From assembly GCA_017557625.1 (NCBI GenBank), contig JAFYYG010000057.1, forward strand, positions 1 through 57,632: DNA of 57,632 nt, given 5' to 3'. This DNA comes from Muribaculaceae bacterium. Its GTDB lineage: Bacteria > Bacteroidota > Bacteroidia > Bacteroidales > Muribaculaceae. Below are positions 1-57,632 of the stretch, in pieces. Position numbers and translations under genes: made by a program. The notes beneath the pieces were generated by a model, which had not been told where the DNA came from, searched no databases, and saw only the letters and a program-made list of their open reading frames with translations. Every line of letters begins with the position of its first letter. The first letter of the stretch is position 1.

Positions 1-592
1 GCGTAGTCCACTCACTGAAGCAGTTGTTGTAGAGCTCTTGAATCTGCTCCTGCGACGGCATGCACCACTCTGGACCCCAGTTGGCAGTGGCGGCATCGTC
101 CTCTGGGTCAAGTTCTAACTTATTGTCAATAAAGCCATTGTAGCCATAGCTACTGATATTGCAGTACTTGGTAAATGTGTCATAGCTGCCCATGCACCAC
201 TGGTAGGTGCTCCAGTCATAGACTTCCTTGGGCGTGGTCTCACCCCAGGCAAAGTTGTCGCCATATTCTTCGGGACTATTGGCGCCCACGTTCGTCGTCG
301 CCCACAAGGTGCCACTAGGAAGTCCTAGATCCACATAGGTGTGTTCAGTGGGGTGATAGTTGCCGAGCAGAATGTCATAGATAAAGGTGATATCCGAAGC
401 TGTAATGTTGCCGTCGCCATTGACATCGGCAGTATTGTAATAAGTCATGTCATTGTTGAGCAGGTAGTTGTAAAGCTCAGTAATGTCGGATGCTGTAACG
501 CATCCGTCACCATTTACATCACCCTTGACAGCAGCAACTACTGCCAAGTTGTAAGCGACAATCGCTAAAAGTGTGAGTAATAATTTCTTCAT
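1..592 (-). CDS. Secreted protein with N-terminal dockerin module and FISUMP-like domain (partial)
   Basis: The reading frame starts with ATG at 592 and stays open to the left edge (197 codons seen), so the C-terminus is missing. Residues 1-22 form a signal peptide (MKKLLLTLLAIVAYNLAVVA). Residues about 24-79 hold two dockerin-type Ca-binding repeats, GDVNGDGCVTASDIT and ADVNGDGNITASDIT, each followed by a YxxLL helix. Then comes YVDLGLPSGTLWATTNVGA and a GDNFAWGETTP stretch, typical of the Fibrobacter succinogenes major paralogous (FISUMP, TIGR02145-like) domain found in Bacteroidales surface proteins. The dockerin lies before the main domain, whereas the four other dockerins in this window end their proteins. 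Its partner and substrate are unknown. A full promoter lies at 654-685. Confidence 0.8.
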   Translation of the reverse strand, partial: MKKLLLTLLAIVAYNLAVVAAVKGDVNGDGCVTASDITELYNYLLNNDMTYYNTADVNGDGNITASDITFIYDILLGNYHPTEHTYVDLGLPSGTLWATTNVGANSPEEYGDNFAWGETTPKEVYDWSTYQWCMGSYDTFTKYCNISSYGYNGFIDNKLELDPEDDAATANWGPEWCMPSQEQIQELYNNCFSEWTT

Positions 593-653
593 AAAAATGT
601 TGGTTTATAAGTTAATAGAAAGGTTTAAAATTCAATGCAATATCTCATTTCTG

Positions 654-685
654 CAAAGATAATCATTTTTTTAATTAACACCAAA
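654..685 (-). promoter_or_regulatory. Bacteroidetes-type promoter of the FISUMP gene
   Basis: On the minus strand, TTTG (682-685) is followed after 20 nt by TATCTTTG (654-661), matching the Bacteroidetes -33/-7 consensus. The start codon lies 62 nt downstream of the -7 box. Confidence 0.65.
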
Positions 686-832
686 TATTTGCTCATTATT
701 CGGTTTCCACTTGTCTTGAATCAGGTTCTATATATCAGATGTCAGAGAGTGTCTTTTTGGAGTCTGACCTCTGTTTTTCTGTGAAAAAATAAAGTTTCGT
801 GTTTAATCGTTCCACATTATTATAAAAATTAC

Positions 833-840
833 TAACTTTG
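833..840 (+). promoter_or_regulatory. -7 box upstream of pheT
   Basis: TAACTTTG matches TAnnTTTG and lies 96 nt before the pheT start codon. A clear -33 TTTG is not visible at the usual spacing, so the match rests on the -7 box. Confidence 0.5.
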
Positions 841-936
841 CAACTTGATTGGAAAAATGGGTTCTCTTTTTATTGGAAAAACACCCATATTCAACCATGT
901 AAAAGATTGATATTAAAACAAATAACAACATAAAAC

Positions 937-3402
937 ATGAACATTTCATTAAAATGGTTGAAACAATACCTTGACTTTGACCTCACGGCTCAAGAGGTGG
1001 GTGATGCGTTGACATCGCTCGGACTTGAGGTGGGTGCAGTCGAGGAAGTAGAGACAATTCGTGGCGGACTCAAAGGCATCGTGGTGGGCAAGGTGCTCAC
1101 TTGTGAGCCTCACCCCAACAGCGACCACCTGCATATTACTAGTGTCGATTTAGGCAATGGCAAGGAACCCGTGCAGATTGTATGCGGTGCTCCCAATGTT
1201 GCTGCGGACCAGAAGGTGATAGTGGCAACTGTTGGCACAGTGCTGTACGATGGTGACAAGGAATTTGTGATTAAGAAATCCAAACTTCGCGGCACCGAGT
1301 CGTGCGGCATGATTTGCGCCGAGGACGAGATTGGCATCGGCAGCGACCATGCCGGCATTATAGTGCTGCCCGACGACGCTGTTGTTGGCACACCTGCCGC
1401 CACCTATTATCGCATCGAGAGCGACTGGCTCATAGAGGTTGACCTTACCCCCAACCGCATTGACGGCGGTTCGCACTATGGCGTTGCCCGTGACCTAAAC
1501 GCGTGGCTCAAGCGTCACGGCAAGGACGGAAATCTGCGTCGCCCCAGCGTTGACGACTTCAAGATTGACCGTGAGGACGGCGCAATTCCTGTGGAGGTTG
1601 TCACTGGCGAGGCTTGTCCGCGCTACTGCGGCTTGACCATCCGCAACGTGAAGGTAGGGGAGAGCCCCAAGTGGCTCAAGGACTACTTGACCACCGTTGG
1701 CCAGCGTCCCATCAACAGCATAGTAGATATCACCAACTATATCCTGCTTGGCACCAACCAGCCACTGCACTGCTTCGACCTTAACAAGATTAAAGGCGGC
1801 AAGGTGGTGGTTAAGACCTGCGAGCCAGGCACCAAGTTCACCACCCTCGACGGTGTGGAGCGCACGCTCACCGACCGCGACCTGATGATTTGCAACGCCG
1901 AGGAGCCTATGTGCATAGGAGGCGTGTTCGGCGGTCTTGACAGCGGCGTTACCGAGGAGACCACCGACATCTTCCTCGAGGCGGCCTATTTCCATCCCAC
2001 ATGGATACGTAAGAGCGCGCGCCGCTTTGCTCTGAACACCGACGCTTCGTTCCGCAATGAGCGCGGCATCGACCCCAATGACGTGGTTTACAACCTCAAA
2101 CTCGCCGCAATGCTCATCAAGGAGATTGCCGGTGGCGAGATTTGCGGCGAGATAGTTGACATCAAGCAGCACGACTTCCCCGGTTTCCCCGTGGAATTGC
2201 GCTACGACTATGTCAACAACCTCATCGGCAAGAACCTCGACAAAGAGACCGTTAAGAGTATCGTTGAGAGCTTGGAGATGAAGATTGAGAACGAGGACGA
2301 CGAGAAACTCAATCTCGTGGTGCCCACCTATCGCGTTGACGTGCAGCGTCCCTGCGACGTGGTAGAGGACATCCTGCGTGTGTATGGCTACAACAATGTG
2401 GAGATTGGCGACCAGGTGAAGAGTTCGCTTTCCATCAAGGGAATGGTTGACTTCCGCGACGATATGCAGGAGCTTATCTCCAACCAGCTGAGCGCGCAAG
2501 GCTACTACGAGATAATGAACAACTCGCTCACTGCACAGAGCTACTATGAAGGCTGCGAGACCTATCCCGAGGTCAACTGCGTGCATGTGATGAACCCATT
2601 GAGCAGCGACCTGTGCCTGATGCGCCAGACCCTGCTGTTTGGTGGACTTGAAAGCGCTGCGCGCAACATCAACCACAAGAACCCCAACCTCAAGATGTAT
2701 GAGTTTGGCAATGTTTATCACTTCAGTCCAGAGGCCAGCAACGAGGAAGTGGCACTCGCGCCTTATAGCGAGAAGACCGCCCTTGGCATCTGGCTCACTG
2801 GCGAGAATCACGGCGACAGCTGGAACGACAAGTCCCGCAAGCTCAATTTCTATGACTTGAAGGCAACAGTCGAGAACATCTTCCGCCGCTTGGGAATCGC
2901 TGAGCGCGACCTCATGCAAGAGGAGTTCAAGAATGATGTGTTTGCTCTGGGTCTCGCCTACAAGAATCGTGGCGGCAAGCTCATCGCCGAGCTTGGAATT
3001 ATCACTGCCGAGCAGCACAAGAAGACTCACTGCACACAGGTGGTTTATTTCGCCGAACTTGACTGGAACGCCACCTGCAAGATGGCAGCAAAGGCCAAAA
3101 CTAAGTTTGCCGACCTTCCCAAGACGCTGCCCGTTCGCCGCGACTTGGCGTTGCTCGTTGACGGCGACGTGACTTACGCCGACATCAAGAAGGTAGTTGA
3201 GCAGAGTGAGCGCCACCTGCTGCGCGGCGTGAACCTCTTCGACGTTTATGAGGGCAAGAACCTCGAGGCAGGCAAGAAGTCTTACGCCATCAGCATCATC
3301 TTGCAAGATGACGTGAAGACTCTGCAAGACAAGCAAATCGACGCTGTGATGAACAAAATCATCGCCAACCTCGAGAAGCAAGTTGGAGCGAAGCTGCGCT
3401 AA
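937..3402 (+). CDS. pheT: Phenylalanine--tRNA ligase beta subunit
   Basis: This 821-residue protein is the beta chain of the cytoplasmic alpha2-beta2 enzyme that charges tRNA-Phe. Length and domain order match the bacterial family: N-terminal residues 1-40 (MNISLKWLKQYLDFDLTAQE), an EMAP/OB-type tRNA-binding domain at about 42-150 (HPNSDHLHITSVDLG, IVCGAPNV), the B3/B4 editing region at about 210-395 (RPINSIVDITNYILLGTNQP, FRNERGIDP), the B5 domain, a catalytic-like core and a C-terminal FDX-ACB anticodon-binding domain (LPVRRDLALLVDGDVTYADI). The alpha subunit gene is not adjacent. The stop codon TAA is also the first part of a TAATGCACAAT repeat. Confidence 0.97.
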   Translation: MNISLKWLKQYLDFDLTAQEVGDALTSLGLEVGAVEEVETIRGGLKGIVVGKVLTCEPHPNSDHLHITSVDLGNGKEPVQIVCGAPNVAADQKVIVATVGTVLYDGDKEFVIKKSKLRGTESCGMICAEDEIGIGSDHAGIIVLPDDAVVGTPAATYYRIESDWLIEVDLTPNRIDGGSHYGVARDLNAWLKRHGKDGNLRRPSVDDFKIDREDGAIPVEVVTGEACPRYCGLTIRNVKVGESPKWLKDYLTTVGQRPINSIVDITNYILLGTNQPLHCFDLNKIKGGKVVVKTCEPGTKFTTLDGVERTLTDRDLMICNAEEPMCIGGVFGGLDSGVTEETTDIFLEAAYFHPTWIRKSARRFALNTDASFRNERGIDPNDVVYNLKLAAMLIKEIAGGEICGEIVDIKQHDFPGFPVELRYDYVNNLIGKNLDKETVKSIVESLEMKIENEDDEKLNLVVPTYRVDVQRPCDVVEDILRVYGYNNVEIGDQVKSSLSIKGMVDFRDDMQELISNQLSAQGYYEIMNNSLTAQSYYEGCETYPEVNCVHVMNPLSSDLCLMRQTLLFGGLESAARNINHKNPNLKMYEFGNVYHFSPEASNEEVALAPYSEKTALGIWLTGENHGDSWNDKSRKLNFYDLKATVENIFRRLGIAERDLMQEEFKNDVFALGLAYKNRGGKLIAELGIITAEQHKKTHCTQVVYFAELDWNATCKMAAKAKTKFADLPKTLPVRRDLALLVDGDVTYADIKKVVEQSERHLLRGVNLFDVYEGKNLEAGKKSYAISIILQDDVKTLQDKQIDAVMNKIIANLEKQVGAKLR

Positions 3403-3466
3403 TGCACAATGCACAATTCATAATGCACAATGGCAATGCACTATCACAATGCATAATTCATAATTT
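3400..3466 (+). repeat. Phrase repeat (TGCACAATTCATAA type) after pheT
   Basis: Variants of AATGCACAAT and AATTCATAAT alternate for about 65 nt, beginning in the stop codon of pheT and ending just before the cupin gene. Related copies are at 26930-26948 (reverse orientation) and 42944-42975. Confidence 0.75.
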
Positions 3467-3475
3467 ATTGCAACT

Positions 3476-3814
3476 ATGAAAATAGACTTCAATGAACTGC
3501 CTCTCAATGTCGCCGCTAATTTCAAAGGTGGCGAGGGAGAGTATGTGTCTCGGCGTTTTGTTGACGAGAACAACAAGATAATGCTCGGCAAGCTTGAGCC
3601 TGGATCGTCGATAGGTTACCACAGTCACGACATCGATAGCGAGATTATGTATTTTCTCGAGGGCGAGGCTACTGTGCTCACCGACGAGGGCGAGGAGACA
3701 CTGCTGCCAGGTCAGGCGCATTACTGCCCCAAGGGTCGCAGCCACAGTCTCATGAACCGTGGCAGCGTGCCGCTAGTTTTTGTGGCGGTGGTGCCTGTGC
3801 ATGGTGAAAGTTAA
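3476..3814 (+). CDS. Cupin-domain protein
   Basis: This 112-residue protein is a single small beta-barrel cupin. Motif 1 is visible as GYHSHDIDSEIMYFLEG (His, His and Glu as probable metal ligands). Motif 2 is PGQAHYCPKGRSHSLMN (His). Single-domain cupins of this size bind a metal and serve varied roles as isomerases, dioxygenases or ligand sensors; the sequence does not say which. It sits between pheT and yebC on the same strand, separated from each by repeat-rich spacers of about 70 nt, so it may be co-transcribed with them. It has no signal peptide and is probably cytoplasmic. Confidence 0.85.
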   Translation: MKIDFNELPLNVAANFKGGEGEYVSRRFVDENNKIMLGKLEPGSSIGYHSHDIDSEIMYFLEGEATVLTDEGEETLLPGQAHYCPKGRSHSLMNRGSVPLVFVAVVPVHGES

Positions 3815-3845
3815 GTTCTAAAAATCTAGGTAATCTAGAAAACTA
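3815..3845 (+). repeat. CTAGAA-type phrase repeat after the cupin gene
   Basis: TTCTAAAAATCTAGG and TAATCTAGAAAACT follow immediately after the cupin stop codon. The same phrase recurs at 34190-34259 and 42972-42994. Confidence 0.55.
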
Positions 3846-3885
3846 AAAACAAAGAATAAAAAACTAACAATAATAATCAAAAATT

Positions 3886-4611
3886 ATGGGAAGAGCTTTT
3901 GAATATCGCAAAGCAAGGAAACTGAAACGCTGGGGCAGCATGTCCCGCACGTTCACTAAGATTGGTAAGGAAATCACTATGGCAGTAAAGGCCGGTGGTC
4001 CTGACCCAACAGCAAACTCGCGTCTGCGTGCCTTGATGGCCAATGCCAAGGCTGCCAATATGCCTAAGGACACCGTTGAGCGCGCCATCAAGAAGGCCAG
4101 CGACAAAGACGCCAGCGACTACAAGGAGGTGATTTACGAGGGATACGGACCTCACGGCATCGCAATCCTCGTGGAGACCGCTACCGACAACACCACTCGC
4201 ACCGTTGCCAACTTGCGCAGCTACTTCAACAAGAAGGGCGGCACACTGGGCAACTCGGGCAGCGTGGCGTTCATGTTCACCCACAAGGCCTACTTCCATG
4301 TAGAGCCTAAAGAGGGCGTTTCTCTCGAAGACCTCGAGCTCGAGCTTATCGACTTTGGTGCCGAGGAGATAGAGCAGGACGAGGAGGAAATCATCATCAG
4401 TGCTGCTTTTGAGTCGAACGGCGACATCCAGAAATATCTGGAGGAAAACGGATTTGAAATCAAGAGTTCGGAGTTCGTCTATGAGCCTGCCGACTACAAA
4501 GAGCTAAACGAGGAGCAGACAGCCGACATGGACAAGCTCCTTGAAGTGCTCGAAGAGGATGACGACGTGCAAAACGTCTTCACAAACATGAAAGAGGCTG
4601 GCATGGACTGA
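3886..4611 (+). CDS. yebC: YebC/PmpR family protein (TACO1-like)
   Basis: This 241-residue cytoplasmic protein has the usual YebC length. The N-terminus shows the family signature: KRWGSMSRTFTKIGKEIT, then an internal MAVKAGGPDPTANSRLR and NMPKDTVERAIKKA. The acidic C-terminal half matches domains 2-3. Family members were described as DNA-binding regulators; some have since been linked to translation of proline-rich or slow-translating sequences, so a translation role is equally possible. It is the third gene of the pheT-cupin-yebC run, and a hairpin with a T-tract lies 120 nt downstream. Confidence 0.95.
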   Translation: MGRAFEYRKARKLKRWGSMSRTFTKIGKEITMAVKAGGPDPTANSRLRALMANAKAANMPKDTVERAIKKASDKDASDYKEVIYEGYGPHGIAILVETATDNTTRTVANLRSYFNKKGGTLGNSGSVAFMFTHKAYFHVEPKEGVSLEDLELELIDFGAEEIEQDEEEIIISAAFESNGDIQKYLEENGFEIKSSEFVYEPADYKELNEEQTADMDKLLEVLEEDDDVQNVFTNMKEAGMD

Positions 4612-4731
4612 TTGTCCCGACGAACGATTCGAGACAATACAATTGGCTAGTGAAAGATAAAGCCGCATTCTGGAGACTTTGCGGCAATCTTTTGTCAATT
4701 TCGATGAAAGATTTTTGTAACTTTGCATTGG

Positions 4732-4770
4732 TGCTGTGGCGATGTGACTTCGCCGCAGCATTGTTTTTTT
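4732..4770 (+). terminator. Intrinsic terminator downstream of yebC
   Basis: GCTGTGGCGA (4733-4742) pairs with TCGCCGCAGC (4750-4759) across a 7-nt loop, with one G-U pair. It is followed by a T7 run at 4764-4770. Confidence 0.7.
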
Positions 4771-4888
4771 AAAAAAATAGAAATAACATGATTTGAAGCA
4801 GAAGAATCCAATATTTTTCTTAAAATCTATTTACAAATATAAAAGCAAGTTAAATATGGGGCAAAAATCGCACTTTTTTGCTGAAAAA

Positions 4889-4921
4889 TTTGGACGGAGA
4901 CCGCAGAAGGCTGTAAATTTG
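4889..4921 (+). promoter_or_regulatory. Promoter of the candidate small RNA
   Basis: TTTG (4889-4892), a 21-nt spacer and TAAATTTG (4914-4921) match the Bacteroidetes consensus. The box is followed by no ORF but by a structured stretch ending in a terminator. Confidence 0.6.
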
Positions 4922-4927
4922 CATCAG

Positions 4928-5075
4928 TTTTCATGGTATTAGTTTTTAAGGTTATAAAAAATCAATCGTCGTGAGACGAAGTTTCTTTTTCATTTTTGTT
5001 TTAAGGTTTATGTTAATGGTATTAGAAGGTTAATTAGTTAAGCAATCCCCGGCGTGATGCCGAGGATTTTTTTTT
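4928..5075 (+). ncRNA. Candidate small RNA of about 148 nt
   Basis: The unit has its own promoter (4889-4921) and a strong intrinsic terminator, and has no ORF. ATGGTATTAG occurs twice (4933-4942 and 5016-5025) and AAGGTT three times (4948, 5003, 5026). They frame a small hairpin, TCGTC-GTGA-GACGA (4966-4979). The design (Bacteroidetes promoter, conserved-looking core, terminator) is like that of Bacteroidales-specific structured RNAs such as the Bacteroidales-1 motif, but I cannot confirm identity with any Rfam family. The 5' end is inferred from the -7 box. Confidence 0.5.
5044..5075 (+). terminator. Intrinsic terminator of the candidate small RNA
   Basis: AATCCCCGGC pairs with GCCGAGGATT around loop GTGAT, with one mismatch, and runs into nine T residues. 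Confidence 0.8.
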
Positions 5076-5140
5076 GCTATTACACAACCCATTCTTGAAA
5101 GTGGAAACCATTATATAGCATAGTCTCTACTGAGGGATGT

Positions 5141-5485
5141 TTAATAAAAATTAATGTTGCCGTAACGGTATTGAAGCCCTTGTATAATGCCTGATTTGAT
5201 TTGACTCATAAAATTTCCTCTTACGAAATAGTGCCAAAGACCTCCAAGGAAGAATATGACCCAAAAATCGCAGTTGCCGTTGATAGTCAGTTTTGTTGTG
5301 CCTTTTTTTGGTTTATGCTTGATAAGAATATTAGCACTTACAAAAGAGTTTTTACGAATACATACCCAATCCCTTAGGCGATGAACTTGTTTCACTTTGA
5401 ATTGAGGGAATCTCTCACGTGCAATGGCTTCAATGGTGTTGAGGTCTAGAGCAGGAGAGTAATCGATTGTAATGCGGTTTGCCAT
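5141..5485 (-). CDS. Hypothetical protein, 114 residues
   Basis: I do not recognise this protein. It starts MANRITIDYSPALDL and is basic in the middle (KHKPKKGTTKLTING). Near residues 70-88 it has an aromatic, hydrophobic stretch (CDFWVIFFLGGLWHYFV) that could be a membrane segment. The tail is FMSQIKSGIIQGLQYRYGN. There is no signal peptide. The next gene (5523-7448) is read in the same direction and lies 37 bp upstream of this one, so the two may be co-transcribed. Codon use looks like ordinary coding sequence and no overlapping ORF competes. Confidence 0.6.
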   Translation of the reverse strand: MANRITIDYSPALDLNTIEAIARERFPQFKVKQVHRLRDWVCIRKNSFVSANILIKHKPKKGTTKLTINGNCDFWVIFFLGGLWHYFVRGNFMSQIKSGIIQGLQYRYGNINFY

Positions 5486-5522
5486 AAAAGTTTGTATTTT
5501 TTGTTGTTTGAAAAATAATGTA

Positions 5523-7448
5523 TTACTTCACATTGTTGTTGTTGAGTAGTTTGCTGTTTTTGCTGTTTGCGGGCATAAGTTTTGCATTAGGTGACTTGCG
5601 GTTGAAGCTGTTTCCTGTAACTTTAAAGTTGTTGTTGTTGAGATTGGCATTGCCTGCGAATGCTTCCTCTCCGTTGAGGTCAATGTTGTTGCCTTGCATC
5701 TCCACAAGTTTGGGTGTGGTTTTGAAATCAACAACCTTCTCACTGGTGATGGTGTTGTTCTTGAGCTTGAGAGTGGCATTGCTGTTGTCGCTGACAAAAA
5801 TGCACTTGGTGGGAGCGATTGTGCAGCTTTCAGCATCCATTGATGTCACCCCCTTGCTGACGGTAGATGAAGGTAATGCCAATGAACAGTTATATAGATT
5901 CACTGAATTTACCGTGTTGAAATAGGTGTCGATTAATCCGTCGCCAGTGATGGTGACTCCTGTTGCCTTCACATTCATGGCCTTGCCTTTGACATGAGGA
6001 GCAAACAAAGAGTTTGCCTTGGTTCCATTGGCAAGATTGATGGTGACGTTGTTCAGTTCAAATTGTGGAGCAAAACTGGTTGCACCAAAGATTGAGAATA
6101 TCTCACTCAACGACCATTTGCTGTCGTTGCGTGGGTGTAGTTTGTTGTCGATGTTGACGGTGACATTTTCGAGAACCACTTTGTCGGTACGGCTACGAAT
6201 GGACCCGAAGAGTCGGTCCTTCTTGATGTCGAAGGTGGTGTTGCGCACAGTGAAAACATCACCCTTAGCTCCTTCGCTCACGTTGAGGATATATTGTGAG
6301 CCATCGAGTAGCAAATAGTCGTCGTTAATGCCAAAGTAGCATCCGTCAATGACATTGTTGCGAGTCATCGACATGAACTCGGTCATGCTTTCCTGCTTTG
6401 GACCTGTGGCGCAACGAGTAAAGCGGCTATTGGTCACAGTTATATTATTGCTGCATGTGGAGATGTCAACCCCCTGCAGGCAATATTCCGCAACCATGTT
6501 GTCAACCTGACAATTGCTGGCATGGAAACCCACAGGCTGGTAAATGATGTGGCTTGCTGTGCAGTCGAGGCACTTCACATTGCGTATGATGCGCTTGTTG
6601 CTGCGCACTCCCACCGACATGCCGTTTTGCCGCATCTCAAAGTGGCATCGCTGAACGATAATATTCTCGCTGCGTTTGTTGTCGCTGTCAATCTCAAACT
6701 TTATGGCATCATCGGCTATGCCCATTGAGGCAATTTTATCGGTTTTGAGCAGAAAAGCATTGCTGGAGTTGTAGCGCACGCCGTTGAAGGTTAGTTCGTC
6801 CTTAGTATAGATAGGGGGAAAGTCGTGCACGCCTTGGAATCCCACCCACCTCATATCGTGGATATTTAAGTTGTTGCAATTTACAAATCGAAGACACATA
6901 ATCATTGTGCCACCATTCAGCTCCATATTGTTTGCATCTCTTATAAAGACAATTTTCACATTCTCGCCGCTGTAGAAACTTCCGTTGAAGGTCATCTTTA
7001 CTCCGTTGCTGCCACTGAGCAGTTGCGCCAGCTGCTGAAAAGCGCGGGTGTTGTCGGTGCCCTGGTTGCGGGTAGTATTGATGCGCATTCCCTTGTAGGT
7101 GTAGCTATGAGGTTTGCTCGTCATGTTTGGCACAAGACCTAAGTTGGTGGCATAGAGCTGCGAGTTGACGATGTTGAGGTTAGTGAGGTTGCAGTTCTCA
7201 AATGCCACGCTAGTGCCGTTGAGCATCACCTTTATGTTTCGTCCTGTGATGGTGGCATTTGCTATCTTGCCGCCATTTTGAAACACAAGCGTACTGCCGT
7301 CGCCCACGGTGATAGTGCCACCCTTGATGGTGCGAGAGATGTAGTGAGTGGTATTGGGCTGCCGCAGCGAGTTCACATTCTGTGCGGCGCAGCTCATCAA
7401 CGTTGCCGCCAGAACAAGCATCAAGGTTATATGTAAAAATCGTTTCAT
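5523..7448 (-). CDS. Lipoprotein with right-handed parallel beta-helix
   Basis: I chose the ATG at 7448 (MKRFLHITLMLVLAATLMSC) because it gives a signal peptide with lipobox LMSC. The longer start at 7475 lies only two nt from the promoter box. The mature protein (about 620 residues) is Asn-, Thr- and Val-rich with repeated short strands such as NVTVNI, NIIVQRCHFEM and NNITVTNSRF, typical of parallel beta-helix proteins (pectate-lyase fold). No catalytic signature of a named lyase or GH28 family can be fixed by eye. It is probably anchored in a membrane and may bind or cut a polysaccharide. It does not end in a dockerin. Confidence 0.75.
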   Translation of the reverse strand: MKRFLHITLMLVLAATLMSCAAQNVNSLRQPNTTHYISRTIKGGTITVGDGSTLVFQNGGKIANATITGRNIKVMLNGTSVAFENCNLTNLNIVNSQLYATNLGLVPNMTSKPHSYTYKGMRINTTRNQGTDNTRAFQQLAQLLSGSNGVKMTFNGSFYSGENVKIVFIRDANNMELNGGTMIMCLRFVNCNNLNIHDMRWVGFQGVHDFPPIYTKDELTFNGVRYNSSNAFLLKTDKIASMGIADDAIKFEIDSDNKRSENIIVQRCHFEMRQNGMSVGVRSNKRIIRNVKCLDCTASHIIYQPVGFHASNCQVDNMVAEYCLQGVDISTCSNNITVTNSRFTRCATGPKQESMTEFMSMTRNNVIDGCYFGINDDYLLLDGSQYILNVSEGAKGDVFTVRNTTFDIKKDRLFGSIRSRTDKVVLENVTVNIDNKLHPRNDSKWSLSEIFSIFGATSFAPQFELNNVTINLANGTKANSLFAPHVKGKAMNVKATGVTITGDGLIDTYFNTVNSVNLYNCSLALPSSTVSKGVTSMDAESCTIAPTKCIFVSDNSNATLKLKNNTITSEKVVDFKTTPKLVEMQGNNIDLNGEEAFAGNANLNNNNFKVTGNSFNRKSPNAKLMPANSKNSKLLNNNNVK

Positions 7449-7476
7449 GATGTCAGGTATCTCAGTAATAATCATG

Positions 7477-7484
7477 CAAAGATA
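7477..7484 (-). promoter_or_regulatory. -7 box of the beta-helix lipoprotein gene
   Basis: On the minus strand this reads TATCTTTG (TAnnTTTG), 28 nt before the chosen start codon. Confidence 0.55.
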
Positions 7485-7622
7485 AGTATTATTTTGATAA
7501 AAATAACAATCGAGGGTTTAATAATCTGTTTTGACAGCTTCTTTTCCCCATGCTTTTCCCTATGCTTTTTATGAATGGTAATACTATGTCTTCCAGAACT
7601 GGTTCAAAGAGAACAATAATGA

Positions 7623-7658
7623 ACCCGAGCCATAGTGATTAATCGCTGTGGCTCGGGT
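7623..7658 (-). terminator. Hairpin downstream of the alpha-amylase gene
   Basis: ACCCGAGCCA pairs with TGGCTCGGGT across a short loop. It lies 32 bp past the amylase stop codon, with modest T-content on the minus strand. Confidence 0.6.
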
Positions 7659-7689
7659 GTTAAATTTGAATTCTGAACTAATCAAGCCA

Positions 7690-10620
7690 CTAGTTCACTC
7701 CCAGCAGAATGTCGTAGATGGCTGTGATGTCGGCTGCTGTGATGTTGCCGTCACCGTTTACGTCGGCAGTGCCTTCGTATTCGTTGCTGACACCAAGCAG
7801 GTAGTCGTAGATAGCTGTGATATCCGAGGCAGTGATGTTGCCATCGCCGTTCACATCGCCATATAGTGCCGGCTTAGCCTCAAGGATACCCAGCAGTCCG
7901 CCCTCGGTGTAGTAGCCACCGTTAACGAAGACGAAATCGCTGGTCTGTGGCCATCCATAATTGCTGAAGATGATGCCAGTGGGCTCAGCTTGATTAGAAG
8001 TGGTCCATCGGTAGATGTTTTTGCCGCTTGGAGCTACGCCAGCCACGTCAACGAGTCCTTCGCCAGGCCAAGCACCACCAGTGAAGTTGGTGCTGGTGTT
8101 CCAAATCCAAGTGTAAGGCTCATAGTAGTTGTTGCTCTCGAAATAGATGAACTGTGGTCCATCAATCCAAGTGGCGCACGATGGGATATCGGCGGTAGTC
8201 AAGTCAACATATTCTGAAGTGACGTTAGTGGCGGTGTTTGAGCCATTATACTCAAAGTAACTGTCGGTCGTGAGTCCATTGATGTCGCCAGTCTGGTTGC
8301 CGTTTCCGTCGTTAAAGATAATGTTGATGGGCTTCACGTCGTAGGTGTAGGTCCACCACTTCACGCCGTCGATGGTCTTGCTGGTGGTCATCTTTGTGCC
8401 AGGCCAGTCGCCGTTGTGCTGTGTGCCTCCTTCCTCCCATGAATAGAGATAGGGAGCGCTGGTGGCCTTGCAGTATACTGTCACTGTGTTGCTTGTGTTG
8501 CCGCTGTTTCCAGTTGTGGCATTGACAACGGTGTAGTTGCGAGTTACCACACCCTTCACTTGATCGCCTATGAGCAGACCAGCTTTAACGGTTACTTGCT
8601 GCCCTACTGTGGTGAACGATAGTTCCTTCTTGGCGATAGCCTGCTGGCTTGCCGCTGTGGGCTCGCTGCCGTCGGTTGTATAAACAATCTTGGCGTCGCC
8701 ATAGCTGGCATTGATATAGACCTTCTTGTTGGCTGGCAAATCTCCGTTAGGCTTATCTATGCAGACAAACGGATTGTAGAGTTCAGCAAGGTAGATGTTG
8801 CTCAGGTCTCGAGCCTCATTACCGCTGAAGGTGTAGAACACGTCGCCAGCCACATCGGTCACATCTTGTGTCTGTTCGCTGTCGTCGCCTTCACTCAAGA
8901 TGAAATTAAATTTATAGTCGGGGTTAGGCTTTGCATAAGTTTTGTAGTAGAACTCCTGTCCACCCACAGTGCGCTTACTTGTAAGTTTTGTGCCTGGCCA
9001 AGCGTCGGAGACTATTGCGCCGTCGTCTTCCCAAACGTAGAGATAAGGAGCGTTGCTACTCTTCACATATATGGTGATGTTATTAGGGTCGGCATCTGCA
9101 ATGATATAGTTGCGGGTCACGATGCCACTTACCTCGCCTTCCATAAACACACCCACCTTGAGAGTGGTAGTCTCGGTGAAGGTGAGGGTGGTGGCTTTGG
9201 TGATTTGAGCGCTCTCGGGAGTGGGGTTGGTGCCGTCGGTAGTATAAACCAGAGTAGTGCTTGCTATAGATGGCTTAACTTTAACGCTCACCGAGTTGGC
9301 ATATACGCCACTAGGCTTGTCAATTACCGGGTAGCCCACAATCTTGCCGATTTTCTCGCTGTTCACCCAATCAATGCCCTTGGTTATGTAGAAGGAATAG
9401 TTTTGTCCACTTTGCACAAGTTGATACTCCGACAGACTTGGCGCACTTGATGCTGCTGCTCCCAGTCGCACCATCACGTTGCCTTTAGAGCCAGTGGTAG
9501 TGAAAATGATGCCGCCATTCACCGAGGAACTGGTGCAACTGCTCATGTTGGTGACACCGCAGGCGCGACGTCCTTTGATCATATTGGTGATAGCTTCTTT
9601 ATAGGCCTCGTAGTGCAAGCTGAAGATGCATGGAGTGCCTGGCATGGCGAGGATGAATGCATTGGCGGCCTCTACGTTGTTGCCTAACTTGTTGTGGTCC
9701 TCGTTGGTGTCGTGGTTATCAACAAAGGTCACGGCATAGCGCTTGTAGTTGTCGTCGGCGATAAGTCCGGCGAGGTTCAAAGCTCCCCAGTTGCCGCCGC
9801 CGAAGGCGTCGTTGATGGCGAACTTCAGAGCGAAGTCGAATGTGCCGCTCTGGATTGCCCCGTTAGCGGTGGTTCCATTAATCCACTGCTTGAGGAGGTC
9901 GGTGTTGCCGTCGAAGTACTCGCCCACTGAGAAGATGGGGTTGGTAGCGGCGTTATACTTGCCAGTGTACTGCGGCGCATAACCCTTGGTCATATCAAGG
10001 CGGAAGCCCACATAGCCGAGCGAGTCAAGCAGGAAGCGTTGATAAGTGATGCAGTTTTGCTGCACTCGTGCGTTGGTGTGGTCAAGGTCGCGCGCTCCGT
10101 CAAAACCCTCGCCAGTGTCGTAGTTTCCGCCACCTCCAGGAACATCGTCGTTGCATACTACGCCAGTGTAGTTCTCGTTGTCCCAGGTAACGCTGTAGGT
10201 GCCTGCTGTCTCATCTTGGAATGCGAGATAGTCAGCGCCATCCAGAGATTTGGCATCCTTGTGATTGAGGACCACATCCTCAATGATGCCGGTACCCAGG
10301 GCTCCGTAGGTCTGAATCATGTTCACAAGTTTTGACTGACCTCCAAAGACGGTGGTGTGTCTCAACCAGAGGTAGGGCATATAACCCATGGTGTGGAATG
10401 TGTTGCCGCCACGTGTCATAGCCGAGTTGGGAACCCAAATCAGGTCGAAGATGGAGCCTAACTCCTCGCTGCGGGCTGTGAGGTTGTCCCACTTGGTGTA
10501 GTCATAGCTGTCCCAGTAGAACCCCTGGAACATGATGCCGCCATAGTTGGCAGGCCAACCTTGCGCCATTGCACTTATGGCAATGACCAGCGATGCTAAT
10601 GATAGATAGAATTTTTTCAT
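7690..10620 (-). CDS. Secreted GH13 alpha-amylase with CBM26-like modules and C-terminal dockerin
   Basis: 976 residues with a signal peptide (1-19). The GH13 catalytic barrel is at about 22-360: region I DVVLNH, nucleophile in GFRLDMTKGY (about D206), acid/base in SVGEYFDG (about E232), and FVDNHDT (about D302). After it come a chitobiase-like Ig domain (about 440-510), a CBM26-like starch-binding module (about 517-610, SNAPYLYVWEDDG, AWPGTKL), a second chitobiase-like domain, a second CBM26-like module (SAPYLYSWEEGG, DWPGTKM) and a third more diverged one (YYEPYTWIWN, AWPGEGL). A two-repeat dockerin ends the protein at about 919-976. It should hydrolyse internal alpha-1,4 bonds of starch outside the cell. 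A palindromic operator lies 55 nt upstream of its -7 box. Confidence 0.93.
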   Translation of the reverse strand: MKKFYLSLASLVIAISAMAQGWPANYGGIMFQGFYWDSYDYTKWDNLTARSEELGSIFDLIWVPNSAMTRGGNTFHTMGYMPYLWLRHTTVFGGQSKLVNMIQTYGALGTGIIEDVVLNHKDAKSLDGADYLAFQDETAGTYSVTWDNENYTGVVCNDDVPGGGGNYDTGEGFDGARDLDHTNARVQQNCITYQRFLLDSLGYVGFRLDMTKGYAPQYTGKYNAATNPIFSVGEYFDGNTDLLKQWINGTTANGAIQSGTFDFALKFAINDAFGGGNWGALNLAGLIADDNYKRYAVTFVDNHDTNEDHNKLGNNVEAANAFILAMPGTPCIFSLHYEAYKEAITNMIKGRRACGVTNMSSCTSSSVNGGIIFTTTGSKGNVMVRLGAAASSAPSLSEYQLVQSGQNYSFYITKGIDWVNSEKIGKIVGYPVIDKPSGVYANSVSVKVKPSIASTTLVYTTDGTNPTPESAQITKATTLTFTETTTLKVGVFMEGEVSGIVTRNYIIADADPNNITIYVKSSNAPYLYVWEDDGAIVSDAWPGTKLTSKRTVGGQEFYYKTYAKPNPDYKFNFILSEGDDSEQTQDVTDVAGDVFYTFSGNEARDLSNIYLAELYNPFVCIDKPNGDLPANKKVYINASYGDAKIVYTTDGSEPTAASQQAIAKKELSFTTVGQQVTVKAGLLIGDQVKGVVTRNYTVVNATTGNSGNTSNTVTVYCKATSAPYLYSWEEGGTQHNGDWPGTKMTTSKTIDGVKWWTYTYDVKPINIIFNDGNGNQTGDINGLTTDSYFEYNGSNTATNVTSEYVDLTTADIPSCATWIDGPQFIYFESNNYYEPYTWIWNTSTNFTGGAWPGEGLVDVAGVAPSGKNIYRWTTSNQAEPTGIIFSNYGWPQTSDFVFVNGGYYTEGGLLGILEAKPALYGDVNGDGNITASDITAIYDYLLGVSNEYEGTADVNGDGNITAADITAIYDILLGVN

Positions 10621-10662
10621 TGTTGTTATAGTTTATAAATTATATTTGTCTAATATGGCAAG

Positions 10663-10670
10663 CAAATTTA
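10663..10670 (-). promoter_or_regulatory. -7 box of the alpha-amylase gene
   Basis: The minus strand reads TAAATTTG, 42 nt before the start codon. The GCAAACGTTTGC palindrome ends 55 nt further upstream. Confidence 0.6.
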
Positions 10671-10725
10671 CTAAAAATAGTGGAACTAATTGTTGTAATT
10701 TATTATATATCTTATTAAAAAAGGT

Positions 10726-10737
10726 GCAAACGTTTGC
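10726..10737. promoter_or_regulatory. Putative operator GCAAACGTTTGC
   Basis: This is a perfect 12-bp palindrome with a central CG, of the form bound by LacI-family regulators. It lies between divergent promoters, 55 nt from the amylase -7 box and 61 nt from the -7 box of the protease gene. Near copies occur at 21803-21814 and 37040-37051 at the same distance from starch-gene promoters. Confidence 0.65.
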
Positions 10738-10775
10738 GTTTTTCGTGTGTTTTCATCATCTTTTAAGGCAACATC

Positions 10776-10806
10776 TTGCATGAGTGAGAAAAAAATGATA
10801 CTTTTG
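10776..10806 (+). promoter_or_regulatory. Promoter of the aspartic protease gene
   Basis: TTG (10776-10778), a 20-nt spacer and TACTTTTG (10799-10806) match the Bacteroidetes consensus. The start codon follows 22 nt later. Confidence 0.6.
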
Positions 10807-10828
10807 TGCAATAATAAACAATAAAGAC

Positions 10829-11674
10829 ATGACATTTCATCAAAATTCCAACGATAAAGCCAAGAGGTTCGGAATTCTGCTAATTCTGATTTTGGCAGTG
10901 GCAATAAGCGCTGCGGCAGGTGAATACACTGTGAAAATGAAGCGCAAGAGCGGAGTATATTACATTCCTTGTGTCATCAATGGAGTGAAGAAAGATTTCA
11001 TCTTCGACACAGGAGCGGCAAAGACAAGCCTCTCGCAGGAGTTTGCCAACGAGCTGCTGGCAAAGCAAGCCCTGACACGCAACGACTTCAAGGGTACTAC
11101 TCAGACTCGCAATGCCAACGGCGTAGTTGACAACAACGCCACAGTGATACTTAAGGAGGTAAAGGTTGGGAACCGACTCCTGAAAAATGTGGAGGCGATA
11201 ATCGCCGTTTCTCAAAAGGCGCCGTTGCTGCTGGGACTTAATGTTATAGATCTGCTTGGCGACTGGACAATGCGAAAAGGGTATCTCATTCTTCACGACT
11301 ATTACGGCGAGTCTGTCAAGGACGAGAAACCACAATATATCAGTCCTGCCGACATCACCTACATTGACAGCGATGATAGCACAATATACACCACTCCAGA
11401 AGCCGAGAGTGACGGCAGCCAGCCCTCTCTCAGAGTGCGAGCCTATAAGGGCGACCCCGAGGCGCAATATCAGCTGGGAATGATTTACCTCAAAGGCGTT
11501 GGCACCGATGCCAACCCTAAGTTTGCAGTTGAGTGGCTACGCATGGCGGCAACTCAGGGACACTTGGCTGCGCAACTCGCCATAGCCGACTGCTATACCT
11601 ATGGCTGGGGTGTGGAGGTTGACGAAGAGAAAGCAGAATACTGGCGCAACAAGTCGATTGAGGTGGAATACTGA
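10829..11674 (+). CDS. Retropepsin-like aspartic protease with Sel1-type repeats
   Basis: 281 residues. A hydrophobic segment at about 14-30 (FGILLILILAVAISAAAG) acts as signal peptide or membrane anchor. Residues about 35-155 form a retropepsin-like domain with the active-site motif FIFDTGAAKTSLS; one DTG per chain means it must work as a dimer. The flap and second half (LLLGLNVIDLLGDW) are also present. The C-terminal 70 residues carry two Sel1/TPR-like units (GDPEAQYQLGMIYLKGVG and GHLAAQLAIADCYTYGWG), likely protein-binding. It probably acts in the periplasm; the substrate is unknown. The lipoprotein gene downstream is on the same strand. Confidence 0.85.
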   Translation: MTFHQNSNDKAKRFGILLILILAVAISAAAGEYTVKMKRKSGVYYIPCVINGVKKDFIFDTGAAKTSLSQEFANELLAKQALTRNDFKGTTQTRNANGVVDNNATVILKEVKVGNRLLKNVEAIIAVSQKAPLLLGLNVIDLLGDWTMRKGYLILHDYYGESVKDEKPQYISPADITYIDSDDSTIYTTPEAESDGSQPSLRVRAYKGDPEAQYQLGMIYLKGVGTDANPKFAVEWLRMAATQGHLAAQLAIADCYTYGWGVEVDEEKAEYWRNKSIEVEY

Positions 11675-11725
11675 TTTTTAGGTGTTAAGTTAAGTGTCAA
11701 GTATTAAGTGTTAATAATCATTCTA
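11675..11725 (+). repeat. GTGTTAAGT-type phrase repeat after the protease gene
   Basis: The spacer after the stop codon reads as variants of one phrase: GTGTTAAGTTAAGTG, TCAAGTATTAAGTGTTAA. This is another example of a self-similar spacer directly behind a stop codon. Confidence 0.5.
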
Positions 11726-11739
11726 AAACAGGGAGATAT

Positions 11740-12555
11740 ATGGGCATAAAAAAACCATCGAGAAGTGTCATGCTGCTTCTATGCTTCATCGCATTAGTTT
11801 TCTGTTCTTGTAAATCACCCAGCAAATCACCCAGCAAATCACACCATAAAAAAGAACATGACAAGGAATTCATTGATGGGCTGAAACAAGCCAACAAAAG
11901 TTGCCCTATTGAAATTGCCGGAGGAGCAGGAACGATAGATGCTGTTAAGCTGGAAGATGATTATGTTACATTCTATGCCAGCTACAAGCAAAGCGCTAGC
12001 ACTCCTCTCCTTAACGACGATAACAAGGAGAGGCTCAAAGAAGTATTAGTTACCGCTCTCTTGAGCGGTAGGAGCAACATCATTGTCGATATGATGATTG
12101 ATGAGGGTTGTGGCCTTAAAATGGTGGCTACCAAAGACAATGTCAAGAAGACAACCGTGGTTATTCCTCTCGATGAACTAAAAGAATTCAGAGATAATTA
12201 TCGTGACAATCCGCAAGTGTCAGCTCGCAAGTCCATTGAAATACAAGTCGAGGCCGAGAAAGCCGTTCTGCCTTTAAAGATAGAAGAGGGAATGACAATG
12301 ACCGATTATATTCTTGAAGATGATTATGTCGTTTTTGTCATTGAGATAAACGAAAGTTTATATTCTATTAATACTTTTAAGCAGAATAAAGAGATCATGA
12401 AATCAGCTATAATTAACGAGGGACTTCGAGAACGTCAAGCCCAAATTCTCGTAAATATGTGTAAGTCGGCCAACATGGGAATTATCTATCGAATGATAGG
12501 TAATAAATCAAAGAACATATTTGACATTGTAATCTCATGCGATGAGCTATTATAG
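11740..12555 (+). CDS. Lipoprotein of unknown function with internal duplication
   Basis: 271 residues. The lipoprotein signal peptide ends at the lipobox VFCSC (residues about 19-24), followed by a KSPSKSPSKS linker. The rest is two related halves. Half 1 (about 65-155) has KLEDDYVTFYASY, LKEVLVTALLSG and TTVVIPLDEL. Half 2 (about 180-271) has ILEDDYVVFVIEI, MKSAIINEGLRE and FDIVISCDEL. The repeated unit is an alpha/beta domain of about 90 residues that I cannot assign to a family. It is probably attached to a membrane. It follows the aspartic protease by 65 bp on the same strand and may be its partner or substrate, which is inference only. Confidence 0.7.
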   Translation: MGIKKPSRSVMLLLCFIALVFCSCKSPSKSPSKSHHKKEHDKEFIDGLKQANKSCPIEIAGGAGTIDAVKLEDDYVTFYASYKQSASTPLLNDDNKERLKEVLVTALLSGRSNIIVDMMIDEGCGLKMVATKDNVKKTTVVIPLDELKEFRDNYRDNPQVSARKSIEIQVEAEKAVLPLKIEEGMTMTDYILEDDYVVFVIEINESLYSINTFKQNKEIMKSAIINEGLRERQAQILVNMCKSANMGIIYRMIGNKSKNIFDIVISCDELL

Positions 12556-12931
12556 ATGCAGGGGGGGTATGAGAATGAAAAAAACGGCGAGACCGAGGAA
12601 TTTACCACAAATTCAACTCGGCCTCAATACTATTGCAAATAAAAAGAGTAAAATGAAGTTATTCTAAATCAAATCAACAACTAAAGAGTGTGCGAAAAAT
12701 AATATAACCATCGTAATTAATACTGCCTAAATCTTTTTTAGTTTGTTGTGTCTTTTTCTGTCATGAAAAAAGCTATGGATTGAATGTGTTTTCGCCCTAT
12801 AAACACAGGGGCTGCGAAAATACTGCATCAGCTCCCTGAATTTTAACATCTTTTTTGATTTGACCCGAATCGGTCATTAGGATTTTCGTTGAGAAAAATG
12901 AGAAAAAGGTGACGATTTTTCTTCTTCATTT
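12556..12931. other. 376-bp intergenic region between converging genes
   Basis: No credible ORF is present. At 12593-12621 there is an imperfect hairpin (CCGAG/CTCGG, inner GAATTT/AAATTC) with a T-rich stretch on its minus-strand 3' side. At 12798-12850 there is a diverged copy of the promoter-region repeat found twice upstream of the sigma factor gene. A minus-strand transcript between the two is conceivable. Confidence 0.45.
12798..12850. repeat. Third, diverged copy of the sigma-promoter repeat
   Basis: TATAAACACAGGGGCTGC-GAAAATACTGCATCA matches the copy at 14901-14932 at most positions. It lies downstream of the sigma/anti-sigma genes. Confidence 0.5.
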
Positions 12932-14314
12932 TTAGAAATCAACCGACAATCCCATTTGCAGATTGAAGTTGAAGGGGTGCTCATTGCGCAATGTGTTGAG
13001 TGGTAAAGTGGTGATGTAGTGCGAGAGTTTGGGTTCGATGTAGATGCCCACGTGCTTGGTGAAGTTGTATTGTGCCCCGGCTGTAGCGTGCACCGACCAT
13101 TGCAGGCGCTTGATAGTGACATCGTCATTTCCGAAGGACGCATCAACTACCCTCTCAACCATTCCTTCTCCTCCCACGAAGGTGGTGAGCCCCTTGTATC
13201 GCCAGAAATTCCATCTCACGCCAAACGGCAGGCCTATCAGCTTGATGTCCTGCTTAAACATCCCACTGCCGTTATCTGGGGTGACATCGCTGGACATGGT
13301 TGTGAAGTTAATTCCCACGTTGCCGTAGAGGTTCCCGACGATGCGCTTGGTGAATGTAAGACCAAAGGTGAGTGGCATGTGGTGGTGATAGTCGTAGTTG
13401 ACTGGTGGTGCCACGTTGGGGGTCATTCCTGGTGCCCCAGGCGCCATCATCATGCCAGGATTGGTGGTGGCTGGTGGAAGTAACATCTGTGCCGAGGAAC
13501 CACTGACAATGCTGTTGCGGTCGGTGGAAACGAGTCCGTTTCCGTAGGCTGCCAGAAGCATCGAGGTCTTTTTCCTGGGTTTTGTAAGCGACATTTTTTC
13601 GCGTGCCACTCGTCGAGCATTAGCATCATAGACGAGATACTGCTGGTAAGTGCTGTCGGTGTAACTTTTCCATGGTTCCATCGCATCTTGGTTCATGACG
13701 TTGTCATACTGGCTATACAGCTCCTCGAGAGCCAACATTGTCTCTATGTCGTAATAGTAGTTCTCGGGGTCGAACTCATTAGGATAATCGGCGAGGTCAA
13801 TTAGTTCGCTGGTGTTGTTTGCCAATAGCATATCGTCGATTGATCCAGTCTTGTCAACGTTTTGTGGCAGGGTGTTGTTTACGTTGCCGTAATCTTGCTT
13901 TGGCGCTCCGACATATTCTTGTGGGAGCGACGGCTGTGGCTCGATGCTGTTATCCTGAGCCAGCAGCGGTTCGTCGGTGATATCGAGTTGTTGCTCACTG
14001 CCCGAGATTGCGGGTTCTTCAATCACTGACGGAGTATTGCTTGGTTGGTTAGATGCCAGCTTGTCAATGCTATCCTGCTTGTCGTTACGAAGCAGGAAGA
14101 ATCCCATGGTGGCGACTATGGCAACAACGGCTGCGGCAGCTGTGGCGCGCCACCAGAATTGCGGCGCAATTCTCGTAGCCTTTGCCGGGGCTGCTTGCTT
14201 GTTGGCCGACTTGGCAATAGCCTCCCACGTTCCTTCTGGAACCTCGCGGGTGGCATTTTGAGCTTTTTGCTTCAAAGCGTCAAGCCAGTCATTGTTATTT
14301 ATATTGTTGCTCAT
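12932..14314 (-). CDS. Anti-sigma-like membrane protein with C-terminal beta-barrel domain
   Basis: 460 residues. Residues 1-50 are soluble and helical (NDWLDALKQKAQNATREVPEGTW), as in anti-sigma N-termini. A transmembrane helix follows at about 54-76 (ATAAAAVVAIVATMGFFLLR). Then comes a long acidic, Pro/Asn-rich linker (about 77-250). The last 200 residues alternate polar and hydrophobic strands with aromatic girdles and end in Phe (GLTFTKRIVGNLYGNVGINF, IKLIGLPFGVRWNFW, FNLQMGLSVDF), typical of outer-membrane beta-barrels. The gene overlaps the 3' end of the ECF sigma gene by 20 bp, which argues for translational coupling and for a sigma/anti-sigma pair. If both ends are placed as predicted, one chain would span inner membrane, periplasm and outer membrane. 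Confidence 0.75.
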   Translation of the reverse strand: MSNNINNNDWLDALKQKAQNATREVPEGTWEAIAKSANKQAAPAKATRIAPQFWWRATAAAAVVAIVATMGFFLLRNDKQDSIDKLASNQPSNTPSVIEEPAISGSEQQLDITDEPLLAQDNSIEPQPSLPQEYVGAPKQDYGNVNNTLPQNVDKTGSIDDMLLANNTSELIDLADYPNEFDPENYYYDIETMLALEELYSQYDNVMNQDAMEPWKSYTDSTYQQYLVYDANARRVAREKMSLTKPRKKTSMLLAAYGNGLVSTDRNSIVSGSSAQMLLPPATTNPGMMMAPGAPGMTPNVAPPVNYDYHHHMPLTFGLTFTKRIVGNLYGNVGINFTTMSSDVTPDNGSGMFKQDIKLIGLPFGVRWNFWRYKGLTTFVGGEGMVERVVDASFGNDDVTIKRLQWSVHATAGAQYNFTKHVGIYIEPKLSHYITTLPLNTLRNEHPFNFNLQMGLSVDF

Positions 14315-14888
14315 AGTGGTAATCGTTGTTTTGCTCGTTTAAATATTTCTTGATTTTCTGTGCCAAGAGGGCTTTTGCTCTCGCCAGCTGCGACGATGAT
14401 GACTTCTCGTTGATGCCTAACTGCTCGGCAATCTCTTTGTGCGAATAACCGTCTAGGCAGTATAGGTTGAAAACCGTGCGGTAGCCATCGGGCAGCTCTG
14501 CCACCATCTCAAGAATGGTGCTGGTGTCGAGACGGTTGACTTCATCGACAGTCGCCTCCTCAACGACATCGGGCGGGTCATCCATATCGGTGGCGCTAAC
14601 AGTAGTTACCACCAGTCGTTTGCGGCTTCGCAGGAAGTTGATGGCTGTGTTAACCGCAATGCGAGTGAGCCATGCCTGCAGCGACCCATCCCCTGCCCAT
14701 GCGAAGCGGTCGATTGTAGTGTAAGCCTTGATGAACGTGTCTTGCAGCACATCTTTTGCATCGTCGTCATTGCCCACATAGCTGAAGATTTTTGCCATCA
14801 GTATTGGTGAGTATCGGTCAAATAGAGCTCGCTGAGCATTTGCTTTGCCCTGCTTGCATCCTCGGCTGATATCTCTTTCACTCATCAT
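14295..14888 (-). CDS. ECF-type RNA polymerase sigma factor
   Basis: About 197 residues from ATG 14888 (MMSERDISRGCKQGKANAQ). A GTG start at 14909 is possible but falls at the predicted transcription start. Region 2 is FDRYSPILMAKIFSYVGNDDDAKDVLQDTFIKAY, given here only as a stretch at residues about 25-65 with key DDAKDVLQDTF. Region 4 near the C-terminus shows LPDGYRTVFNLYCLDGYSHKEIAEQLG with a helix-turn-helix. It directs RNA polymerase to a small regulon, probably held in check by the overlapping downstream gene. Its own promoter region contains a duplicated motif that may be autoregulatory. Confidence 0.92.
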   Translation of the reverse strand: MMSERDISRGCKQGKANAQRALFDRYSPILMAKIFSYVGNDDDAKDVLQDTFIKAYTTIDRFAWAGDGSLQAWLTRIAVNTAINFLRSRKRLVVTTVSATDMDDPPDVVEEATVDEVNRLDTSTILEMVAELPDGYRTVFNLYCLDGYSHKEIAEQLGINEKSSSSQLARAKALLAQKIKKYLNEQNNDYHYEQQYK

Positions 14889-14900
14889 GATGTGGCATTC

Positions 14901-14965
14901 TTTAAACACACGGGGTGCAAAATTACTGCATCATTTGATGAAAAAAAATTATTTTTTCCAAAAAA
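14901..14965. repeat. Promoter-region repeat, copy A
   Basis: This roughly 65-bp segment (TAAACACACGGGGTGCAAAA, then TTACTGCATCA and an A/T-rich tail) is repeated at 15030-15095. On the minus strand it contains the -7 box TAATTTTG of the sigma gene (14918-14925). Confidence 0.65.
14918..14925 (-). promoter_or_regulatory. -7 box of the ECF sigma factor gene
   Basis: The minus strand reads TAATTTTG inside repeat copy A, 30 nt before the start codon at 14888. Confidence 0.55.
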
Positions 14966-15029
14966 AATGTTGACACCGGTGTTTTGGCCTCTTTGTCGTC
15001 TCAAGTCAAGAACTTCAAAGAACTCACTC

Positions 15030-15095
15030 AATAAACACCACATTATGCAAAATACTGCGTCATTTTTTGTAAAAATATATTTTTTCAAAGAAAAT
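15030..15095. repeat. Promoter-region repeat, copy B
   Basis: TAAACACCACATTATGCAAA, ATACTGCGTCATTTTTTG and a tail ending TTTTTTCAAAGAAAATG match copy A (14901-14965) in direct orientation at most positions. The weaker similarity continues for about 20 bp. Confidence 0.65.
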
Positions 15096-15126
15096 GCCAT
15101 GCACCTGGTATTTACAGTCATAAAAT

Positions 15127-15163
15127 AAAAAACTAAGATTCAATGATTTTGACCTTAGTTTTT
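15127..15163. terminator. Hairpin AAAAACTAAG/CTTAGTTTTT
   Basis: A 10-bp perfect stem with A residues on one side and T residues on the other could stop transcription on either strand. It lies between the lipoprotein terminator and repeat copy B. Confidence 0.55.
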
Positions 15164-15171
15164 GTAAAACG

Positions 15172-15211
15172 CAAAAAATAAAGCTGCTTCCCACGCAGTG
15201 GAAAACAGCTT
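15172..15211 (-). terminator. Intrinsic terminator of the small lipoprotein gene
   Basis: On the minus strand, AAGCTG-TTTTCCAC pairs with GTGGGAA-GCAGCTT around TGC, followed by TATTTTTT. It begins 24 nt after the stop codon. Confidence 0.75.
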
Positions 15212-15234
15212 CAAAGTTTTTTAGCGAGTTGCTA

Positions 15235-15501
15235 TTACTGTGGCTGTGCTGGTTGCTCAGCAGCTGGAGAAGCCTGCTCGGCAGCTGGAGAAGCCTGCTC
15301 AGCAGCTGGAGAAGCTTGCTCAGCAGCTGGAGAAGCCTGCTCCTCAGCTGGAGAAGCCTGGTCAGCAGCTGGAGTTGGTTGCTCAGTCTGGGCTGAAGCA
15401 TTTGAAGTAGAATCAGTACTTGGCTTGCTACCATCGGTACCAGTGCAAGAGAACAGAGCTACGCTTGCGAAAACAGCAACTAATAAAACTAACTTTTTCA
15501 T
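15235..15501 (-). CDS. Small Ala/Pro/Glu/Gln-rich repeat lipoprotein
   Basis: 88 residues. The signal peptide with lipobox LFSC ends at about residue 19. The mature part is low-complexity: a Ser/Thr-rich stretch followed by five copies of a seven-residue unit, A(A/E)EQASP, and the tail AAEQPAQPQ. The 21-bp DNA unit is almost identical from copy to copy, so copy number may vary. No globular domain is present; it probably forms an extended spacer on a membrane surface. It has its own promoter (15575-15604) and terminator (15172-15211). Confidence 0.75.
   Translation of the reverse strand: MKKLVLLVAVFASVALFSCTGTDGSKPSTDSTSNASAQTEQPTPAADQASPAEEQASPAAEQASPAAEQASPAAEQASPAAEQPAQPQ
15241..15390 (-). 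repeat. 21-bp tandem repeat inside the small lipoprotein
   Basis: The unit GCAGCTGGAGAAGCCTGCTC (plus one base) recurs about five times with single-base changes. It encodes the AAEQASP units and is a likely site of slippage or recombination. Confidence 0.8.
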
Positions 15502-15796
15502 TTCTTAAAAATTTAAATAAGTAAATAATAAAACAATAAATAATTTTCTTTTTGGTTTGTTTCGAAAAACGGTGCAAATTTATATCAAAAATTTAATATG
15601 CAAATGTTTTTTAAACTTTTTTTTTGCTGAAAATTTTCAAAAAATCAAGGATTTAACAAAAAATTACCAAATTTTGTAAATTTAAATCTCACATTATCAG
15701 TGCAATAAATGTGGAAATTTTGCTTTATTTAATATTGTGTTAAATGTTGTTATTAAATCAATATAATGCAAAAAATCCTGTTTTTTCGACAAAAAT
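15502..15796. other. 295-bp very AT-rich intergenic region
   Basis: It carries the lipoprotein promoter (15575-15604). The remaining roughly 190 bp are AT-rich with no ORF, RNA gene or clear hairpin. Confidence 0.5.
15575..15604 (-). promoter_or_regulatory. Promoter of the small lipoprotein gene
   Basis: On the minus strand TTTG (15601-15604), 18 nt and TAAATTTG (15575-15582) match the consensus. The start codon is 73 nt downstream. Confidence 0.6.
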
Positions 15797-17455
15797 CTAT
15801 CGATATAAGAAACGCTTAATGCTGCGTTTTGGGGTCTTTTCAAACTCGTTGACCATAATCTCAATTTGCGACACGCGCTCATAGGGTGCTACGAGTGTAT
15901 TGAGCTCGGTTTTAACGGTCTCCATGTGTGCCGGCAATTGGTCGCGAGTGATGCCGTCGCGGTCCATAGCGTCATAGTCGGGATATACAAGAGCGACGAG
16001 TTTGCGGTCACGATCCACCACAAGGCTCTCGCTAACGTATAGCATATTGTTGAGCTTTGCCTCTATCTCCTCGGGATAGATGTTCTGCCCACTTGCACCC
16101 AAGAGCATCGTCTTTAGGCGGCCACGGATAAAGATGGTTCCATCGGCGCTTAAGGTTCCCATGTCGCCAGTGTGGAGCCATCCGTCCTCGTGCAGCACCT
16201 TGTCGGTGGCCTCGGTGTTGTGGAAGTAGCCTTTCATCACATTCTCGCCCTTAATACATATTTCGCCAGGGGTGTTCTCAGGGTCATCGCTCAAGATTTT
16301 GCACTCCATGATACCTGGCAGCACACGGCCAGCGCTGTGCAGCACAAATTCGCGCCACGGGGTGTGGCTCACCAGCGGTGCACACTCGGTCATGCCATAG
16401 CCCACGGTAAAGGGGAACTTAATTTTATAGAGGAACTCCTCGACTTCGGCGTTGAATGGCGCACCACCCACAATCACCTCTTCAAACTCCCCACCAAACG
16501 CCTCGATGAGTCGTTTGCGAATCTGCTCATAGATTTTTCGGTCGAGGTATGGAACAGCCAATGCCCAGCGAAGTTTGGTCTTGCTGATCATGGGCACAAT
16601 CATCTTGCTGTAGATCTTCTCAAGCACCAGAGGCACGCAAATCACAAGATGAGGCTTAATCTCCTGCATTGCCTTGACTATAATTTTGGGCGCTGGGATG
16701 CGGCCCAACAACGTGATGTGCGATCCCACGGCCAGCGGGGTAAGCATGTCGAAGGCGCAACCGTAGGCATGGGCCAGAGGCAGGAACGATACGCAGCGGG
16801 TGCCGCGATGATGCAATTGCGAGTTGATACCATAAACTATATTTCCCGCGAGGTTGTTGCCTGTAAGCATCACTCCCTTGCTGAAGCCCGTGGTGCCACT
16901 GGTATAGTTTATCTCCATCAGTTCGTCGTTGCCGCGCTCTATGTAGTTGATGCAGGCGGCGGTGAAACCGTTGGGATAGGTCTGCTTCATGAGCGTGTCG
17001 ATGTTGTCTAACACAGCATCAACGCTCTCCTCGTCTTTCTGGGCCAGCAGGTTGCCGTTGTCGAGCGAGATGGCGGCGCGGATGTGACGCATATTGTCGA
17101 AATCAAACGACTCCCATATCGCATTGCTGGCATAAAGCAGACTCGCCTCGCTATGGTTGATGATGTGCTGTGCATCGCGAGGATTGAACTCCTGGAGGAT
17201 GGGTACTATCACTGCTCCGTAGGTGATGGTGCCAACAAACACTACCACCCAGCTCGGGGTGTTCTTGCCAATAAGAGCCACTCGGTCGCCAGGCTTGATG
17301 CCACATTCCTTAAATATAAGATGCAACCGCGCAATCTGCTCGGCTAAGCCACCGTAGGTCAAAGATTGCTTACTGTTATAGTCACTCAGGGCTGGGAGGT
17401 CCCAGTTGTTGCGGAAGCTCTCCTCAAAAATCTTGATAGTATTTTCTTTCATCAT
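15797..17455 (-). CDS. Long-chain acyl-CoA synthetase (AMP-forming)
   Basis: I start it at ATG 17455 (MMKENTIKIFEESFRNNWDLP), which follows the promoter box at 17495-17502; an in-frame codon at 17497 would lie inside that box. About 552 residues, the usual length for the class. The ATP/AMP-binding motif is YTSGTTGFSKGVML; the adenylate-forming motifs GYGMTECAPLVSH and GWLHTGDMGTLSADGTIFI (A8-like region) are clear, as is the C-terminal GASGQNIYPEEIEAKL. It should activate fatty acids with ATP and CoA at the inner face of the membrane. It is divergent from glgB. Confidence 0.9.
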   Translation of the reverse strand: MMKENTIKIFEESFRNNWDLPALSDYNSKQSLTYGGLAEQIARLHLIFKECGIKPGDRVALIGKNTPSWVVVFVGTITYGAVIVPILQEFNPRDAQHIINHSEASLLYASNAIWESFDFDNMRHIRAAISLDNGNLLAQKDEESVDAVLDNIDTLMKQTYPNGFTAACINYIERGNDELMEINYTSGTTGFSKGVMLTGNNLAGNIVYGINSQLHHRGTRCVSFLPLAHAYGCAFDMLTPLAVGSHITLLGRIPAPKIIVKAMQEIKPHLVICVPLVLEKIYSKMIVPMISKTKLRWALAVPYLDRKIYEQIRKRLIEAFGGEFEEVIVGGAPFNAEVEEFLYKIKFPFTVGYGMTECAPLVSHTPWREFVLHSAGRVLPGIMECKILSDDPENTPGEICIKGENVMKGYFHNTEATDKVLHEDGWLHTGDMGTLSADGTIFIRGRLKTMLLGASGQNIYPEEIEAKLNNMLYVSESLVVDRDRKLVALVYPDYDAMDRDGITRDQLPAHMETVKTELNTLVAPYERVSQIEIMVNEFEKTPKRSIKRFLYR

Positions 17456-17494
17456 AACGTAATGATGTTTTTTTTTGCAATAGTTTTTAGCCCA

Positions 17495-17502
17495 CAAAAT
17501 TA
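17495..17502 (-). promoter_or_regulatory. -7 box of the acyl-CoA synthetase gene
   Basis: The minus strand reads TAATTTTG, 39 nt before the start codon at 17455. Confidence 0.5.
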
Positions 17503-17571
17503 AAGAAAATTTCTAAAACTGCAAAATTCGTTGCAATTGTCTTTAAAAATTACTATTTTTGCCCATGAAAT

Positions 17572-17581
17572 CGGTTAACCG
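17572..17581. promoter_or_regulatory. Palindrome CGGTTAACCG upstream of glgB
   Basis: This perfect 10-bp palindrome lies 54 nt upstream of the glgB -7 box, nearly the same position as the GCAAACGTTTGC sites before three other starch genes. The half-site differs from theirs, so a different regulator is possible. Confidence 0.4.
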
Positions 17582-17635
17582 TTGTGCCGTGTAGATTTTT
17601 TGCGTGGCGCAGGACTTTGTTTCACCAATTAACGT

Positions 17636-17643
17636 TAACTTTG
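17636..17643 (+). promoter_or_regulatory. -7 box of glgB
   Basis: TAACTTTG lies 45 nt before the start codon. TTTG at 17616-17619 is only 16 nt upstream, a short spacer. Confidence 0.55.
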
Positions 17644-17688
17644 CAATACTTTTTTTGATTGACTACACATTAATTAATATATAATATT

Positions 17689-19752
17689 ATGAAAAAGAAA
17701 ACACTCTCCATCATCAAGGACGATCCCTGGCTGGAGCCGTTTGAGGAAGCCATTGTGGGCCGTCACAACGATTTTTTGAACAAAGAGAAAGAACTCACGG
17801 GCGAGAACGGCTCGCTGGTGGATTTCGCCAATGCCTATAACTATTACGGCCTGCACCATACCGAGAAGGGGTGGGTGCTGCGTGAGTGGGCGCCTAACGC
17901 CACCGAGATTTTTGTGATTGGCGACTTCAACAATTGGACCGAGTGCGCACCCTACAAAATGAAGGCTCTCGACAACGGAAACTGGGAAATAACCCTGCCC
18001 GAGCGCGGCATGAAGCATGGTGACCTGTTTAAACTTTCCATCCACTGGAACGGCGGTCAGGGCGAGCGCATCCCCGCCTACGCCACCCGAGTGGTTCAGG
18101 ACGACAATACCAAGATTTTCTCGGCACAGGTGTGGAACCCTGAGGAGAAATATGAGTTCAAGGTCAAGAAATTCAAACCCAATGTGCAGCCGTTGCTCAT
18201 CTATGAATGCCACATCGGTATGGCGCAGAATCGCGAGGGAGTGGGTACCTACGAGGAATTCCGCACCAACATACTGCCCCGCATCGCCGCCGACGGCTAC
18301 AACGCCATCCAGATTATGGCGATTCAGGAGCATCCCTACTATGGCTCTTTCGGCTATCATGTGTCAAGCTTCTATGCCGCATCGAGCCGCTTTGGTACCC
18401 CTGAGGAGCTGAAGCACCTCATCGATGACGCTCACTCACGCGGCATAGCAGTGATTATGGATATCGTCCACTCCCATGCCGTGAAAAACGAGGTGGAAGG
18501 CCTAGGACGCTTCGACGGCAGCTACGACCTCTACTTCTATGGCGATGGCAAGCGCGAGCATCCCGCCTGGGACTCGCTGTGCTTTGACTATGGCAAGAAC
18601 GCCGTGCTCAACTTCCTGCTGAGCAACTGCAAGTTCTGGCTTGAGGAATACAAGTTCGACGGCTTCCGCTTCGATGGCGTCACGTCGATGCTCTACTACA
18701 ATCACGGTTTAGGTCAGGCGTTTGGCGGATATGAGGACTACTACAACGGCAATCAGGACACTAACGCCATCACCTACCTCACTCTCGCCAACAAGCTTAT
18801 CCATGAGGTGAATCCCCACGCCATCACCATCGCAGAGGAGATGAGCGGTATGCCAGGCTTGGCACGCAAGGTGAAAGATGGCGGCATAGGTTTTGACTAC
18901 CGCATGGCGATGGGGATCCCCGACTACTGGATTAAGACCATCAAGGAGCAGAAGGACGAGCATTGGAAGCCTACCTCTATATTTTGGGAACTCACCAACC
19001 GCCGTGCCGACGAGAAGACTATCTCCTACGCCGAGAGCCACGATCAGGCATTAGTTGGTGATAAGACCATCATCTTCCGCTTGATTGACAAGGAGATGTA
19101 TTGGCACATGATGACTGGCGACGACAATGGTGTAGTGAGCCGAGGCATTGCATTACATAAGCTCATCCGTCTCGTGACGGCATCGACCATAAACGGCGGC
19201 TACCTCAACTTCATGGGCAACGAGTGGGGACATCCCGAATGGATTGATTTCCCGCGCGACGGTAACGGATGGAGCTATAAATATGCCCGCCGTCAGTGGG
19301 ACCTCGTTGACCGCGAAGACCTAAAATACCAGTTCCTCAACAACTGGGACAATGACGTGATGCACCTCATTGGAGGCGTACACAACTTCCAGGCGCTGCC
19401 CATCCGCAAACTCTGGGATAAGGATGACGACCAAATTCTCGCCTACATGCGTGGTGACCTGGTGTTTGTCTTCAACTTCAACCCCGTGCAGTCGTTCAGC
19501 GACTATGGCTTCTTGGCTCCGGCAGGAGAGTATCACGGTGTGATAAACAGCGACAACGCACGCTATGACGGTTATGGTAACGTTGATGACAATGTGAAGC
19601 ACTTTACCCAACCCGACCCGCTATACGACAGCGCCGGACTGGGATGGCTAAAGCTCTATATACCAGCCCGCTCGGCACTGATTCTGAGACTGCAACCCGG
19701 GAAACCCAAAGTCGCAAAGAAGCCCGCAGCAAAGAAAAAATGCAAAAAATGA
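17689..19752 (+). CDS. glgB: 1,4-alpha-glucan branching enzyme
   Basis: 687 residues, GH13 branching-enzyme type. An N-terminal CBM48 domain (about 55-150: YGLHHTEKGWVLREWAPNAT, FVIGDFNNWT) precedes the barrel. Catalytic regions: DIVHSHAVKN, GFRFDGVTSM (about D328, nucleophile), TIAEEMSGMPGL (about E382, acid/base) and YAESHDQALVGDK (about D452). It transfers alpha-1,4 chains to alpha-1,6 branch points in glycogen, in the cytoplasm. The C-terminus has a lysine-rich tail of about 17 residues (KPKVAKKPAAKKKCKK) beyond the usual end. The stop codon is the first three bases of a 32-bp palindrome. No glgA or glgC is present nearby. Confidence 0.96.
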   Translation: MKKKTLSIIKDDPWLEPFEEAIVGRHNDFLNKEKELTGENGSLVDFANAYNYYGLHHTEKGWVLREWAPNATEIFVIGDFNNWTECAPYKMKALDNGNWEITLPERGMKHGDLFKLSIHWNGGQGERIPAYATRVVQDDNTKIFSAQVWNPEEKYEFKVKKFKPNVQPLLIYECHIGMAQNREGVGTYEEFRTNILPRIAADGYNAIQIMAIQEHPYYGSFGYHVSSFYAASSRFGTPEELKHLIDDAHSRGIAVIMDIVHSHAVKNEVEGLGRFDGSYDLYFYGDGKREHPAWDSLCFDYGKNAVLNFLLSNCKFWLEEYKFDGFRFDGVTSMLYYNHGLGQAFGGYEDYYNGNQDTNAITYLTLANKLIHEVNPHAITIAEEMSGMPGLARKVKDGGIGFDYRMAMGIPDYWIKTIKEQKDEHWKPTSIFWELTNRRADEKTISYAESHDQALVGDKTIIFRLIDKEMYWHMMTGDDNGVVSRGIALHKLIRLVTASTINGGYLNFMGNEWGHPEWIDFPRDGNGWSYKYARRQWDLVDREDLKYQFLNNWDNDVMHLIGGVHNFQALPIRKLWDKDDDQILAYMRGDLVFVFNFNPVQSFSDYGFLAPAGEYHGVINSDNARYDGYGNVDDNVKHFTQPDPLYDSAGLGWLKLYIPARSALILRLQPGKPKVAKKPAAKKKCKK

Positions 19753-19781
19753 GACAAATGGGGTCGACCCCATTTGTCTCA
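19750..19781. repeat. Perfect 32-bp palindrome at the glgB stop codon
   Basis: The arm TGAGACAAATGGGGTC is followed at once by its exact reverse complement. The first base is the T of the glgB stop codon. It has no loop, so it is a poor terminator but could be a protein-binding or cruciform site. Confidence 0.85.
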
Positions 19782-19786
19782 AAAAG

Positions 19787-19823
19787 TGAAGAAAAAGAAA
19801 CCGTCCCCTTTTCTTCATTTTTT
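19787..19823 (+). terminator. Hairpin TGAAGAAAA/TTTTCTTCA with T-tract
   Basis: A 9-bp AT-rich stem with a 13-nt loop is followed by TTTTTT. It may end the glgB transcript just before the LOG gene. Confidence 0.5.
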
Positions 19824-19849
19824 AAACAAAACCTAACACTTTACACTTA

Positions 19850-20407
19850 ATGAACGTTGTTGTTTATTGTTCTGCTAATGCAGATCTCCCCGATGATATT
19901 ACGTCAATTGCCACTGCTCTTGGACGATGGATTGGGGAAAACCAGCACTCGCTCGTCTATGGCGGTGTGAACGCTGGATTGATGCACATCACTGCACAAG
20001 CCGCGCGCAATGCTGGCTGCAAAAACATTGTGGGCATCGTGCCTGAGTTTTTCAAGCATCGTGCCGACCCGCTATGCACCGAGCTGGTGCTTGCCCATGA
20101 CCTTAACGACCGCAAGTCGAAGCTTATAGAGCATGGCGACGTGTTTGTGGTGTTGCCAGGCGGCTTGGGCACCATCGACGAGTGGGTCTCTACTCTCTCG
20201 CATCTGATGGTGGAAGGCATTGTGGAAGGAGACAGCGGTCGTCCAATCATCGTGGTGAACCGCAAAGGCATGTATGATGCCCAGGCGCAACAATTTCGCA
20301 ATATTGCCCAGTCGCAGTTCTCGCGTTCGCCACTTATTGCCAGCTCTATTTTGGTCAACAACTCACAAGAATTGATTAATCAACTAAACGAAATAAACAA
20401 GCTATGA
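19850..20407 (+). CDS. LOG-family nucleoside 5'-monophosphate phosphoribohydrolase
   Basis: 185 residues with a Rossmann fold. The family motifs are present: an early glycine-rich loop (LVYGGVNAGLM) and PGGLGTIDEW with the catalytic Glu. Members cleave ribose-5-phosphate from nucleotide monophosphates (best studied for cytokinins, also AMP). The bacterial physiological substrate is not certain. Its stop codon overlaps the start of the cobalamin adenosyltransferase gene by 4 bp (ATGA), so the two are translationally coupled. Confidence 0.88.
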   Translation: MNVVVYCSANADLPDDITSIATALGRWIGENQHSLVYGGVNAGLMHITAQAARNAGCKNIVGIVPEFFKHRADPLCTELVLAHDLNDRKSKLIEHGDVFVVLPGGLGTIDEWVSTLSHLMVEGIVEGDSGRPIIVVNRKGMYDAQAQQFRNIAQSQFSRSPLIASSILVNNSQELINQLNEINKL

Positions 20408-20964
20408 AATCAAAAGTCTATACTCTCACAGGTGATAAAGGAACCACTTCGCTCGTTGGTGGTCAACGAGTTGCAAAAGATGACATCCGTGTTGAGGCCT
20501 ACGGCACTGTGGATGAACTGAATGCACACATAGGCATGTTGGCTCATGCCATAAAAGGCAAAGACCCAGCGGTGGAACAGCTAATCTTCAAGATCCAGAA
20601 CAAACTGTTCAATTTGGGAGCCTACCTCGCAACTGAGCAGAGTGATGTAGAGGCTCCTGTATATGGTCTAAGCGACGACGACGTGAAGGCTGTGGAGGCG
20701 ATGATCGATACCCTCGACGAACAACTGCCGCCCATGCGTGGTTTTATTCTGCCTGGTGGCACGGAAGCCTCGGTGTGCTGCGACATCTGCCGCACAGTGA
20801 CTCGTCGAGCCGAGCGCCGCGTAGTGACACTCGCCTTGCAGCAGCCACTCAACCCCCTCGCCCAACGCTACCTCAACCGCTTGAGCGACTTCTTCTTCAT
20901 CCTCGCCCGCCACTGCAACGTGACAAGTGGCGTAGAAGAGGTGGTGTGGGATAAAGAGGCGTGA
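20404..20964 (+). CDS. PduO-type ATP:cob(I)alamin adenosyltransferase
   Basis: 186 residues, the usual length. The N-terminal signature is TLTGDKGTTSLVGGQRVAKD, then VEAYGTVDELNAHIG (ATP site). The C-terminal helices carry CDICRTVTRRAERRVV and YLNRLSDFFFILAR with the conserved Arg, Asn and Asp. It makes adenosylcobalamin, the cofactor of methylmalonyl-CoA mutase. The MeaB chaperone of that mutase is also encoded in this window, at 43006. I see no cobalamin riboswitch upstream; it is coupled to the LOG gene instead. Confidence 0.93.
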   Translation: MKSKVYTLTGDKGTTSLVGGQRVAKDDIRVEAYGTVDELNAHIGMLAHAIKGKDPAVEQLIFKIQNKLFNLGAYLATEQSDVEAPVYGLSDDDVKAVEAMIDTLDEQLPPMRGFILPGGTEASVCCDICRTVTRRAERRVVTLALQQPLNPLAQRYLNRLSDFFFILARHCNVTSGVEEVVWDKEA

Positions 20965-20987
20965 TTAAGACAATTAGACAATAAGTT

Positions 20988-21683
20988 ATGGCAAAAGAAA
21001 ATCCCTCCATCAATTATTATGACGATGGGACGGCCAGCGCTTTAGGCAAAGTTGTGAACTATAACAACCTACGCTTCTATCAAAGAAGCGAGGTCTTATA
21101 CCATCTCACTCTTTGCTTTACAAAACGATACTATCCCAAATTTGGCGACCGCACGGTTGATCAAATGGTGCAAGCCGCAAGGAGCACAATGCAGAATATT
21201 GTTGAGGGAAGTGTAGATGGTCAAACTTCTAGCGAATCACAGCTCAAGTTGTTAGGTATAGCTCGTGGCAGCAACCAAGAGTTATTAAAAGATTTTGACA
21301 CCTATATAAAACACAATAATTTAGGAGATTGGTTCATATCTAATAAACGACGTTTTAATGACTTGCACAAATTTTGTGTTGAGCATAGTTTGTTTGAGGA
21401 TTTCAAAGATTTGTTCCCTAGATTAAATGATGAAGAACTTGCCAATATGGCGCTTTGTCTATGTCATCAAGTGGATTCTGCTCTTGAGAAATATATAAAA
21501 AGAAAAGACCGTGAGTTTACTACCGAAGGGGGCATTAGAGAACGCATGACAGCTGCACGTCTTAAGCAAAGAGCTACTCAAAAAGAAATAATTGAGAATC
21601 AAGCCCATGAGATTGAACACCTGAAAAAAGAAATTGATAAACTAAAAAGGTTACTAAAAGAAAACAATATAGATTTTTCATAA
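20988..21683 (+). CDS. Four-helix-bundle (23S rRNA IVP-like) protein with coiled-coil tail
   Basis: 231 residues. The middle part resembles the S23/IVP four-helix-bundle family (YHLTLCFTKRYYPKFGDRT, QAARSTMQNIVEGS, LGIARGSNQELLKDFDTYI). The last 50 residues form a heptad coiled coil (EIIENQAHEIEHLKKEIDKL). Here it lies in a protein-gene setting, not in an rRNA intervening sequence, and matches the four-helix-bundle-suffix type. Function is unknown. The gap to the adenosyltransferase is 23 bp, so it is probably the last gene of that operon. Confidence 0.8.
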   Translation: MAKENPSINYYDDGTASALGKVVNYNNLRFYQRSEVLYHLTLCFTKRYYPKFGDRTVDQMVQAARSTMQNIVEGSVDGQTSSESQLKLLGIARGSNQELLKDFDTYIKHNNLGDWFISNKRRFNDLHKFCVEHSLFEDFKDLFPRLNDEELANMALCLCHQVDSALEKYIKRKDREFTTEGGIRERMTAARLKQRATQKEIIENQAHEIEHLKKEIDKLKRLLKENNIDFS

Positions 21684-21787
21684 AGAGAAGATGGAGGAAC
21701 TGGAGATTCTGGAGGTTATGGAAGTTTTGAAACAGTGTTCCAGATTTTCCAGTAATTCCATAACATCCAGCACTTCCAGTTTTCCGG
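21684..21787. repeat. Self-similar CTGGA repeat forming a long inverted repeat
   Basis: Directly after the stop codon, GAACTGGAGATTCTGGAGG-TTATGGAAG is followed by a segment whose reverse complement reads ACTGGAAGTGCTGGATG-TTATGGAA. The arms pair over 20-25 bp with few mismatches. Such a hairpin could protect or end the upstream transcript. Confidence 0.65.
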
Positions 21788-21802
21788 CGATTATATGATT
21801 TT

Positions 21803-21814
21803 GCAATCGTTTGC
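21803..21814. promoter_or_regulatory. Putative operator GCAATCGTTTGC
   Basis: One mismatch from the perfect palindrome at 10726-10737. It ends 55 nt before the -7 box TAATTTTG (21870-21877), the same spacing as at the amylase gene. Confidence 0.6.
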
Positions 21815-21869
21815 ATGAATTTTTGTTGAAAAAATCACGCAAACTGCCTGTCACACATTATTATATATA

Positions 21870-21877
21870 TAATTTTG
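21870..21877 (+). promoter_or_regulatory. -7 box of the 1633-residue protein gene
   Basis: TAATTTTG follows TATATATA and lies 68 nt before the start codon. Confidence 0.6.
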
Positions 21878-21945
21878 CGTGCTTTTCTGATGAAAAGATC
21901 CTATCTAATTGACTAATAATAATTAACAAAATATATAAACGAAAA

Positions 21946-24900
21946 ATGAAAAACTATCTTAAACAGTGGGCATGGAGAACACTTTTAGCGCTCACTTGCA
22001 TCTTAACCGCATCCTCGGCTTGGGCTGAAACTTGGACTGTAGCTGGAGAACCTGCAGCATTGTTTGGTACTACATGGTCTCCAGGAACTACTGCCAATGA
22101 TATGACAAATGTCAGTGGAACGAAGTATGTTTTCTTTAAGAAAAATATTACAGTTTCGGGTGCCGTACAATTTAAGGTTTGTAAGGACCACTCTTGGGGT
22201 GAGGCTTATCCTTCTTCAAATTACAATCTGAATTGCTCCGCTGGGACTTACGATTTCCTTATCACTTTTGACAGCAACTCAAAAGATGTAAAAGGAGTTT
22301 ATTCCTTTACAGTAGCAGGCAATAATACTACTTTATTTGGAACTTCTTGGAATCCAAGCAATATTTCTAACGATATGACCACTACTGACGGAAATATCTA
22401 TACATGGACAAAAGAAAATGTTGTGTTGACTGCAAGTAATGTGGAATTCAAAGTGTGTGGTAATCATGGTTGGGATATATCATATCCATCAAATAATAAA
22501 ACACTTAACATCTCAGAGAATGGCACTTATAATGTGACTATTACCTATAATAGTTATACTGATGAGGTCACAGCCACCGCCGAAAAAGTACAAACAGATA
22601 TAGATGCTCCCATATTCTCTCCTGCTGCTGGCACTTACAACAGCAACCAAAATGTGACGATTTCGTGTGCCACCAGTGGTGCGACCATCTATTACACCAT
22701 CGATGGTAGCACCCCAACCACAAGCAGCACAGTTTATAGTGGGGCTATCGCTCTCAACGGCGAAGGCACTACAACCATTAAGGCTATAGCTGTTAAGAAT
22801 GGTAACACAAGTCCAGTAGCCGATGCTACATACATCATCGCCTATGACCGCTATTACGTTCGTGGTAATAACACCGATATTTTTGGTGCTGACTCTTGGA
22901 ACACCAATGCCAACGTGATGACTACAAGCAATGATCAGGACTACACATGGACTTCAAGCCAAGTAAATCTTGCTGCAAATGCTAATATTGAGTTCAAGGT
23001 GGTGAAGAATGGCACACAATGGATTGGGACCGATGGTGACAACAATGGTAACAACGTCACCTGCACTGCCTCTCAATCAGGTGTTTATACTCTCACTGTC
23101 AACTATACAGTGCATGGTGTACCAACAGGCACTTTGAACCTTATCGCAGCCACCCCTGATGCTCCCACTTTCATTCCTGCCTCTGGCACTTACAACAGCA
23201 ATCAGAGCGTGACGCTGGCTTGCGCCACTAGTGGAGCGACTATCTACTACACTACCGATGGCAGCGACCCAACCACCAGCAGCACGGTTTACAGCGGTGC
23301 AATAGCCCTCAATGGTGAGGGGACAACCACCATCAAGGCCATTGCCGTTAAGGACGGCCTTTCGAGTGCAGTTGCCGAGGCAACTTACATTATCGCTTAC
23401 GACCGCTACTATGTGGTTGGTGAGCCTAATGACGTATTCCCAAGCGGCTGGAGCATTGGTGACGCTCAACTGATGACCGCCAACGGCACAACATGGACTT
23501 GGACAAAATCGCCAGTCACACTCACCGAAAATGCCACTATTGCCTTCAAGGTGAAGAAGAAAAGTGGCAACGACGAAACATGGATTCCTAGCGGAGCCAA
23601 TATCACCGTTAGCCCACAATATGGAGCTGGACAGTACGCTCTCACCATCACCTACGTGGAGGGGGCAGAGGCACCTACCGCCACACTAACACCGCTCTTT
23701 GCTGTCGCTCCAGTGTTCTCTCCTGCTGCTGGCACATACGACTGCAATCAGAACGTGACAATCACTGCAGGCAGTGGCACAATCTACTACACCACCGATG
23801 GCAGCGACCCTGCTACCAGCAGCACGCGTATTGAATATTCCGCAGCAATTCCTCTGCATCACGAGGACACCTTCACCATCAAGGCAGTATCAGTTAGCGG
23901 CGGGGAAACCAGCGCAGTGACAACTGCTGAGTACACCATCAAATATGTGAATATTTACCTCTTTGGCTCGGTTGGCAAGCAGCATACTTGGCTTTACTCT
24001 TACACCAATCCTGAGCTCACTACCAGCGACGGCATCAACTATTATGGCGTATATGACATCCTGAACATGCCCAGTTACACCGACCGTCCGGGTGCAGGTC
24101 TCTTCCTGCTCACCACCGGTTTTGGCACCAACTGGGAGACCACACAGCAGTACATGATTGGTGCGACAGGTAGCGGCAACTTCTGGATTGACGGCAGCCA
24201 CAACTACCTGGGAGAGTGGGTTGACGCCGCGCCAATAGGCCAGAGCGACAAAGGTTGGACCATCATCCCCAACAACGGTAGCGGCACCTATGAGTTCTTC
24301 TATGACCGCGCAAACAACAAATTCAAACTTGCTGCCTTTGACGGTCCTACAATCTATGTTTATGACTACACACGTCCTTATATCTATGTAAAGGACAATA
24401 ACGATGTGGAATTCAATGGCGAGATGCCTGGTAATCCCATCCAGATTCTCGACGAGAGTGTTGGCGGCCACAGCGGTTTGAGTGAGGCTGGTGACGGTTC
24501 TGATCTTGGCACAGGCACATTAGGTTGGTATAAGTTTGCCGTGCCCTCTCACGACACACCCATTACCTTCCAGTTCTTCCATAACAACGACAAGACCGTG
24601 GTGCCCAGTGGAATGCTCACAGCCTCTGGCGATGTGTATTACTACTGGGATGGCGAGCAATACGTTAAACTTAACTCTCGTGCTGATGCCGACAAGTTGC
24701 GCCGCATCGTGGCTCACGTACGCGTGCAAGGCACTGAGGTGCCCACCTGCGACGGTGTGCCAATGAACGGCCCAAGCTCGTTCTATGGACAGATGTACTA
24801 CTGGCTGGCAGTAACCAAATACAACGAAGATGAGCGCATGGTAATCACCGATGGCACTCACCACTACGACAACACCATCTCCAGCGACATTTACTTGGAA

Positions 24901-26847
24901 TGGACCGATGCACAGGGTGCAAATTATGACCTGTTGAGTCCACAGACTCTCAACGAGCGTCTTGCCAACAAAACCGTCCGCGGAACCATTATCCACATGC
25001 AGAAGAACCGCAACACCGACCCAATTCACGGTGACTATGTGTTGGGAATTGATACTAAAGTACAAGATGCTGATGTATGGACCAACACCACCAATCTTGG
25101 CACCACCTGGTGGGGAACTTCGCTCGATAGTCCTTGGAAAGGTTCAGTGGCTTGGACCGATGGCATTCTTACAAACTACGACAACTCACGCTTCCTTTAC
25201 ATGGAGAATGGAATCACTCGCGGCCCTGATGTTTACATCGTCACTGCTGAGGACGGCACCGAGTGGTACACATGGTACTGCGACCGCAGTACTGCCACCA
25301 TCAGATTTGGATATGGCGAGCCTCTTAACGGCTATCCCACTTACGAGAGTGACAAAAATGTTTACAAGTTCTTTGCTCATTACGAGAGCGAAGAGCTGCA
25401 CCAGAATGCTGGCGAGTTATGGTACGTTTGGACTCCCGACTTCGAAGCCACTCTCGACGGCAATGGTCAGAGCAGGGATAATGGAGAGATTCTTGATGTG
25501 ACCCGTATGTATGAGAGTAGCGCCAAGCAAAAGGCTCTTTGCTCTACATTCCGCGACGGCAACTATGTTTATTACACAGATATCAAGGATTGGGGCGACG
25601 ACAACGTGTATTGCTACGTTTGGAGCGTGCCTGGCATCGAATGGCCCGGCATCAAGATGGTGAAGGTGGGTTATGACGATGAGGGGCATCCCGTATATCT
25701 TGCCGACCTTTCCAACTATGACGTGAGCAACGCTGAAGGCATTCTCTTCAACAACGGTGTCACTGATTCTCATGCCACCAACAAGCGTCAGACAGGCAAC
25801 CTCACTTGGGAGAACCACGGCTGCTACGACTATCTAGGTCTCATCTATCGCATTGGCGGCAATATAGACGTTATCGAGAACGAGCCTGACGGTGAGAACT
25901 CATCGCTCACCCTGCGTGGCGTGTGGTACAGCCGCGTGAAAGGCACTCTTTTCGCCAAGGGCAATAACGATTACAACAACAAGAGCGTGAACAGCCGCGG
26001 TTACATCGACTTCTCAAAAGTGATGACCGACGGAGTGAGTAGCGATGTGCTTCAATCCTGGGATTATGACCAGAGCAACTGGGTGGAGATTGAACCCAGC
26101 GAGAGCGTGAGTGCCGAAGACCTAAAGGCCCTGCTTGAGCAAGAGTTCACCCTCTATGGCACTAAGCTCAGCAGTGTGAATCCACGCTTCAAGGCTATCT
26201 CCATCAGCAACCAGCACAACACAGCGGCTTATCAACCCAACCACTTCACTCCAGCGCATTTCAACGGCACGTGCTTCCAGCAGCGTCGTGGCGACAACGA
26301 GTGGTACTTCTTTGTGGAGCCAAAACCAAACGAGCTTGCCGAGATTGACTGGGCAATTTACAACGATGGAGCGTTCTATGCTTATTCACAATCAGGATTT
26401 GATGGCACCATCAATGTTGACTGGAGTTATCACGATCCAGGCTACAGCGAAGCCAACATGACTAGTACTATTGGTTTCGATCCAGAGGCTTGTGGTAAAG
26501 ATCCCGGTACGCTTATTGACTTGAACGGCTACAGTGGATGGCTTGCCATCATCAAACTTGCCGAGACACCTACATCACAAAAAGGACAGTATGATGAAGA
26601 CGATTTGGCGCCATCTTCAAGCAGAGCAGCAAAATATACCGTTTATCCCGTTCTGCTCAACGATGACTTTGTCACTGCTGTTGAGACTATCAACAGCGAC
26701 AAGGCAACTGGCTTGCGCACCCTCAAGTGCACCCGCTACTACAACCTTATGGGTGTTGAGTCGAGCACTCCATTCCAGGGCGTGAACATCATCGTCAAGG
26801 AATACACCGACGGCTCACGAGAGGCATCAAAAGTAATAATGCGCTAA
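21946..26847 (+). CDS. Giant secreted multidomain starch-binding-type protein
   Basis: 1633 residues with a signal peptide (about 1-27, ending SSAWAE). Four related beta-sandwich units (about 28-115, 120-205, 300-395, 485-580) share motifs such as VAGEPAALFGTTWSP, YYVRGNNTDIFGAD and IEFKV. They resemble starch-binding units of amylolytic surface proteins. Three chitobiase-like Ig domains (about 219, 404, 587) have nearly identical text (SPAAGTYNSNQNVTI, ATIYYTxDGSxPTTSS). A CBM26-like unit lies near 1218 (VYCYVWSVPGIEWPG). No catalytic barrel is recognisable. The last 45 residues (RYYNLMGVESSTPFQGVNI, ending KVIMR) look like a Bacteroidetes C-terminal sorting or anchoring tail, not a dockerin. 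It probably holds starch at the cell surface. Confidence 0.8.
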   Translation: MKNYLKQWAWRTLLALTCILTASSAWAETWTVAGEPAALFGTTWSPGTTANDMTNVSGTKYVFFKKNITVSGAVQFKVCKDHSWGEAYPSSNYNLNCSAGTYDFLITFDSNSKDVKGVYSFTVAGNNTTLFGTSWNPSNISNDMTTTDGNIYTWTKENVVLTASNVEFKVCGNHGWDISYPSNNKTLNISENGTYNVTITYNSYTDEVTATAEKVQTDIDAPIFSPAAGTYNSNQNVTISCATSGATIYYTIDGSTPTTSSTVYSGAIALNGEGTTTIKAIAVKNGNTSPVADATYIIAYDRYYVRGNNTDIFGADSWNTNANVMTTSNDQDYTWTSSQVNLAANANIEFKVVKNGTQWIGTDGDNNGNNVTCTASQSGVYTLTVNYTVHGVPTGTLNLIAATPDAPTFIPASGTYNSNQSVTLACATSGATIYYTTDGSDPTTSSTVYSGAIALNGEGTTTIKAIAVKDGLSSAVAEATYIIAYDRYYVVGEPNDVFPSGWSIGDAQLMTANGTTWTWTKSPVTLTENATIAFKVKKKSGNDETWIPSGANITVSPQYGAGQYALTITYVEGAEAPTATLTPLFAVAPVFSPAAGTYDCNQNVTITAGSGTIYYTTDGSDPATSSTRIEYSAAIPLHHEDTFTIKAVSVSGGETSAVTTAEYTIKYVNIYLFGSVGKQHTWLYSYTNPELTTSDGINYYGVYDILNMPSYTDRPGAGLFLLTTGFGTNWETTQQYMIGATGSGNFWIDGSHNYLGEWVDAAPIGQSDKGWTIIPNNGSGTYEFFYDRANNKFKLAAFDGPTIYVYDYTRPYIYVKDNNDVEFNGEMPGNPIQILDESVGGHSGLSEAGDGSDLGTGTLGWYKFAVPSHDTPITFQFFHNNDKTVVPSGMLTASGDVYYYWDGEQYVKLNSRADADKLRRIVAHVRVQGTEVPTCDGVPMNGPSSFYGQMYYWLAVTKYNEDERMVITDGTHHYDNTISSDIYLEWTDAQGANYDLLSPQTLNERLANKTVRGTIIHMQKNRNTDPIHGDYVLGIDTKVQDADVWTNTTNLGTTWWGTSLDSPWKGSVAWTDGILTNYDNSRFLYMENGITRGPDVYIVTAEDGTEWYTWYCDRSTATIRFGYGEPLNGYPTYESDKNVYKFFAHYESEELHQNAGELWYVWTPDFEATLDGNGQSRDNGEILDVTRMYESSAKQKALCSTFRDGNYVYYTDIKDWGDDNVYCYVWSVPGIEWPGIKMVKVGYDDEGHPVYLADLSNYDVSNAEGILFNNGVTDSHATNKRQTGNLTWENHGCYDYLGLIYRIGGNIDVIENEPDGENSSLTLRGVWYSRVKGTLFAKGNNDYNNKSVNSRGYIDFSKVMTDGVSSDVLQSWDYDQSNWVEIEPSESVSAEDLKALLEQEFTLYGTKLSSVNPRFKAISISNQHNTAAYQPNHFTPAHFNGTCFQQRRGDNEWYFFVEPKPNELAEIDWAIYNDGAFYAYSQSGFDGTINVDWSYHDPGYSEANMTSTIGFDPEACGKDPGTLIDLNGYSGWLAIIKLAETPTSQKGQYDEDDLAPSSSRAAKYTVYPVLLNDDFVTAVETINSDKATGLRTLKCTRYYNLMGVESSTPFQGVNIIVKEYTDGSREASKVIMR

Positions 26848-26865
26848 AATACAGCACTTAACAAA

Positions 26866-26898
26866 AATGAGACTCGGACATCCCGAGTCTCATTTTTT
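26866..26898 (+). terminator. Intrinsic terminator after the 1633-residue protein gene
   Basis: AATGAGACTCGG pairs perfectly with CCGAGTCTCATT over a 5-nt loop and is followed by six T residues. Confidence 0.9.
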
Positions 26899-26929
26899 GT
26901 TTTAGCTTTTTTCAACCCTCCTTAGCGCT

Positions 26930-26948
26930 GCATTATGAATTGTGCATT
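26930..26948 (-). repeat. TGCACAATTCATAA phrase after the PIG-L gene
   Basis: On the minus strand ATGCACAATTCATAATGC starts directly after the TGA stop of the PIG-L gene. It is the same phrase as at 3400-3466 and 42944-42975. Confidence 0.7.
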
Positions 26949-27698
26949 TCAAAGAGAGGCCAGGGAGTCGCTGTGGAGGGCGAAGGCTTCGGCGGCTAAG
27001 CAGCGGCTCTCGATACCTCGGAATTTCTCCATGGTGGTGTGCCAGCCGTCGTAGAGCTCTTTCATACCCTGGCTCACGTGGCAGTTGCATGCCTCGTGTT
27101 TGCGATCGAGCACCGCCTCGATGTTCACCCAGTGAGTGGGGTGGAACATCTGCGTCTGCTCGCCAGTCATCACTTCAAAGTAGTAAAGCTGGAACCTGCG
27201 GTCAAGCCTGCGCCATGCGTCAAGCACCAATGTGCCGCACACGGCATGGTCGCGGTGAGCATCAATGGGCCAGTGGGTGAGCACCACGTCGGGGGTTTCA
27301 CGGTCGATGAGTTCGCGCATCTCCTTATACCTCTCTAAATTCACCTCGGTGTTTCCGTCAATCTGGCTCATAAAGATGTGGCGCGCGCCGGTGATTTGAC
27401 AGGCGTTCTCACTCTCCACCATACGTATGGCGGCCGCCTCGTCGTGACTCTTGCCTGCGATACCTGCCTCGCCACGGGTGAGATACACGCACACCACCTC
27501 GTGCCCCGCATCAGCGAGCAGACACATCGTGCCTCCGCATCCCGTTTCTGGGTCGTCGGGGTGAGCTCCAATCACCAGTATCTTGCGTCGTCGCCTTGAA
27601 TTGTCACCATTTGCAGCTTCGGCAGTCACAGGAATTCCCAGCACAGAAGTTCCTGCCGCGACCGCACCAATAGTTTTTATCATGTCTCGTCGATTCAT
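26949..27698 (-). CDS. PIG-L family N-acetyl deacetylase with Tat-like signal
   Basis: 249 residues. The N-terminus MNRRDMIKTIGAVAAGTSVLG has twin arginines and a hydrophobic core, like a Tat export signal. The catalytic domain begins ILVIGAHPDDPETGCGGT, giving the zinc motif AHPDD and Glu, with the second histidine in DAHRDHAVCG. Family members remove the acetyl group from N-acetylglucosamine conjugates. The true substrate here is unknown. It is read in the same direction as the starch operon but is separated by a terminator (27770-27804) and its own promoter, so it is a separate unit. Confidence 0.9.
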   Translation of the reverse strand: MNRRDMIKTIGAVAAGTSVLGIPVTAEAANGDNSRRRRKILVIGAHPDDPETGCGGTMCLLADAGHEVVCVYLTRGEAGIAGKSHDEAAAIRMVESENACQITGARHIFMSQIDGNTEVNLERYKEMRELIDRETPDVVLTHWPIDAHRDHAVCGTLVLDAWRRLDRRFQLYYFEVMTGEQTQMFHPTHWVNIEAVLDRKHEACNCHVSQGMKELYDGWHTTMEKFRGIESRCLAAEAFALHSDSLASL

Positions 27699-27729
27699 CT
27701 TTAAAAGGGTTAAAGAAATTATTAATGCA

Positions 27730-27760
27730 CAAATGTATTAAAAAAATCGGAGAACCACAA
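27730..27760 (-). promoter_or_regulatory. Promoter of the PIG-L gene
   Basis: On the minus strand TTG (27758-27760), 20 nt and TACATTTG (27730-27737) match the consensus exactly. The start codon is 32 nt downstream. Confidence 0.65.
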
Positions 27761-27769
27761 GAGTTGTGT

Positions 27770-27804
27770 AAAAAAACAGGGCGGTGCAATATTGTTGACC
27801 GCCC
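27770..27804 (-). terminator. Intrinsic terminator of the starch operon
   Basis: GGGCGGT pairs with ACCGCCC, and the minus strand continues with a run of T residues. It begins 25 bp after the stop codon of the susA-like gene. Confidence 0.8.
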
Positions 27805-27828
27805 ATTTTGTATGATTATCAGTGAGTT

Positions 27829-29739
27829 TTAGAACTCTAGGATAAGCGTCTGCCGTGGGGTGAGGGTGATGTCGCTCACTAGGCTGACGTGGTTGCCGGT
27901 GGGGATGTCACGGCCTACCATGGCGTTGCCTATTATTTCGGCATAACGCTTCACTGGCATGGTGGCATTCTCGTTGGTGCCGTTGACTATTGTCATCACG
28001 GTCTTGCCGTTGTATTGGCGAGCCACAACATAGATGCCATTGTGGGGCAGGAATTGAGTCTGCTTGCCCTTAGTAATTACATCACTGCCGGGACCTTTGC
28101 GCCAGTGGAGCAGGGCGCGGAGCCAGTTGAACATATCGTTCTCTTCCTTGCTGCGTCCCTGCGAGGTGAATGCGTTATGAGAGTCGCCGGGGAAGCCTCC
28201 TGGGAAGTCCTTGCGCACATTGCCGTCGGTTACATGCTTGGTGCCGTTGAGCAACACTTCACTGCCATAGTAGAGCTGCGGTATGCGGTTGATGGTAAGC
28301 AGCAGGGCCAAAGCCTGTTTGAGGGTGTTGGCATCCTTGCCGTCCTTGAGGTAGCGGTCGGTATCGTGGTTCTCGATAAACGCCATCACGCTGCTTGGGT
28401 TGGGGTAGAGGTAGTCAAACACCAAGCTATTATATACTCGGTTAAAGCCACGCCACTGGTTGTCTGTGGTCTCGATGCGTGCTGAATCAACGCAGGCGTA
28501 AAACGAGAAGTCCATCACCGTTTTGAGGTAGCTGTTCTCCTTGGCGATTTTGCTGTCGCGCTGCCAAGCGGCGGTGTAAGGCGGCTGCTCAAACCATGTC
28601 TCGCCCACCACGTTGAAGTTGGGGTACTCGTTGTCGATTCTCTTCATCCAGCGTGCCATAGGAGCTGCAAAGGCATAAGGGTAGGTATCCATGCGGATGC
28701 CGTCGATTCCCACAGTCTCAATCCACCAGATGCTGTTCTGGATGAGGTAGTTCATCACGTGAGGATTGTTCTGGTTGAGGTCGGGCATGGTGGATACGAA
28801 CCAGCCTTCCACAGTCTGCTTCTTGTCAAACTCGCTAGCGTAGGGGTCAAGCACGGGAGCCAACTTGTAGCTTGTCTGCATGAAGCTGGTGTTGCGAGAG
28901 TCGCTGGTGCCTTTCGACTCCTTGAGCCATTCGTGGGTGTTGAACCAGTCGTTGCTGGGCATATCAGCTACCCAGGGATGCTCAAAGCCACAGTGGTTGA
29001 AAATCATGTCCATCACCACCTTGAGATTTTTGCTGTGAGCCTCATCAACGAGACGACGATAGTCGGCATTGGTGCCGAAACGTGGGTCAACGCGGTAGTA
29101 GTTGGTGGTGGCATAGCCGTGATAGGTGTCGTTCCACGGACTCTCGGGCGAGTCGTTCTCCAGCACTGGAGTGAACCACAAGGCAGTCACGCCTAAGTCG
29201 TTGAGATAGTCAAGATGTTGTCGTATTCCCTCCAAGTCGCCGCCATGACGGTAGCTAGGATGGTTGCGGTCGCACACCTGGCTGCGCATCCCTGCCACAC
29301 GGTCGTTGGCAGGGTTGCCGTTGGCAAAACGGTCGGGCATGAGCATATATAGCACATCGGCATTGGTGAATCCCATGCGTTTGTCACCGCTCATCTCACG
29401 AGCCTTAAGCTCGTATTTCGCATCATAAGAGAGTTTGCCCTTCTTGAAAGTGAGTGTCATAATACCTGGCTGTGCGCCAGCGGTGTTGAGGTAAATAAGC
29501 AGGTAGTTGGGACTTTCAAGCCTCACGAGGGAGTCGATTTTCACACCAGCGTAATTGGTTGTTACCTCGGCATCACGGATGTCTTGTCCATAAACCATGA
29601 GTTGCACCGACGGATCTTTCATGCCCACGAACCAGTTGGTGGGCTCAATGCGGTCAACTTTAAAAACAGGCATCTTAGGCACCGCCCAGGCGGCTACCGC
29701 AATGAGCACTGCCATTAATATGAGAATTGTTTTTTTCAT
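27829..29739 (-). CDS. susA: SusA-like neopullulanase / cyclomaltodextrinase (GH13)
   Basis: 636 residues. A signal peptide (about 1-19) suggests a periplasmic enzyme. The N-terminal cyclomaltodextrinase-N domain (about 24-120: VDRIEPTNWFVGMKDPSVQL, VYGQDI) is followed by the barrel. Catalytic regions are DGIRMDTYPYA (about D349), VVGETWFEQ (about E379) and FIENHDTDRY (about D457). A C-terminal cyclomaltodextrinase-C domain ends the chain. Domain order and length match SusA of Bacteroides. It should cut maltooligosaccharides and pullulan after import. It is the last gene of the malQ-susB-pulA-susA run, 89 bp behind pulA. Confidence 0.92.
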   Translation of the reverse strand: MKKTILILMAVLIAVAAWAVPKMPVFKVDRIEPTNWFVGMKDPSVQLMVYGQDIRDAEVTTNYAGVKIDSLVRLESPNYLLIYLNTAGAQPGIMTLTFKKGKLSYDAKYELKAREMSGDKRMGFTNADVLYMLMPDRFANGNPANDRVAGMRSQVCDRNHPSYRHGGDLEGIRQHLDYLNDLGVTALWFTPVLENDSPESPWNDTYHGYATTNYYRVDPRFGTNADYRRLVDEAHSKNLKVVMDMIFNHCGFEHPWVADMPSNDWFNTHEWLKESKGTSDSRNTSFMQTSYKLAPVLDPYASEFDKKQTVEGWFVSTMPDLNQNNPHVMNYLIQNSIWWIETVGIDGIRMDTYPYAFAAPMARWMKRIDNEYPNFNVVGETWFEQPPYTAAWQRDSKIAKENSYLKTVMDFSFYACVDSARIETTDNQWRGFNRVYNSLVFDYLYPNPSSVMAFIENHDTDRYLKDGKDANTLKQALALLLTINRIPQLYYGSEVLLNGTKHVTDGNVRKDFPGGFPGDSHNAFTSQGRSKEENDMFNWLRALLHWRKGPGSDVITKGKQTQFLPHNGIYVVARQYNGKTVMTIVNGTNENATMPVKRYAEIIGNAMVGRDIPTGNHVSLVSDITLTPRQTLILEF

Positions 29740-29756
29740 TTTTTATTTTTTTATTA

Positions 29757-29826
29757 ATCGATTGTTCGAATGTTCGAACAATCGAACGGTCGAACAGTCG
29801 AACAGTCGAGTTGAAAACAAAGAACT
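29757..29826 (-). repeat. TTCGA phrase repeat between pulA and susA
   Basis: Successive variants of GTTCGAACA, GTTCGACTG and ATCGATT fill the spacer directly behind the pulA stop codon. The units are themselves near-palindromic. Confidence 0.7.
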
Positions 29827-29828
29827 TA

Positions 29829-31775
29829 TTAATCGTGCATGATAATCGCTGAGCGGGGTGGGGCGATAATCTCGTCGGTTGTGAGGGTGTAGATTCCGTC
29901 CTCATTGATAACATCGCCGTCGCCCACGATGGTGTAGGTTGATTTAGGCAGTTTCACCGTGCGTTTATCGTTGTTGCCATTGAGAATCACAATCATGTTG
30001 TTCCACTTGTCGCCAAGTTCGTTGAGATTCTTATATCGGTAAACCACGAGGCAGTCTCCACCGGGCAGGAACTCGAGAGCTCCAGCAGTAGAGGTGCGAT
30101 TGAACTTGGGGTCGGAGATATATGCAATGTGATGATTCTTGCGCAAAGCGATAAGGTTCTTGTAATAATTGAACACCTGAGGATAGCGCTTCAGGTTATT
30201 CCAGTCAAGGTGGTTGATGCTGTCGGGACTCTCATAGCTGTTGTGCACACCCTTCTTGTCGCGCAGCATCTCCTCGCCACTGAGCATAAAGGGAATGCCT
30301 CGCGAAGTGAATACTGCGGTCTGCGCCATCAGGTCGAGCTTGATAAGGTCTTTCTCGGTGAGGCCAGGGATGCTGGCTTTCAGCCTGTCAACCAGGCACA
30401 TATCATCGTGGCAGCTTACGTAGGCAATCATCTGGTTGGGGGTGTTGGCAAACGGAGCCTTGCTGTAGTTCACCTTGCTGTAGTCGATTTGCGGATGTTG
30501 TGATGCACCGGCGATACCGAATTTCAGACTTTCCTCATATCCAGGAATACCACCCAAGAAAGCTGCTTTGTCATCACCGTCCCAGGGTCCGCGCAATGCG
30601 TCGCGAATGTCGTCGCTGAAGGCTGCGATGCCAGGTACCTGTTTCATGTTGGCCTTCATCGCCAATCTCTCATTAGGTATAGCGCAACCTCCAGCACTCC
30701 AGCCTTCACCGTAGATGATGCGGTTGGGGTCGTTTTGATGCACCATGTCGGCGATGGCGTTCATTGTCTCGATATCGTGAATACCCATTAGGTCGAAACG
30801 GAATCCGTCGATGCCATATTCTTCCATCCAGTATTTCACGCTTGCGAGCATAAAGGCGCGCATGATTTCGCGGTCGCTGGCGGTCTCGTTACCGCAGCCG
30901 CTGCCGTTGCTCCAAGAGCCATCGGGGTTCTTGCGGTAGAAGGTGTCTGGACAGGTCTTCTGGAAATTGCCGTCATCAATGCTGAAGGTGTGGTTATACA
31001 CGACATCAAGCACCACCTGAATACCAGCCTTGTGCAACGCCTGCACCATTTGCTTGAACTCACGGATGCGGGTAGCGGGGTCGTATGGGTTGGTGGAATA
31101 ACCACCCTCAGGCACGTTGTAGTTCACTGGGTCATAGCCCCAGTTGTAGCGGTTCTGTTCCAGATGTTCCTCGTCAATTGAGCCGTAATCGTAGGACGGC
31201 AGGATGTGGATGGTGTTAACACCCAAACTCTTGAGATGCTCAATCGCCTTAGGCTCGGTGAGCGCGAGGTACTTGCCCTTATTTTGCAAACCGCTTGACG
31301 GGTCAATCGAGAAGTCGCGGTGGTGCATCTCGTAGAGGATATGGTCTTCAAGAGCGATGTATGGCGACCGCCTGCCGCTGTCCCAACCTTCGGGATTGGT
31401 CTCGGTCATGTCGATGATGGCACCGCGGCGGCCGTTCACGCCCACCGCTTTGGCAAAGATGCCCGGGTTCTCGCCCATATATTTGCCGTTATATTTCACG
31501 TCAAAGGTGTAGAACTTGCCCTTGAGATCGCCCTTGATGGTGGCATGCCACTCGCCGGCGATTTTCTTGTCGCGCTTCATCTCCACTTTCTTGAGCACTT
31601 TGCCGTCCTTGCCAGCGTCGTAGATGCGCAGCGTCACGCCCTGTGCGTCATCGTTAGTGTTGAGCAAGAACTCAGTGGCCTTGGGAGAATAGGTCATCTC
31701 GTTGAAATTGTAGTCGCGAGCACCTGCTGTAGCCATAGTCAATGCGATTATTGCTGTTAATAGTAATTTTTTCAT
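29829..31775 (-). CDS. pulA: Type I pullulanase (GH13)
   Basis: 648 residues with a signal peptide (MKKLLLTAIIALTMATAGA). A CBM48-like domain at about 30-130 (FLLNTNDDAQGVTLRIYDAG) precedes the barrel. The diagnostic pullulanase motif YNWGYDP is at about residue 210. Catalytic regions are DVVYNHTF, GFRFDLMGIHD (about D326), YGEGWSAGG (about E356) and YVSCHDDMCL (about D455). It cleaves alpha-1,6 branches of starch-derived dextrins, here probably in the periplasm. It lies between the GH97 and susA-like genes on the same strand with short spacers. Confidence 0.94.
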   Translation of the reverse strand: MKKLLLTAIIALTMATAGARDYNFNEMTYSPKATEFLLNTNDDAQGVTLRIYDAGKDGKVLKKVEMKRDKKIAGEWHATIKGDLKGKFYTFDVKYNGKYMGENPGIFAKAVGVNGRRGAIIDMTETNPEGWDSGRRSPYIALEDHILYEMHHRDFSIDPSSGLQNKGKYLALTEPKAIEHLKSLGVNTIHILPSYDYGSIDEEHLEQNRYNWGYDPVNYNVPEGGYSTNPYDPATRIREFKQMVQALHKAGIQVVLDVVYNHTFSIDDGNFQKTCPDTFYRKNPDGSWSNGSGCGNETASDREIMRAFMLASVKYWMEEYGIDGFRFDLMGIHDIETMNAIADMVHQNDPNRIIYGEGWSAGGCAIPNERLAMKANMKQVPGIAAFSDDIRDALRGPWDGDDKAAFLGGIPGYEESLKFGIAGASQHPQIDYSKVNYSKAPFANTPNQMIAYVSCHDDMCLVDRLKASIPGLTEKDLIKLDLMAQTAVFTSRGIPFMLSGEEMLRDKKGVHNSYESPDSINHLDWNNLKRYPQVFNYYKNLIALRKNHHIAYISDPKFNRTSTAGALEFLPGGDCLVVYRYKNLNELGDKWNNMIVILNGNNDKRTVKLPKSTYTIVGDGDVINEDGIYTLTTDEIIAPPRSAIIMHD

Positions 31776-31829
31776 TTTTCTTGTTTTTTATCGAGTGGTC
31801 GATTATTCGAGCATTCTAGTAATAATAGT

Positions 31830-34189
<2,360 letters not shown>

Positions 34190-34190
<1 letters not shown>

Positions 34191-34259
34191 TTTCAGTAAT
34201 AATCTAGAAGTTCTAGAAATTCTAGTAAATCTAGAAAATCCAGAACTTCTTGTGGATGT
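34190..34259 (-). repeat. TCTAGAA phrase repeat after malQ
   Basis: Variants of TTCTAGAA, TTCTAGATT and TACTAGAA run on directly from the malQ stop codon. Similar phrases lie at 3815-3845 and 42972-42994. Confidence 0.65.
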
Positions 34260-36941
34260 TTATCGATAGCTTTGAGCGATGAGTTGCTTAACCTTAGCGT
34301 TGAACTCGCTGTTCTCCATCAAGTCCTCGATGGTCATGTGCATGCGGTAGCGCCAGTAGTGTCGTGGGTTGGCTGGCACATTGATGCGCTCGGCATTGGC
34401 ATCGGGCAGACGCAGCTCCTCGTCAATCGAGAGCCAGTCTTGCAGACTCAGCAGGCACAGCATCGATGGGCTGTAGAGGTGCTGGGCCACGATGTCGCGA
34501 GCGAGCCATCCAGGCAGTGGATGAGGAGCAGGTCCCGACTTCCACATTACCTCGTTGTAGTACTCCTGCGAAAGTTGCCAGTCCTCATCCCACCATTGGC
34601 GCAGAGTGCTCATGTCGTGGGTGCTGATGGTGCTCACCGAGCGGTATGGATTGCTCTGGAGGTGTCCAAACTTGAGTTTGTTGTCCTTAGGCATGGACTG
34701 AATCTCAAGGCTCAAAATCTTAAGCTCGTTCATTACCCAGGGCACGCAGTCGGGCACCATGCCGAGGTCCTCGGCGCACACGAGCATGCGTGTGGCCTGA
34801 ACCAGGCGTGGCAGTTTCTTCATCGCCTCGTGATACCAGAAGCGGTTGTTGCGGCGATAGTAGTAGTCGTTATACAGGCGGTTGAAAGCCTCCTTGTCGT
34901 TATCCCACAATGCCTCATAGATGAGTGCCAATTGCGCGGTGATTCGTGGATGGAACTTGTTGGAATCTTTGCGGTCGCGCACGAAGAGCACGTTGTTGAT
35001 GAGCGAGAACAAGCCATCGCGCACCCACTTGTCATCTTCGGTGGTCTTGCCGGCGAAGGCAGCCTCAATCTTGCGCTGAGTGTCATACTCGGGACGCATC
35101 TTCCAGATGTCATCGTGAGAGTGCTGCAAGAAGTTGTCGCGCACACGCTGAGCGTGAGGGCCGAACACACGGTCGATAATCCAGTCGGCGATGAATGGTT
35201 CGGTGAAGAACTCTTCCTGCCAACGCAGTCCGTAGCCCTCAACCTCCTCGCGAGTCATGCCGAGAGCGGGTGAGAACTGGCCAAGCAGGCCCTGAACCGA
35301 ACTGATGGGAATCTCCCAGATGCGGAAGAAGCCGAGCACGTGGTCGATGCGATAAGCGTCGAAATACTCGCTCATGTTCTGGAAGCGGCGAACCCACCAC
35401 TGGCAGCCGTCTTTGAGCATCTCGTCCCAGTTGTAGGTTGGGAAGCCCCAGTTCTGACCGTCGGCGCTGAAAGCATCGGGTGGCGCACCGGCCTGACCGT
35501 TCATGTTGAAGTAGTTGGGCTCTACCCAGGCATCGCAGCCGTTGGGGCTGATACCAATGGGGATGTCGCCCTTGAGAATCACGTGCTTACTGCGAGCATA
35601 GTCGTGAGCGGCTTTCATCTGAATGCTCAGCTCAAACTGCACAAACATCCAGAAAGCTGCCTCTTTGCCCATATCAGTGGTCATATCCTCCACGCTCTTT
35701 TTGAGCGATGGGGTGAACTGGCGGTGGTTGGGCCACTCCTTGAAATTGGCGGTACCGAACTTGTCGCGCAGCACACAGAAAGCGGCGTAAGGCACGAGCC
35801 AACGCTTGTTGGCGGTATAGAAATTCTTGTAGTCGTTACCCTTGACAATCTTCTCGCCGTCTTGCTCCCACACGTCGCGCAGATAGTTGAGCTTTAGTTT
35901 GTTGACACGCTCATAGTCAATCTGTGGCAGAGCATTGAGCTCCTGGCCTTCGGCGATGTAGCTCTTCATCTTCTCCACATCCTTGAGGGCGGGCAGTTGA
36001 CGAAGGTCAACATACATTGGGTGCAGGGCATAGATTGAGATGCTATTGTAGGGATAGCTGTCGGTCCACGTCTTGGTGATGGTGGTGTCGTTGATAGGAA
36101 GTACCTGGAGGGCACGCTGGCCTGTTTTCTCCATCCAGTCAATCATCTTTTTGAGGTCGCCGAAGTCGCCCACACCGCAGCTCTGCTTGCTGCGCATCGA
36201 GAAGATGGGAATTACGGTACCTGCGATGCGCCATGCTGGCAGTGGGAATGTGGCTTGAGCCAGTTCGTAGCTCACCACCTCGCTAGTAGCGAGTTCGGGC
36301 AGGTCTATGCTGCGGTTGTCACACTCTTCCCAACAGATGTTGCCCTTATCGTCAATAGCGACGAATTTGAAGGTGATGTGGCTTGATGCCAACTTCGACG
36401 TGTTGAGTTTGATGGCCCACTGATTGTGAGTGATTTCGGTCATCATAAGACCGCGTTTCGCGCTCCAGTCGCCCAATGCGGGACCTTCGCCACAAAGCAC
36501 CAGGTGCTGGTTACCGGCGAGTTGAGGCGCACGCACGTTTATGATGGCAGTCTTGCCAAAACCAGTGCTTGCGAGCTTGCCCTCGGGACGCTCGGCAAGG
36601 CAGTCGGTAAATGCGCTGCTGTAGAGGTAGCTGTCCTCGGGCAGGTCGAGCCAGTGGTCATAGATAATATAACGTTTGGCTTTAGCGCACGAGAACACTA
36701 AGCGGTGAGGCACGGTCTGCCACTCATGGCGCATTTCCTCGTCTCCGCGGTTTACGCTGTAATAGTAGTCGATGTGACGTCCGCTTACTCCGGGATAGCT
36801 TACCTCACAAGTCCAACGACGGCCGTCGGTGGTGGTCATCTTGTGGACACTGTCGAGGAAATCAAGCTTACTGTCATCAATGTGCAACACTATCTCCTCT
36901 CCAAAGATAGTCTGGTAGTCTAGATTGAAAATTAGTTTCAT
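34260..36941 (-). CDS. malQ: 4-alpha-glucanotransferase with two CBM20 domains (GH77, DPE2-like)
   Basis: 893 residues, no signal peptide, so cytoplasmic. Two N-terminal CBM20-like domains are present (about 1-120 and 135-225, the second with HLVLCGEGPALGDWSAKRGL). The GH77 barrel follows: IPIFSMRSKQSCGVGDFGDL, YRIDHVLGFFRIWEIP (about D531, nucleophile), CAEDLGMVPDCV (about E723) and STHDMSTLRQWW (about D775). The tandem CBM20-GH77 order is that of plant DPE2 and common in Bacteroidetes. It shuffles glucan chains between maltose, maltodextrins and glycogen. It is the first gene of the operon and has a candidate operator upstream. Confidence 0.95.
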   Translation of the reverse strand: MKLIFNLDYQTIFGEEIVLHIDDSKLDFLDSVHKMTTTDGRRWTCEVSYPGVSGRHIDYYYSVNRGDEEMRHEWQTVPHRLVFSCAKAKRYIIYDHWLDLPEDSYLYSSAFTDCLAERPEGKLASTGFGKTAIINVRAPQLAGNQHLVLCGEGPALGDWSAKRGLMMTEITHNQWAIKLNTSKLASSHITFKFVAIDDKGNICWEECDNRSIDLPELATSEVVSYELAQATFPLPAWRIAGTVIPIFSMRSKQSCGVGDFGDLKKMIDWMEKTGQRALQVLPINDTTITKTWTDSYPYNSISIYALHPMYVDLRQLPALKDVEKMKSYIAEGQELNALPQIDYERVNKLKLNYLRDVWEQDGEKIVKGNDYKNFYTANKRWLVPYAAFCVLRDKFGTANFKEWPNHRQFTPSLKKSVEDMTTDMGKEAAFWMFVQFELSIQMKAAHDYARSKHVILKGDIPIGISPNGCDAWVEPNYFNMNGQAGAPPDAFSADGQNWGFPTYNWDEMLKDGCQWWVRRFQNMSEYFDAYRIDHVLGFFRIWEIPISSVQGLLGQFSPALGMTREEVEGYGLRWQEEFFTEPFIADWIIDRVFGPHAQRVRDNFLQHSHDDIWKMRPEYDTQRKIEAAFAGKTTEDDKWVRDGLFSLINNVLFVRDRKDSNKFHPRITAQLALIYEALWDNDKEAFNRLYNDYYYRRNNRFWYHEAMKKLPRLVQATRMLVCAEDLGMVPDCVPWVMNELKILSLEIQSMPKDNKLKFGHLQSNPYRSVSTISTHDMSTLRQWWDEDWQLSQEYYNEVMWKSGPAPHPLPGWLARDIVAQHLYSPSMLCLLSLQDWLSIDEELRLPDANAERINVPANPRHYWRYRMHMTIEDLMENSEFNAKVKQLIAQSYR

Positions 36942-36975
36942 ACTGCAATATATTTATTAGTTTTTTTCCAGTGAG

Positions 36976-36983
36976 TAAAATTA
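36976..36983 (-). promoter_or_regulatory. -7-like box of the malQ operon
   Basis: The minus strand reads TAATTTTA, one base off TAnnTTTG, 35 nt before the malQ start. The operator at 37040 begins 56 nt further upstream. Confidence 0.45.
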
Positions 36984-37039
36984 CTAACAATTATGTTACT
37001 TTTTGTCAATTATCTATTATAATAAGGTGGAAAAACTAT

Positions 37040-37051
37040 GAAAACGTTTGC
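37040..37051. promoter_or_regulatory. Putative operator GAAAACGTTTGC
   Basis: One mismatch from the perfect palindrome GCAAACGTTTGC at 10726. It lies 56 nt upstream of the malQ -7-like box. Confidence 0.55.
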
Positions 37052-37118
37052 AGAACAGCGATGGATAATCAAGGAATTAAATGGTGTCTTGTTATAGCTA
37101 AGTAAGAGTGGATATGAT

Positions 37119-37159
37119 AAAAAAGGTTCTGTTGAAGCCGAAAGAGCAACAACAGAACC
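37119..37159 (-). terminator. Intrinsic terminator of the first zinc-ribbon gene
   Basis: GGTTCTGTTG (37125-37134) pairs with CAACAGAACC (37150-37159). The minus strand runs on into TTTTTT. It begins 23 bp after the stop codon. Confidence 0.8.
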
Positions 37160-37182
37160 AACCTAGCCTATATCCAGTGATT

Positions 37183-38361
37183 TTAATACAAGTATCTTCT
37201 TTGATTCTCTATTCTTTCATATGCCTTTTCAAATTTTTCTTTGATATATGAATCCCCCAATACATTGTAACATTCTTTTGTAAATTCTTCTAAGCTATCA
37301 TCGCCTAAATCTTTATAATAGTCTTCATATTTTTCCTGAAGATCTTTTAAATCATCCTGATAATCGTTATAATCATCCTTAGTACTAATGTCGGCATTCT
37401 CCATCAAATAAATCAATTCATTGATATATTGTTTAGCATCTTTGCGTAGATTGCCTGTTGGCTCATCGGAGTCGTCATTTTTTGAAATATGTGTTTTGTC
37501 TTTTACAGATGTGTAGATGTACAAACCTGCGCCACCAATGAGGAGAGCCAATAATACAGCAAGTAATATCCACAGAGCACCTCGTTTGGTCTTTTCACTA
37601 ACTTCTTGCTCTTCGGTTTGGAATGAAGTATAGCTCCAATCAAGCAGTTGTTTGCAGTATGGGCATTGCCGCATCCCATAGTGAATAAGCTGGTGACAAA
37701 TGGGACATTCCACTGTATTCACGCTGTCACTGAGTTGATGGGTTCTTAATGAAGCGGGTTGCGCAGCAGCCCCTGCCTCCTGCAATGAGGGGGTGACAGC
37801 TGTCGGTGGGGCAGGTGGAGCGGCTGGCAATGCTGGTGGAAGTGGCGGAATGGCCTCTCCACTCTCAGTAAATTGTGGCTCTATTTGAGGTTGTAGATTT
37901 CTGTCCACCTCTTGCGAAGGCAAAACAAGGCTCATGTCTTCGGCGACTTGACCTGTGAGCAGTTTGCGGGCCTTCTCAGGCTGCTGCGAGAGAAGTTTCA
38001 TAAAGTAGGGGTAAAAGCCCTGCTTGTCGCGAATTAGTTCGGCACATTTCGCATACCATGTCTCTACGGCACTTGGCTCAACCAACCCGTATGTCGCCAC
38101 TCCTTCATCAGCAATGTTGACTATGCTGTCGCAGTGCGGATCGCTGGCGATGAGTTGTACAAACTCGTCTCTCGACATGGCGGTGCGTGGCACTTCGTCC
38201 ATCAGATTCATATTCTTGAGAATCTCATCCTCGGGCATCGCTTCGGCAAGTTCGGGATGCTCCAACTCGTAGGCAACTCGGTCTTCGGGCTGCATGAAAC
38301 CGCACTTAGGGCAGAACTTAAGCCCGTCGTCTATCTCTCTATAACAATTGATGCACTTCAT
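37183..38361 (-). CDS. Zinc-ribbon membrane protein, paralogue 1
   Basis: I start it at ATG 38361 (MKCINCYREIDDGLKFCPKC); the in-frame codon at 38376 is TTG. About 392 residues. An N-terminal zinc ribbon has CINC and CPKC. A conserved helical domain follows (about 50-140: MSRDEFVQLIASDPHCDSI, AVETWYAKCAELIRDKQGF). Next come a Pro-rich linker, a second zinc ribbon (CPICHQLIHYGMRQCPYC) and one transmembrane helix (about 275-295). The last 85 residues are charged and helical (LKDLQEKYEDYYKDLGDD). It is probably cytoplasmic with the tail outside the inner membrane. Function is unknown. It is a tandem paralogue of the next gene. Confidence 0.75.
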   Translation of the reverse strand: MKCINCYREIDDGLKFCPKCGFMQPEDRVAYELEHPELAEAMPEDEILKNMNLMDEVPRTAMSRDEFVQLIASDPHCDSIVNIADEGVATYGLVEPSAVETWYAKCAELIRDKQGFYPYFMKLLSQQPEKARKLLTGQVAEDMSLVLPSQEVDRNLQPQIEPQFTESGEAIPPLPPALPAAPPAPPTAVTPSLQEAGAAAQPASLRTHQLSDSVNTVECPICHQLIHYGMRQCPYCKQLLDWSYTSFQTEEQEVSEKTKRGALWILLAVLLALLIGGAGLYIYTSVKDKTHISKNDDSDEPTGNLRKDAKQYINELIYLMENADISTKDDYNDYQDDLKDLQEKYEDYYKDLGDDSLEEFTKECYNVLGDSYIKEKFEKAYERIENQRRYLY

Positions 38362-38383
38362 GGGGGTAGTTTTCAATTAACTG

Positions 38384-38391
38384 CAAATATA
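38384..38391 (-). promoter_or_regulatory. -7 box of zinc-ribbon paralogue 1
   Basis: The minus strand reads TATATTTG, 22 nt before the start codon, so this gene has its own promoter behind the terminator of paralogue 2. Confidence 0.55.
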
Positions 38392-38433
38392 CAAATATTT
38401 TTTCAATTTCCATGTGGCTGATAATTATTTTTA

Positions 38434-38474
38434 TAAAAAAAAGCTTGATACCAAATTGTTTTTGAGTATCAAGC
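38434..38474 (-). terminator. Intrinsic terminator of zinc-ribbon paralogue 2
   Basis: GCTTGATAC pairs with GTATCAAGC (9 bp), and the minus strand continues with eight T residues. Confidence 0.8.
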
Positions 38475-38501
38475 ATTATTTGTTTTAGAAGTCTGATTTA
38501 G

Positions 38502-39620
38502 TTAATAGTTGTAATAAGTTTCATTCTCGTAAGTATCGTCATAGTAGTTTTCCTCTTCAATTAATTGTTCAGGCACATTCGTTTCAATGGTTTGCTCTTG
38601 TAGTGTTGGCACTTCTTGATAATCTTCTTCATAGGAGATAGCTCTAGAACTCTCGTAATCATTGTTGTATCGGTAGTCATAATAATCGTAATCGTCGTCA
38701 TCATCATATCGATGCTTGAGTTTGTGAGTCTTGTCTTTTACCGAAGTGTAAATGTAATAGCCAGCACCCCCTATCAGTATCGCCATGATAAGGGCAAGCA
38801 CAAACCACAGAGCGCCCCGTTTGGGCTTTTCGCCAACTTCTTGCTCAGTGGCTTGTGATGAATAACTCCAATCGAGAAGTTGTTTGCAGTACGGGCACTG
38901 ATGCGTGCCAAAAGGAATAAACTGATGGCAGATTGGGCATTCCACAGAATTTAGACCGTCACTGACTTGATAAGTGTCTGGATTTGTCGGTTCCATTCCC
39001 TCTGAACCGGGTTGTGCAGGGGAAATGGGCGATGGTGGATTGAGATCAGTAATCGCTGTGAGTGTTGGGGGTGGCGGCGGCATTACAGGTGGTGGGGGCG
39101 GAATGAGTCCTCCGTTCACCATTCCTGACGAAGTTGACATTTGTGGTGTTGTGCCGTTGCTAATTGTTTCCTGTAAAGGCATGGCAAGATTCATGTCCTC
39201 GGCTACTTGACTTATGAGCAAATTGCGGGCTTTCTCTGGCTGTTGCGAGAGAAGTTTCATAAAGTAGGGGTAAAAGCCCTGCTTGTCGCCAATTAGTTCG
39301 GCACATTTCGCATACCATGTCTCTACAGCACTTTTCTCAACCAACCCGTATGTAGCCACTCCTTCATCAGCAATGTTTGCTATGCTGTCGCAGTGCGGGT
39401 CGCTGGCGATGAGTTGCACAAACTCGTCTCTCGACATGGCAGTGCGTGGCACTTCGGTCGTCAGATTCATCTTCTCGAGAATCTCCTCTTCGGGAATAGC
39501 CTCGGCAAGCTCGGGATGCTCTAACTCATAAGCCTCTCTATCTTCAGGCTGCATGGTACCACACTTAGGACAGAACTTCAGTCCATCGGCAATCTCTCTA
39601 TAGCAATTAATGCATTTCAT
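38502..39620 (-). CDS. Zinc-ribbon membrane protein, paralogue 2
   Basis: About 372 residues from ATG 39620 (MKCINCYREIADGLKFCPKC). Domain order equals that of paralogue 1: zinc ribbon, conserved helical domain, Pro-rich linker (PPPPPVMPPPPPT), second zinc ribbon (CPICHQFIPFGTHQCPYC) and a transmembrane helix (GALWFVLALIMAILIGGAGY). The tail is entirely different: Asp- and Tyr-rich (DDDDDYDYYDYRYNNDYES, YYDDTYENETYYNY). The N-terminal third is almost identical at DNA level to paralogue 1, which points to recent duplication or gene conversion with separate evolution of the tails. Confidence 0.75.
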   Translation of the reverse strand: MKCINCYREIADGLKFCPKCGTMQPEDREAYELEHPELAEAIPEEEILEKMNLTTEVPRTAMSRDEFVQLIASDPHCDSIANIADEGVATYGLVEKSAVETWYAKCAELIGDKQGFYPYFMKLLSQQPEKARNLLISQVAEDMNLAMPLQETISNGTTPQMSTSSGMVNGGLIPPPPPVMPPPPPTLTAITDLNPPSPISPAQPGSEGMEPTNPDTYQVSDGLNSVECPICHQFIPFGTHQCPYCKQLLDWSYSSQATEQEVGEKPKRGALWFVLALIMAILIGGAGYYIYTSVKDKTHKLKHRYDDDDDYDYYDYRYNNDYESSRAISYEEDYQEVPTLQEQTIETNVPEQLIEEENYYDDTYENETYYNY

Positions 39621-39650
39621 CGTTTTAATGGAATAATGGTAATTACTCTG

Positions 39651-39658
39651 CAAAAATA
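39651..39658 (-). promoter_or_regulatory. -7 box of zinc-ribbon paralogue 2
   Basis: The minus strand reads TATTTTTG, 30 nt before the start codon. Confidence 0.5.
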
Positions 39659-39702
39659 ATAAAAAACTATTGGCACATCTAATATAATAGTCTCAAAAAG
39701 TA

Positions 39703-39739
39703 ATAAAGAATGCTTGACGCGAGATAGCATCAAGCATTC
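39703..39739 (-). terminator. Intrinsic terminator of the GH25 gene
   Basis: GAATGCTTGACGC (39708-39720) pairs with GCATCAAGCATTC (39727-39739). It begins 17 bp after the GH25 stop codon. Confidence 0.75.
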
Positions 39740-39756
39740 TTGTTTCAAAAACGTCA

Positions 39757-41118
39757 TTATTTCTTGCCGCCACGATTATATTTAATCTCGTCGTTGTCGG
39801 CCGAACTTTGATTGGAGGATTTTGTCGATTTAGAGGCAGTCTTTTTATTGGTTTTGCTAGATTCCTCTTTTGACTTCTCGTTGGCTAATCTCTCTTGTTG
39901 AGCGCTTTTTAGGTCGCTCATGCGTTTTTGCTCGTCATCATTTTGCTCGTGATGGTCGTTCAGTGCAGTGTTCGCCTTGTCCTTATCGGCCTTCATGCGA
40001 GCCTGAGCGTTGGCGCGGTCTTTGCGTTTCTCCTCTTCACGGCGCTGCTTCTCCTCTTGCTCACGCTGCTTTTTTTCTTGCTCCAGGCGTTTCTTCTCTT
40101 GCTCGGCGCGCTTCTTCTCAATCTCTTTCTCCCTCTTTTCTATCTCCTTGCGCTTTTTCTCCTCTTCTTTGCGAGCCTTTTCCTCGGCCTTGCGTTCCTC
40201 TTCACGCTTTTTCTCCTCCATCTTCTTGCGCTTTTTGGCGTTTTCTTCGCCTCGTTTCTGTGCCTCGGTTTTCTCTTTATTGCTATTAGAGTTGTTTTGA
40301 TTTGCAGGATAAGGCACTTCGGGCTTTGGCTCTTCTTTCTTTGGTTTGGGTCGTGGCACATTCTGTCGCTGTTTGTCGTTTCTCTTTTTCGACTTAGATG
40401 AATTGTAAGTTATATCTTTAAGTGAGCAGCCTCGGTTAAATCGGCTCAGGTCCACTTTCTCGTCAATGCCACTGATGATGCCTTTGTCACTAAATTGCCA
40501 CAAGATCCACTTGGCACCGAAGTTGAGCTGAGGCTCACTTTTTGAATAACGGGCTATGAAGAGCGGATAATTCCTGAAGTCATAACCCAACAAGGTGTTG
40601 AAATAGCTCACATTGGTGTAAATCATAGGTTTACAGCCATAGTAGTCTTCAAGCAACTGAGCAAATAGCATGACGCTGTCTTGTAGTTGCTTGGCCGACC
40701 ATCCAGAGTGTGTCTCCACGTCAAGGAGCGGGATGAGATCCTGCTCTTCGGGCTTTGCCATGCTAATAAAATTCTCAAATTGCTTTTGAATGGGCGATGT
40801 TGTTGACAGAAAATGATAACTTCCCACTTTCACGCCATGCTTGCGCGCATTCTCGATGTTGGCACGATAGCGGTGCTGCTTGTGTGTAGCACCCTCGGTT
40901 GCCTTTACATAAACATACTTAATTGAAGGATCCTCGGCAGTAGCTCGCCAGTTAATATCCTTCTGATAATTAGAGACATCTATACCATCATAGACAAGAG
41001 CAGCATTGTTGCTGTAGTTCTTGTCTCCAACCACTTTCACCTCATGCTCGTCGTCATTGCCAGCATGAGTTGTTAATGATAATAATAAAGTAAAAAATAA
41101 AATTACATATACCCGCAT
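39757..41118 (-). CDS. GH25 lysozyme with long charged helical tail
   Basis: 453 residues with a signal peptide (MRVYVILFFTLLLSLTTHAG). The GH25 muramidase domain covers about 42-235: YDGIDVSNYQKDINW (first Asp), VKATEGATH, SYHFLSTTS, PLLDVETHSGW (catalytic Asp-x-Glu) and KWILWQFSDKG. It should cut the MurNAc-GlcNAc bond of peptidoglycan. The C-terminal half is unusual: about 130 residues of Glu, Lys and Arg in alternating short blocks (KKREEERKAEEKARKEEEKK) with no heptads, as in single alpha-helices, then a Ser/Lys-rich end. It has its own promoter and terminator. Confidence 0.9.
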   Translation of the reverse strand: MRVYVILFFTLLLSLTTHAGNDDEHEVKVVGDKNYSNNAALVYDGIDVSNYQKDINWRATAEDPSIKYVYVKATEGATHKQHRYRANIENARKHGVKVGSYHFLSTTSPIQKQFENFISMAKPEEQDLIPLLDVETHSGWSAKQLQDSVMLFAQLLEDYYGCKPMIYTNVSYFNTLLGYDFRNYPLFIARYSKSEPQLNFGAKWILWQFSDKGIISGIDEKVDLSRFNRGCSLKDITYNSSKSKKRNDKQRQNVPRPKPKKEEPKPEVPYPANQNNSNSNKEKTEAQKRGEENAKKRKKMEEKKREEERKAEEKARKEEEKKRKEIEKREKEIEKKRAEQEKKRLEQEKKQREQEEKQRREEEKRKDRANAQARMKADKDKANTALNDHHEQNDDEQKRMSDLKSAQQERLANEKSKEESSKTNKKTASKSTKSSNQSSADNDEIKYNRGGKK

Positions 41119-41147
41119 AATAAAAGTGTTTTTTCATTATTCACATG

Positions 41148-41155
41148 CAAAGGTA
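41148..41155 (-). promoter_or_regulatory. -7 box of the GH25 gene
   Basis: The minus strand reads TACCTTTG, 29 nt before the start codon, with TTGG about 21 nt further upstream. Confidence 0.55.
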
Positions 41156-41427
41156 ATAAAATACTATTAATAATTCCAATTTTCTTGACTTGTTTAACAT
41201 TTTTATTCTGAATGGAGGGCGATTTTAAGGATTTAAAGGATGTCCTATAAAGTGCTAAAAAAGCAAATTATTTATTACATATATCACCATTTTTGGAATT
41301 TAAGCTCCCTCCTTAAAAATATCTCTTTGCTAAGAATAAACCATCATGAGGTTGCGATAGTCTATTAGTTATGTAAATTTTATAAATAATTAAAGGTAAA
41401 TATTGTGGTAGTGACAGCTTTTCTTTG

Positions 41428-41435
41428 TAATTTTG
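41428..41435 (+). promoter_or_regulatory. -7 box of the DUF1573 pair
   Basis: TAATTTTG lies 23 nt before the ATG at 41459. Confidence 0.6.
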
Positions 41436-41458
41436 CCACAAATAATTATTCAACTGCT

Positions 41459-41848
41459 ATGAAACGATTTTTTCTCATTACTCTCGCTGCGGTTCTGTGC
41501 CAACTGGCTATGATGGCACAACCGAAAGCCGAATTCAAGGAAGTAATCCACGACTTTGGTACTATCAAGGAGTCGAAAGGTGCTGTGAAATACACTTTTG
41601 AGTTCAAGAACACTGGCGACAAACCGCTTATCATAGTTGATGCGGTGGCGTCGTGCGGATGCACAAGGCCAAGCTTCACAGCCAAGCCCATTAAACCTGG
41701 AAAGAAGGGCAAAGTGGAAGTCACCTTCAGCCCCATTGGACGTGCAGGAACCTTCCGCAAGACCGTAAAAGTGAAGACCAACTGCCCCGAAAAAGTGTCA
41801 ACACTCACCATCACAGGCACTATAATCCCGAAAAGCAAAGAAAAATAG
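41459..41848 (+). CDS. DUF1573 protein (ASH/MSP-like Ig domain), short
   Basis: I start it at ATG 41459 (MKRFFLITLAAVLCQLAMMA), giving a signal peptide; an upstream in-frame GTG at 41405 precedes the promoter box. 129 residues. After the signal comes one immunoglobulin-like domain with family hallmarks: VIHDFGTIKESKGAVKYTFE, FKNTGDKPLIIVDAVASCGC and PGKKGKVEVTFSP. Such proteins are abundant and secreted in Bacteroidetes; the molecular role is unknown. The next gene starts at the very next base after the stop. Confidence 0.85.
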   Translation: MKRFFLITLAAVLCQLAMMAQPKAEFKEVIHDFGTIKESKGAVKYTFEFKNTGDKPLIIVDAVASCGCTRPSFTAKPIKPGKKGKVEVTFSPIGRAGTFRKTVKVKTNCPEKVSTLTITGTIIPKSKEK

Positions 41849-42946
41849 GTGACGCGGGTTTGGCGGCATATCGCAACCATCATGCTGGGAGCGATGGCTC
41901 TCACCAGCAGTATGATGGCGCAACCCGTCGCTTCATGGAACGAGACGCTTCACGACTTTGGCACTTTCCATGAGAGCGCCGGCAAGCAGACGTGCCAGTT
42001 TGTCGTCACAAACTCTGGCGACTCTACGATGGTAATAACTCAAGTGAAATCAACCTGCGGATGTACCGTCGCCAGCCATCCCACCGAACCCATCGCTCCA
42101 GGCGCTAGCGATTGCATCGACATCACCTTCACGCCCACTGGCCGTCCTGGTCCGTTTGAGAAAGATGTGTGGGTATATACCAACACCACACCTAATCGCA
42201 CTCGCCTCACCATAAAAGGCATAGTGGTGGGCAGTCCAGAGTCTGTAAGTCGCTTTTTCCCAGTCGGGGCAGGCGACCTTGAGTTCACAAACCTAGTGAT
42301 GGCGGCGGGCGAGGTCAAGAAGGGCCTGCTGCGCAACAACAGCATCACTGCCTACAACTCCGGGACCGACACGCTTGTCATCACCTTCGACAACAACACA
42401 AGTCACATAACTCCGCATGCGGTTCCCGACACGGTGCCCCCCGGCGGCATCAGCACCATGACGTTCTTTTTCGACACCATGCGTACCCCCGTGTGGGGAA
42501 TCAACGACGACCACATCATTATTATCGCTACCCCTCTCCACAGCGACAAGGTCCCTATATATGCCTATGCAAATATTGTGGTAAATGTTGTGGAAGACTT
42601 CTCTCAATTGACCGATGAGGAACGCGCCAAAGCCCCCACATGCGAAGTCACCACCGATAAACTGCTTTTTGACAACCTCCATCGATGCGAGATTGCAGAG
42701 GCCACGCTGTCACTCAAAAACACAGGCAATAGTAATCTGATAGTGCGCCGTGTGATGTCAACCGACAAAGCCATTACAACAAAATGCGACAAGACGCTGC
42801 TCAAGCCTGGAAAAGAGGCTATTGTCAACATAAAAGTCAACCCCAACAAGGTGGGTTCCAATATCCTAAATTCCCAATTAACCATCATCACAAACGACCC
42901 TGCCAACCCAAGAATCGAAGTGAGAGTGGTGGGAGAGGTAAAATAA
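41849..42946 (+). CDS. DUF1573 protein with several Ig-like domains
   Basis: 365 residues. The likely start is GTG at 41849, directly after the TAG of the previous gene, giving the signal peptide MTRVWRHIATIMLGAMALTS; ATG 41881 is an alternative. Domain 1 (about 28-130) repeats the family text (LHDFGTFHESAGKQTCQFVV, STCGCTVASHP, PTGRPGPFEKDV). Domain 2 is more diverged. Domain 3 (about 255-365) has LSLKNTGNSNLIVRRVMST and LKPGKEAIVNIKV. It is a paralogue of the shorter gene before it and is surely co-transcribed. It is probably periplasmic. Confidence 0.85.
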   Translation: MTRVWRHIATIMLGAMALTSSMMAQPVASWNETLHDFGTFHESAGKQTCQFVVTNSGDSTMVITQVKSTCGCTVASHPTEPIAPGASDCIDITFTPTGRPGPFEKDVWVYTNTTPNRTRLTIKGIVVGSPESVSRFFPVGAGDLEFTNLVMAAGEVKKGLLRNNSITAYNSGTDTLVITFDNNTSHITPHAVPDTVPPGGISTMTFFFDTMRTPVWGINDDHIIIIATPLHSDKVPIYAYANIVVNVVEDFSQLTDEERAKAPTCEVTTDKLLFDNLHRCEIAEATLSLKNTGNSNLIVRRVMSTDKAITTKCDKTLLKPGKEAIVNIKVNPNKVGSNILNSQLTIITNDPANPRIEVRVVGEVK

Positions 42947-42994
42947 TGCACAATTCATAATGCACAATTCATAATCTAGAATATCTAGAAAATC
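42944..42994 (+). repeat. TGCACAATTCATAA and TCTAGAA phrase repeats
   Basis: TAATGCACAATTCA occurs twice starting at the stop codon of the DUF1573 gene. Then ATCTAGAATATCTAGAAAATC leads up to meaB. Two phrase families are joined in one spacer. Confidence 0.75.
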
Positions 42995-43005
42995 TATATA
43001 ATAAA

Positions 43006-44214
43006 ATGGCAAACAGCAAAATCACGCAACATACAGTTAACGAGGATGATAAACGGTTCTTCTCTCAACAGGAGCAGGAAGAAATCGTTAAGCATCATAA
43101 TGTGGAGACTCCAAATATTGACCATCCCGAGAATGATGAGCAATATACTGGTCTGCAGGTGAATGCGGGCATTGAGCAGATGCCTATTGTCAACCCATAT
43201 ATGAAGCGCCGCAAGCGCAAGCCACAGCTCACCGTCAACGACTATGTTGAGGGAATCCTAAAAGGCAACACCACCGTGCTCGGGCAGGCAGTGACACTGG
43301 TCGAGAGCCTGAATCACGACCATCAGGTGATAGCGCAGGAGGTTATCGAGAAATGTCTGCCACACACAGGGCAGTCGCGCCGCATAGGCATCACCGGCGT
43401 GCCGGGTGCGGGAAAGAGCACCTCAATCGATGTGTTCGGACTTCATGTGTTGCAAGATGAGAACGCAAAACTTACAGTGCTCGCCATTGACCCAAGTAGT
43501 GAGCGTAGCAACGGCTCTATCCTCGGCGACAAAACAAGGATGGAGAAACTCTCGGTGCATCCGCGAGCCTTTATCCGCCCTTCCCCCTCGGCAGGGTCAT
43601 TAGGCGGCGTGGCACGCAAGACGCGCGAGACCATAGTGCTGTGTGAGGCGGCAGGCTACAACAATATCTTTGTCGAGACTGTTGGCGTGGGACAGAGTGA
43701 GACCGCCGTGCACTCTATGGTCGACTTCTTCCTGCTTATCCAGCTTGCGGGCACGGGCGACGAACTGCAAGGCATCAAGCGTGGCATCATGGAGATGGCC
43801 GACGGTATTGTCATCAACAAGGCCGACGGTGACAACATAGAGCGCGCCAACCTTGCCGCAGCTCAGTTCCGCAACGCACTGCATCTGTTTCCTTTGCCAC
43901 CAAGCAAGTGGACTCCTGAAGTACTCTGCTACTCAGGTTACTACGAAACAGGCATCGCCGAAGTGTGGGACATGATTGACCGATACTTCGACCATGTGAG
44001 AAAGAACGGCTACTTCGCCCGCAAGCGCAGCCAGCAAGAGAAATACTGGATGTATGAGACCATCAACGAGCAGCTGAAGTCGCGTTTCTACAACGACCCT
44101 GAAGTAGAGCGCCTGCTCCAGCTCAAGCAAGACATGGTCCTAGCCAACCAGCAATCATCCTTCGTCGCCGCAACCGATGTGCTGAATTTCTACTACGACA
44201 AACTTACAAAATAG
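43006..44214 (+). CDS. meaB: MeaB-type GTPase, methylmalonyl-CoA mutase chaperone
   Basis: 402 residues. The G-domain begins at about 125 with the P-loop GITGVPGAGKST (about 126-137). Further motifs are LAIDPSSERSNGSILGDKTRM, the base-recognition VINKADGDN and VETVGVGQSE. The N-terminal 80 residues are a family-typical helical region. The C-terminal helices serve in dimerisation. It loads and protects adenosylcobalamin in methylmalonyl-CoA mutase (succinate-propionate path). The mutase genes are not in view; the adenosyltransferase is at 20404. Confidence 0.95.
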   Translation: MANSKITQHTVNEDDKRFFSQQEQEEIVKHHNVETPNIDHPENDEQYTGLQVNAGIEQMPIVNPYMKRRKRKPQLTVNDYVEGILKGNTTVLGQAVTLVESLNHDHQVIAQEVIEKCLPHTGQSRRIGITGVPGAGKSTSIDVFGLHVLQDENAKLTVLAIDPSSERSNGSILGDKTRMEKLSVHPRAFIRPSPSAGSLGGVARKTRETIVLCEAAGYNNIFVETVGVGQSETAVHSMVDFFLLIQLAGTGDELQGIKRGIMEMADGIVINKADGDNIERANLAAAQFRNALHLFPLPPSKWTPEVLCYSGYYETGIAEVWDMIDRYFDHVRKNGYFARKRSQQEKYWMYETINEQLKSRFYNDPEVERLLQLKQDMVLANQQSSFVAATDVLNFYYDKLTK

Positions 44215-44268
44215 TTCTTAGCTCTTTTATTCCTTTAATTGATTTGAATCATTTAACTCCTTTACAAT

Positions 44269-44775
44269 ATGAAAAATACATTATTCCTCTTTTTAGCAAT
44301 TGTGACGTTGATGCTCTCGTCTTGTTCGGTGAACTTTCAAGGCGTGACAGCAAACTATGTGCGCATGAACAATTATTATGTGAGCAATCAGTTTAAAAAC
44401 GGGACTCACAAACTCGTGATTCACAACCAGCAAGAATTCGAGAGCGTGTTTGGTGGTGCAGCGGTAATGGGACGCAACGGACAGCCCACCAATATTGACT
44501 TCCGCCACCAGTTCGTGATTGCCGTGATACTGCCTGAGACCGATCGACAGACATCCATCGAGACTGTAATGCTCAAACGTCTGGGCGACCGACTCTATTA
44601 CTCCTACATCGTTGAGGAAGGACACAGGACAAGCTACACCATGCGGCCATTCACCGCTGTTATTGTTGACCGCAACGAGCCCAGCGACGTGGTGTTCCAG
44701 CGCGTCACCCGCCAAGACCTCGAAAACGCCGGCATCCAATACAACGGCCCCAGCATAGTAAGACCACCGTTGTAA
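44269..44775 (+). CDS. Lipoprotein of unknown function
   Basis: 168 residues. The lipoprotein signal ends at the lipobox LSSC (MKNTLFLFLAIVTLMLSSCS). The remainder is a mixed alpha/beta domain with HKLVIHNQQEFESVFGGAAV, FRHQFVIAVILPETDRQTSI and RPFTAVIVDRNEPSDVVFQR. It somewhat resembles PrcB-type lipoprotein domains in length and the LIxxQxEFxxVF start, but I would not name it. It is probably attached to a membrane and may be co-transcribed with meaB (54 bp apart). Confidence 0.7.
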   Translation: MKNTLFLFLAIVTLMLSSCSVNFQGVTANYVRMNNYYVSNQFKNGTHKLVIHNQQEFESVFGGAAVMGRNGQPTNIDFRHQFVIAVILPETDRQTSIETVMLKRLGDRLYYSYIVEEGHRTSYTMRPFTAVIVDRNEPSDVVFQRVTRQDLENAGIQYNGPSIVRPPL

Positions 44776-44795
44776 TATTGCAAAGACATAGCAAA

Positions 44796-44969
44796 TGAGG
44801 GTGTGTCAAAATAGAGGAGTCACGCTACACGTAAGAAATATTTCAAATTATTCCAAATCTAACAAATAATTATTTTATTAAAAATCAAAGAATTAATAAT
44901 GTTTGATTTGATGTGATTTGTTTGATTTCTGCGCAAAGCGCACTAAACCAGAATTTTGACACACCCTCA
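44796..44969. mobile_element. MITE-like element with 17-bp perfect terminal inverted repeats
   Basis: TGAGGGTGTGTCAAAAT (44796-44812) is exactly repeated in inverse at 44953-44969. The 174-bp element has an AT-rich core without ORF. Ends of this type occur on Bacteroidetes insertion sequences, so a non-autonomous derivative is likely. I see no target-site duplication. Confidence 0.65.
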
Positions 44970-45004
44970 CTGTTTTTTCACCCGCAGGGCTCACTTAACC
45001 CTTA

Positions 45005-46045
45005 TCACTTAATATTAAATTCCATCGTTACCTTGTCTTTGCTCACATCGAGGGTGACAGGGCAGCCTTCGATAAGCGGGTAGTTCCAACTCTCGTCGTG
45101 ACCAGTTGGGAAGTCGTAGCACACGGGGATGTCGTAGGGTTTCATGTATTCGTCAATGAATTCAAACACCGAGTTGTAGCCGCGCGAGGTGGGACAGCCG
45201 TCAAAGCGGCCCACCACTAAAGCCTTGATTTTATCCATAGCACCGCGCAAAATAATGTGCTGGAACATGCGATCGATGCGTGAATAAGGTTCCTCTACCT
45301 CTTCAATAAAGAGGATGATGTCGCGGCCGTCGATAAACGAGCGGTCGAGGAAATCGAAGGGCGTGTCGGCGATATCGCCATACACACACATATTGCCGCC
45401 AATCAAGATGCCGCTTGCTGTGCCCGGCTTGTTGAACTCGTTGCCAGGTACCTCATACTTAGGCAGTTTGCCCATAAGCATGTCACGCAGGTAGAGACTA
45501 GGCTGATCGGTGCCACCGGTATTTGCAAGGCGTCCGCACATATTGCCGTGAATCGCCATGTTTCCAGCACGCACCTCAGCACTAAGGTAACCAGTGATGT
45601 CGCTGTAGCCCACTATCCACTTGGGATATTTCTTGAGGGTGTCAACTGGCAACAGATTCAGACAGTTGGCCGAGCCGTAGCCGCCACGTGAGCACACTAT
45701 AGCTTTGATGCTCGGGTCACGAAGTGCCCACATAATGTCCTCAACGCGCTGTTCGGGTGTGCCAGCATAAGTATGGTAGTTGGTGCGGGCATAACGGCCT
45801 TCCACTGTTTTGAATCCCCACTCTTGCAGCACGGCTTCGCCCTTGTCGATGATGCTTAGGTCGGTGGGCACACTCGATGGAGAGAGAACAGCGATGGTGT
45901 CGCCTTTCTTCAAGAACTCTGGAGCCTTTGGAGTTTCCTTTTTCTCAAAATGCGGCCTATGCCCACGATGATGCGGCCTGTGCTGCGCCATTCCAGCATT
46001 AACCGCCACACAAAAAATTGCCAAGAATAATAATGCTTTCTTCAT
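45005..46045 (-). CDS. LD-carboxypeptidase (peptidase family S66)
   Basis: 346 residues with a signal peptide (MKKALLFLAIFCVAVNAGMA). After a His-rich linker (HRPHHRGHRPH) the S66 domain shows KKGDTIAVLSPSS, CSRGGYGSANCLNL, IVGYSDITGYL (nucleophile Ser), LFIEEVEEPYSRIDRM (Glu) and FPTGHDESWNYP (His). It cuts the L,D bond that releases terminal D-Ala from murein tetrapeptides. The signal peptide suggests action outside the cytoplasm, unlike Escherichia coli LdcA. It runs convergent to the previous gene, with the MITE-like element between them. Confidence 0.9.
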   Translation of the reverse strand: MKKALLFLAIFCVAVNAGMAQHRPHHRGHRPHFEKKETPKAPEFLKKGDTIAVLSPSSVPTDLSIIDKGEAVLQEWGFKTVEGRYARTNYHTYAGTPEQRVEDIMWALRDPSIKAIVCSRGGYGSANCLNLLPVDTLKKYPKWIVGYSDITGYLSAEVRAGNMAIHGNMCGRLANTGGTDQPSLYLRDMLMGKLPKYEVPGNEFNKPGTASGILIGGNMCVYGDIADTPFDFLDRSFIDGRDIILFIEEVEEPYSRIDRMFQHIILRGAMDKIKALVVGRFDGCPTSRGYNSVFEFIDEYMKPYDIPVCYDFPTGHDESWNYPLIEGCPVTLDVSKDKVTMEFNIK

Positions 46046-46083
46046 ACGAATAATATTTTGAAGTAAACTGAAAGAATTGCCCT

Positions 46084-47397
46084 TTACTTAATCCATTTCA
46101 CAATCTCTTTGAAGGAACGCTTCTTGCCATAGAGCAGGATGCCGGTGCGGTAGATGCGCGCCGAGATCCAGATGCAGCCGATAGCGGTGCCGAAGAGCAG
46201 CACGATACTCAAGATCAACTGCCACCAGGGCACATCGAAGGGTAGTCGTACCATCATCACAACAGGCGAGGTGAACGGGATAATAGAGCACCACACCGCC
46301 ATGGGACCATTGGGGTTACTCATGCATGCGATGCCCGCATATAGGGCAACCATCATAATGAGGATGATAGGCATGGTAAACTGCGAACTGTCGCTCGCCT
46401 GATCGACAGCCGAACCAAAACCGGCAAAGAGTGATGCATAAAGCAAGTAGCCGCCAATGAAGTAGATAATGAAGTTGCCAAGAAGCGAGAACCAGTTGAT
46501 ACTGGTGAAGGCTGCCATCATGCTCGCCGCGGTGTTTTCGGTCTCAGGCACGTTCATGCCCATAGACATGGCATCGGCCGAAGATGATGGGTCAGCGCCC
46601 ACTCCCACGAAGCCTAGTACGCCCATGGCCATACCCATGAGCACTACCCAAATGGCAAACTGTGTGAGTCCTACTAGCCCCACGCCAATAATTTTTCCCA
46701 TCATCAGTTCCATGGGTTTGCAGCTGCTCACTATAACCTCGACTATGCGGTTGGTCTTTTCCTCTACTACGCTGTTCATTATCATTGCGCCGTAGGAGAG
46801 GACAAAAGTATAGGTCAAAAAGGCCAGCACCATGCCAATAATGGCAGCGATTGTGGCGCTCTGCTCTTGTTCCTCGCCTTTCTCGTTCCATTTCTTGGAC
46901 TTGATGACCGCATTAACTTGTGACTGCGCTATCTTATCGGCTAATTCAGGGCCACCGAGTGAGGCAATCTTTGCATTTCTCAGAGTGTCGTTGAGGCATT
47001 TGTTCAGGTACATGACAGTGCTTTCGTCAAGTGTCTTCTCGCTGAAGAGGTCCACCTGCTGACGCTCAAGCACATCTTCGGGAATCACCATTATAGCATC
47101 AACCCTTCCCGACGCTTTTTTATAGATGTCGTAGGTCTTATCCATTGAGTCTCCCGACATTAGCTCAAAGCGGTATTTCCCGTTGTCCTTGAACGCACCG
47201 CCATAGTTTCCGCTCTTGTCAATAACCGTGATATGCATCTCCGATGAGTCGGTCTTGTCGTTGATGTATTTCAGCAAAATTGGCACAAACAATAGCAAAA
47301 TCAATAAGAACGGAATCAATATAGTCATGATAATGAACGATTTTTTGCCCACTATCGTCATGTATTCATGCTGGATTATTAATTTCAGTTTATTCAT
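46084..47397 (-). CDS. ABC-2 type transporter permease (NatB-like)
   Basis: 437 residues. One N-terminal transmembrane segment (SFIIMTILIPFLLILLLFV) is followed by an extracytoplasmic domain of about 150 residues (MHITVIDKSGNYGGAFKDNG). A C-terminal set of about five membrane helices follows (IAAIIGMVLAFLTYTFVL, IIYFIGGYLLYASLFAGFGS, LILSIVLLFGTAIGCIWISA). EEKTNRIVEVIVSSCKPMEL is the typical cytoplasmic loop of the family. It pairs with the ATPase encoded just upstream on the same strand. The family exports sodium, drugs or other substrates; which one is not shown. Confidence 0.88.
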   Translation of the reverse strand: MNKLKLIIQHEYMTIVGKKSFIIMTILIPFLLILLLFVPILLKYINDKTDSSEMHITVIDKSGNYGGAFKDNGKYRFELMSGDSMDKTYDIYKKASGRVDAIMVIPEDVLERQQVDLFSEKTLDESTVMYLNKCLNDTLRNAKIASLGGPELADKIAQSQVNAVIKSKKWNEKGEEQEQSATIAAIIGMVLAFLTYTFVLSYGAMIMNSVVEEKTNRIVEVIVSSCKPMELMMGKIIGVGLVGLTQFAIWVVLMGMAMGVLGFVGVGADPSSSADAMSMGMNVPETENTAASMMAAFTSINWFSLLGNFIIYFIGGYLLYASLFAGFGSAVDQASDSSQFTMPIILIMMVALYAGIACMSNPNGPMAVWCSIIPFTSPVVMMVRLPFDVPWWQLILSIVLLFGTAIGCIWISARIYRTGILLYGKKRSFKEIVKWIK

Positions 47398-47439
47398 TAT
47401 ATTTGGCGCCTGTGGCGCAGTTTAGAGTTGTTTATAGTT

Positions 47440-47505
47440 TTAGAGGGGAGAGGGAAGAGGGAAGAGGGAAGTGGGAAGAGGGAAGAGGGAGAAGGGAGAG
47501 AAGGA
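47440..47505 (-). repeat. GGGAAGA purine phrase repeat between the ABC genes
   Basis: The plus strand shows GGGAAGAGGGAAG and near copies for about 60 nt directly behind the ATPase stop codon (a pyrimidine tract in the transcript). It separates two genes that should be co-translated. Confidence 0.7.
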
Positions 47506-48408
47506 TTATGCATTGCCTTGAACTGTCTCGATGAAAATTTCGTGCATGCTTGGCAGTTTCTCGGTGATGCCGGTGAGGGTGTGACGGTCGTTGAGGTGAG
47601 CGATGGCATCGTGCAGAGTGGCACCAGCCTTCAGCTTGATGAGGGTGCCATTAACGTCATCGTTAGGCACCACGTCAAAGAGATCATTTTGAGCCTCCAC
47701 CTTCTCTTCGCCCTCCACGTTCACCACAAAGAGGTTTTTTTTGTGCTGTTGCTTAATATCGGCAACCTTCCCCTCGAGCACCACGCGCGAGTGGTTGATG
47801 AGCGTGATTTGCTCACATATTTCCTCCACGCTCGCCATGTTGTGGGTAGAGAAAAGGATTGTAGAGCCCTCATCACGCAACTGAATGATTTCGCGCTTCA
47901 GCTGCTCGGCGTTCACCGGGTCGAAGCCCGAGAACGGTTCGTCAAAGATTAGCAGTTGGGGCCTGTGTATCACCGTGGTGATGAACTGCACCTTTTGCTG
48001 CATGCCTTTTGAGAGTTCCTCCACCTTGCGGTTGCGCCACTCGGTAAGGTCGAAACGTTCCAACCATTTCTCCATCTCGCTCATAGCAAGAGCCTTAGGC
48101 ATTCCCTTTAGACGTGCTAGATACACTATCTCGTCGCTAACCTTGAGTTTCTTGTAAAGTCCGCGTTCTTCGGGTAGATAGCCAATGTTGGCAATGTCGG
48201 CCTGCACCATTTCGCGGCCGTTGAGCAGCACCATGCCGCTGTCGGCGCGTGTGATGCGGTTGATGATGCGTATGAGCGATGTCTTGCCGGCGCCGTTAGG
48301 CCCCAGCAGTCCATATATGGCACCCTGTGGCACATGAAGGTCCACATGGTCGAGCGCCAAGTGCCCGTCATACTGTTTCACCACACTGTTTACGTCAATA
48401 AAATTCAT
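47506..48408 (-). CDS. ABC transporter ATP-binding protein (NatA-like)
   Basis: 300 residues, cytoplasmic. Walker A GLLGPNGAGKTSLI (about residue 37), Q-loop, signature ELSKGMQQKV (about 133), Walker B LLIFDEPFSGFDPV (about 152) and the switch His in FSTHNMASVEEI are all intact. A C-terminal domain of about 80 residues follows, as in NatA-type ATPases. It energises the permease encoded downstream. A promoter box TACCTTTG lies 150 nt upstream. Confidence 0.93.
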   Translation of the reverse strand: MNFIDVNSVVKQYDGHLALDHVDLHVPQGAIYGLLGPNGAGKTSLIRIINRITRADSGMVLLNGREMVQADIANIGYLPEERGLYKKLKVSDEIVYLARLKGMPKALAMSEMEKWLERFDLTEWRNRKVEELSKGMQQKVQFITTVIHRPQLLIFDEPFSGFDPVNAEQLKREIIQLRDEGSTILFSTHNMASVEEICEQITLINHSRVVLEGKVADIKQQHKKNLFVVNVEGEEKVEAQNDLFDVVPNDDVNGTLIKLKAGATLHDAIAHLNDRHTLTGITEKLPSMHEIFIETVQGNA

Positions 48409-48431
48409 GATAATATGTTAAGTTTACGAGT

Positions 48432-48468
48432 TGACAAGAAAACAAGAGGACAAGAAAACAAGACAAAA
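48432..48468. repeat. ACAAGAGGACAAG phrase repeat, left copy
   Basis: GACAAGAAAACAAGAGGACA and AGAAAACAAGAC lie upstream of the LAB_N gene. An inverted copy lies at 49252-49290 behind that gene. Confidence 0.65.
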
Positions 48469-48558
48469 GACTTCATAATTTCACATCATTAATATCTAAT
48501 CCTCTAATCTCTAATTTCATCACTAATCCTTAAGTTTCAAAAGTAGGGAATTCTGGCA

Positions 48559-48566
48559 CAAAGGTA
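48559..48566 (-). promoter_or_regulatory. -7 box of the ABC transporter operon
   Basis: The minus strand reads TACCTTTG. Confidence 0.5.
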
Positions 48567-48608
48567 ATCAAAAATGCACAAAAAGAGTCGATGCAGCCAT
48601 TTTTTTAG

Positions 48609-48616
48609 TACTTTTG
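48609..48616 (+). promoter_or_regulatory. -7 box of the LAB_N gene
   Basis: TACTTTTG lies only 7 nt before the ATG at 48624, so the mRNA would have almost no leader. Confidence 0.5.
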
Positions 48617-48623
48617 CACACAA

Positions 48624-49247
48624 ATGTTAACATTCACTATGATCATAGGGATGATGTCGCAGCTATGTTATGCTGCGCGGCAGTTGGTACAATGGGTTAT
48701 GACAGAGCGTCTTAAACGTCTGGTGTCGCCCACTGGTTACTGGGCGTTTAGCCTTGCTGGTTGTTGTTTTATGCTGACCTATGGCTGGCTGCGCGAAGAC
48801 ATAGTAATCCTGATCGGACAGATTCTCTCGTTCTATGTATATGTGCTAAACCTGGATTACAAGGGAGCATGGCGACGCATTCCGAGGATTATTCGCATAG
48901 TGCTTTACTTCGTACCCGTCCTCGCTCTGATTTTTACAGCTATCAACGCGCCACAGCTCGTTGACCGCTTCCTCCACAACCCTGAGATTCCATTGTGGCT
49001 GATGATTTACGGCACCAGCGCCCAACTCATTTTCCTTTCACGCTACGCCTACCAGGTTGCATATTCAGTCAAGCGTCACGAGTCGTGCCTGCCTCCTTTG
49101 TTCTGGCTCATCAGCTTGGTAGGCGCTTCCCTTACCCTCATCTACGGCATAATCCGTCTCGACCCCATCCTGATGATTGGTCAAAGCGCCTCGATAGTCA
49201 TCTTCTCTCGTAACCTATATGTGGGATGGCGATACTTGAAGAGATAG
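48624..49247 (+). CDS. Membrane protein with two lipid-A-synthase N-terminal (LAB_N) domains
   Basis: 207 residues with about six transmembrane helices. The protein is an internal duplication. Repeat 1 (about 15-80) has ARQLVQWVMTER, SPTGYWAFSLAG, LTYGWLREDIVILIGQ and SFYVYVLNL. Repeat 2 (about 130-205) has YAYQVAYSVKRHES, LPPLFWLISLVG, LIYGIIRLDPILMIGQ and IVIFSRNLY. This is the LAB_N (PF07578-like) unit found before lipid A disaccharide synthase or alone. It is an inner-membrane protein, possibly in envelope glycolipid handling; the role is not proven. An inverted pair of phrase repeats flanks it. Confidence 0.85.
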   Translation: MLTFTMIIGMMSQLCYAARQLVQWVMTERLKRLVSPTGYWAFSLAGCCFMLTYGWLREDIVILIGQILSFYVYVLNLDYKGAWRRIPRIIRIVLYFVPVLALIFTAINAPQLVDRFLHNPEIPLWLMIYGTSAQLIFLSRYAYQVAYSVKRHESCLPPLFWLISLVGASLTLIYGIIRLDPILMIGQSASIVIFSRNLYVGWRYLKR

Positions 49248-49251
49248 CCGC

Positions 49252-49290
49252 TCTTGTCCTCTTGTTTTCTTGTCCCCTTGTTTTCTTTAT
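49252..49290. repeat. CTTGTCCTCTTGTTTT phrase repeat, right copy
   Basis: CTTGTCCTCTTGTTTTCTTG with further variants begins 5 nt after the LAB_N stop codon and is the inverse of the left copy at 48432-48468. Confidence 0.65.
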
Positions 49291-49348
49291 AAAATACTTT
49301 TTTATGAAATATTTTCCCTTTTCGTTTTCATTATTAAAAAATAATGAT

Positions 49349-49356
49349 TACCTTTG
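49349..49356 (+). promoter_or_regulatory. -7 box of the OB-fold/dockerin protein gene
   Basis: TACCTTTG lies 69 nt before the start codon. No GCAAACGTTTGC site is present upstream. Confidence 0.55.
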
Positions 49357-49425
49357 CCGTGATTATATACTTACGTGAACAAAATAATTAACTATATTTA
49401 TTAACTTCTTAACTTAAAGCTATTT

Positions 49426-51468
49426 ATGAAGAAAATTTTATCTCTCTTATTGGTATGCATGTGTGCTTTTGGCGCATTTGCAGCCGAAAAAACATTCACT
49501 GCTTCGGCCGACTTGCTTGACGGTACTGTAGATGGCTTCACTTTCCTTGCTGAGAAGAACAATGGCGGCAATGCCCCAATCTACCATGAAGGTTATGGTG
49601 AGGTTCGCATTTACGCAAAGGGGTCTTTTACCATTACCAACAATAGTGGTACCAACATTACCAATATTGTTTTCAATCTTTCGGATCAAGGCAAGAAGCG
49701 CCTCGCTCCCATCACTGCTAACGTAGGCGCAGTTGCTACACAGGCTCTTGGAGATGAGACTGTTACCTGGACTGGAGGATCTCAATCAGTGAAATTCACT
49801 GTTGGAGACAAAGCCGATTATGGTTCAGATGGTAATACTAAGGCTGGTCAATTGTGCTTCACCAGTGTTGTCATCACTTATGAGGACGGTGGCACTATCA
49901 CTATTCCTGCTCCTACATTCAATCCTGCAGGTGGCACATTCTACGCTCCCGTGAACGTTACAATTAATGGTGCCACTGGTGCTACTATCTACTACACCAC
50001 CGATGGCAATGACCCAACTACCAGTAGCGCAGTTTACAGCGAGCCTATCAACATCAGCCAAAACACCACTCTGAAGGCTATCGCTGTTACTGAGGAGGCT
50101 ACCAGCGCTGTTGCAAGTGCCACCTACACCTTCGAGTCGGTTACCACAGTAGCTAACATTGCTGCTTACTATGACCTCGGCGTTGGTGCTTTTGCAGCAA
50201 TCTCTAACCCCGTTACCGTTTTCTATGCTAATGGCAACTACGTTTGGGTAAAGGATGCCACAGGTTACCTGTTGATCTACGGCCGCGTTGCTGGCGACAT
50301 GAACTACAAGAACGGTGACATCATTCCTGGCGGATTTGGTGGATACCTGAAAGAGTACAACGGCCTCAAAGAGATGTCTTACAATGGTAGTCAAGATCTC
50401 TTCGGCTTCCAAGCAGCTACTGCTGGCGATGCAGTAAATCCTGAAGTTGTCACCACTGCTGCTGTTGTTGAGAGCAACTTCGGTCACTATGTAACCATTG
50501 AGAACGCTACTCTTACTGATATCAGCGGCAAGAACTTCACCGTTAATGATGCAGCTGGCACTGCTGCTGGCTTTAACCAGTACTCTGGTGTAAGCCTTCC
50601 TACCGATGGTGGCACTTACAACATCACTGGTATTATCAGCATCTTCGTGAAGGATGGCGTTACCACCATGCAGCTACAACCCACTGCATTTGAGAAAGTG
50701 GTTAACCTAGATGACCTTCCCAAGGTTGACAACATCGCTGGCCTGCTCGCTACCGATGCTGAGACCGACGTTATGTTCAACAACCCCGTTACCGCTGTTT
50801 ACCAGAGTGGCAACCAGCTCTACATCAACGACGCCAGCGGCTTCATGCTCGTTTACGGCCACCTCGACAACACCTACAGCAATGGTGACCAGCTCAGCGG
50901 TATCGCCGGCAACTGGAAGCTCTACAATGGAATGACCGAGATGATTCCTATCGTTTCTACATTCGTAGAAGGCACTCCTGGCACTCCAGTAGAGCCCGCT
51001 CTCATCACCGTTGAGGAGATTGACCAAAGCATGATCCACAACTATCTGCGTATCGAGAACTGTACTCTTGACAGCATTGCAGGCAGCAAGGGTCGCAACT
51101 TCACACTCACCGATGAGACTGGCGATATGATTATGCGTCTGAACTTCAACGAGGTAACTATCGGTGAGGACTTCGACTACGAGGCCACTTACAACATCGA
51201 GGGCTTCCTCGCATTCTATGCAAGCGCAAATGGCGAGACTCAGCAACTCCAGCTCTATCCTAACCTCATCGAGAAGGTTGGCGGCACAGTAGTTGTTCCC
51301 GGCGACGTTGACGGTGACGGTTATGTTACTGCTGCCGACGTAACCGCGCTCTACAACTGGATGCTCTCTGGCGACGATTCAGCTCTCGTTAATCCTGATC
51401 AGGATGGCGACGGCAACATCACAGCTGGTGATGTAACTGCAGTTTATAACATCCTTCTTGGTCAATAA
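49426..51468 (+). CDS. Secreted protein with chitobiase-like domain, two OB-fold repeats and C-terminal dockerin
   Basis: 680 residues, signal peptide about 1-20 (MKKILSLLLVCMCAFGAFAA). Residues about 22-155 form a beta-rich unit of unknown type. A chitobiase-like Ig domain (about 162-240: PTFNPAGGTFYAPVNVTI, ATIYYTTDGNDPTTSS) resembles those of the amylase and the 1633-residue protein. Two related OB-fold units follow (about 245-425 and 430-610), with NYVWVKDATGYLLIYGR and NQLYINDASGFMLVYGH as matching parts. The chain ends with a two-repeat dockerin (about 625-680: GDVDGDGYVTAADVT, DGDGNITAGDVT). No catalytic residues are recognised. It is probably a surface binding protein. Confidence 0.8.
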   Translation: MKKILSLLLVCMCAFGAFAAEKTFTASADLLDGTVDGFTFLAEKNNGGNAPIYHEGYGEVRIYAKGSFTITNNSGTNITNIVFNLSDQGKKRLAPITANVGAVATQALGDETVTWTGGSQSVKFTVGDKADYGSDGNTKAGQLCFTSVVITYEDGGTITIPAPTFNPAGGTFYAPVNVTINGATGATIYYTTDGNDPTTSSAVYSEPINISQNTTLKAIAVTEEATSAVASATYTFESVTTVANIAAYYDLGVGAFAAISNPVTVFYANGNYVWVKDATGYLLIYGRVAGDMNYKNGDIIPGGFGGYLKEYNGLKEMSYNGSQDLFGFQAATAGDAVNPEVVTTAAVVESNFGHYVTIENATLTDISGKNFTVNDAAGTAAGFNQYSGVSLPTDGGTYNITGIISIFVKDGVTTMQLQPTAFEKVVNLDDLPKVDNIAGLLATDAETDVMFNNPVTAVYQSGNQLYINDASGFMLVYGHLDNTYSNGDQLSGIAGNWKLYNGMTEMIPIVSTFVEGTPGTPVEPALITVEEIDQSMIHNYLRIENCTLDSIAGSKGRNFTLTDETGDMIMRLNFNEVTIGEDFDYEATYNIEGFLAFYASANGETQQLQLYPNLIEKVGGTVVVPGDVDGDGYVTAADVTALYNWMLSGDDSALVNPDQDGDGNITAGDVTAVYNILLGQ

Positions 51469-51506
51469 ATCCAAATTATAGTCATAACGACTAAAACCTC
51501 TAAAAA

Positions 51507-51541
51507 GAGGCAGGCTTTTCAAGAGCTTGCCTCTTTTTTTT
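51507..51541 (+). terminator. Intrinsic terminator after the OB-fold/dockerin gene
   Basis: GAGGCA-GGCTT pairs with AAGAGCT-TGCCTC, followed by eight T residues. Confidence 0.8.
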
Positions 51542-51573
51542 CATTTTGTCGATAGTTATTCAAAAAAAGTATG

Positions 51574-51581
51574 TAATTTTG
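51574..51581 (+). promoter_or_regulatory. -7 box of the GHL10 gene
   Basis: TAATTTTG lies 75 nt before the start codon. Confidence 0.5.
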
Positions 51582-51656
51582 TAAGTTTTCATGTGAGCCA
51601 TAGCAATTGCCATTGTCTCATCAGTTCGTCAACTTGTTAAATAAAAAATAAAGACT

Positions 51657-54263
51657 ATGACACGATTTACACGTTTCTTTGCTTTTATTGCCATGTTACT
51701 CATGTGCGGCATGGCGATGCAGGCCGCTTCCTACACCTACACTGTGCCCAAGCACGAGTTCCGCTCAGCGTGGGTGGCAACAGTGTGGTGCCTTGATTGG
51801 CCCGAGACACAAGCCTATGGTGCAAACGCCGAGGCGAAGCAGAAAGCGCAGCTCGACCGTATGCTCGACTCGCTCAAGAACAACAATTTTAACGCCATCA
51901 ACTTCCAGGTGCGCTCAATGTGCGACGCCATGTATGAGTCGAGCTATGAGCCCTGGTCAAGCTACCTCACCGGTACCCGTGGACAGGTGCCCACATGGGA
52001 CCCGTTGGCCTATGCTGTGGAAGCATGCCACCAGCGCGGCATGGAATGTCACGCATGGATTAATCCCTACCGCTACAGCAGCAACGGCATCGAGCAGTGG
52101 GACGCCGCCGGCAACCCTCAAGACATGGAACTTCGCCAGTCGGGGCTGCTGCTGAGCGCCGGCAGCTATGTTGTGCTTGACCCCGCCCGCGACGAAACCA
52201 TAGAACGCATTGTAAACGTGTGCCAAGAAATCATCACAAAATATGATGTTGACGGAATCCTCTACGACGACTATTTCTATCCCGACGGCATCCCAAGCGG
52301 CAGCGACGCTGGAGACTACCAGGAGTGGCTTGACAGCAATGTTGACATGACATTCGGTGACTGGCGACGCGCTAATGTGAACCGCATGGTGCGCGCTGTC
52401 TATAACATGATACAAGAGACACGCCCCGACATCCGTTTTGGCATCTCGCCGGCAGGCGTGGCGGGAACTTCGGCTCCCAATTACGGTCTTCCCCATTGCC
52501 CGGCAGGCAGCGACTGGCAGTACAACACCATCTACAGCGACCCCTTGGCATGGCTCAACGAGAAGACCATCGATTACATCTCCCCACAAGTATATTGGAA
52601 GATTGGCGCCACCGCCGACTACAGCAAAATCGTGCCCTGGTGGAACCAAGTTTGCGACTACTTCGACCGCCAGCTCTTTGTGTCAAACTCCATATCTGGC
52701 ATGACAAGCACGAGCACTGAGCTCCAACACGAGGAGTATGCCAACGAGGTGCAGCTCAACCGCGACTACAGCTTTGATGGCGCACCAGGTGCCATCTTCT
52801 ACAGCTGCAAGTACCTCTATCGCACCGGAAACCGCGAGGAACTCGCCACCTACCTCAAGCGCAAAGTGTTTACCCGCCCCACTCTGCCACCGGCAATGCC
52901 GTGGAAGCCAGGCATCGACCCTGGTGTGGTCACCAACCTCACCAGTCAGGACCATGTGCTCTCGTGGAACGGCTTTGACAACTACAAATACTCCATCTAT
53001 GCGGTGCCCAACAGCGTGGAGCCTGCGCAGTTCAACAAGGAGGCCGAGATGCTCCTTGACGTGAGCTACACAACCAACTTCACCATCCCCGATGACGCGC
53101 GCTTCGGATACTACTATGCCGTGTGCCCCGTGGACCGCACCGACAACGAGTTTGAGCCAGCGTTCCTTATCCCGCCCGCCGACCAGCAGCTCGCCGCTCC
53201 TGTGCTCCTTTCACCCGAGAATGGTGCACTTGTCCCCGACCCGTTCACCATGAGCTGGGAAGCTGTTCCCAACGCTCAAGGCTATATGATTGAATTGGCA
53301 ACCAACGAGGACTTCAGTGATGTGAAGCGCCAAACAACCACCGCCACCAGCATTTCGTCGAGTGCCTTTGGCGAATTCCTGCCACGCAACTACTACTGGC
53401 GTGTGCGTGCCTGCGCCGAGGGCTATCAGGACGGCGTGAGCGAGACTCGCTGGTGTGAGCCTCAAGTATTCACCATCATCTATCCCGGTAACGGCGATGA
53501 TAATATTCACCCCTCATTCACCGCACAGTGGCTCACCGGTGGCTCTAATGCGGAAGCGACACTTGAAATCGCCACCGACGACACCTTCACCAACATCGTC
53601 TTCAGCGGCACATCATCGACCGGCGAACTCGACATCCCCAAATACACCCTCGTGCCTGGCACATATTATTATATGCGTGTACACATGATTGACAACGGCA
53701 ACTACCGCGAAACTGGCACATTCACCTTCAAGACCGCCTATCTGGAGGCCACCCCACCCACCTTCGCCATCCCTACTGATGGCGGCACGCTCTACAGTGA
53801 CCAGTATGTGACTGTTGACCGTCAGGAGGCTGCTGTTTCCTACACAATAGAGATTTCGACCAGCGCCACAACTTGGGGGCGCACACGCTTTGTGGAGACA
53901 GTACGCGACTTTGCCTACCACACGACACAACCTGCCGGCAACATCAAGGTGAACAATAAACTTATGGAAGACGGCAAGACCTACTATGCCCGTGCCCGAG
54001 CAAGCTACAACACCGAGAGCGGTGCCGCCAATACCCCTTACGGCGACGTGATTTCCTTCGTCTATAACAGTGGCACTGCCCCTGAGGTAATATTAGGTGA
54101 TGTGAATGGTGACGGCTCAGTCACCGCCGCCGATGTGACCGCTCTCTATGACTTCCTGCTCAATAACGACACTACCAATCTCGTCAATGGAGACGTAGAT
54201 GGCGATGGCAACATCACCGCCGGCGACGTAACTAAAGTTTACGACATATTATTGGGAATTTAA
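51657..54263 (+). CDS. GH10-like (GHL10/DUF187) glycosidase with C-terminal dockerin
   Basis: 868 residues with a signal peptide (about 1-23). The GHL10 barrel spans about 32-400: EFRSAWVATVWCLDWPE, FNAINFQVRSMCDAMYES, ECHAWINPYRYSSNG, VDGILYDDYFYPDG, RFGISPAGVAG and IDYISPQVYWKIG. The family is a predicted glycoside hydrolase clan; substrate is unknown. Three fibronectin/Ig-like domains follow (about 420-790; for example PVLLSPENGALVPDPFTMSW). The last 57 residues are a dockerin (GDVNGDGSVTAADVT, GDVDGDGNITAGDVT). It should act at the cell surface on a polysaccharide. It has its own promoter. Confidence 0.87.
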   Translation: MTRFTRFFAFIAMLLMCGMAMQAASYTYTVPKHEFRSAWVATVWCLDWPETQAYGANAEAKQKAQLDRMLDSLKNNNFNAINFQVRSMCDAMYESSYEPWSSYLTGTRGQVPTWDPLAYAVEACHQRGMECHAWINPYRYSSNGIEQWDAAGNPQDMELRQSGLLLSAGSYVVLDPARDETIERIVNVCQEIITKYDVDGILYDDYFYPDGIPSGSDAGDYQEWLDSNVDMTFGDWRRANVNRMVRAVYNMIQETRPDIRFGISPAGVAGTSAPNYGLPHCPAGSDWQYNTIYSDPLAWLNEKTIDYISPQVYWKIGATADYSKIVPWWNQVCDYFDRQLFVSNSISGMTSTSTELQHEEYANEVQLNRDYSFDGAPGAIFYSCKYLYRTGNREELATYLKRKVFTRPTLPPAMPWKPGIDPGVVTNLTSQDHVLSWNGFDNYKYSIYAVPNSVEPAQFNKEAEMLLDVSYTTNFTIPDDARFGYYYAVCPVDRTDNEFEPAFLIPPADQQLAAPVLLSPENGALVPDPFTMSWEAVPNAQGYMIELATNEDFSDVKRQTTTATSISSSAFGEFLPRNYYWRVRACAEGYQDGVSETRWCEPQVFTIIYPGNGDDNIHPSFTAQWLTGGSNAEATLEIATDDTFTNIVFSGTSSTGELDIPKYTLVPGTYYYMRVHMIDNGNYRETGTFTFKTAYLEATPPTFAIPTDGGTLYSDQYVTVDRQEAAVSYTIEISTSATTWGRTRFVETVRDFAYHTTQPAGNIKVNNKLMEDGKTYYARARASYNTESGAANTPYGDVISFVYNSGTAPEVILGDVNGDGSVTAADVTALYDFLLNNDTTNLVNGDVDGDGNITAGDVTKVYDILLGI

Positions 54264-54369
54264 TAATATAACGTAAACTTGATAAGAATAACTTACTGTG
54301 CCTGAAAGGTGGAGTGGAATTTGCTTGACGAAAAGAATATCAAGCAAAAAATGAACTTGCTAAAAATTA

Positions 54370-54406
54370 GGCAATTATATAGAGGTGCATACCCTATATA
54401 ATTGCC
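54370..54406. terminator. Bidirectional hairpin between converging genes
   Basis: GGCAATTATATAG and CTATATAATTGCC pair perfectly over 13 bp with an 11-nt loop. The flanks are A/T-rich on both sides. It lies between the GHL10 gene and the small secreted protein gene. Confidence 0.65.
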
Positions 54407-54426
54407 TTAAATTATTTAAAAATCAA

Positions 54427-54966
54427 TTAATCTATCCCCAGCAGTTTATAGGCGCGGCGGAAAAGCAATTCACTCATCCTGCTCAGGCCTTTACCATCAG
54501 GTCCTGCATTATGCCCGTGGCTTGATACCGAGCGGCCGTCGGAAAGTCTTGCGCTAAACGACCACGCATATCCGTCAAGGGGCTGGATTTCGGGCTCATA
54601 GCTCACGCCGTAGTCAAGCATCTTCTCCTCCTCGATAATCTTTAAGGCCTCCTTGAGAAGTTGCTCGCCGTCGGCGGGGAAAAACTCTTTCTCCTCGGTG
54701 TTGGTACCCCTTACCGCAAATACCACCTTGCCGTTCTTGCGTTCCAGGCGCACCTCTGCCACTGGTTGCATCCTCATTCCCTGATGTTGATACTCCACCA
54801 TGTCGAGGATGCACCGTTCTTCTTTTGCTTTCACTGTTTTTTTGTTTTTAACGGTTTTCTCTTTTCTCGCTTTGTTGCGGCGTTTTTTCGACTTCGCCTC
54901 AACATTGAATGTGCCGCCTAACATCGCCAGCACAAGCACTAAAATTGTAATCTTAAAAATCTTCAT
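54427..54966 (-). CDS. Small secreted protein of unknown function
   Basis: 179 residues. The signal peptide is MKIFKITILVLVLAMLGGTF to about residue 24. A very basic segment follows (about 25-50: KSKKRRNKARKEKTVKNKK). The rest is a compact domain with CILDMVEYQHQGMRMQPVAE, VRLERKNGKVVFAVRGT and GYAWSFSARLSDGRSVSSHG. I do not recognise the family; similar small secreted proteins with a conserved Trp occur in gut Bacteroidales. It has no dockerin. No promoter box is obvious upstream. Confidence 0.65.
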   Translation of the reverse strand: MKIFKITILVLVLAMLGGTFNVEAKSKKRRNKARKEKTVKNKKTVKAKEERCILDMVEYQHQGMRMQPVAEVRLERKNGKVVFAVRGTNTEEKEFFPADGEQLLKEALKIIEEEKMLDYGVSYEPEIQPLDGYAWSFSARLSDGRSVSSHGHNAGPDGKGLSRMSELLFRRAYKLLGID

Positions 54967-55028
54967 AATCAGTTAGGTTTTATGGTTAAATATAAATATT
55001 CATCGATCTGGTTTTTAACCGCATTATC

Positions 55029-55212
55029 ATCAAACAAACTCAACAAAGAAATGCAAAATCAACAAAAAATTTTGTTCTAGTAATATTTTCTTGTTGTTTT
55101 TTGTCAGGTTTTGAATAAAATGCTCACGCTCGCAAGGCTTTAAGCAAGTTTAGCCTTGTCTTGCTTAATCGCATTTTTGTTGTTTTTGTTTGATAAAAGT
55201 GACATCGCTGAA
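55029..55212. repeat. Short element with 19-bp terminal inverted repeats, copy 2
   Basis: The left end ATCAAACAAACTCAACAAA and the right end (55176-55194) are inverted repeats at 17 of 19 positions. GACATCGCTGAA follows as in copy 1 (34086-34190). This copy has an extra roughly 70-bp core containing GCTCACGCTCGCAAGGC. Confidence 0.65.
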
Positions 55213-55255
55213 CAGTTATGGTTAAATAGAAATGTGCAAAAAAGCGTTATCATTA

Positions 55256-57632
55256 TCATTGGCCAAGCAGGATGTTATATATTACGGTGATGTCGGTGCT
55301 GGTGATGTAGCCGTCGCCGTCCACATCGCTGCTGTCGATGAATTCGGTGTCGCCGTCGAGGAGATAATTATAGATTGCCGTCACGTCGGCGCCAGTGATA
55401 TCGCCGTCGAGGTTCGCATCACCATCGTCAAACTCCTTCACCACACTAAATTTCAGCCATGGGTTGGGCTTGCCGTTATACTGCGCTTGCTGATAGAGAC
55501 TTATTGTTCCTTTGGGCACAATCAAGGTGCTTGCAGCGGGAATGCCAGTAAATATGTATGAAACATTATTGCCGTTGCTATAAGCATAACCATAAGTCAC
55601 CCCTTGAGGTTCCTCTATTCTTGATGCTACAACATTGAGTTTTTTGCAGCCATTGAAAGCATAGTTTCCAATAGAGACCATGGTGCCAGGAATAATCATC
55701 TTTGTAAGCCCCGTGCAATTATAGAATGCATAAGTGCCTATTGATGTCACCGAATTAGGAATGGAGACAGATGTCAAACTAGTGCAATTAGAGAACACAT
55801 TATCATTTATTGATGTCACTGAATTAGGAATGGTGACAGATGTCAAGCTAGTGCAATTTCTAAAAGCATAATATCCAATCAAGGTCACCGAGTTAGGGAT
55901 GGTTACAGAGGTCATTTTATTGCAATACTGAAACGCATAGGCTTCAATTGAAGTTACAGAGGCTGGAATGGTCAACGAGGTGAAACGGGCATAACTGAAA
56001 GCTGCTTTGCCAATCTTAGTAACGGAGTTTGGAATGCTCACCGAGGTCAATGCTGTGCAACCAGAAAATGCATTCGGCTTTATCTCTGTCACACCGTCAG
56101 GAATCACAAGATCAGTGATTTTATTGCCATTAAGATAGAGATTATGCGCATAATCCAATGGATTGCTATAATCTTGAAAATCAATATTGCACCAAGCGGT
56201 AAGGTCGCTGATGTTCACTTGGGTTAAGCCTGTGCAATTATAGAAGGAATTCATTGCAACCGATGTCACCGAGCTGGGGATGGTCACCGAGGTCAAACCG
56301 CTGCAATTATAGAACGTGTACTGCTTAATTTCTGTTATACCATCAGGAATGACAAGAGCAGTGACTTCTGTTCCATTTAGATATAGCTTCTTGGCATAGT
56401 ATAAAGGGTTGCTGTAAGTAGTATTAAAAACAATCTTACACCATGCGGCAAGGTCGCTGATTTTTACCTGAGTCAAGCCTGTGCAATTATAGAAGGCATA
56501 ATTGCCAATCTCAGTCACTGACTTGGGGATAGTCACCGAAGTCATGCCACTGCAACCATTGAAAACTCTTTCACCAAGCGTTGTTACTGAGTTAGGGATG
56601 CTAACTTGAGTCAAACCAGAGCAGTTAGTGAAAGCATAATTGCCAATTTTTTTAACTGTATTTTTAATGGTTATCGAAGTTAAACCCGTGCATTGCTCAA
56701 ATGCGTAGTTGGCAATTCCAACACATCCGTTTTTAAGAACAATAGATGTGCCACTGGGCATTGTGCCTTTATATTTATAAGCCACCATGCCAGCATAAAC
56801 CAGTCCATCGGGTTGATTGTCGAGCCACGGAGTTCCTTTAAAGGCATACTCGCCTATAGTCGTTACCGAACTTCCCATATTCACCGATGCCAGACTAGTG
56901 CATGATTCGAAGGCTCTTTTTCCGATTTCTGTCACCGAGTTTGGAATTGTGACAGAAGTCAAGCCAGAACACCCACTGAACGCTTCATCACCGATAGATG
57001 TCACCGAGTTGGCGAGTGTCAGTATAGTCAAACTTGTGCAATGATTGAAAGCACCGTTACCAATTGAAGCGCTTGCGATTGATGCCGAGGTCAAACCTGT
57101 GCAGTTTTCAAAGGCATCCATATCAATTTCTGTTACCGTGTTGGGGATGTTTATTGATGTCAAGCCTGTGCAATGCGCAAAAGCACTCCGTCCAATTGAA
57201 GCGCTTGCGATTGATGCCGAGGTCAAACCTGTGCATTCATTAAAAGCATAATTGCCAATCGTTGTTACCGTGTTGGGGATGTTTATTGATGTCAAGCCTG
57301 TGCATTGTGAAAAGGCACTTTGCCCAATTGAAGTCACCGAGGTTGGAATGGTCACCGAGGTTAAGCTTTCACAACGATAGAAAGTGGCAAATTTCACACT
57401 TGTAATAGTGCTTGGGATAACAAGATTAGTCAATTTGGTGCCATTTAAATAGAGATTCTTGGCGTTATATAAAGGATTGCCCCAAGCATCTCCAAAGTCA
57501 ATATTACACCACGCTTCAAGGTCGCTGATATTGACCTTTGTCAAATTGTAACATCCCGAGAAGGCACAACCATCAATAGTTGTCACCGAACTTGGAATGG
57601 TCACCGAGGTCATTTTGCAGCAATAGAAGGCA
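55256..57632 (-). CDS. BspA-like leucine-rich-repeat surface protein with C-terminal dockerin (partial)
   Basis: The frame is open through the right edge (AFYCCKMTSVTIPSSV), so the N-terminus is missing; about 792 residues are seen. It consists of roughly 23-residue LRR_5 units of Treponema/BspA type (for example YNCTGLTSVTIPNSVT, IGNYAFNGC). Longer inserted blocks recur three times (ISDLAAWCKI, NPLYYAKKLYLNGTEVT). A short linker domain (GIPAASTLIVPKGTISLYQQ) precedes a two-repeat dockerin (GDANLDGDITGADVT, SDVDGDGYITSTDIT), which ends at NILLGQ. BspA-type proteins bind host or other surface ligands. The ligand here is unknown. Confidence 0.88.
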   Translation of the reverse strand, partial: AFYCCKMTSVTIPSSVTTIDGCAFSGCYNLTKVNISDLEAWCNIDFGDAWGNPLYNAKNLYLNGTKLTNLVIPSTITSVKFATFYRCESLTSVTIPTSVTSIGQSAFSQCTGLTSINIPNTVTTIGNYAFNECTGLTSASIASASIGRSAFAHCTGLTSINIPNTVTEIDMDAFENCTGLTSASIASASIGNGAFNHCTSLTILTLANSVTSIGDEAFSGCSGLTSVTIPNSVTEIGKRAFESCTSLASVNMGSSVTTIGEYAFKGTPWLDNQPDGLVYAGMVAYKYKGTMPSGTSIVLKNGCVGIANYAFEQCTGLTSITIKNTVKKIGNYAFTNCSGLTQVSIPNSVTTLGERVFNGCSGMTSVTIPKSVTEIGNYAFYNCTGLTQVKISDLAAWCKIVFNTTYSNPLYYAKKLYLNGTEVTALVIPDGITEIKQYTFYNCSGLTSVTIPSSVTSVAMNSFYNCTGLTQVNISDLTAWCNIDFQDYSNPLDYAHNLYLNGNKITDLVIPDGVTEIKPNAFSGCTALTSVSIPNSVTKIGKAAFSYARFTSLTIPASVTSIEAYAFQYCNKMTSVTIPNSVTLIGYYAFRNCTSLTSVTIPNSVTSINDNVFSNCTSLTSVSIPNSVTSIGTYAFYNCTGLTKMIIPGTMVSIGNYAFNGCKKLNVVASRIEEPQGVTYGYAYSNGNNVSYIFTGIPAASTLIVPKGTISLYQQAQYNGKPNPWLKFSVVKEFDDGDANLDGDITGADVTAIYNYLLDGDTEFIDSSDVDGDGYITSTDITVIYNILLGQ

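Follow-up and report, generated by a model that had tools for sequence, protein, structure and literature searches.

Regulators of the LacI family are best known for switching genes off. The palindromes recognised by two of them, CcpA and PurR, carry CG at their centre, and CcpA can also activate from upstream sites. In the class I mode of activation by CRP, the promoter has a poor upstream element and is preceded by a single site near -72. In Bacteroidota, the SusR regulator of Bacteroides thetaiotaomicron activates susC-type transport and the starch enzymes; it binds maltose in the periplasm, and the motif predicted for it is directly repeated, the centres lying 67 or 77 bp from each other (PMC3878776). 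A 2023 paper describes three Bacteroidota-specific systems that control glycan loci and sense via periplasmic domains (PMC10316084). LacI genes are reported at other glycan loci, and LacI control of starch promoters is not treated in the passages concerned (PMC5306329, PMC12915301, PMC11784079). Some E. coli genes are activated by Cra/FruR, another member of the LacI family, for which the relevant passage describes no uniform operator position across a starch regulon (PMC4052901). The literature searched, which does not include most subscription journals, showed no earlier description of LacI control over a starch regulon in Bacteroidota.

Here, we analysed a window of 57,632 nucleotides (the whole stretch of DNA that was examined) from a Muribaculaceae bacterium and compared it with the rest of its genome and with other genomes. 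We estimate a probability of roughly 0.75 that starch use, for which SusR would be the expected regulator, is controlled by a LacI/GalR-family activator, encoded outside the window and predicted to act about 72 nt upstream. Such a regulon would resemble that of SusR in its targets, but its regulator is a LacI-type protein, soluble by its domains, with one palindrome (a single inverted repeat). With MalR and other maltose repressors of the LacI family in Firmicutes it shares the control of maltodextrin and starch genes, whereas the operator position here fits activation and not a roadblock. It covers starch and neighbouring glucose metabolism, unlike the global catabolite or purine control of CcpA and PurR, and differs likewise from Cra, which governs central carbon flow. 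The closest likeness in geometry is to class I CRP promoters, with a single site near -72, wholly upstream, at a fixed distance and phase and with a weak upstream core element, although the protein family, the sigma factor and the promoter type differ and the alpha contact here is hypothetical. A LacI activator, if true, would sense inside the cell after uptake and not in the periplasm. A near-uniform distance before each start signal, combined with apparent activation, would be unusual for the LacI family.

Predicted operators of the starch promoters

The starch genes of the window, their promoter elements and one divergent neighbour were as follows.

7690..10620, minus strand: secreted alpha-amylase with CBM26 and dockerin domains, 976 aa (Pfam)
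10663..10670, minus strand: -7 box TAAATTTG of the amylase promoter, gap to operator 55 nt
10726..10737, unstranded: LacI-type operator GCAAACGTTTGC of the secreted amylase promoter (exact site found)
10829..11674, plus strand: aspartyl protease/Sel1 gene, divergent from the amylase (Pfam), of doubtful regulon membership
21803..21814, unstranded: operator GCAATCGTTTGC of the 1633-aa gene (sequence match)
21870..21877, plus strand: -7 box TAATTTTG of the 1633-aa gene, gap to operator 55 nt
21946..26847, plus strand: 1633-aa protein with X25 (pullulanase-type) and CHB_HEX_C/Fn3_assoc repeats (Pfam)
27829..29739, minus strand: susA-type GH13 with cyclomaltodextrinase N and C domains (Pfam)
29829..31775, minus strand: pulA-type GH13 (Pfam)
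31830..34103, minus strand: susB-type GH97 (Pfam)
34260..36941, minus strand: malQ, GH77 with CBM20 (Pfam)
36976..36983, minus strand: -7 box TAATTTTA of malQ, gap to operator 56 nt
37040..37051, unstranded: operator GAAAACGTTTGC, which reads GCAAACGTTTTC toward malQ (sequence match)

All three 12-mers sit where the initial annotation had placed them, and remeasuring from the -7-type boxes returned the gaps it had given (55, 55 and 56 nt). Its description of the boxes as TAnnTTTG needs amending for malQ, whose box deviates from the TTTG ending, the terminal A being kept in all 7 relatives. The operators do lie upstream of the promoters, but their centre is nearer -71 to -74 than the proposed -68 when the first box base is set at -10 to -12, a value that comes from arithmetic on an assumed box position and not from a mapped transcription start.

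The window holds three sites with at most one mismatch, whereas its shuffles had 0.3 on average and none of 200 reached three; for such a site combined with a box TAnnTTT[GA] at a gap of 54-57, there were three in the window and 0 across 200 shuffles. No excess was seen in the window for sites with up to two mismatches (4 versus 4.07 expected) or for the bare core AANCGNTT (16 versus 17.6 expected). The signal is the long palindrome together with its position, not the core or loose matches. In the organism's own genome, three of the nine sites with at most one mismatch had no box at 54-57.

The genus consists of uncultured gut bacteria, many members of which come from ruminants. A search for box, gap and palindrome in 61 genomes of the genus, covering gaps of 35-65, gave 318 hits compared with 4 for the reversed pattern; among the 150 hits listed (31 genomes), the gap was 54-57 in 121 and 48-49 in 11. 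The constant distance that had been proposed from the window was retained in orthologous promoters of relatives. The amylase arrangement is likewise present in G001 and G042, the malQ operator stands at 55-56 in 7/7 relatives (one bears one further mismatch), and the arrangement before a 770-aa dockerin gene is kept in 8/8 closest loci. This fixed geometry can serve directly to identify members of the regulon and to design Bacteroidota promoters that respond to sugars. For the divergent aspartyl protease/Sel1 gene (10829-11674), the gap to the amylase operator is 61 here, 61 in G001 and G042 and 38 in G049. We therefore rejected the operator as a joint switch for both genes, and the regulon membership of this gene is doubtful because the gap is not conserved.

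The LacI-family gene and its probable operator

The palindrome had been described as a form bound by LacI-family regulators, with the suggestion that such a gene might be found beside other sites. A LacI-family gene (341 aa) was indeed found on contig C63 of the same genome, outside the window. It stands divergent from a starch susCDEF cluster, and the region that separates lacI from susC contains the palindrome in an exact copy. The N-terminal LacI HTH (PF00356) of the protein scored 56.9 bits against a cut-off of 27, and this was the one PF00356 gene found genome-wide. Its effector domain is periplasmic-binding-protein-like (PF13377 and PF00532), and the TVSR of the HTH is invariant across 21 aligned homologues. 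The best solved homologue was CcpA (2.6e-39), with PurR lower (6e-29). None of the NCBIfam LacI equivalogs exceeded its cut-off, the best being CytR with 203 of 436 bits.

An orthologue is present in 59 of the 61 genus genomes, in one copy each. The exact operator lies upstream of lacI in the organism's own genome and in 16/16 close relatives, and its gap to the divergent (susC-side) box is 56 in 15 of these loci and 57 in 2. In a second set, which overlaps with these 17, the operator was directly upstream in 30/30 genus lacI loci fetched, with a divergent gap of 54-57 in 29/30. Divergent susC was confirmed in 28/30 of them, the remaining two running off contigs, and in 43/46 when both sets were considered (of the other three loci, one has a susC that was matched in pieces and two reach the end of their contig). 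The palindrome GCAAWCGWTTGC with its central CG was found in 17/17 and 30/30 of these loci; at one target gene, the operator centre was CC or GG in 8/8 closest loci. The only LacI_N gene found in the genome adjoins an exact operator copy, and lacI adjoins an operator in all 30 genus loci, which supports a LacI-family protein as the predicted binder. At lacI's own promoter, the operator gap is 49, and in other species a gap of 19 or none was found; because of this different gap, some sites may repress.

As far as tested, this control layer is distinct from SusR, as had been suspected: the divergent neighbour of susCDEF is lacI and not a SusR-like regulator gene, and SusR motifs are given as direct repeats (PMC3878776). 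The site found here is a single inverted repeat, a second copy of which occurs in 1/36 promoters. Triple-Y sensors were set aside as rival regulators, the Y_Y_Y domain (PF07495) having no match in the genome while a control Bacteroides was positive, a result compatible with the presence of SusR.

Members of the regulon

That the LacI starch regulon is real is near certain. The sites listed at a gap of 53-57 in 17 genomes number 65, and 60 of them are followed by starch-type, glycogen synthase or MFS genes: 53 stand before genes matching the starch proteins of the organism's own genome, 5 before MFS carriers and 2 before glycogen synthase. The other five comprise three within open frames and two without a readable gene; the tally of 65 includes five places read later (three in long open frames, one without an ORF and one lacI-locus susC operator). 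An alpha-amylase domain was found in 24/35 of the scanned regulon enzymes, as was CBM26 (24/35). In a second batch of 20 sites, taken from 54 further listed places in other genomes, some sites at a gap of 54-57 stand before genes with no obvious starch role: 2 enolase, 1 argR, 1 FUR-like, 2 without a Pfam hit and 1 without a readable gene. A GH28 gene in G473 is also preceded by a site at 54-57. Few sites at such a distance stand before unrelated genes, which answers the concern that the motif might be just as frequent there. Such control would tie the capture of starch to the synthesis of glycogen in two species and, in the organism's own clade, to enolase.

Promoter structure and sign of control

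That most of the regulon promoters lack a -33 element is established by their sequence. A -33 TTG (spacing 19-21) was present in 3/69 regulon promoters compared with 24/61 controls whose starts are not mapped (P=6e-7), and in 3/49 compared with 23/52 when near-duplicates were removed (P=9e-6). A T-rich tract 7-9 nt past the operator occurred in 27/47 regulon promoters and in 11/53 of those compared. A second operator within about 150 nt was found in 1/36 promoters, a set that excludes many fetched regions reaching just 100-150 nt upstream; looping between operators was rejected on this count, which distant partners could escape. Within the gaps of 35-65 that the search covered, target operators mostly lie 54-57 from the box and not, as in a roadblock, over the -33, the -7 or the start. 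The activator-like use suggested earlier thus gains indirect support from the fixed gap, the absent -33 element, the rare second operators and the T-rich tract, and activation is the sign of control that we infer.

At each starch promoter, a LacI dimer would bind GCAAWCGWTTGC, whose centre lies about 72 nt before the transcription start, and, once bound, would activate by contacting RNA polymerase, which would compensate for the -33 element that most of these promoters lack. The likeliest partner in this contact would be the polymerase's alpha C-terminal domain, which would sit on the T-rich tract that directly follows the operator, and the effector may be a cytoplasmic maltodextrin-type sugar. 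More specifically, the soluble LacI protein may serve the SigABfr polymerase as an obligate class I-type activator at promoters that have lost the -33 element, with an operator nearly invariant near -72, and may have replaced SusR for starch both in this genus and in certain further families of the order. Glycan loci of Bacteroidota would then have one more mode of control in addition to SusR, hybrid two-component systems and ECF sigma factors; we give this fuller proposal an even chance. The fixed geometry makes class I-type activation of this unusual polymerase directly testable.

The same LacI regulon could instead be run by a repressor, the sugar-free protein holding polymerase back or blocking another activator until starch sugars release it. 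MalR of Firmicutes, a maltose regulator of the LacI family, is called a repressor (PMC4052901), and some species have an operator 18-19 nt from the lacI box, over the -33 region, as an autorepressor might. We nevertheless consider repression unlikely: the target operators lie wholly upstream of the promoter, a looping partner within about 150 nt was found in 1/36 promoters, promoters without a -33 element would stay weak once released, and if another activator were being blocked, a conserved site for it should be present as well, whereas the sole other signal seen is the T-rich tract.

Alternatively, another DNA-binding protein of similar specificity might use the operator, lacI being a mere neighbour. 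Binding by LacI is predicted from sequence, and a few distant families pair operator-like sites with LacI homologues of just 41-47% identity. However, a single LacI gene was found in the genome, the operator adjoins lacI in 30/30 loci, and the central CG of the palindrome, CcpA as the best solved homologue and the TVSR invariant in the HTH of 21 homologues all point to the LacI protein, which makes a different binder very improbable. That the palindromes are chance matches picked by eye is refuted by the counts (0/200 shuffles; 318 versus 4 hits in 61 genomes; orthologous promoters conserved in 17/17, 7/7 and 8/8), even though neither the two-mismatch count nor the 8-mer core is enriched in the window.

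Distribution beyond the genus

In other families of the order, the lacI-operator-susC arrangement is kept at 55-56, and some sites stand at 67-68, one helical turn further; the latter gap was found in 5/28 distant lacI loci of the order. No operator was present upstream of 10/28 scored LacI homologues elsewhere in the order, nor was a site found within 700 bp of L039 (55%), L040 and L041, distant LacI homologues from named records. A loose-core search at the order level matched 142/247 genomes, many by chance. Among the 150 places listed from it, the sites with a flanking G showed a peak, with 29/55 at a gap of 54-57 compared with 11/95 of the other sites.

At the class level, a strict search matched 26/395 genomes. 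The cases that fit the starch arrangement belong to families f22, f59 and f20, together with one f105 genome (G265). In another f105 genome (G165), the site is flanked by a LacI homologue (31% identity) and by a gene that matches none of the starch proteins, at gaps of 60 and 45. The remaining matches gave no starch gene, except that SusC was matched weakly in G614 (gap 46) and also in G089 (gap 66); one of them, G544, carries a LacI-type fragment.

Operator sites in the window and in its genome

The three LacI-type palindromes of the initial annotation were recovered at 10726-10737, 21803-21814 and 37040-37051. Their proposed distances from the Bacteroidota -7 element (box), 55, 55 and 56 nt, were borne out as well, but the malQ box is TAATTTTA rather than TAATTTTG. 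Sites with at most one mismatch numbered three in the window compared with 0.3 in dinucleotide shuffles, i.e., they were ten times commoner, and in none of 200 window shuffles was such an operator found with a box at a gap of 54-57 nt. Two-mismatch sites were not enriched in the window (4 vs. 4.07 expected), and the 8-base core alone occurred there at chance frequency. The genome itself (G000), a 3.05-Mb draft in 76 contigs that is 88% complete and in which the window is contig C45, contains nine sites with at most one mismatch. The expected pairing with a box held for six of them, at a gap of 55 or 56 nt, but not for the other three.

Boxed operator sites in G000 (gap 55 or 56 nt)
C45, the window: three sites, ahead of the secreted amylase (7690-10620, minus strand), the 1633-aa gene (21946-26847, plus strand) and the malQ-susB-pulA-susA operon
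C37: promoter of the second dockerin-CBM26 amylase
C63: susC promoter
C38: promoter of the 770-aa dockerin protein; operator centre CC/GG

Two of these three remaining sites lie within ORFs (C11 and C32) and the third, on C55, is flanked by a convergent lpxH-like gene and a MATE gene. An additional site, GCAATCGTTTGT on C57, is located ahead of an enolase gene at a gap of 56 nt.

The LacI-family regulator

The LacI HTH domain was found in a single G000 gene. It adjoins an exact GCAAACGTTTGC, which answers the earlier suggestion that a LacI-family gene might stand beside another site. Its 341-aa product combines LacI and sugar-binding-protein domains, and its best solved relative is CcpA, with PurR ranking lower. 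The gene is divergent from susC, susD, susE and a susF-like gene, and the intergenic operator has a gap of 56 nt to the susC box and of 49 nt to that of lacI. We compared it with 16 named orthologues (84-95% identity), whose record titles assign them to Muribaculaceae, Prevotellaceae, Porphyromonadaceae or Bacteroidales and, in several cases, to the rumen or omasum. The exact palindrome was kept at all 17 loci, with a lacI-box gap of 49 nt in every case and a divergent-box gap of 56 nt in 15 and 57 nt in two. Three LacI homologues less closely related (55, 36 and 27% identity) had no palindrome within 700 bp.

Within the genus, a single-copy orthologue (58-100% identity) was present in 59 of 61 genomes. 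Among the best 30 of these loci, the operator preceded lacI in all 30 and the divergent gap was 54-57 nt in 29; the lacI-box gap was 48-49 nt in nine, 19 nt in four and undefined in 17. A divergent susC was verified at 43 of 46 loci (the 30 and the 16 named records, two sets that overlap in species); of the remaining three, one had its susC matched piecewise and two stop short of the gene.

Operator position in the genus and beyond

A pattern consisting of the box, 36-66 free bases and CAAWCGWTTG was present in all 61 genomes of the genus, with 318 matches in total vs. four for the reversed pattern. Among the matches listed (150 places, 31 genomes), the gap was 54-57 nt in 121, 53 nt in three, 48-49 nt in 11 and scattered in 15. 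The orthologous malQ promoters, whose comparison had been proposed, kept the operator at 55-56 nt in seven of seven relatives, with the same TAAnTTTA-type box and one further operator mismatch in one of them. Ahead of the 770-aa gene, the site had a CC or GG centre and a gap of 55-56 nt in the eight closest loci (G000 included); of four remoter loci, three had a CG-centred site at 54-57 nt and one had no such site. The 770-aa protein itself (6344-8656 of locus L022) carries repeats that, in our reading, have a starch-binding look.

A LacI homologue (E < 1e-60) was detected in 89 of 247 genomes of Bacteroidales. In families f22 and f59, homologues with 54-56% identity are divergent from susC, and the gap between operator and susC box is 55-56 nt. 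An f22 genome (G081) has an operator ahead of a gene whose product gave a weak match of glycogen-binding type. An f20 genome (G079) has one ahead of malQ at a gap of 55 nt and another ahead of an alpha-glucan phosphorylase-type gene. One f59 operator (G473, L217) lies outside the starch set: it is exact, has a gap of 56 nt and precedes a GH28 pectin-type gene with a 293-nt leader. Across 28 distant loci scored, the divergent box stood at 54-57 nt in eight, a site was found at 67-68 nt in five and at 45 nt in one, and the operator was absent from ten. In three of the five, the site forms a tandem pair with one at 55-56 nt, a spacing of about one helical turn that again fits face-dependent contact. 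A strict class-level search matched 26 of 395 genomes, and the starch arrangement was fitted by matches in families f22, f59 and f20 and in one f105 genome.

Genes behind the operators

The places listed with a gap of 53-57 nt numbered 124: five in G000, 65 in an initial set of 17 genomes and 54 elsewhere. Among the first 60 places in the 17 genomes, 52 precede genes matching G000 starch proteins (21 and five of two amylase types, 14 SusC, 11 of the starch-binding repeat type and one PulA), some of these matches being short and resting on binding modules. The rest of the 60 comprised five places ahead of MFS carriers, two ahead of glycogen synthase and one running off its contig; the other five of the 65 were one susC operator, three places within long open frames and one without an ORF. 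The 20 further places, taken from the 54, included 11 ahead of starch-type genes, two ahead of MFS carriers, two ahead of enolase, one each ahead of argR and a FUR-like gene, two without a Pfam match and one without a readable gene. In G022 (L259), malQ and an MFS gene have a common operator, at gaps of 55 and 57 nt.

The glycogen synthase genes (L129 in G060, L180 in G018) have the operator at 53-54 nt, which would link starch uptake with storage. The argR gene (L249 in G049; minus-strand ORF 3618-4100) has its box at a gap of 56 nt from an operator common to a C37-type amylase. Enolase genes with an operator at 56-57 nt were seen in G000, G001 and G042.

Enolase loci
L241: 5318-6622 (contig C57)
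L243: 264-1568
L247: 2910-4214

Activation or repression

That a LacI-family protein has a starch regulon whose operators keep a nearly invariant position is, in our view, close to certain. Activation by the LacI-family protein is the best reading, with a probability of about three in four. In B. thetaiotaomicron, promoters with both -7 and -33 elements were reported at 81% of primary starts (PMC7366714). The 61 control promoters came from the loci that supplied the regulon set: a script took the last TAnnTTTG lying no more than 160 nt from an ORF of at least 200 aa, and those bearing the operator core were removed. Both sets consist of predicted promoters, with unmapped starts. A TTG at a distance of 19-21 nt upstream of the box occurred in three of 69 distinct regulon promoters vs. 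24 of 61 controls, and in 3/49 vs. 23/52 after removal of near-duplicates (P = 9e-6); at spacings of 26-28 nt, the sets were alike (one and one). A T-rich tract 7-9 nt beyond the operator was present in 27/47 vs. 11/53. Of 36 promoters with enough flank, one had another operator-like site nearby. Together, the scarcity of TTG, the T-rich tract and the rarity of a second operator are marks of an activator that replaces the -33 contact. The LacI-family protein would substitute for this contact at the regulon promoters and, by analogy with CRP, its target may be the alpha C-terminal domain.

B. thetaiotaomicron controls its starch regulon through SusR, whose predicted motif is a direct repeat (PMC3878776), whereas the motif described here is a palindrome with a probable LacI-family regulator. 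The LacI regulons given for that species in Table 2 of the same paper (KdgR, UxaR, UxmR and UxuR) serve uronic acids, and a LacI compendium, in the portion seen, names UxaR, UxuR and KdgR for Bacteroides (PMC4052901). No published account of a LacI starch regulon in Bacteroidota was found among the openly accessible papers searched. The triple-Y (PF07495) sensor domain had no match in the 88% complete G000 draft, so hybrid two-component glycan sensors of this type may be absent from it.

Repeats and dockerins

The malQ-susB interval (34199-34253) holds a short dispersed repeat with units of ~9 nt, which had many BLASTN matches on both strands in relatives, including 46 full-query matches in G042; by eye, 21690-21785 resembles it. 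Among 35 regulon enzymes scanned, 24 had an alpha-amylase domain, 24 CBM26, 27 dockerin, nine X25 and seven CBM20. The dockerins of this Bacteroidales genus are of type I and stand beside the CBM26 and X25 modules; their presence on starch regulon proteins could hint at amylases assembled into a complex at the surface.

Examples of dockerin proteins
Window: 7690-10620
L018: 13082-16276
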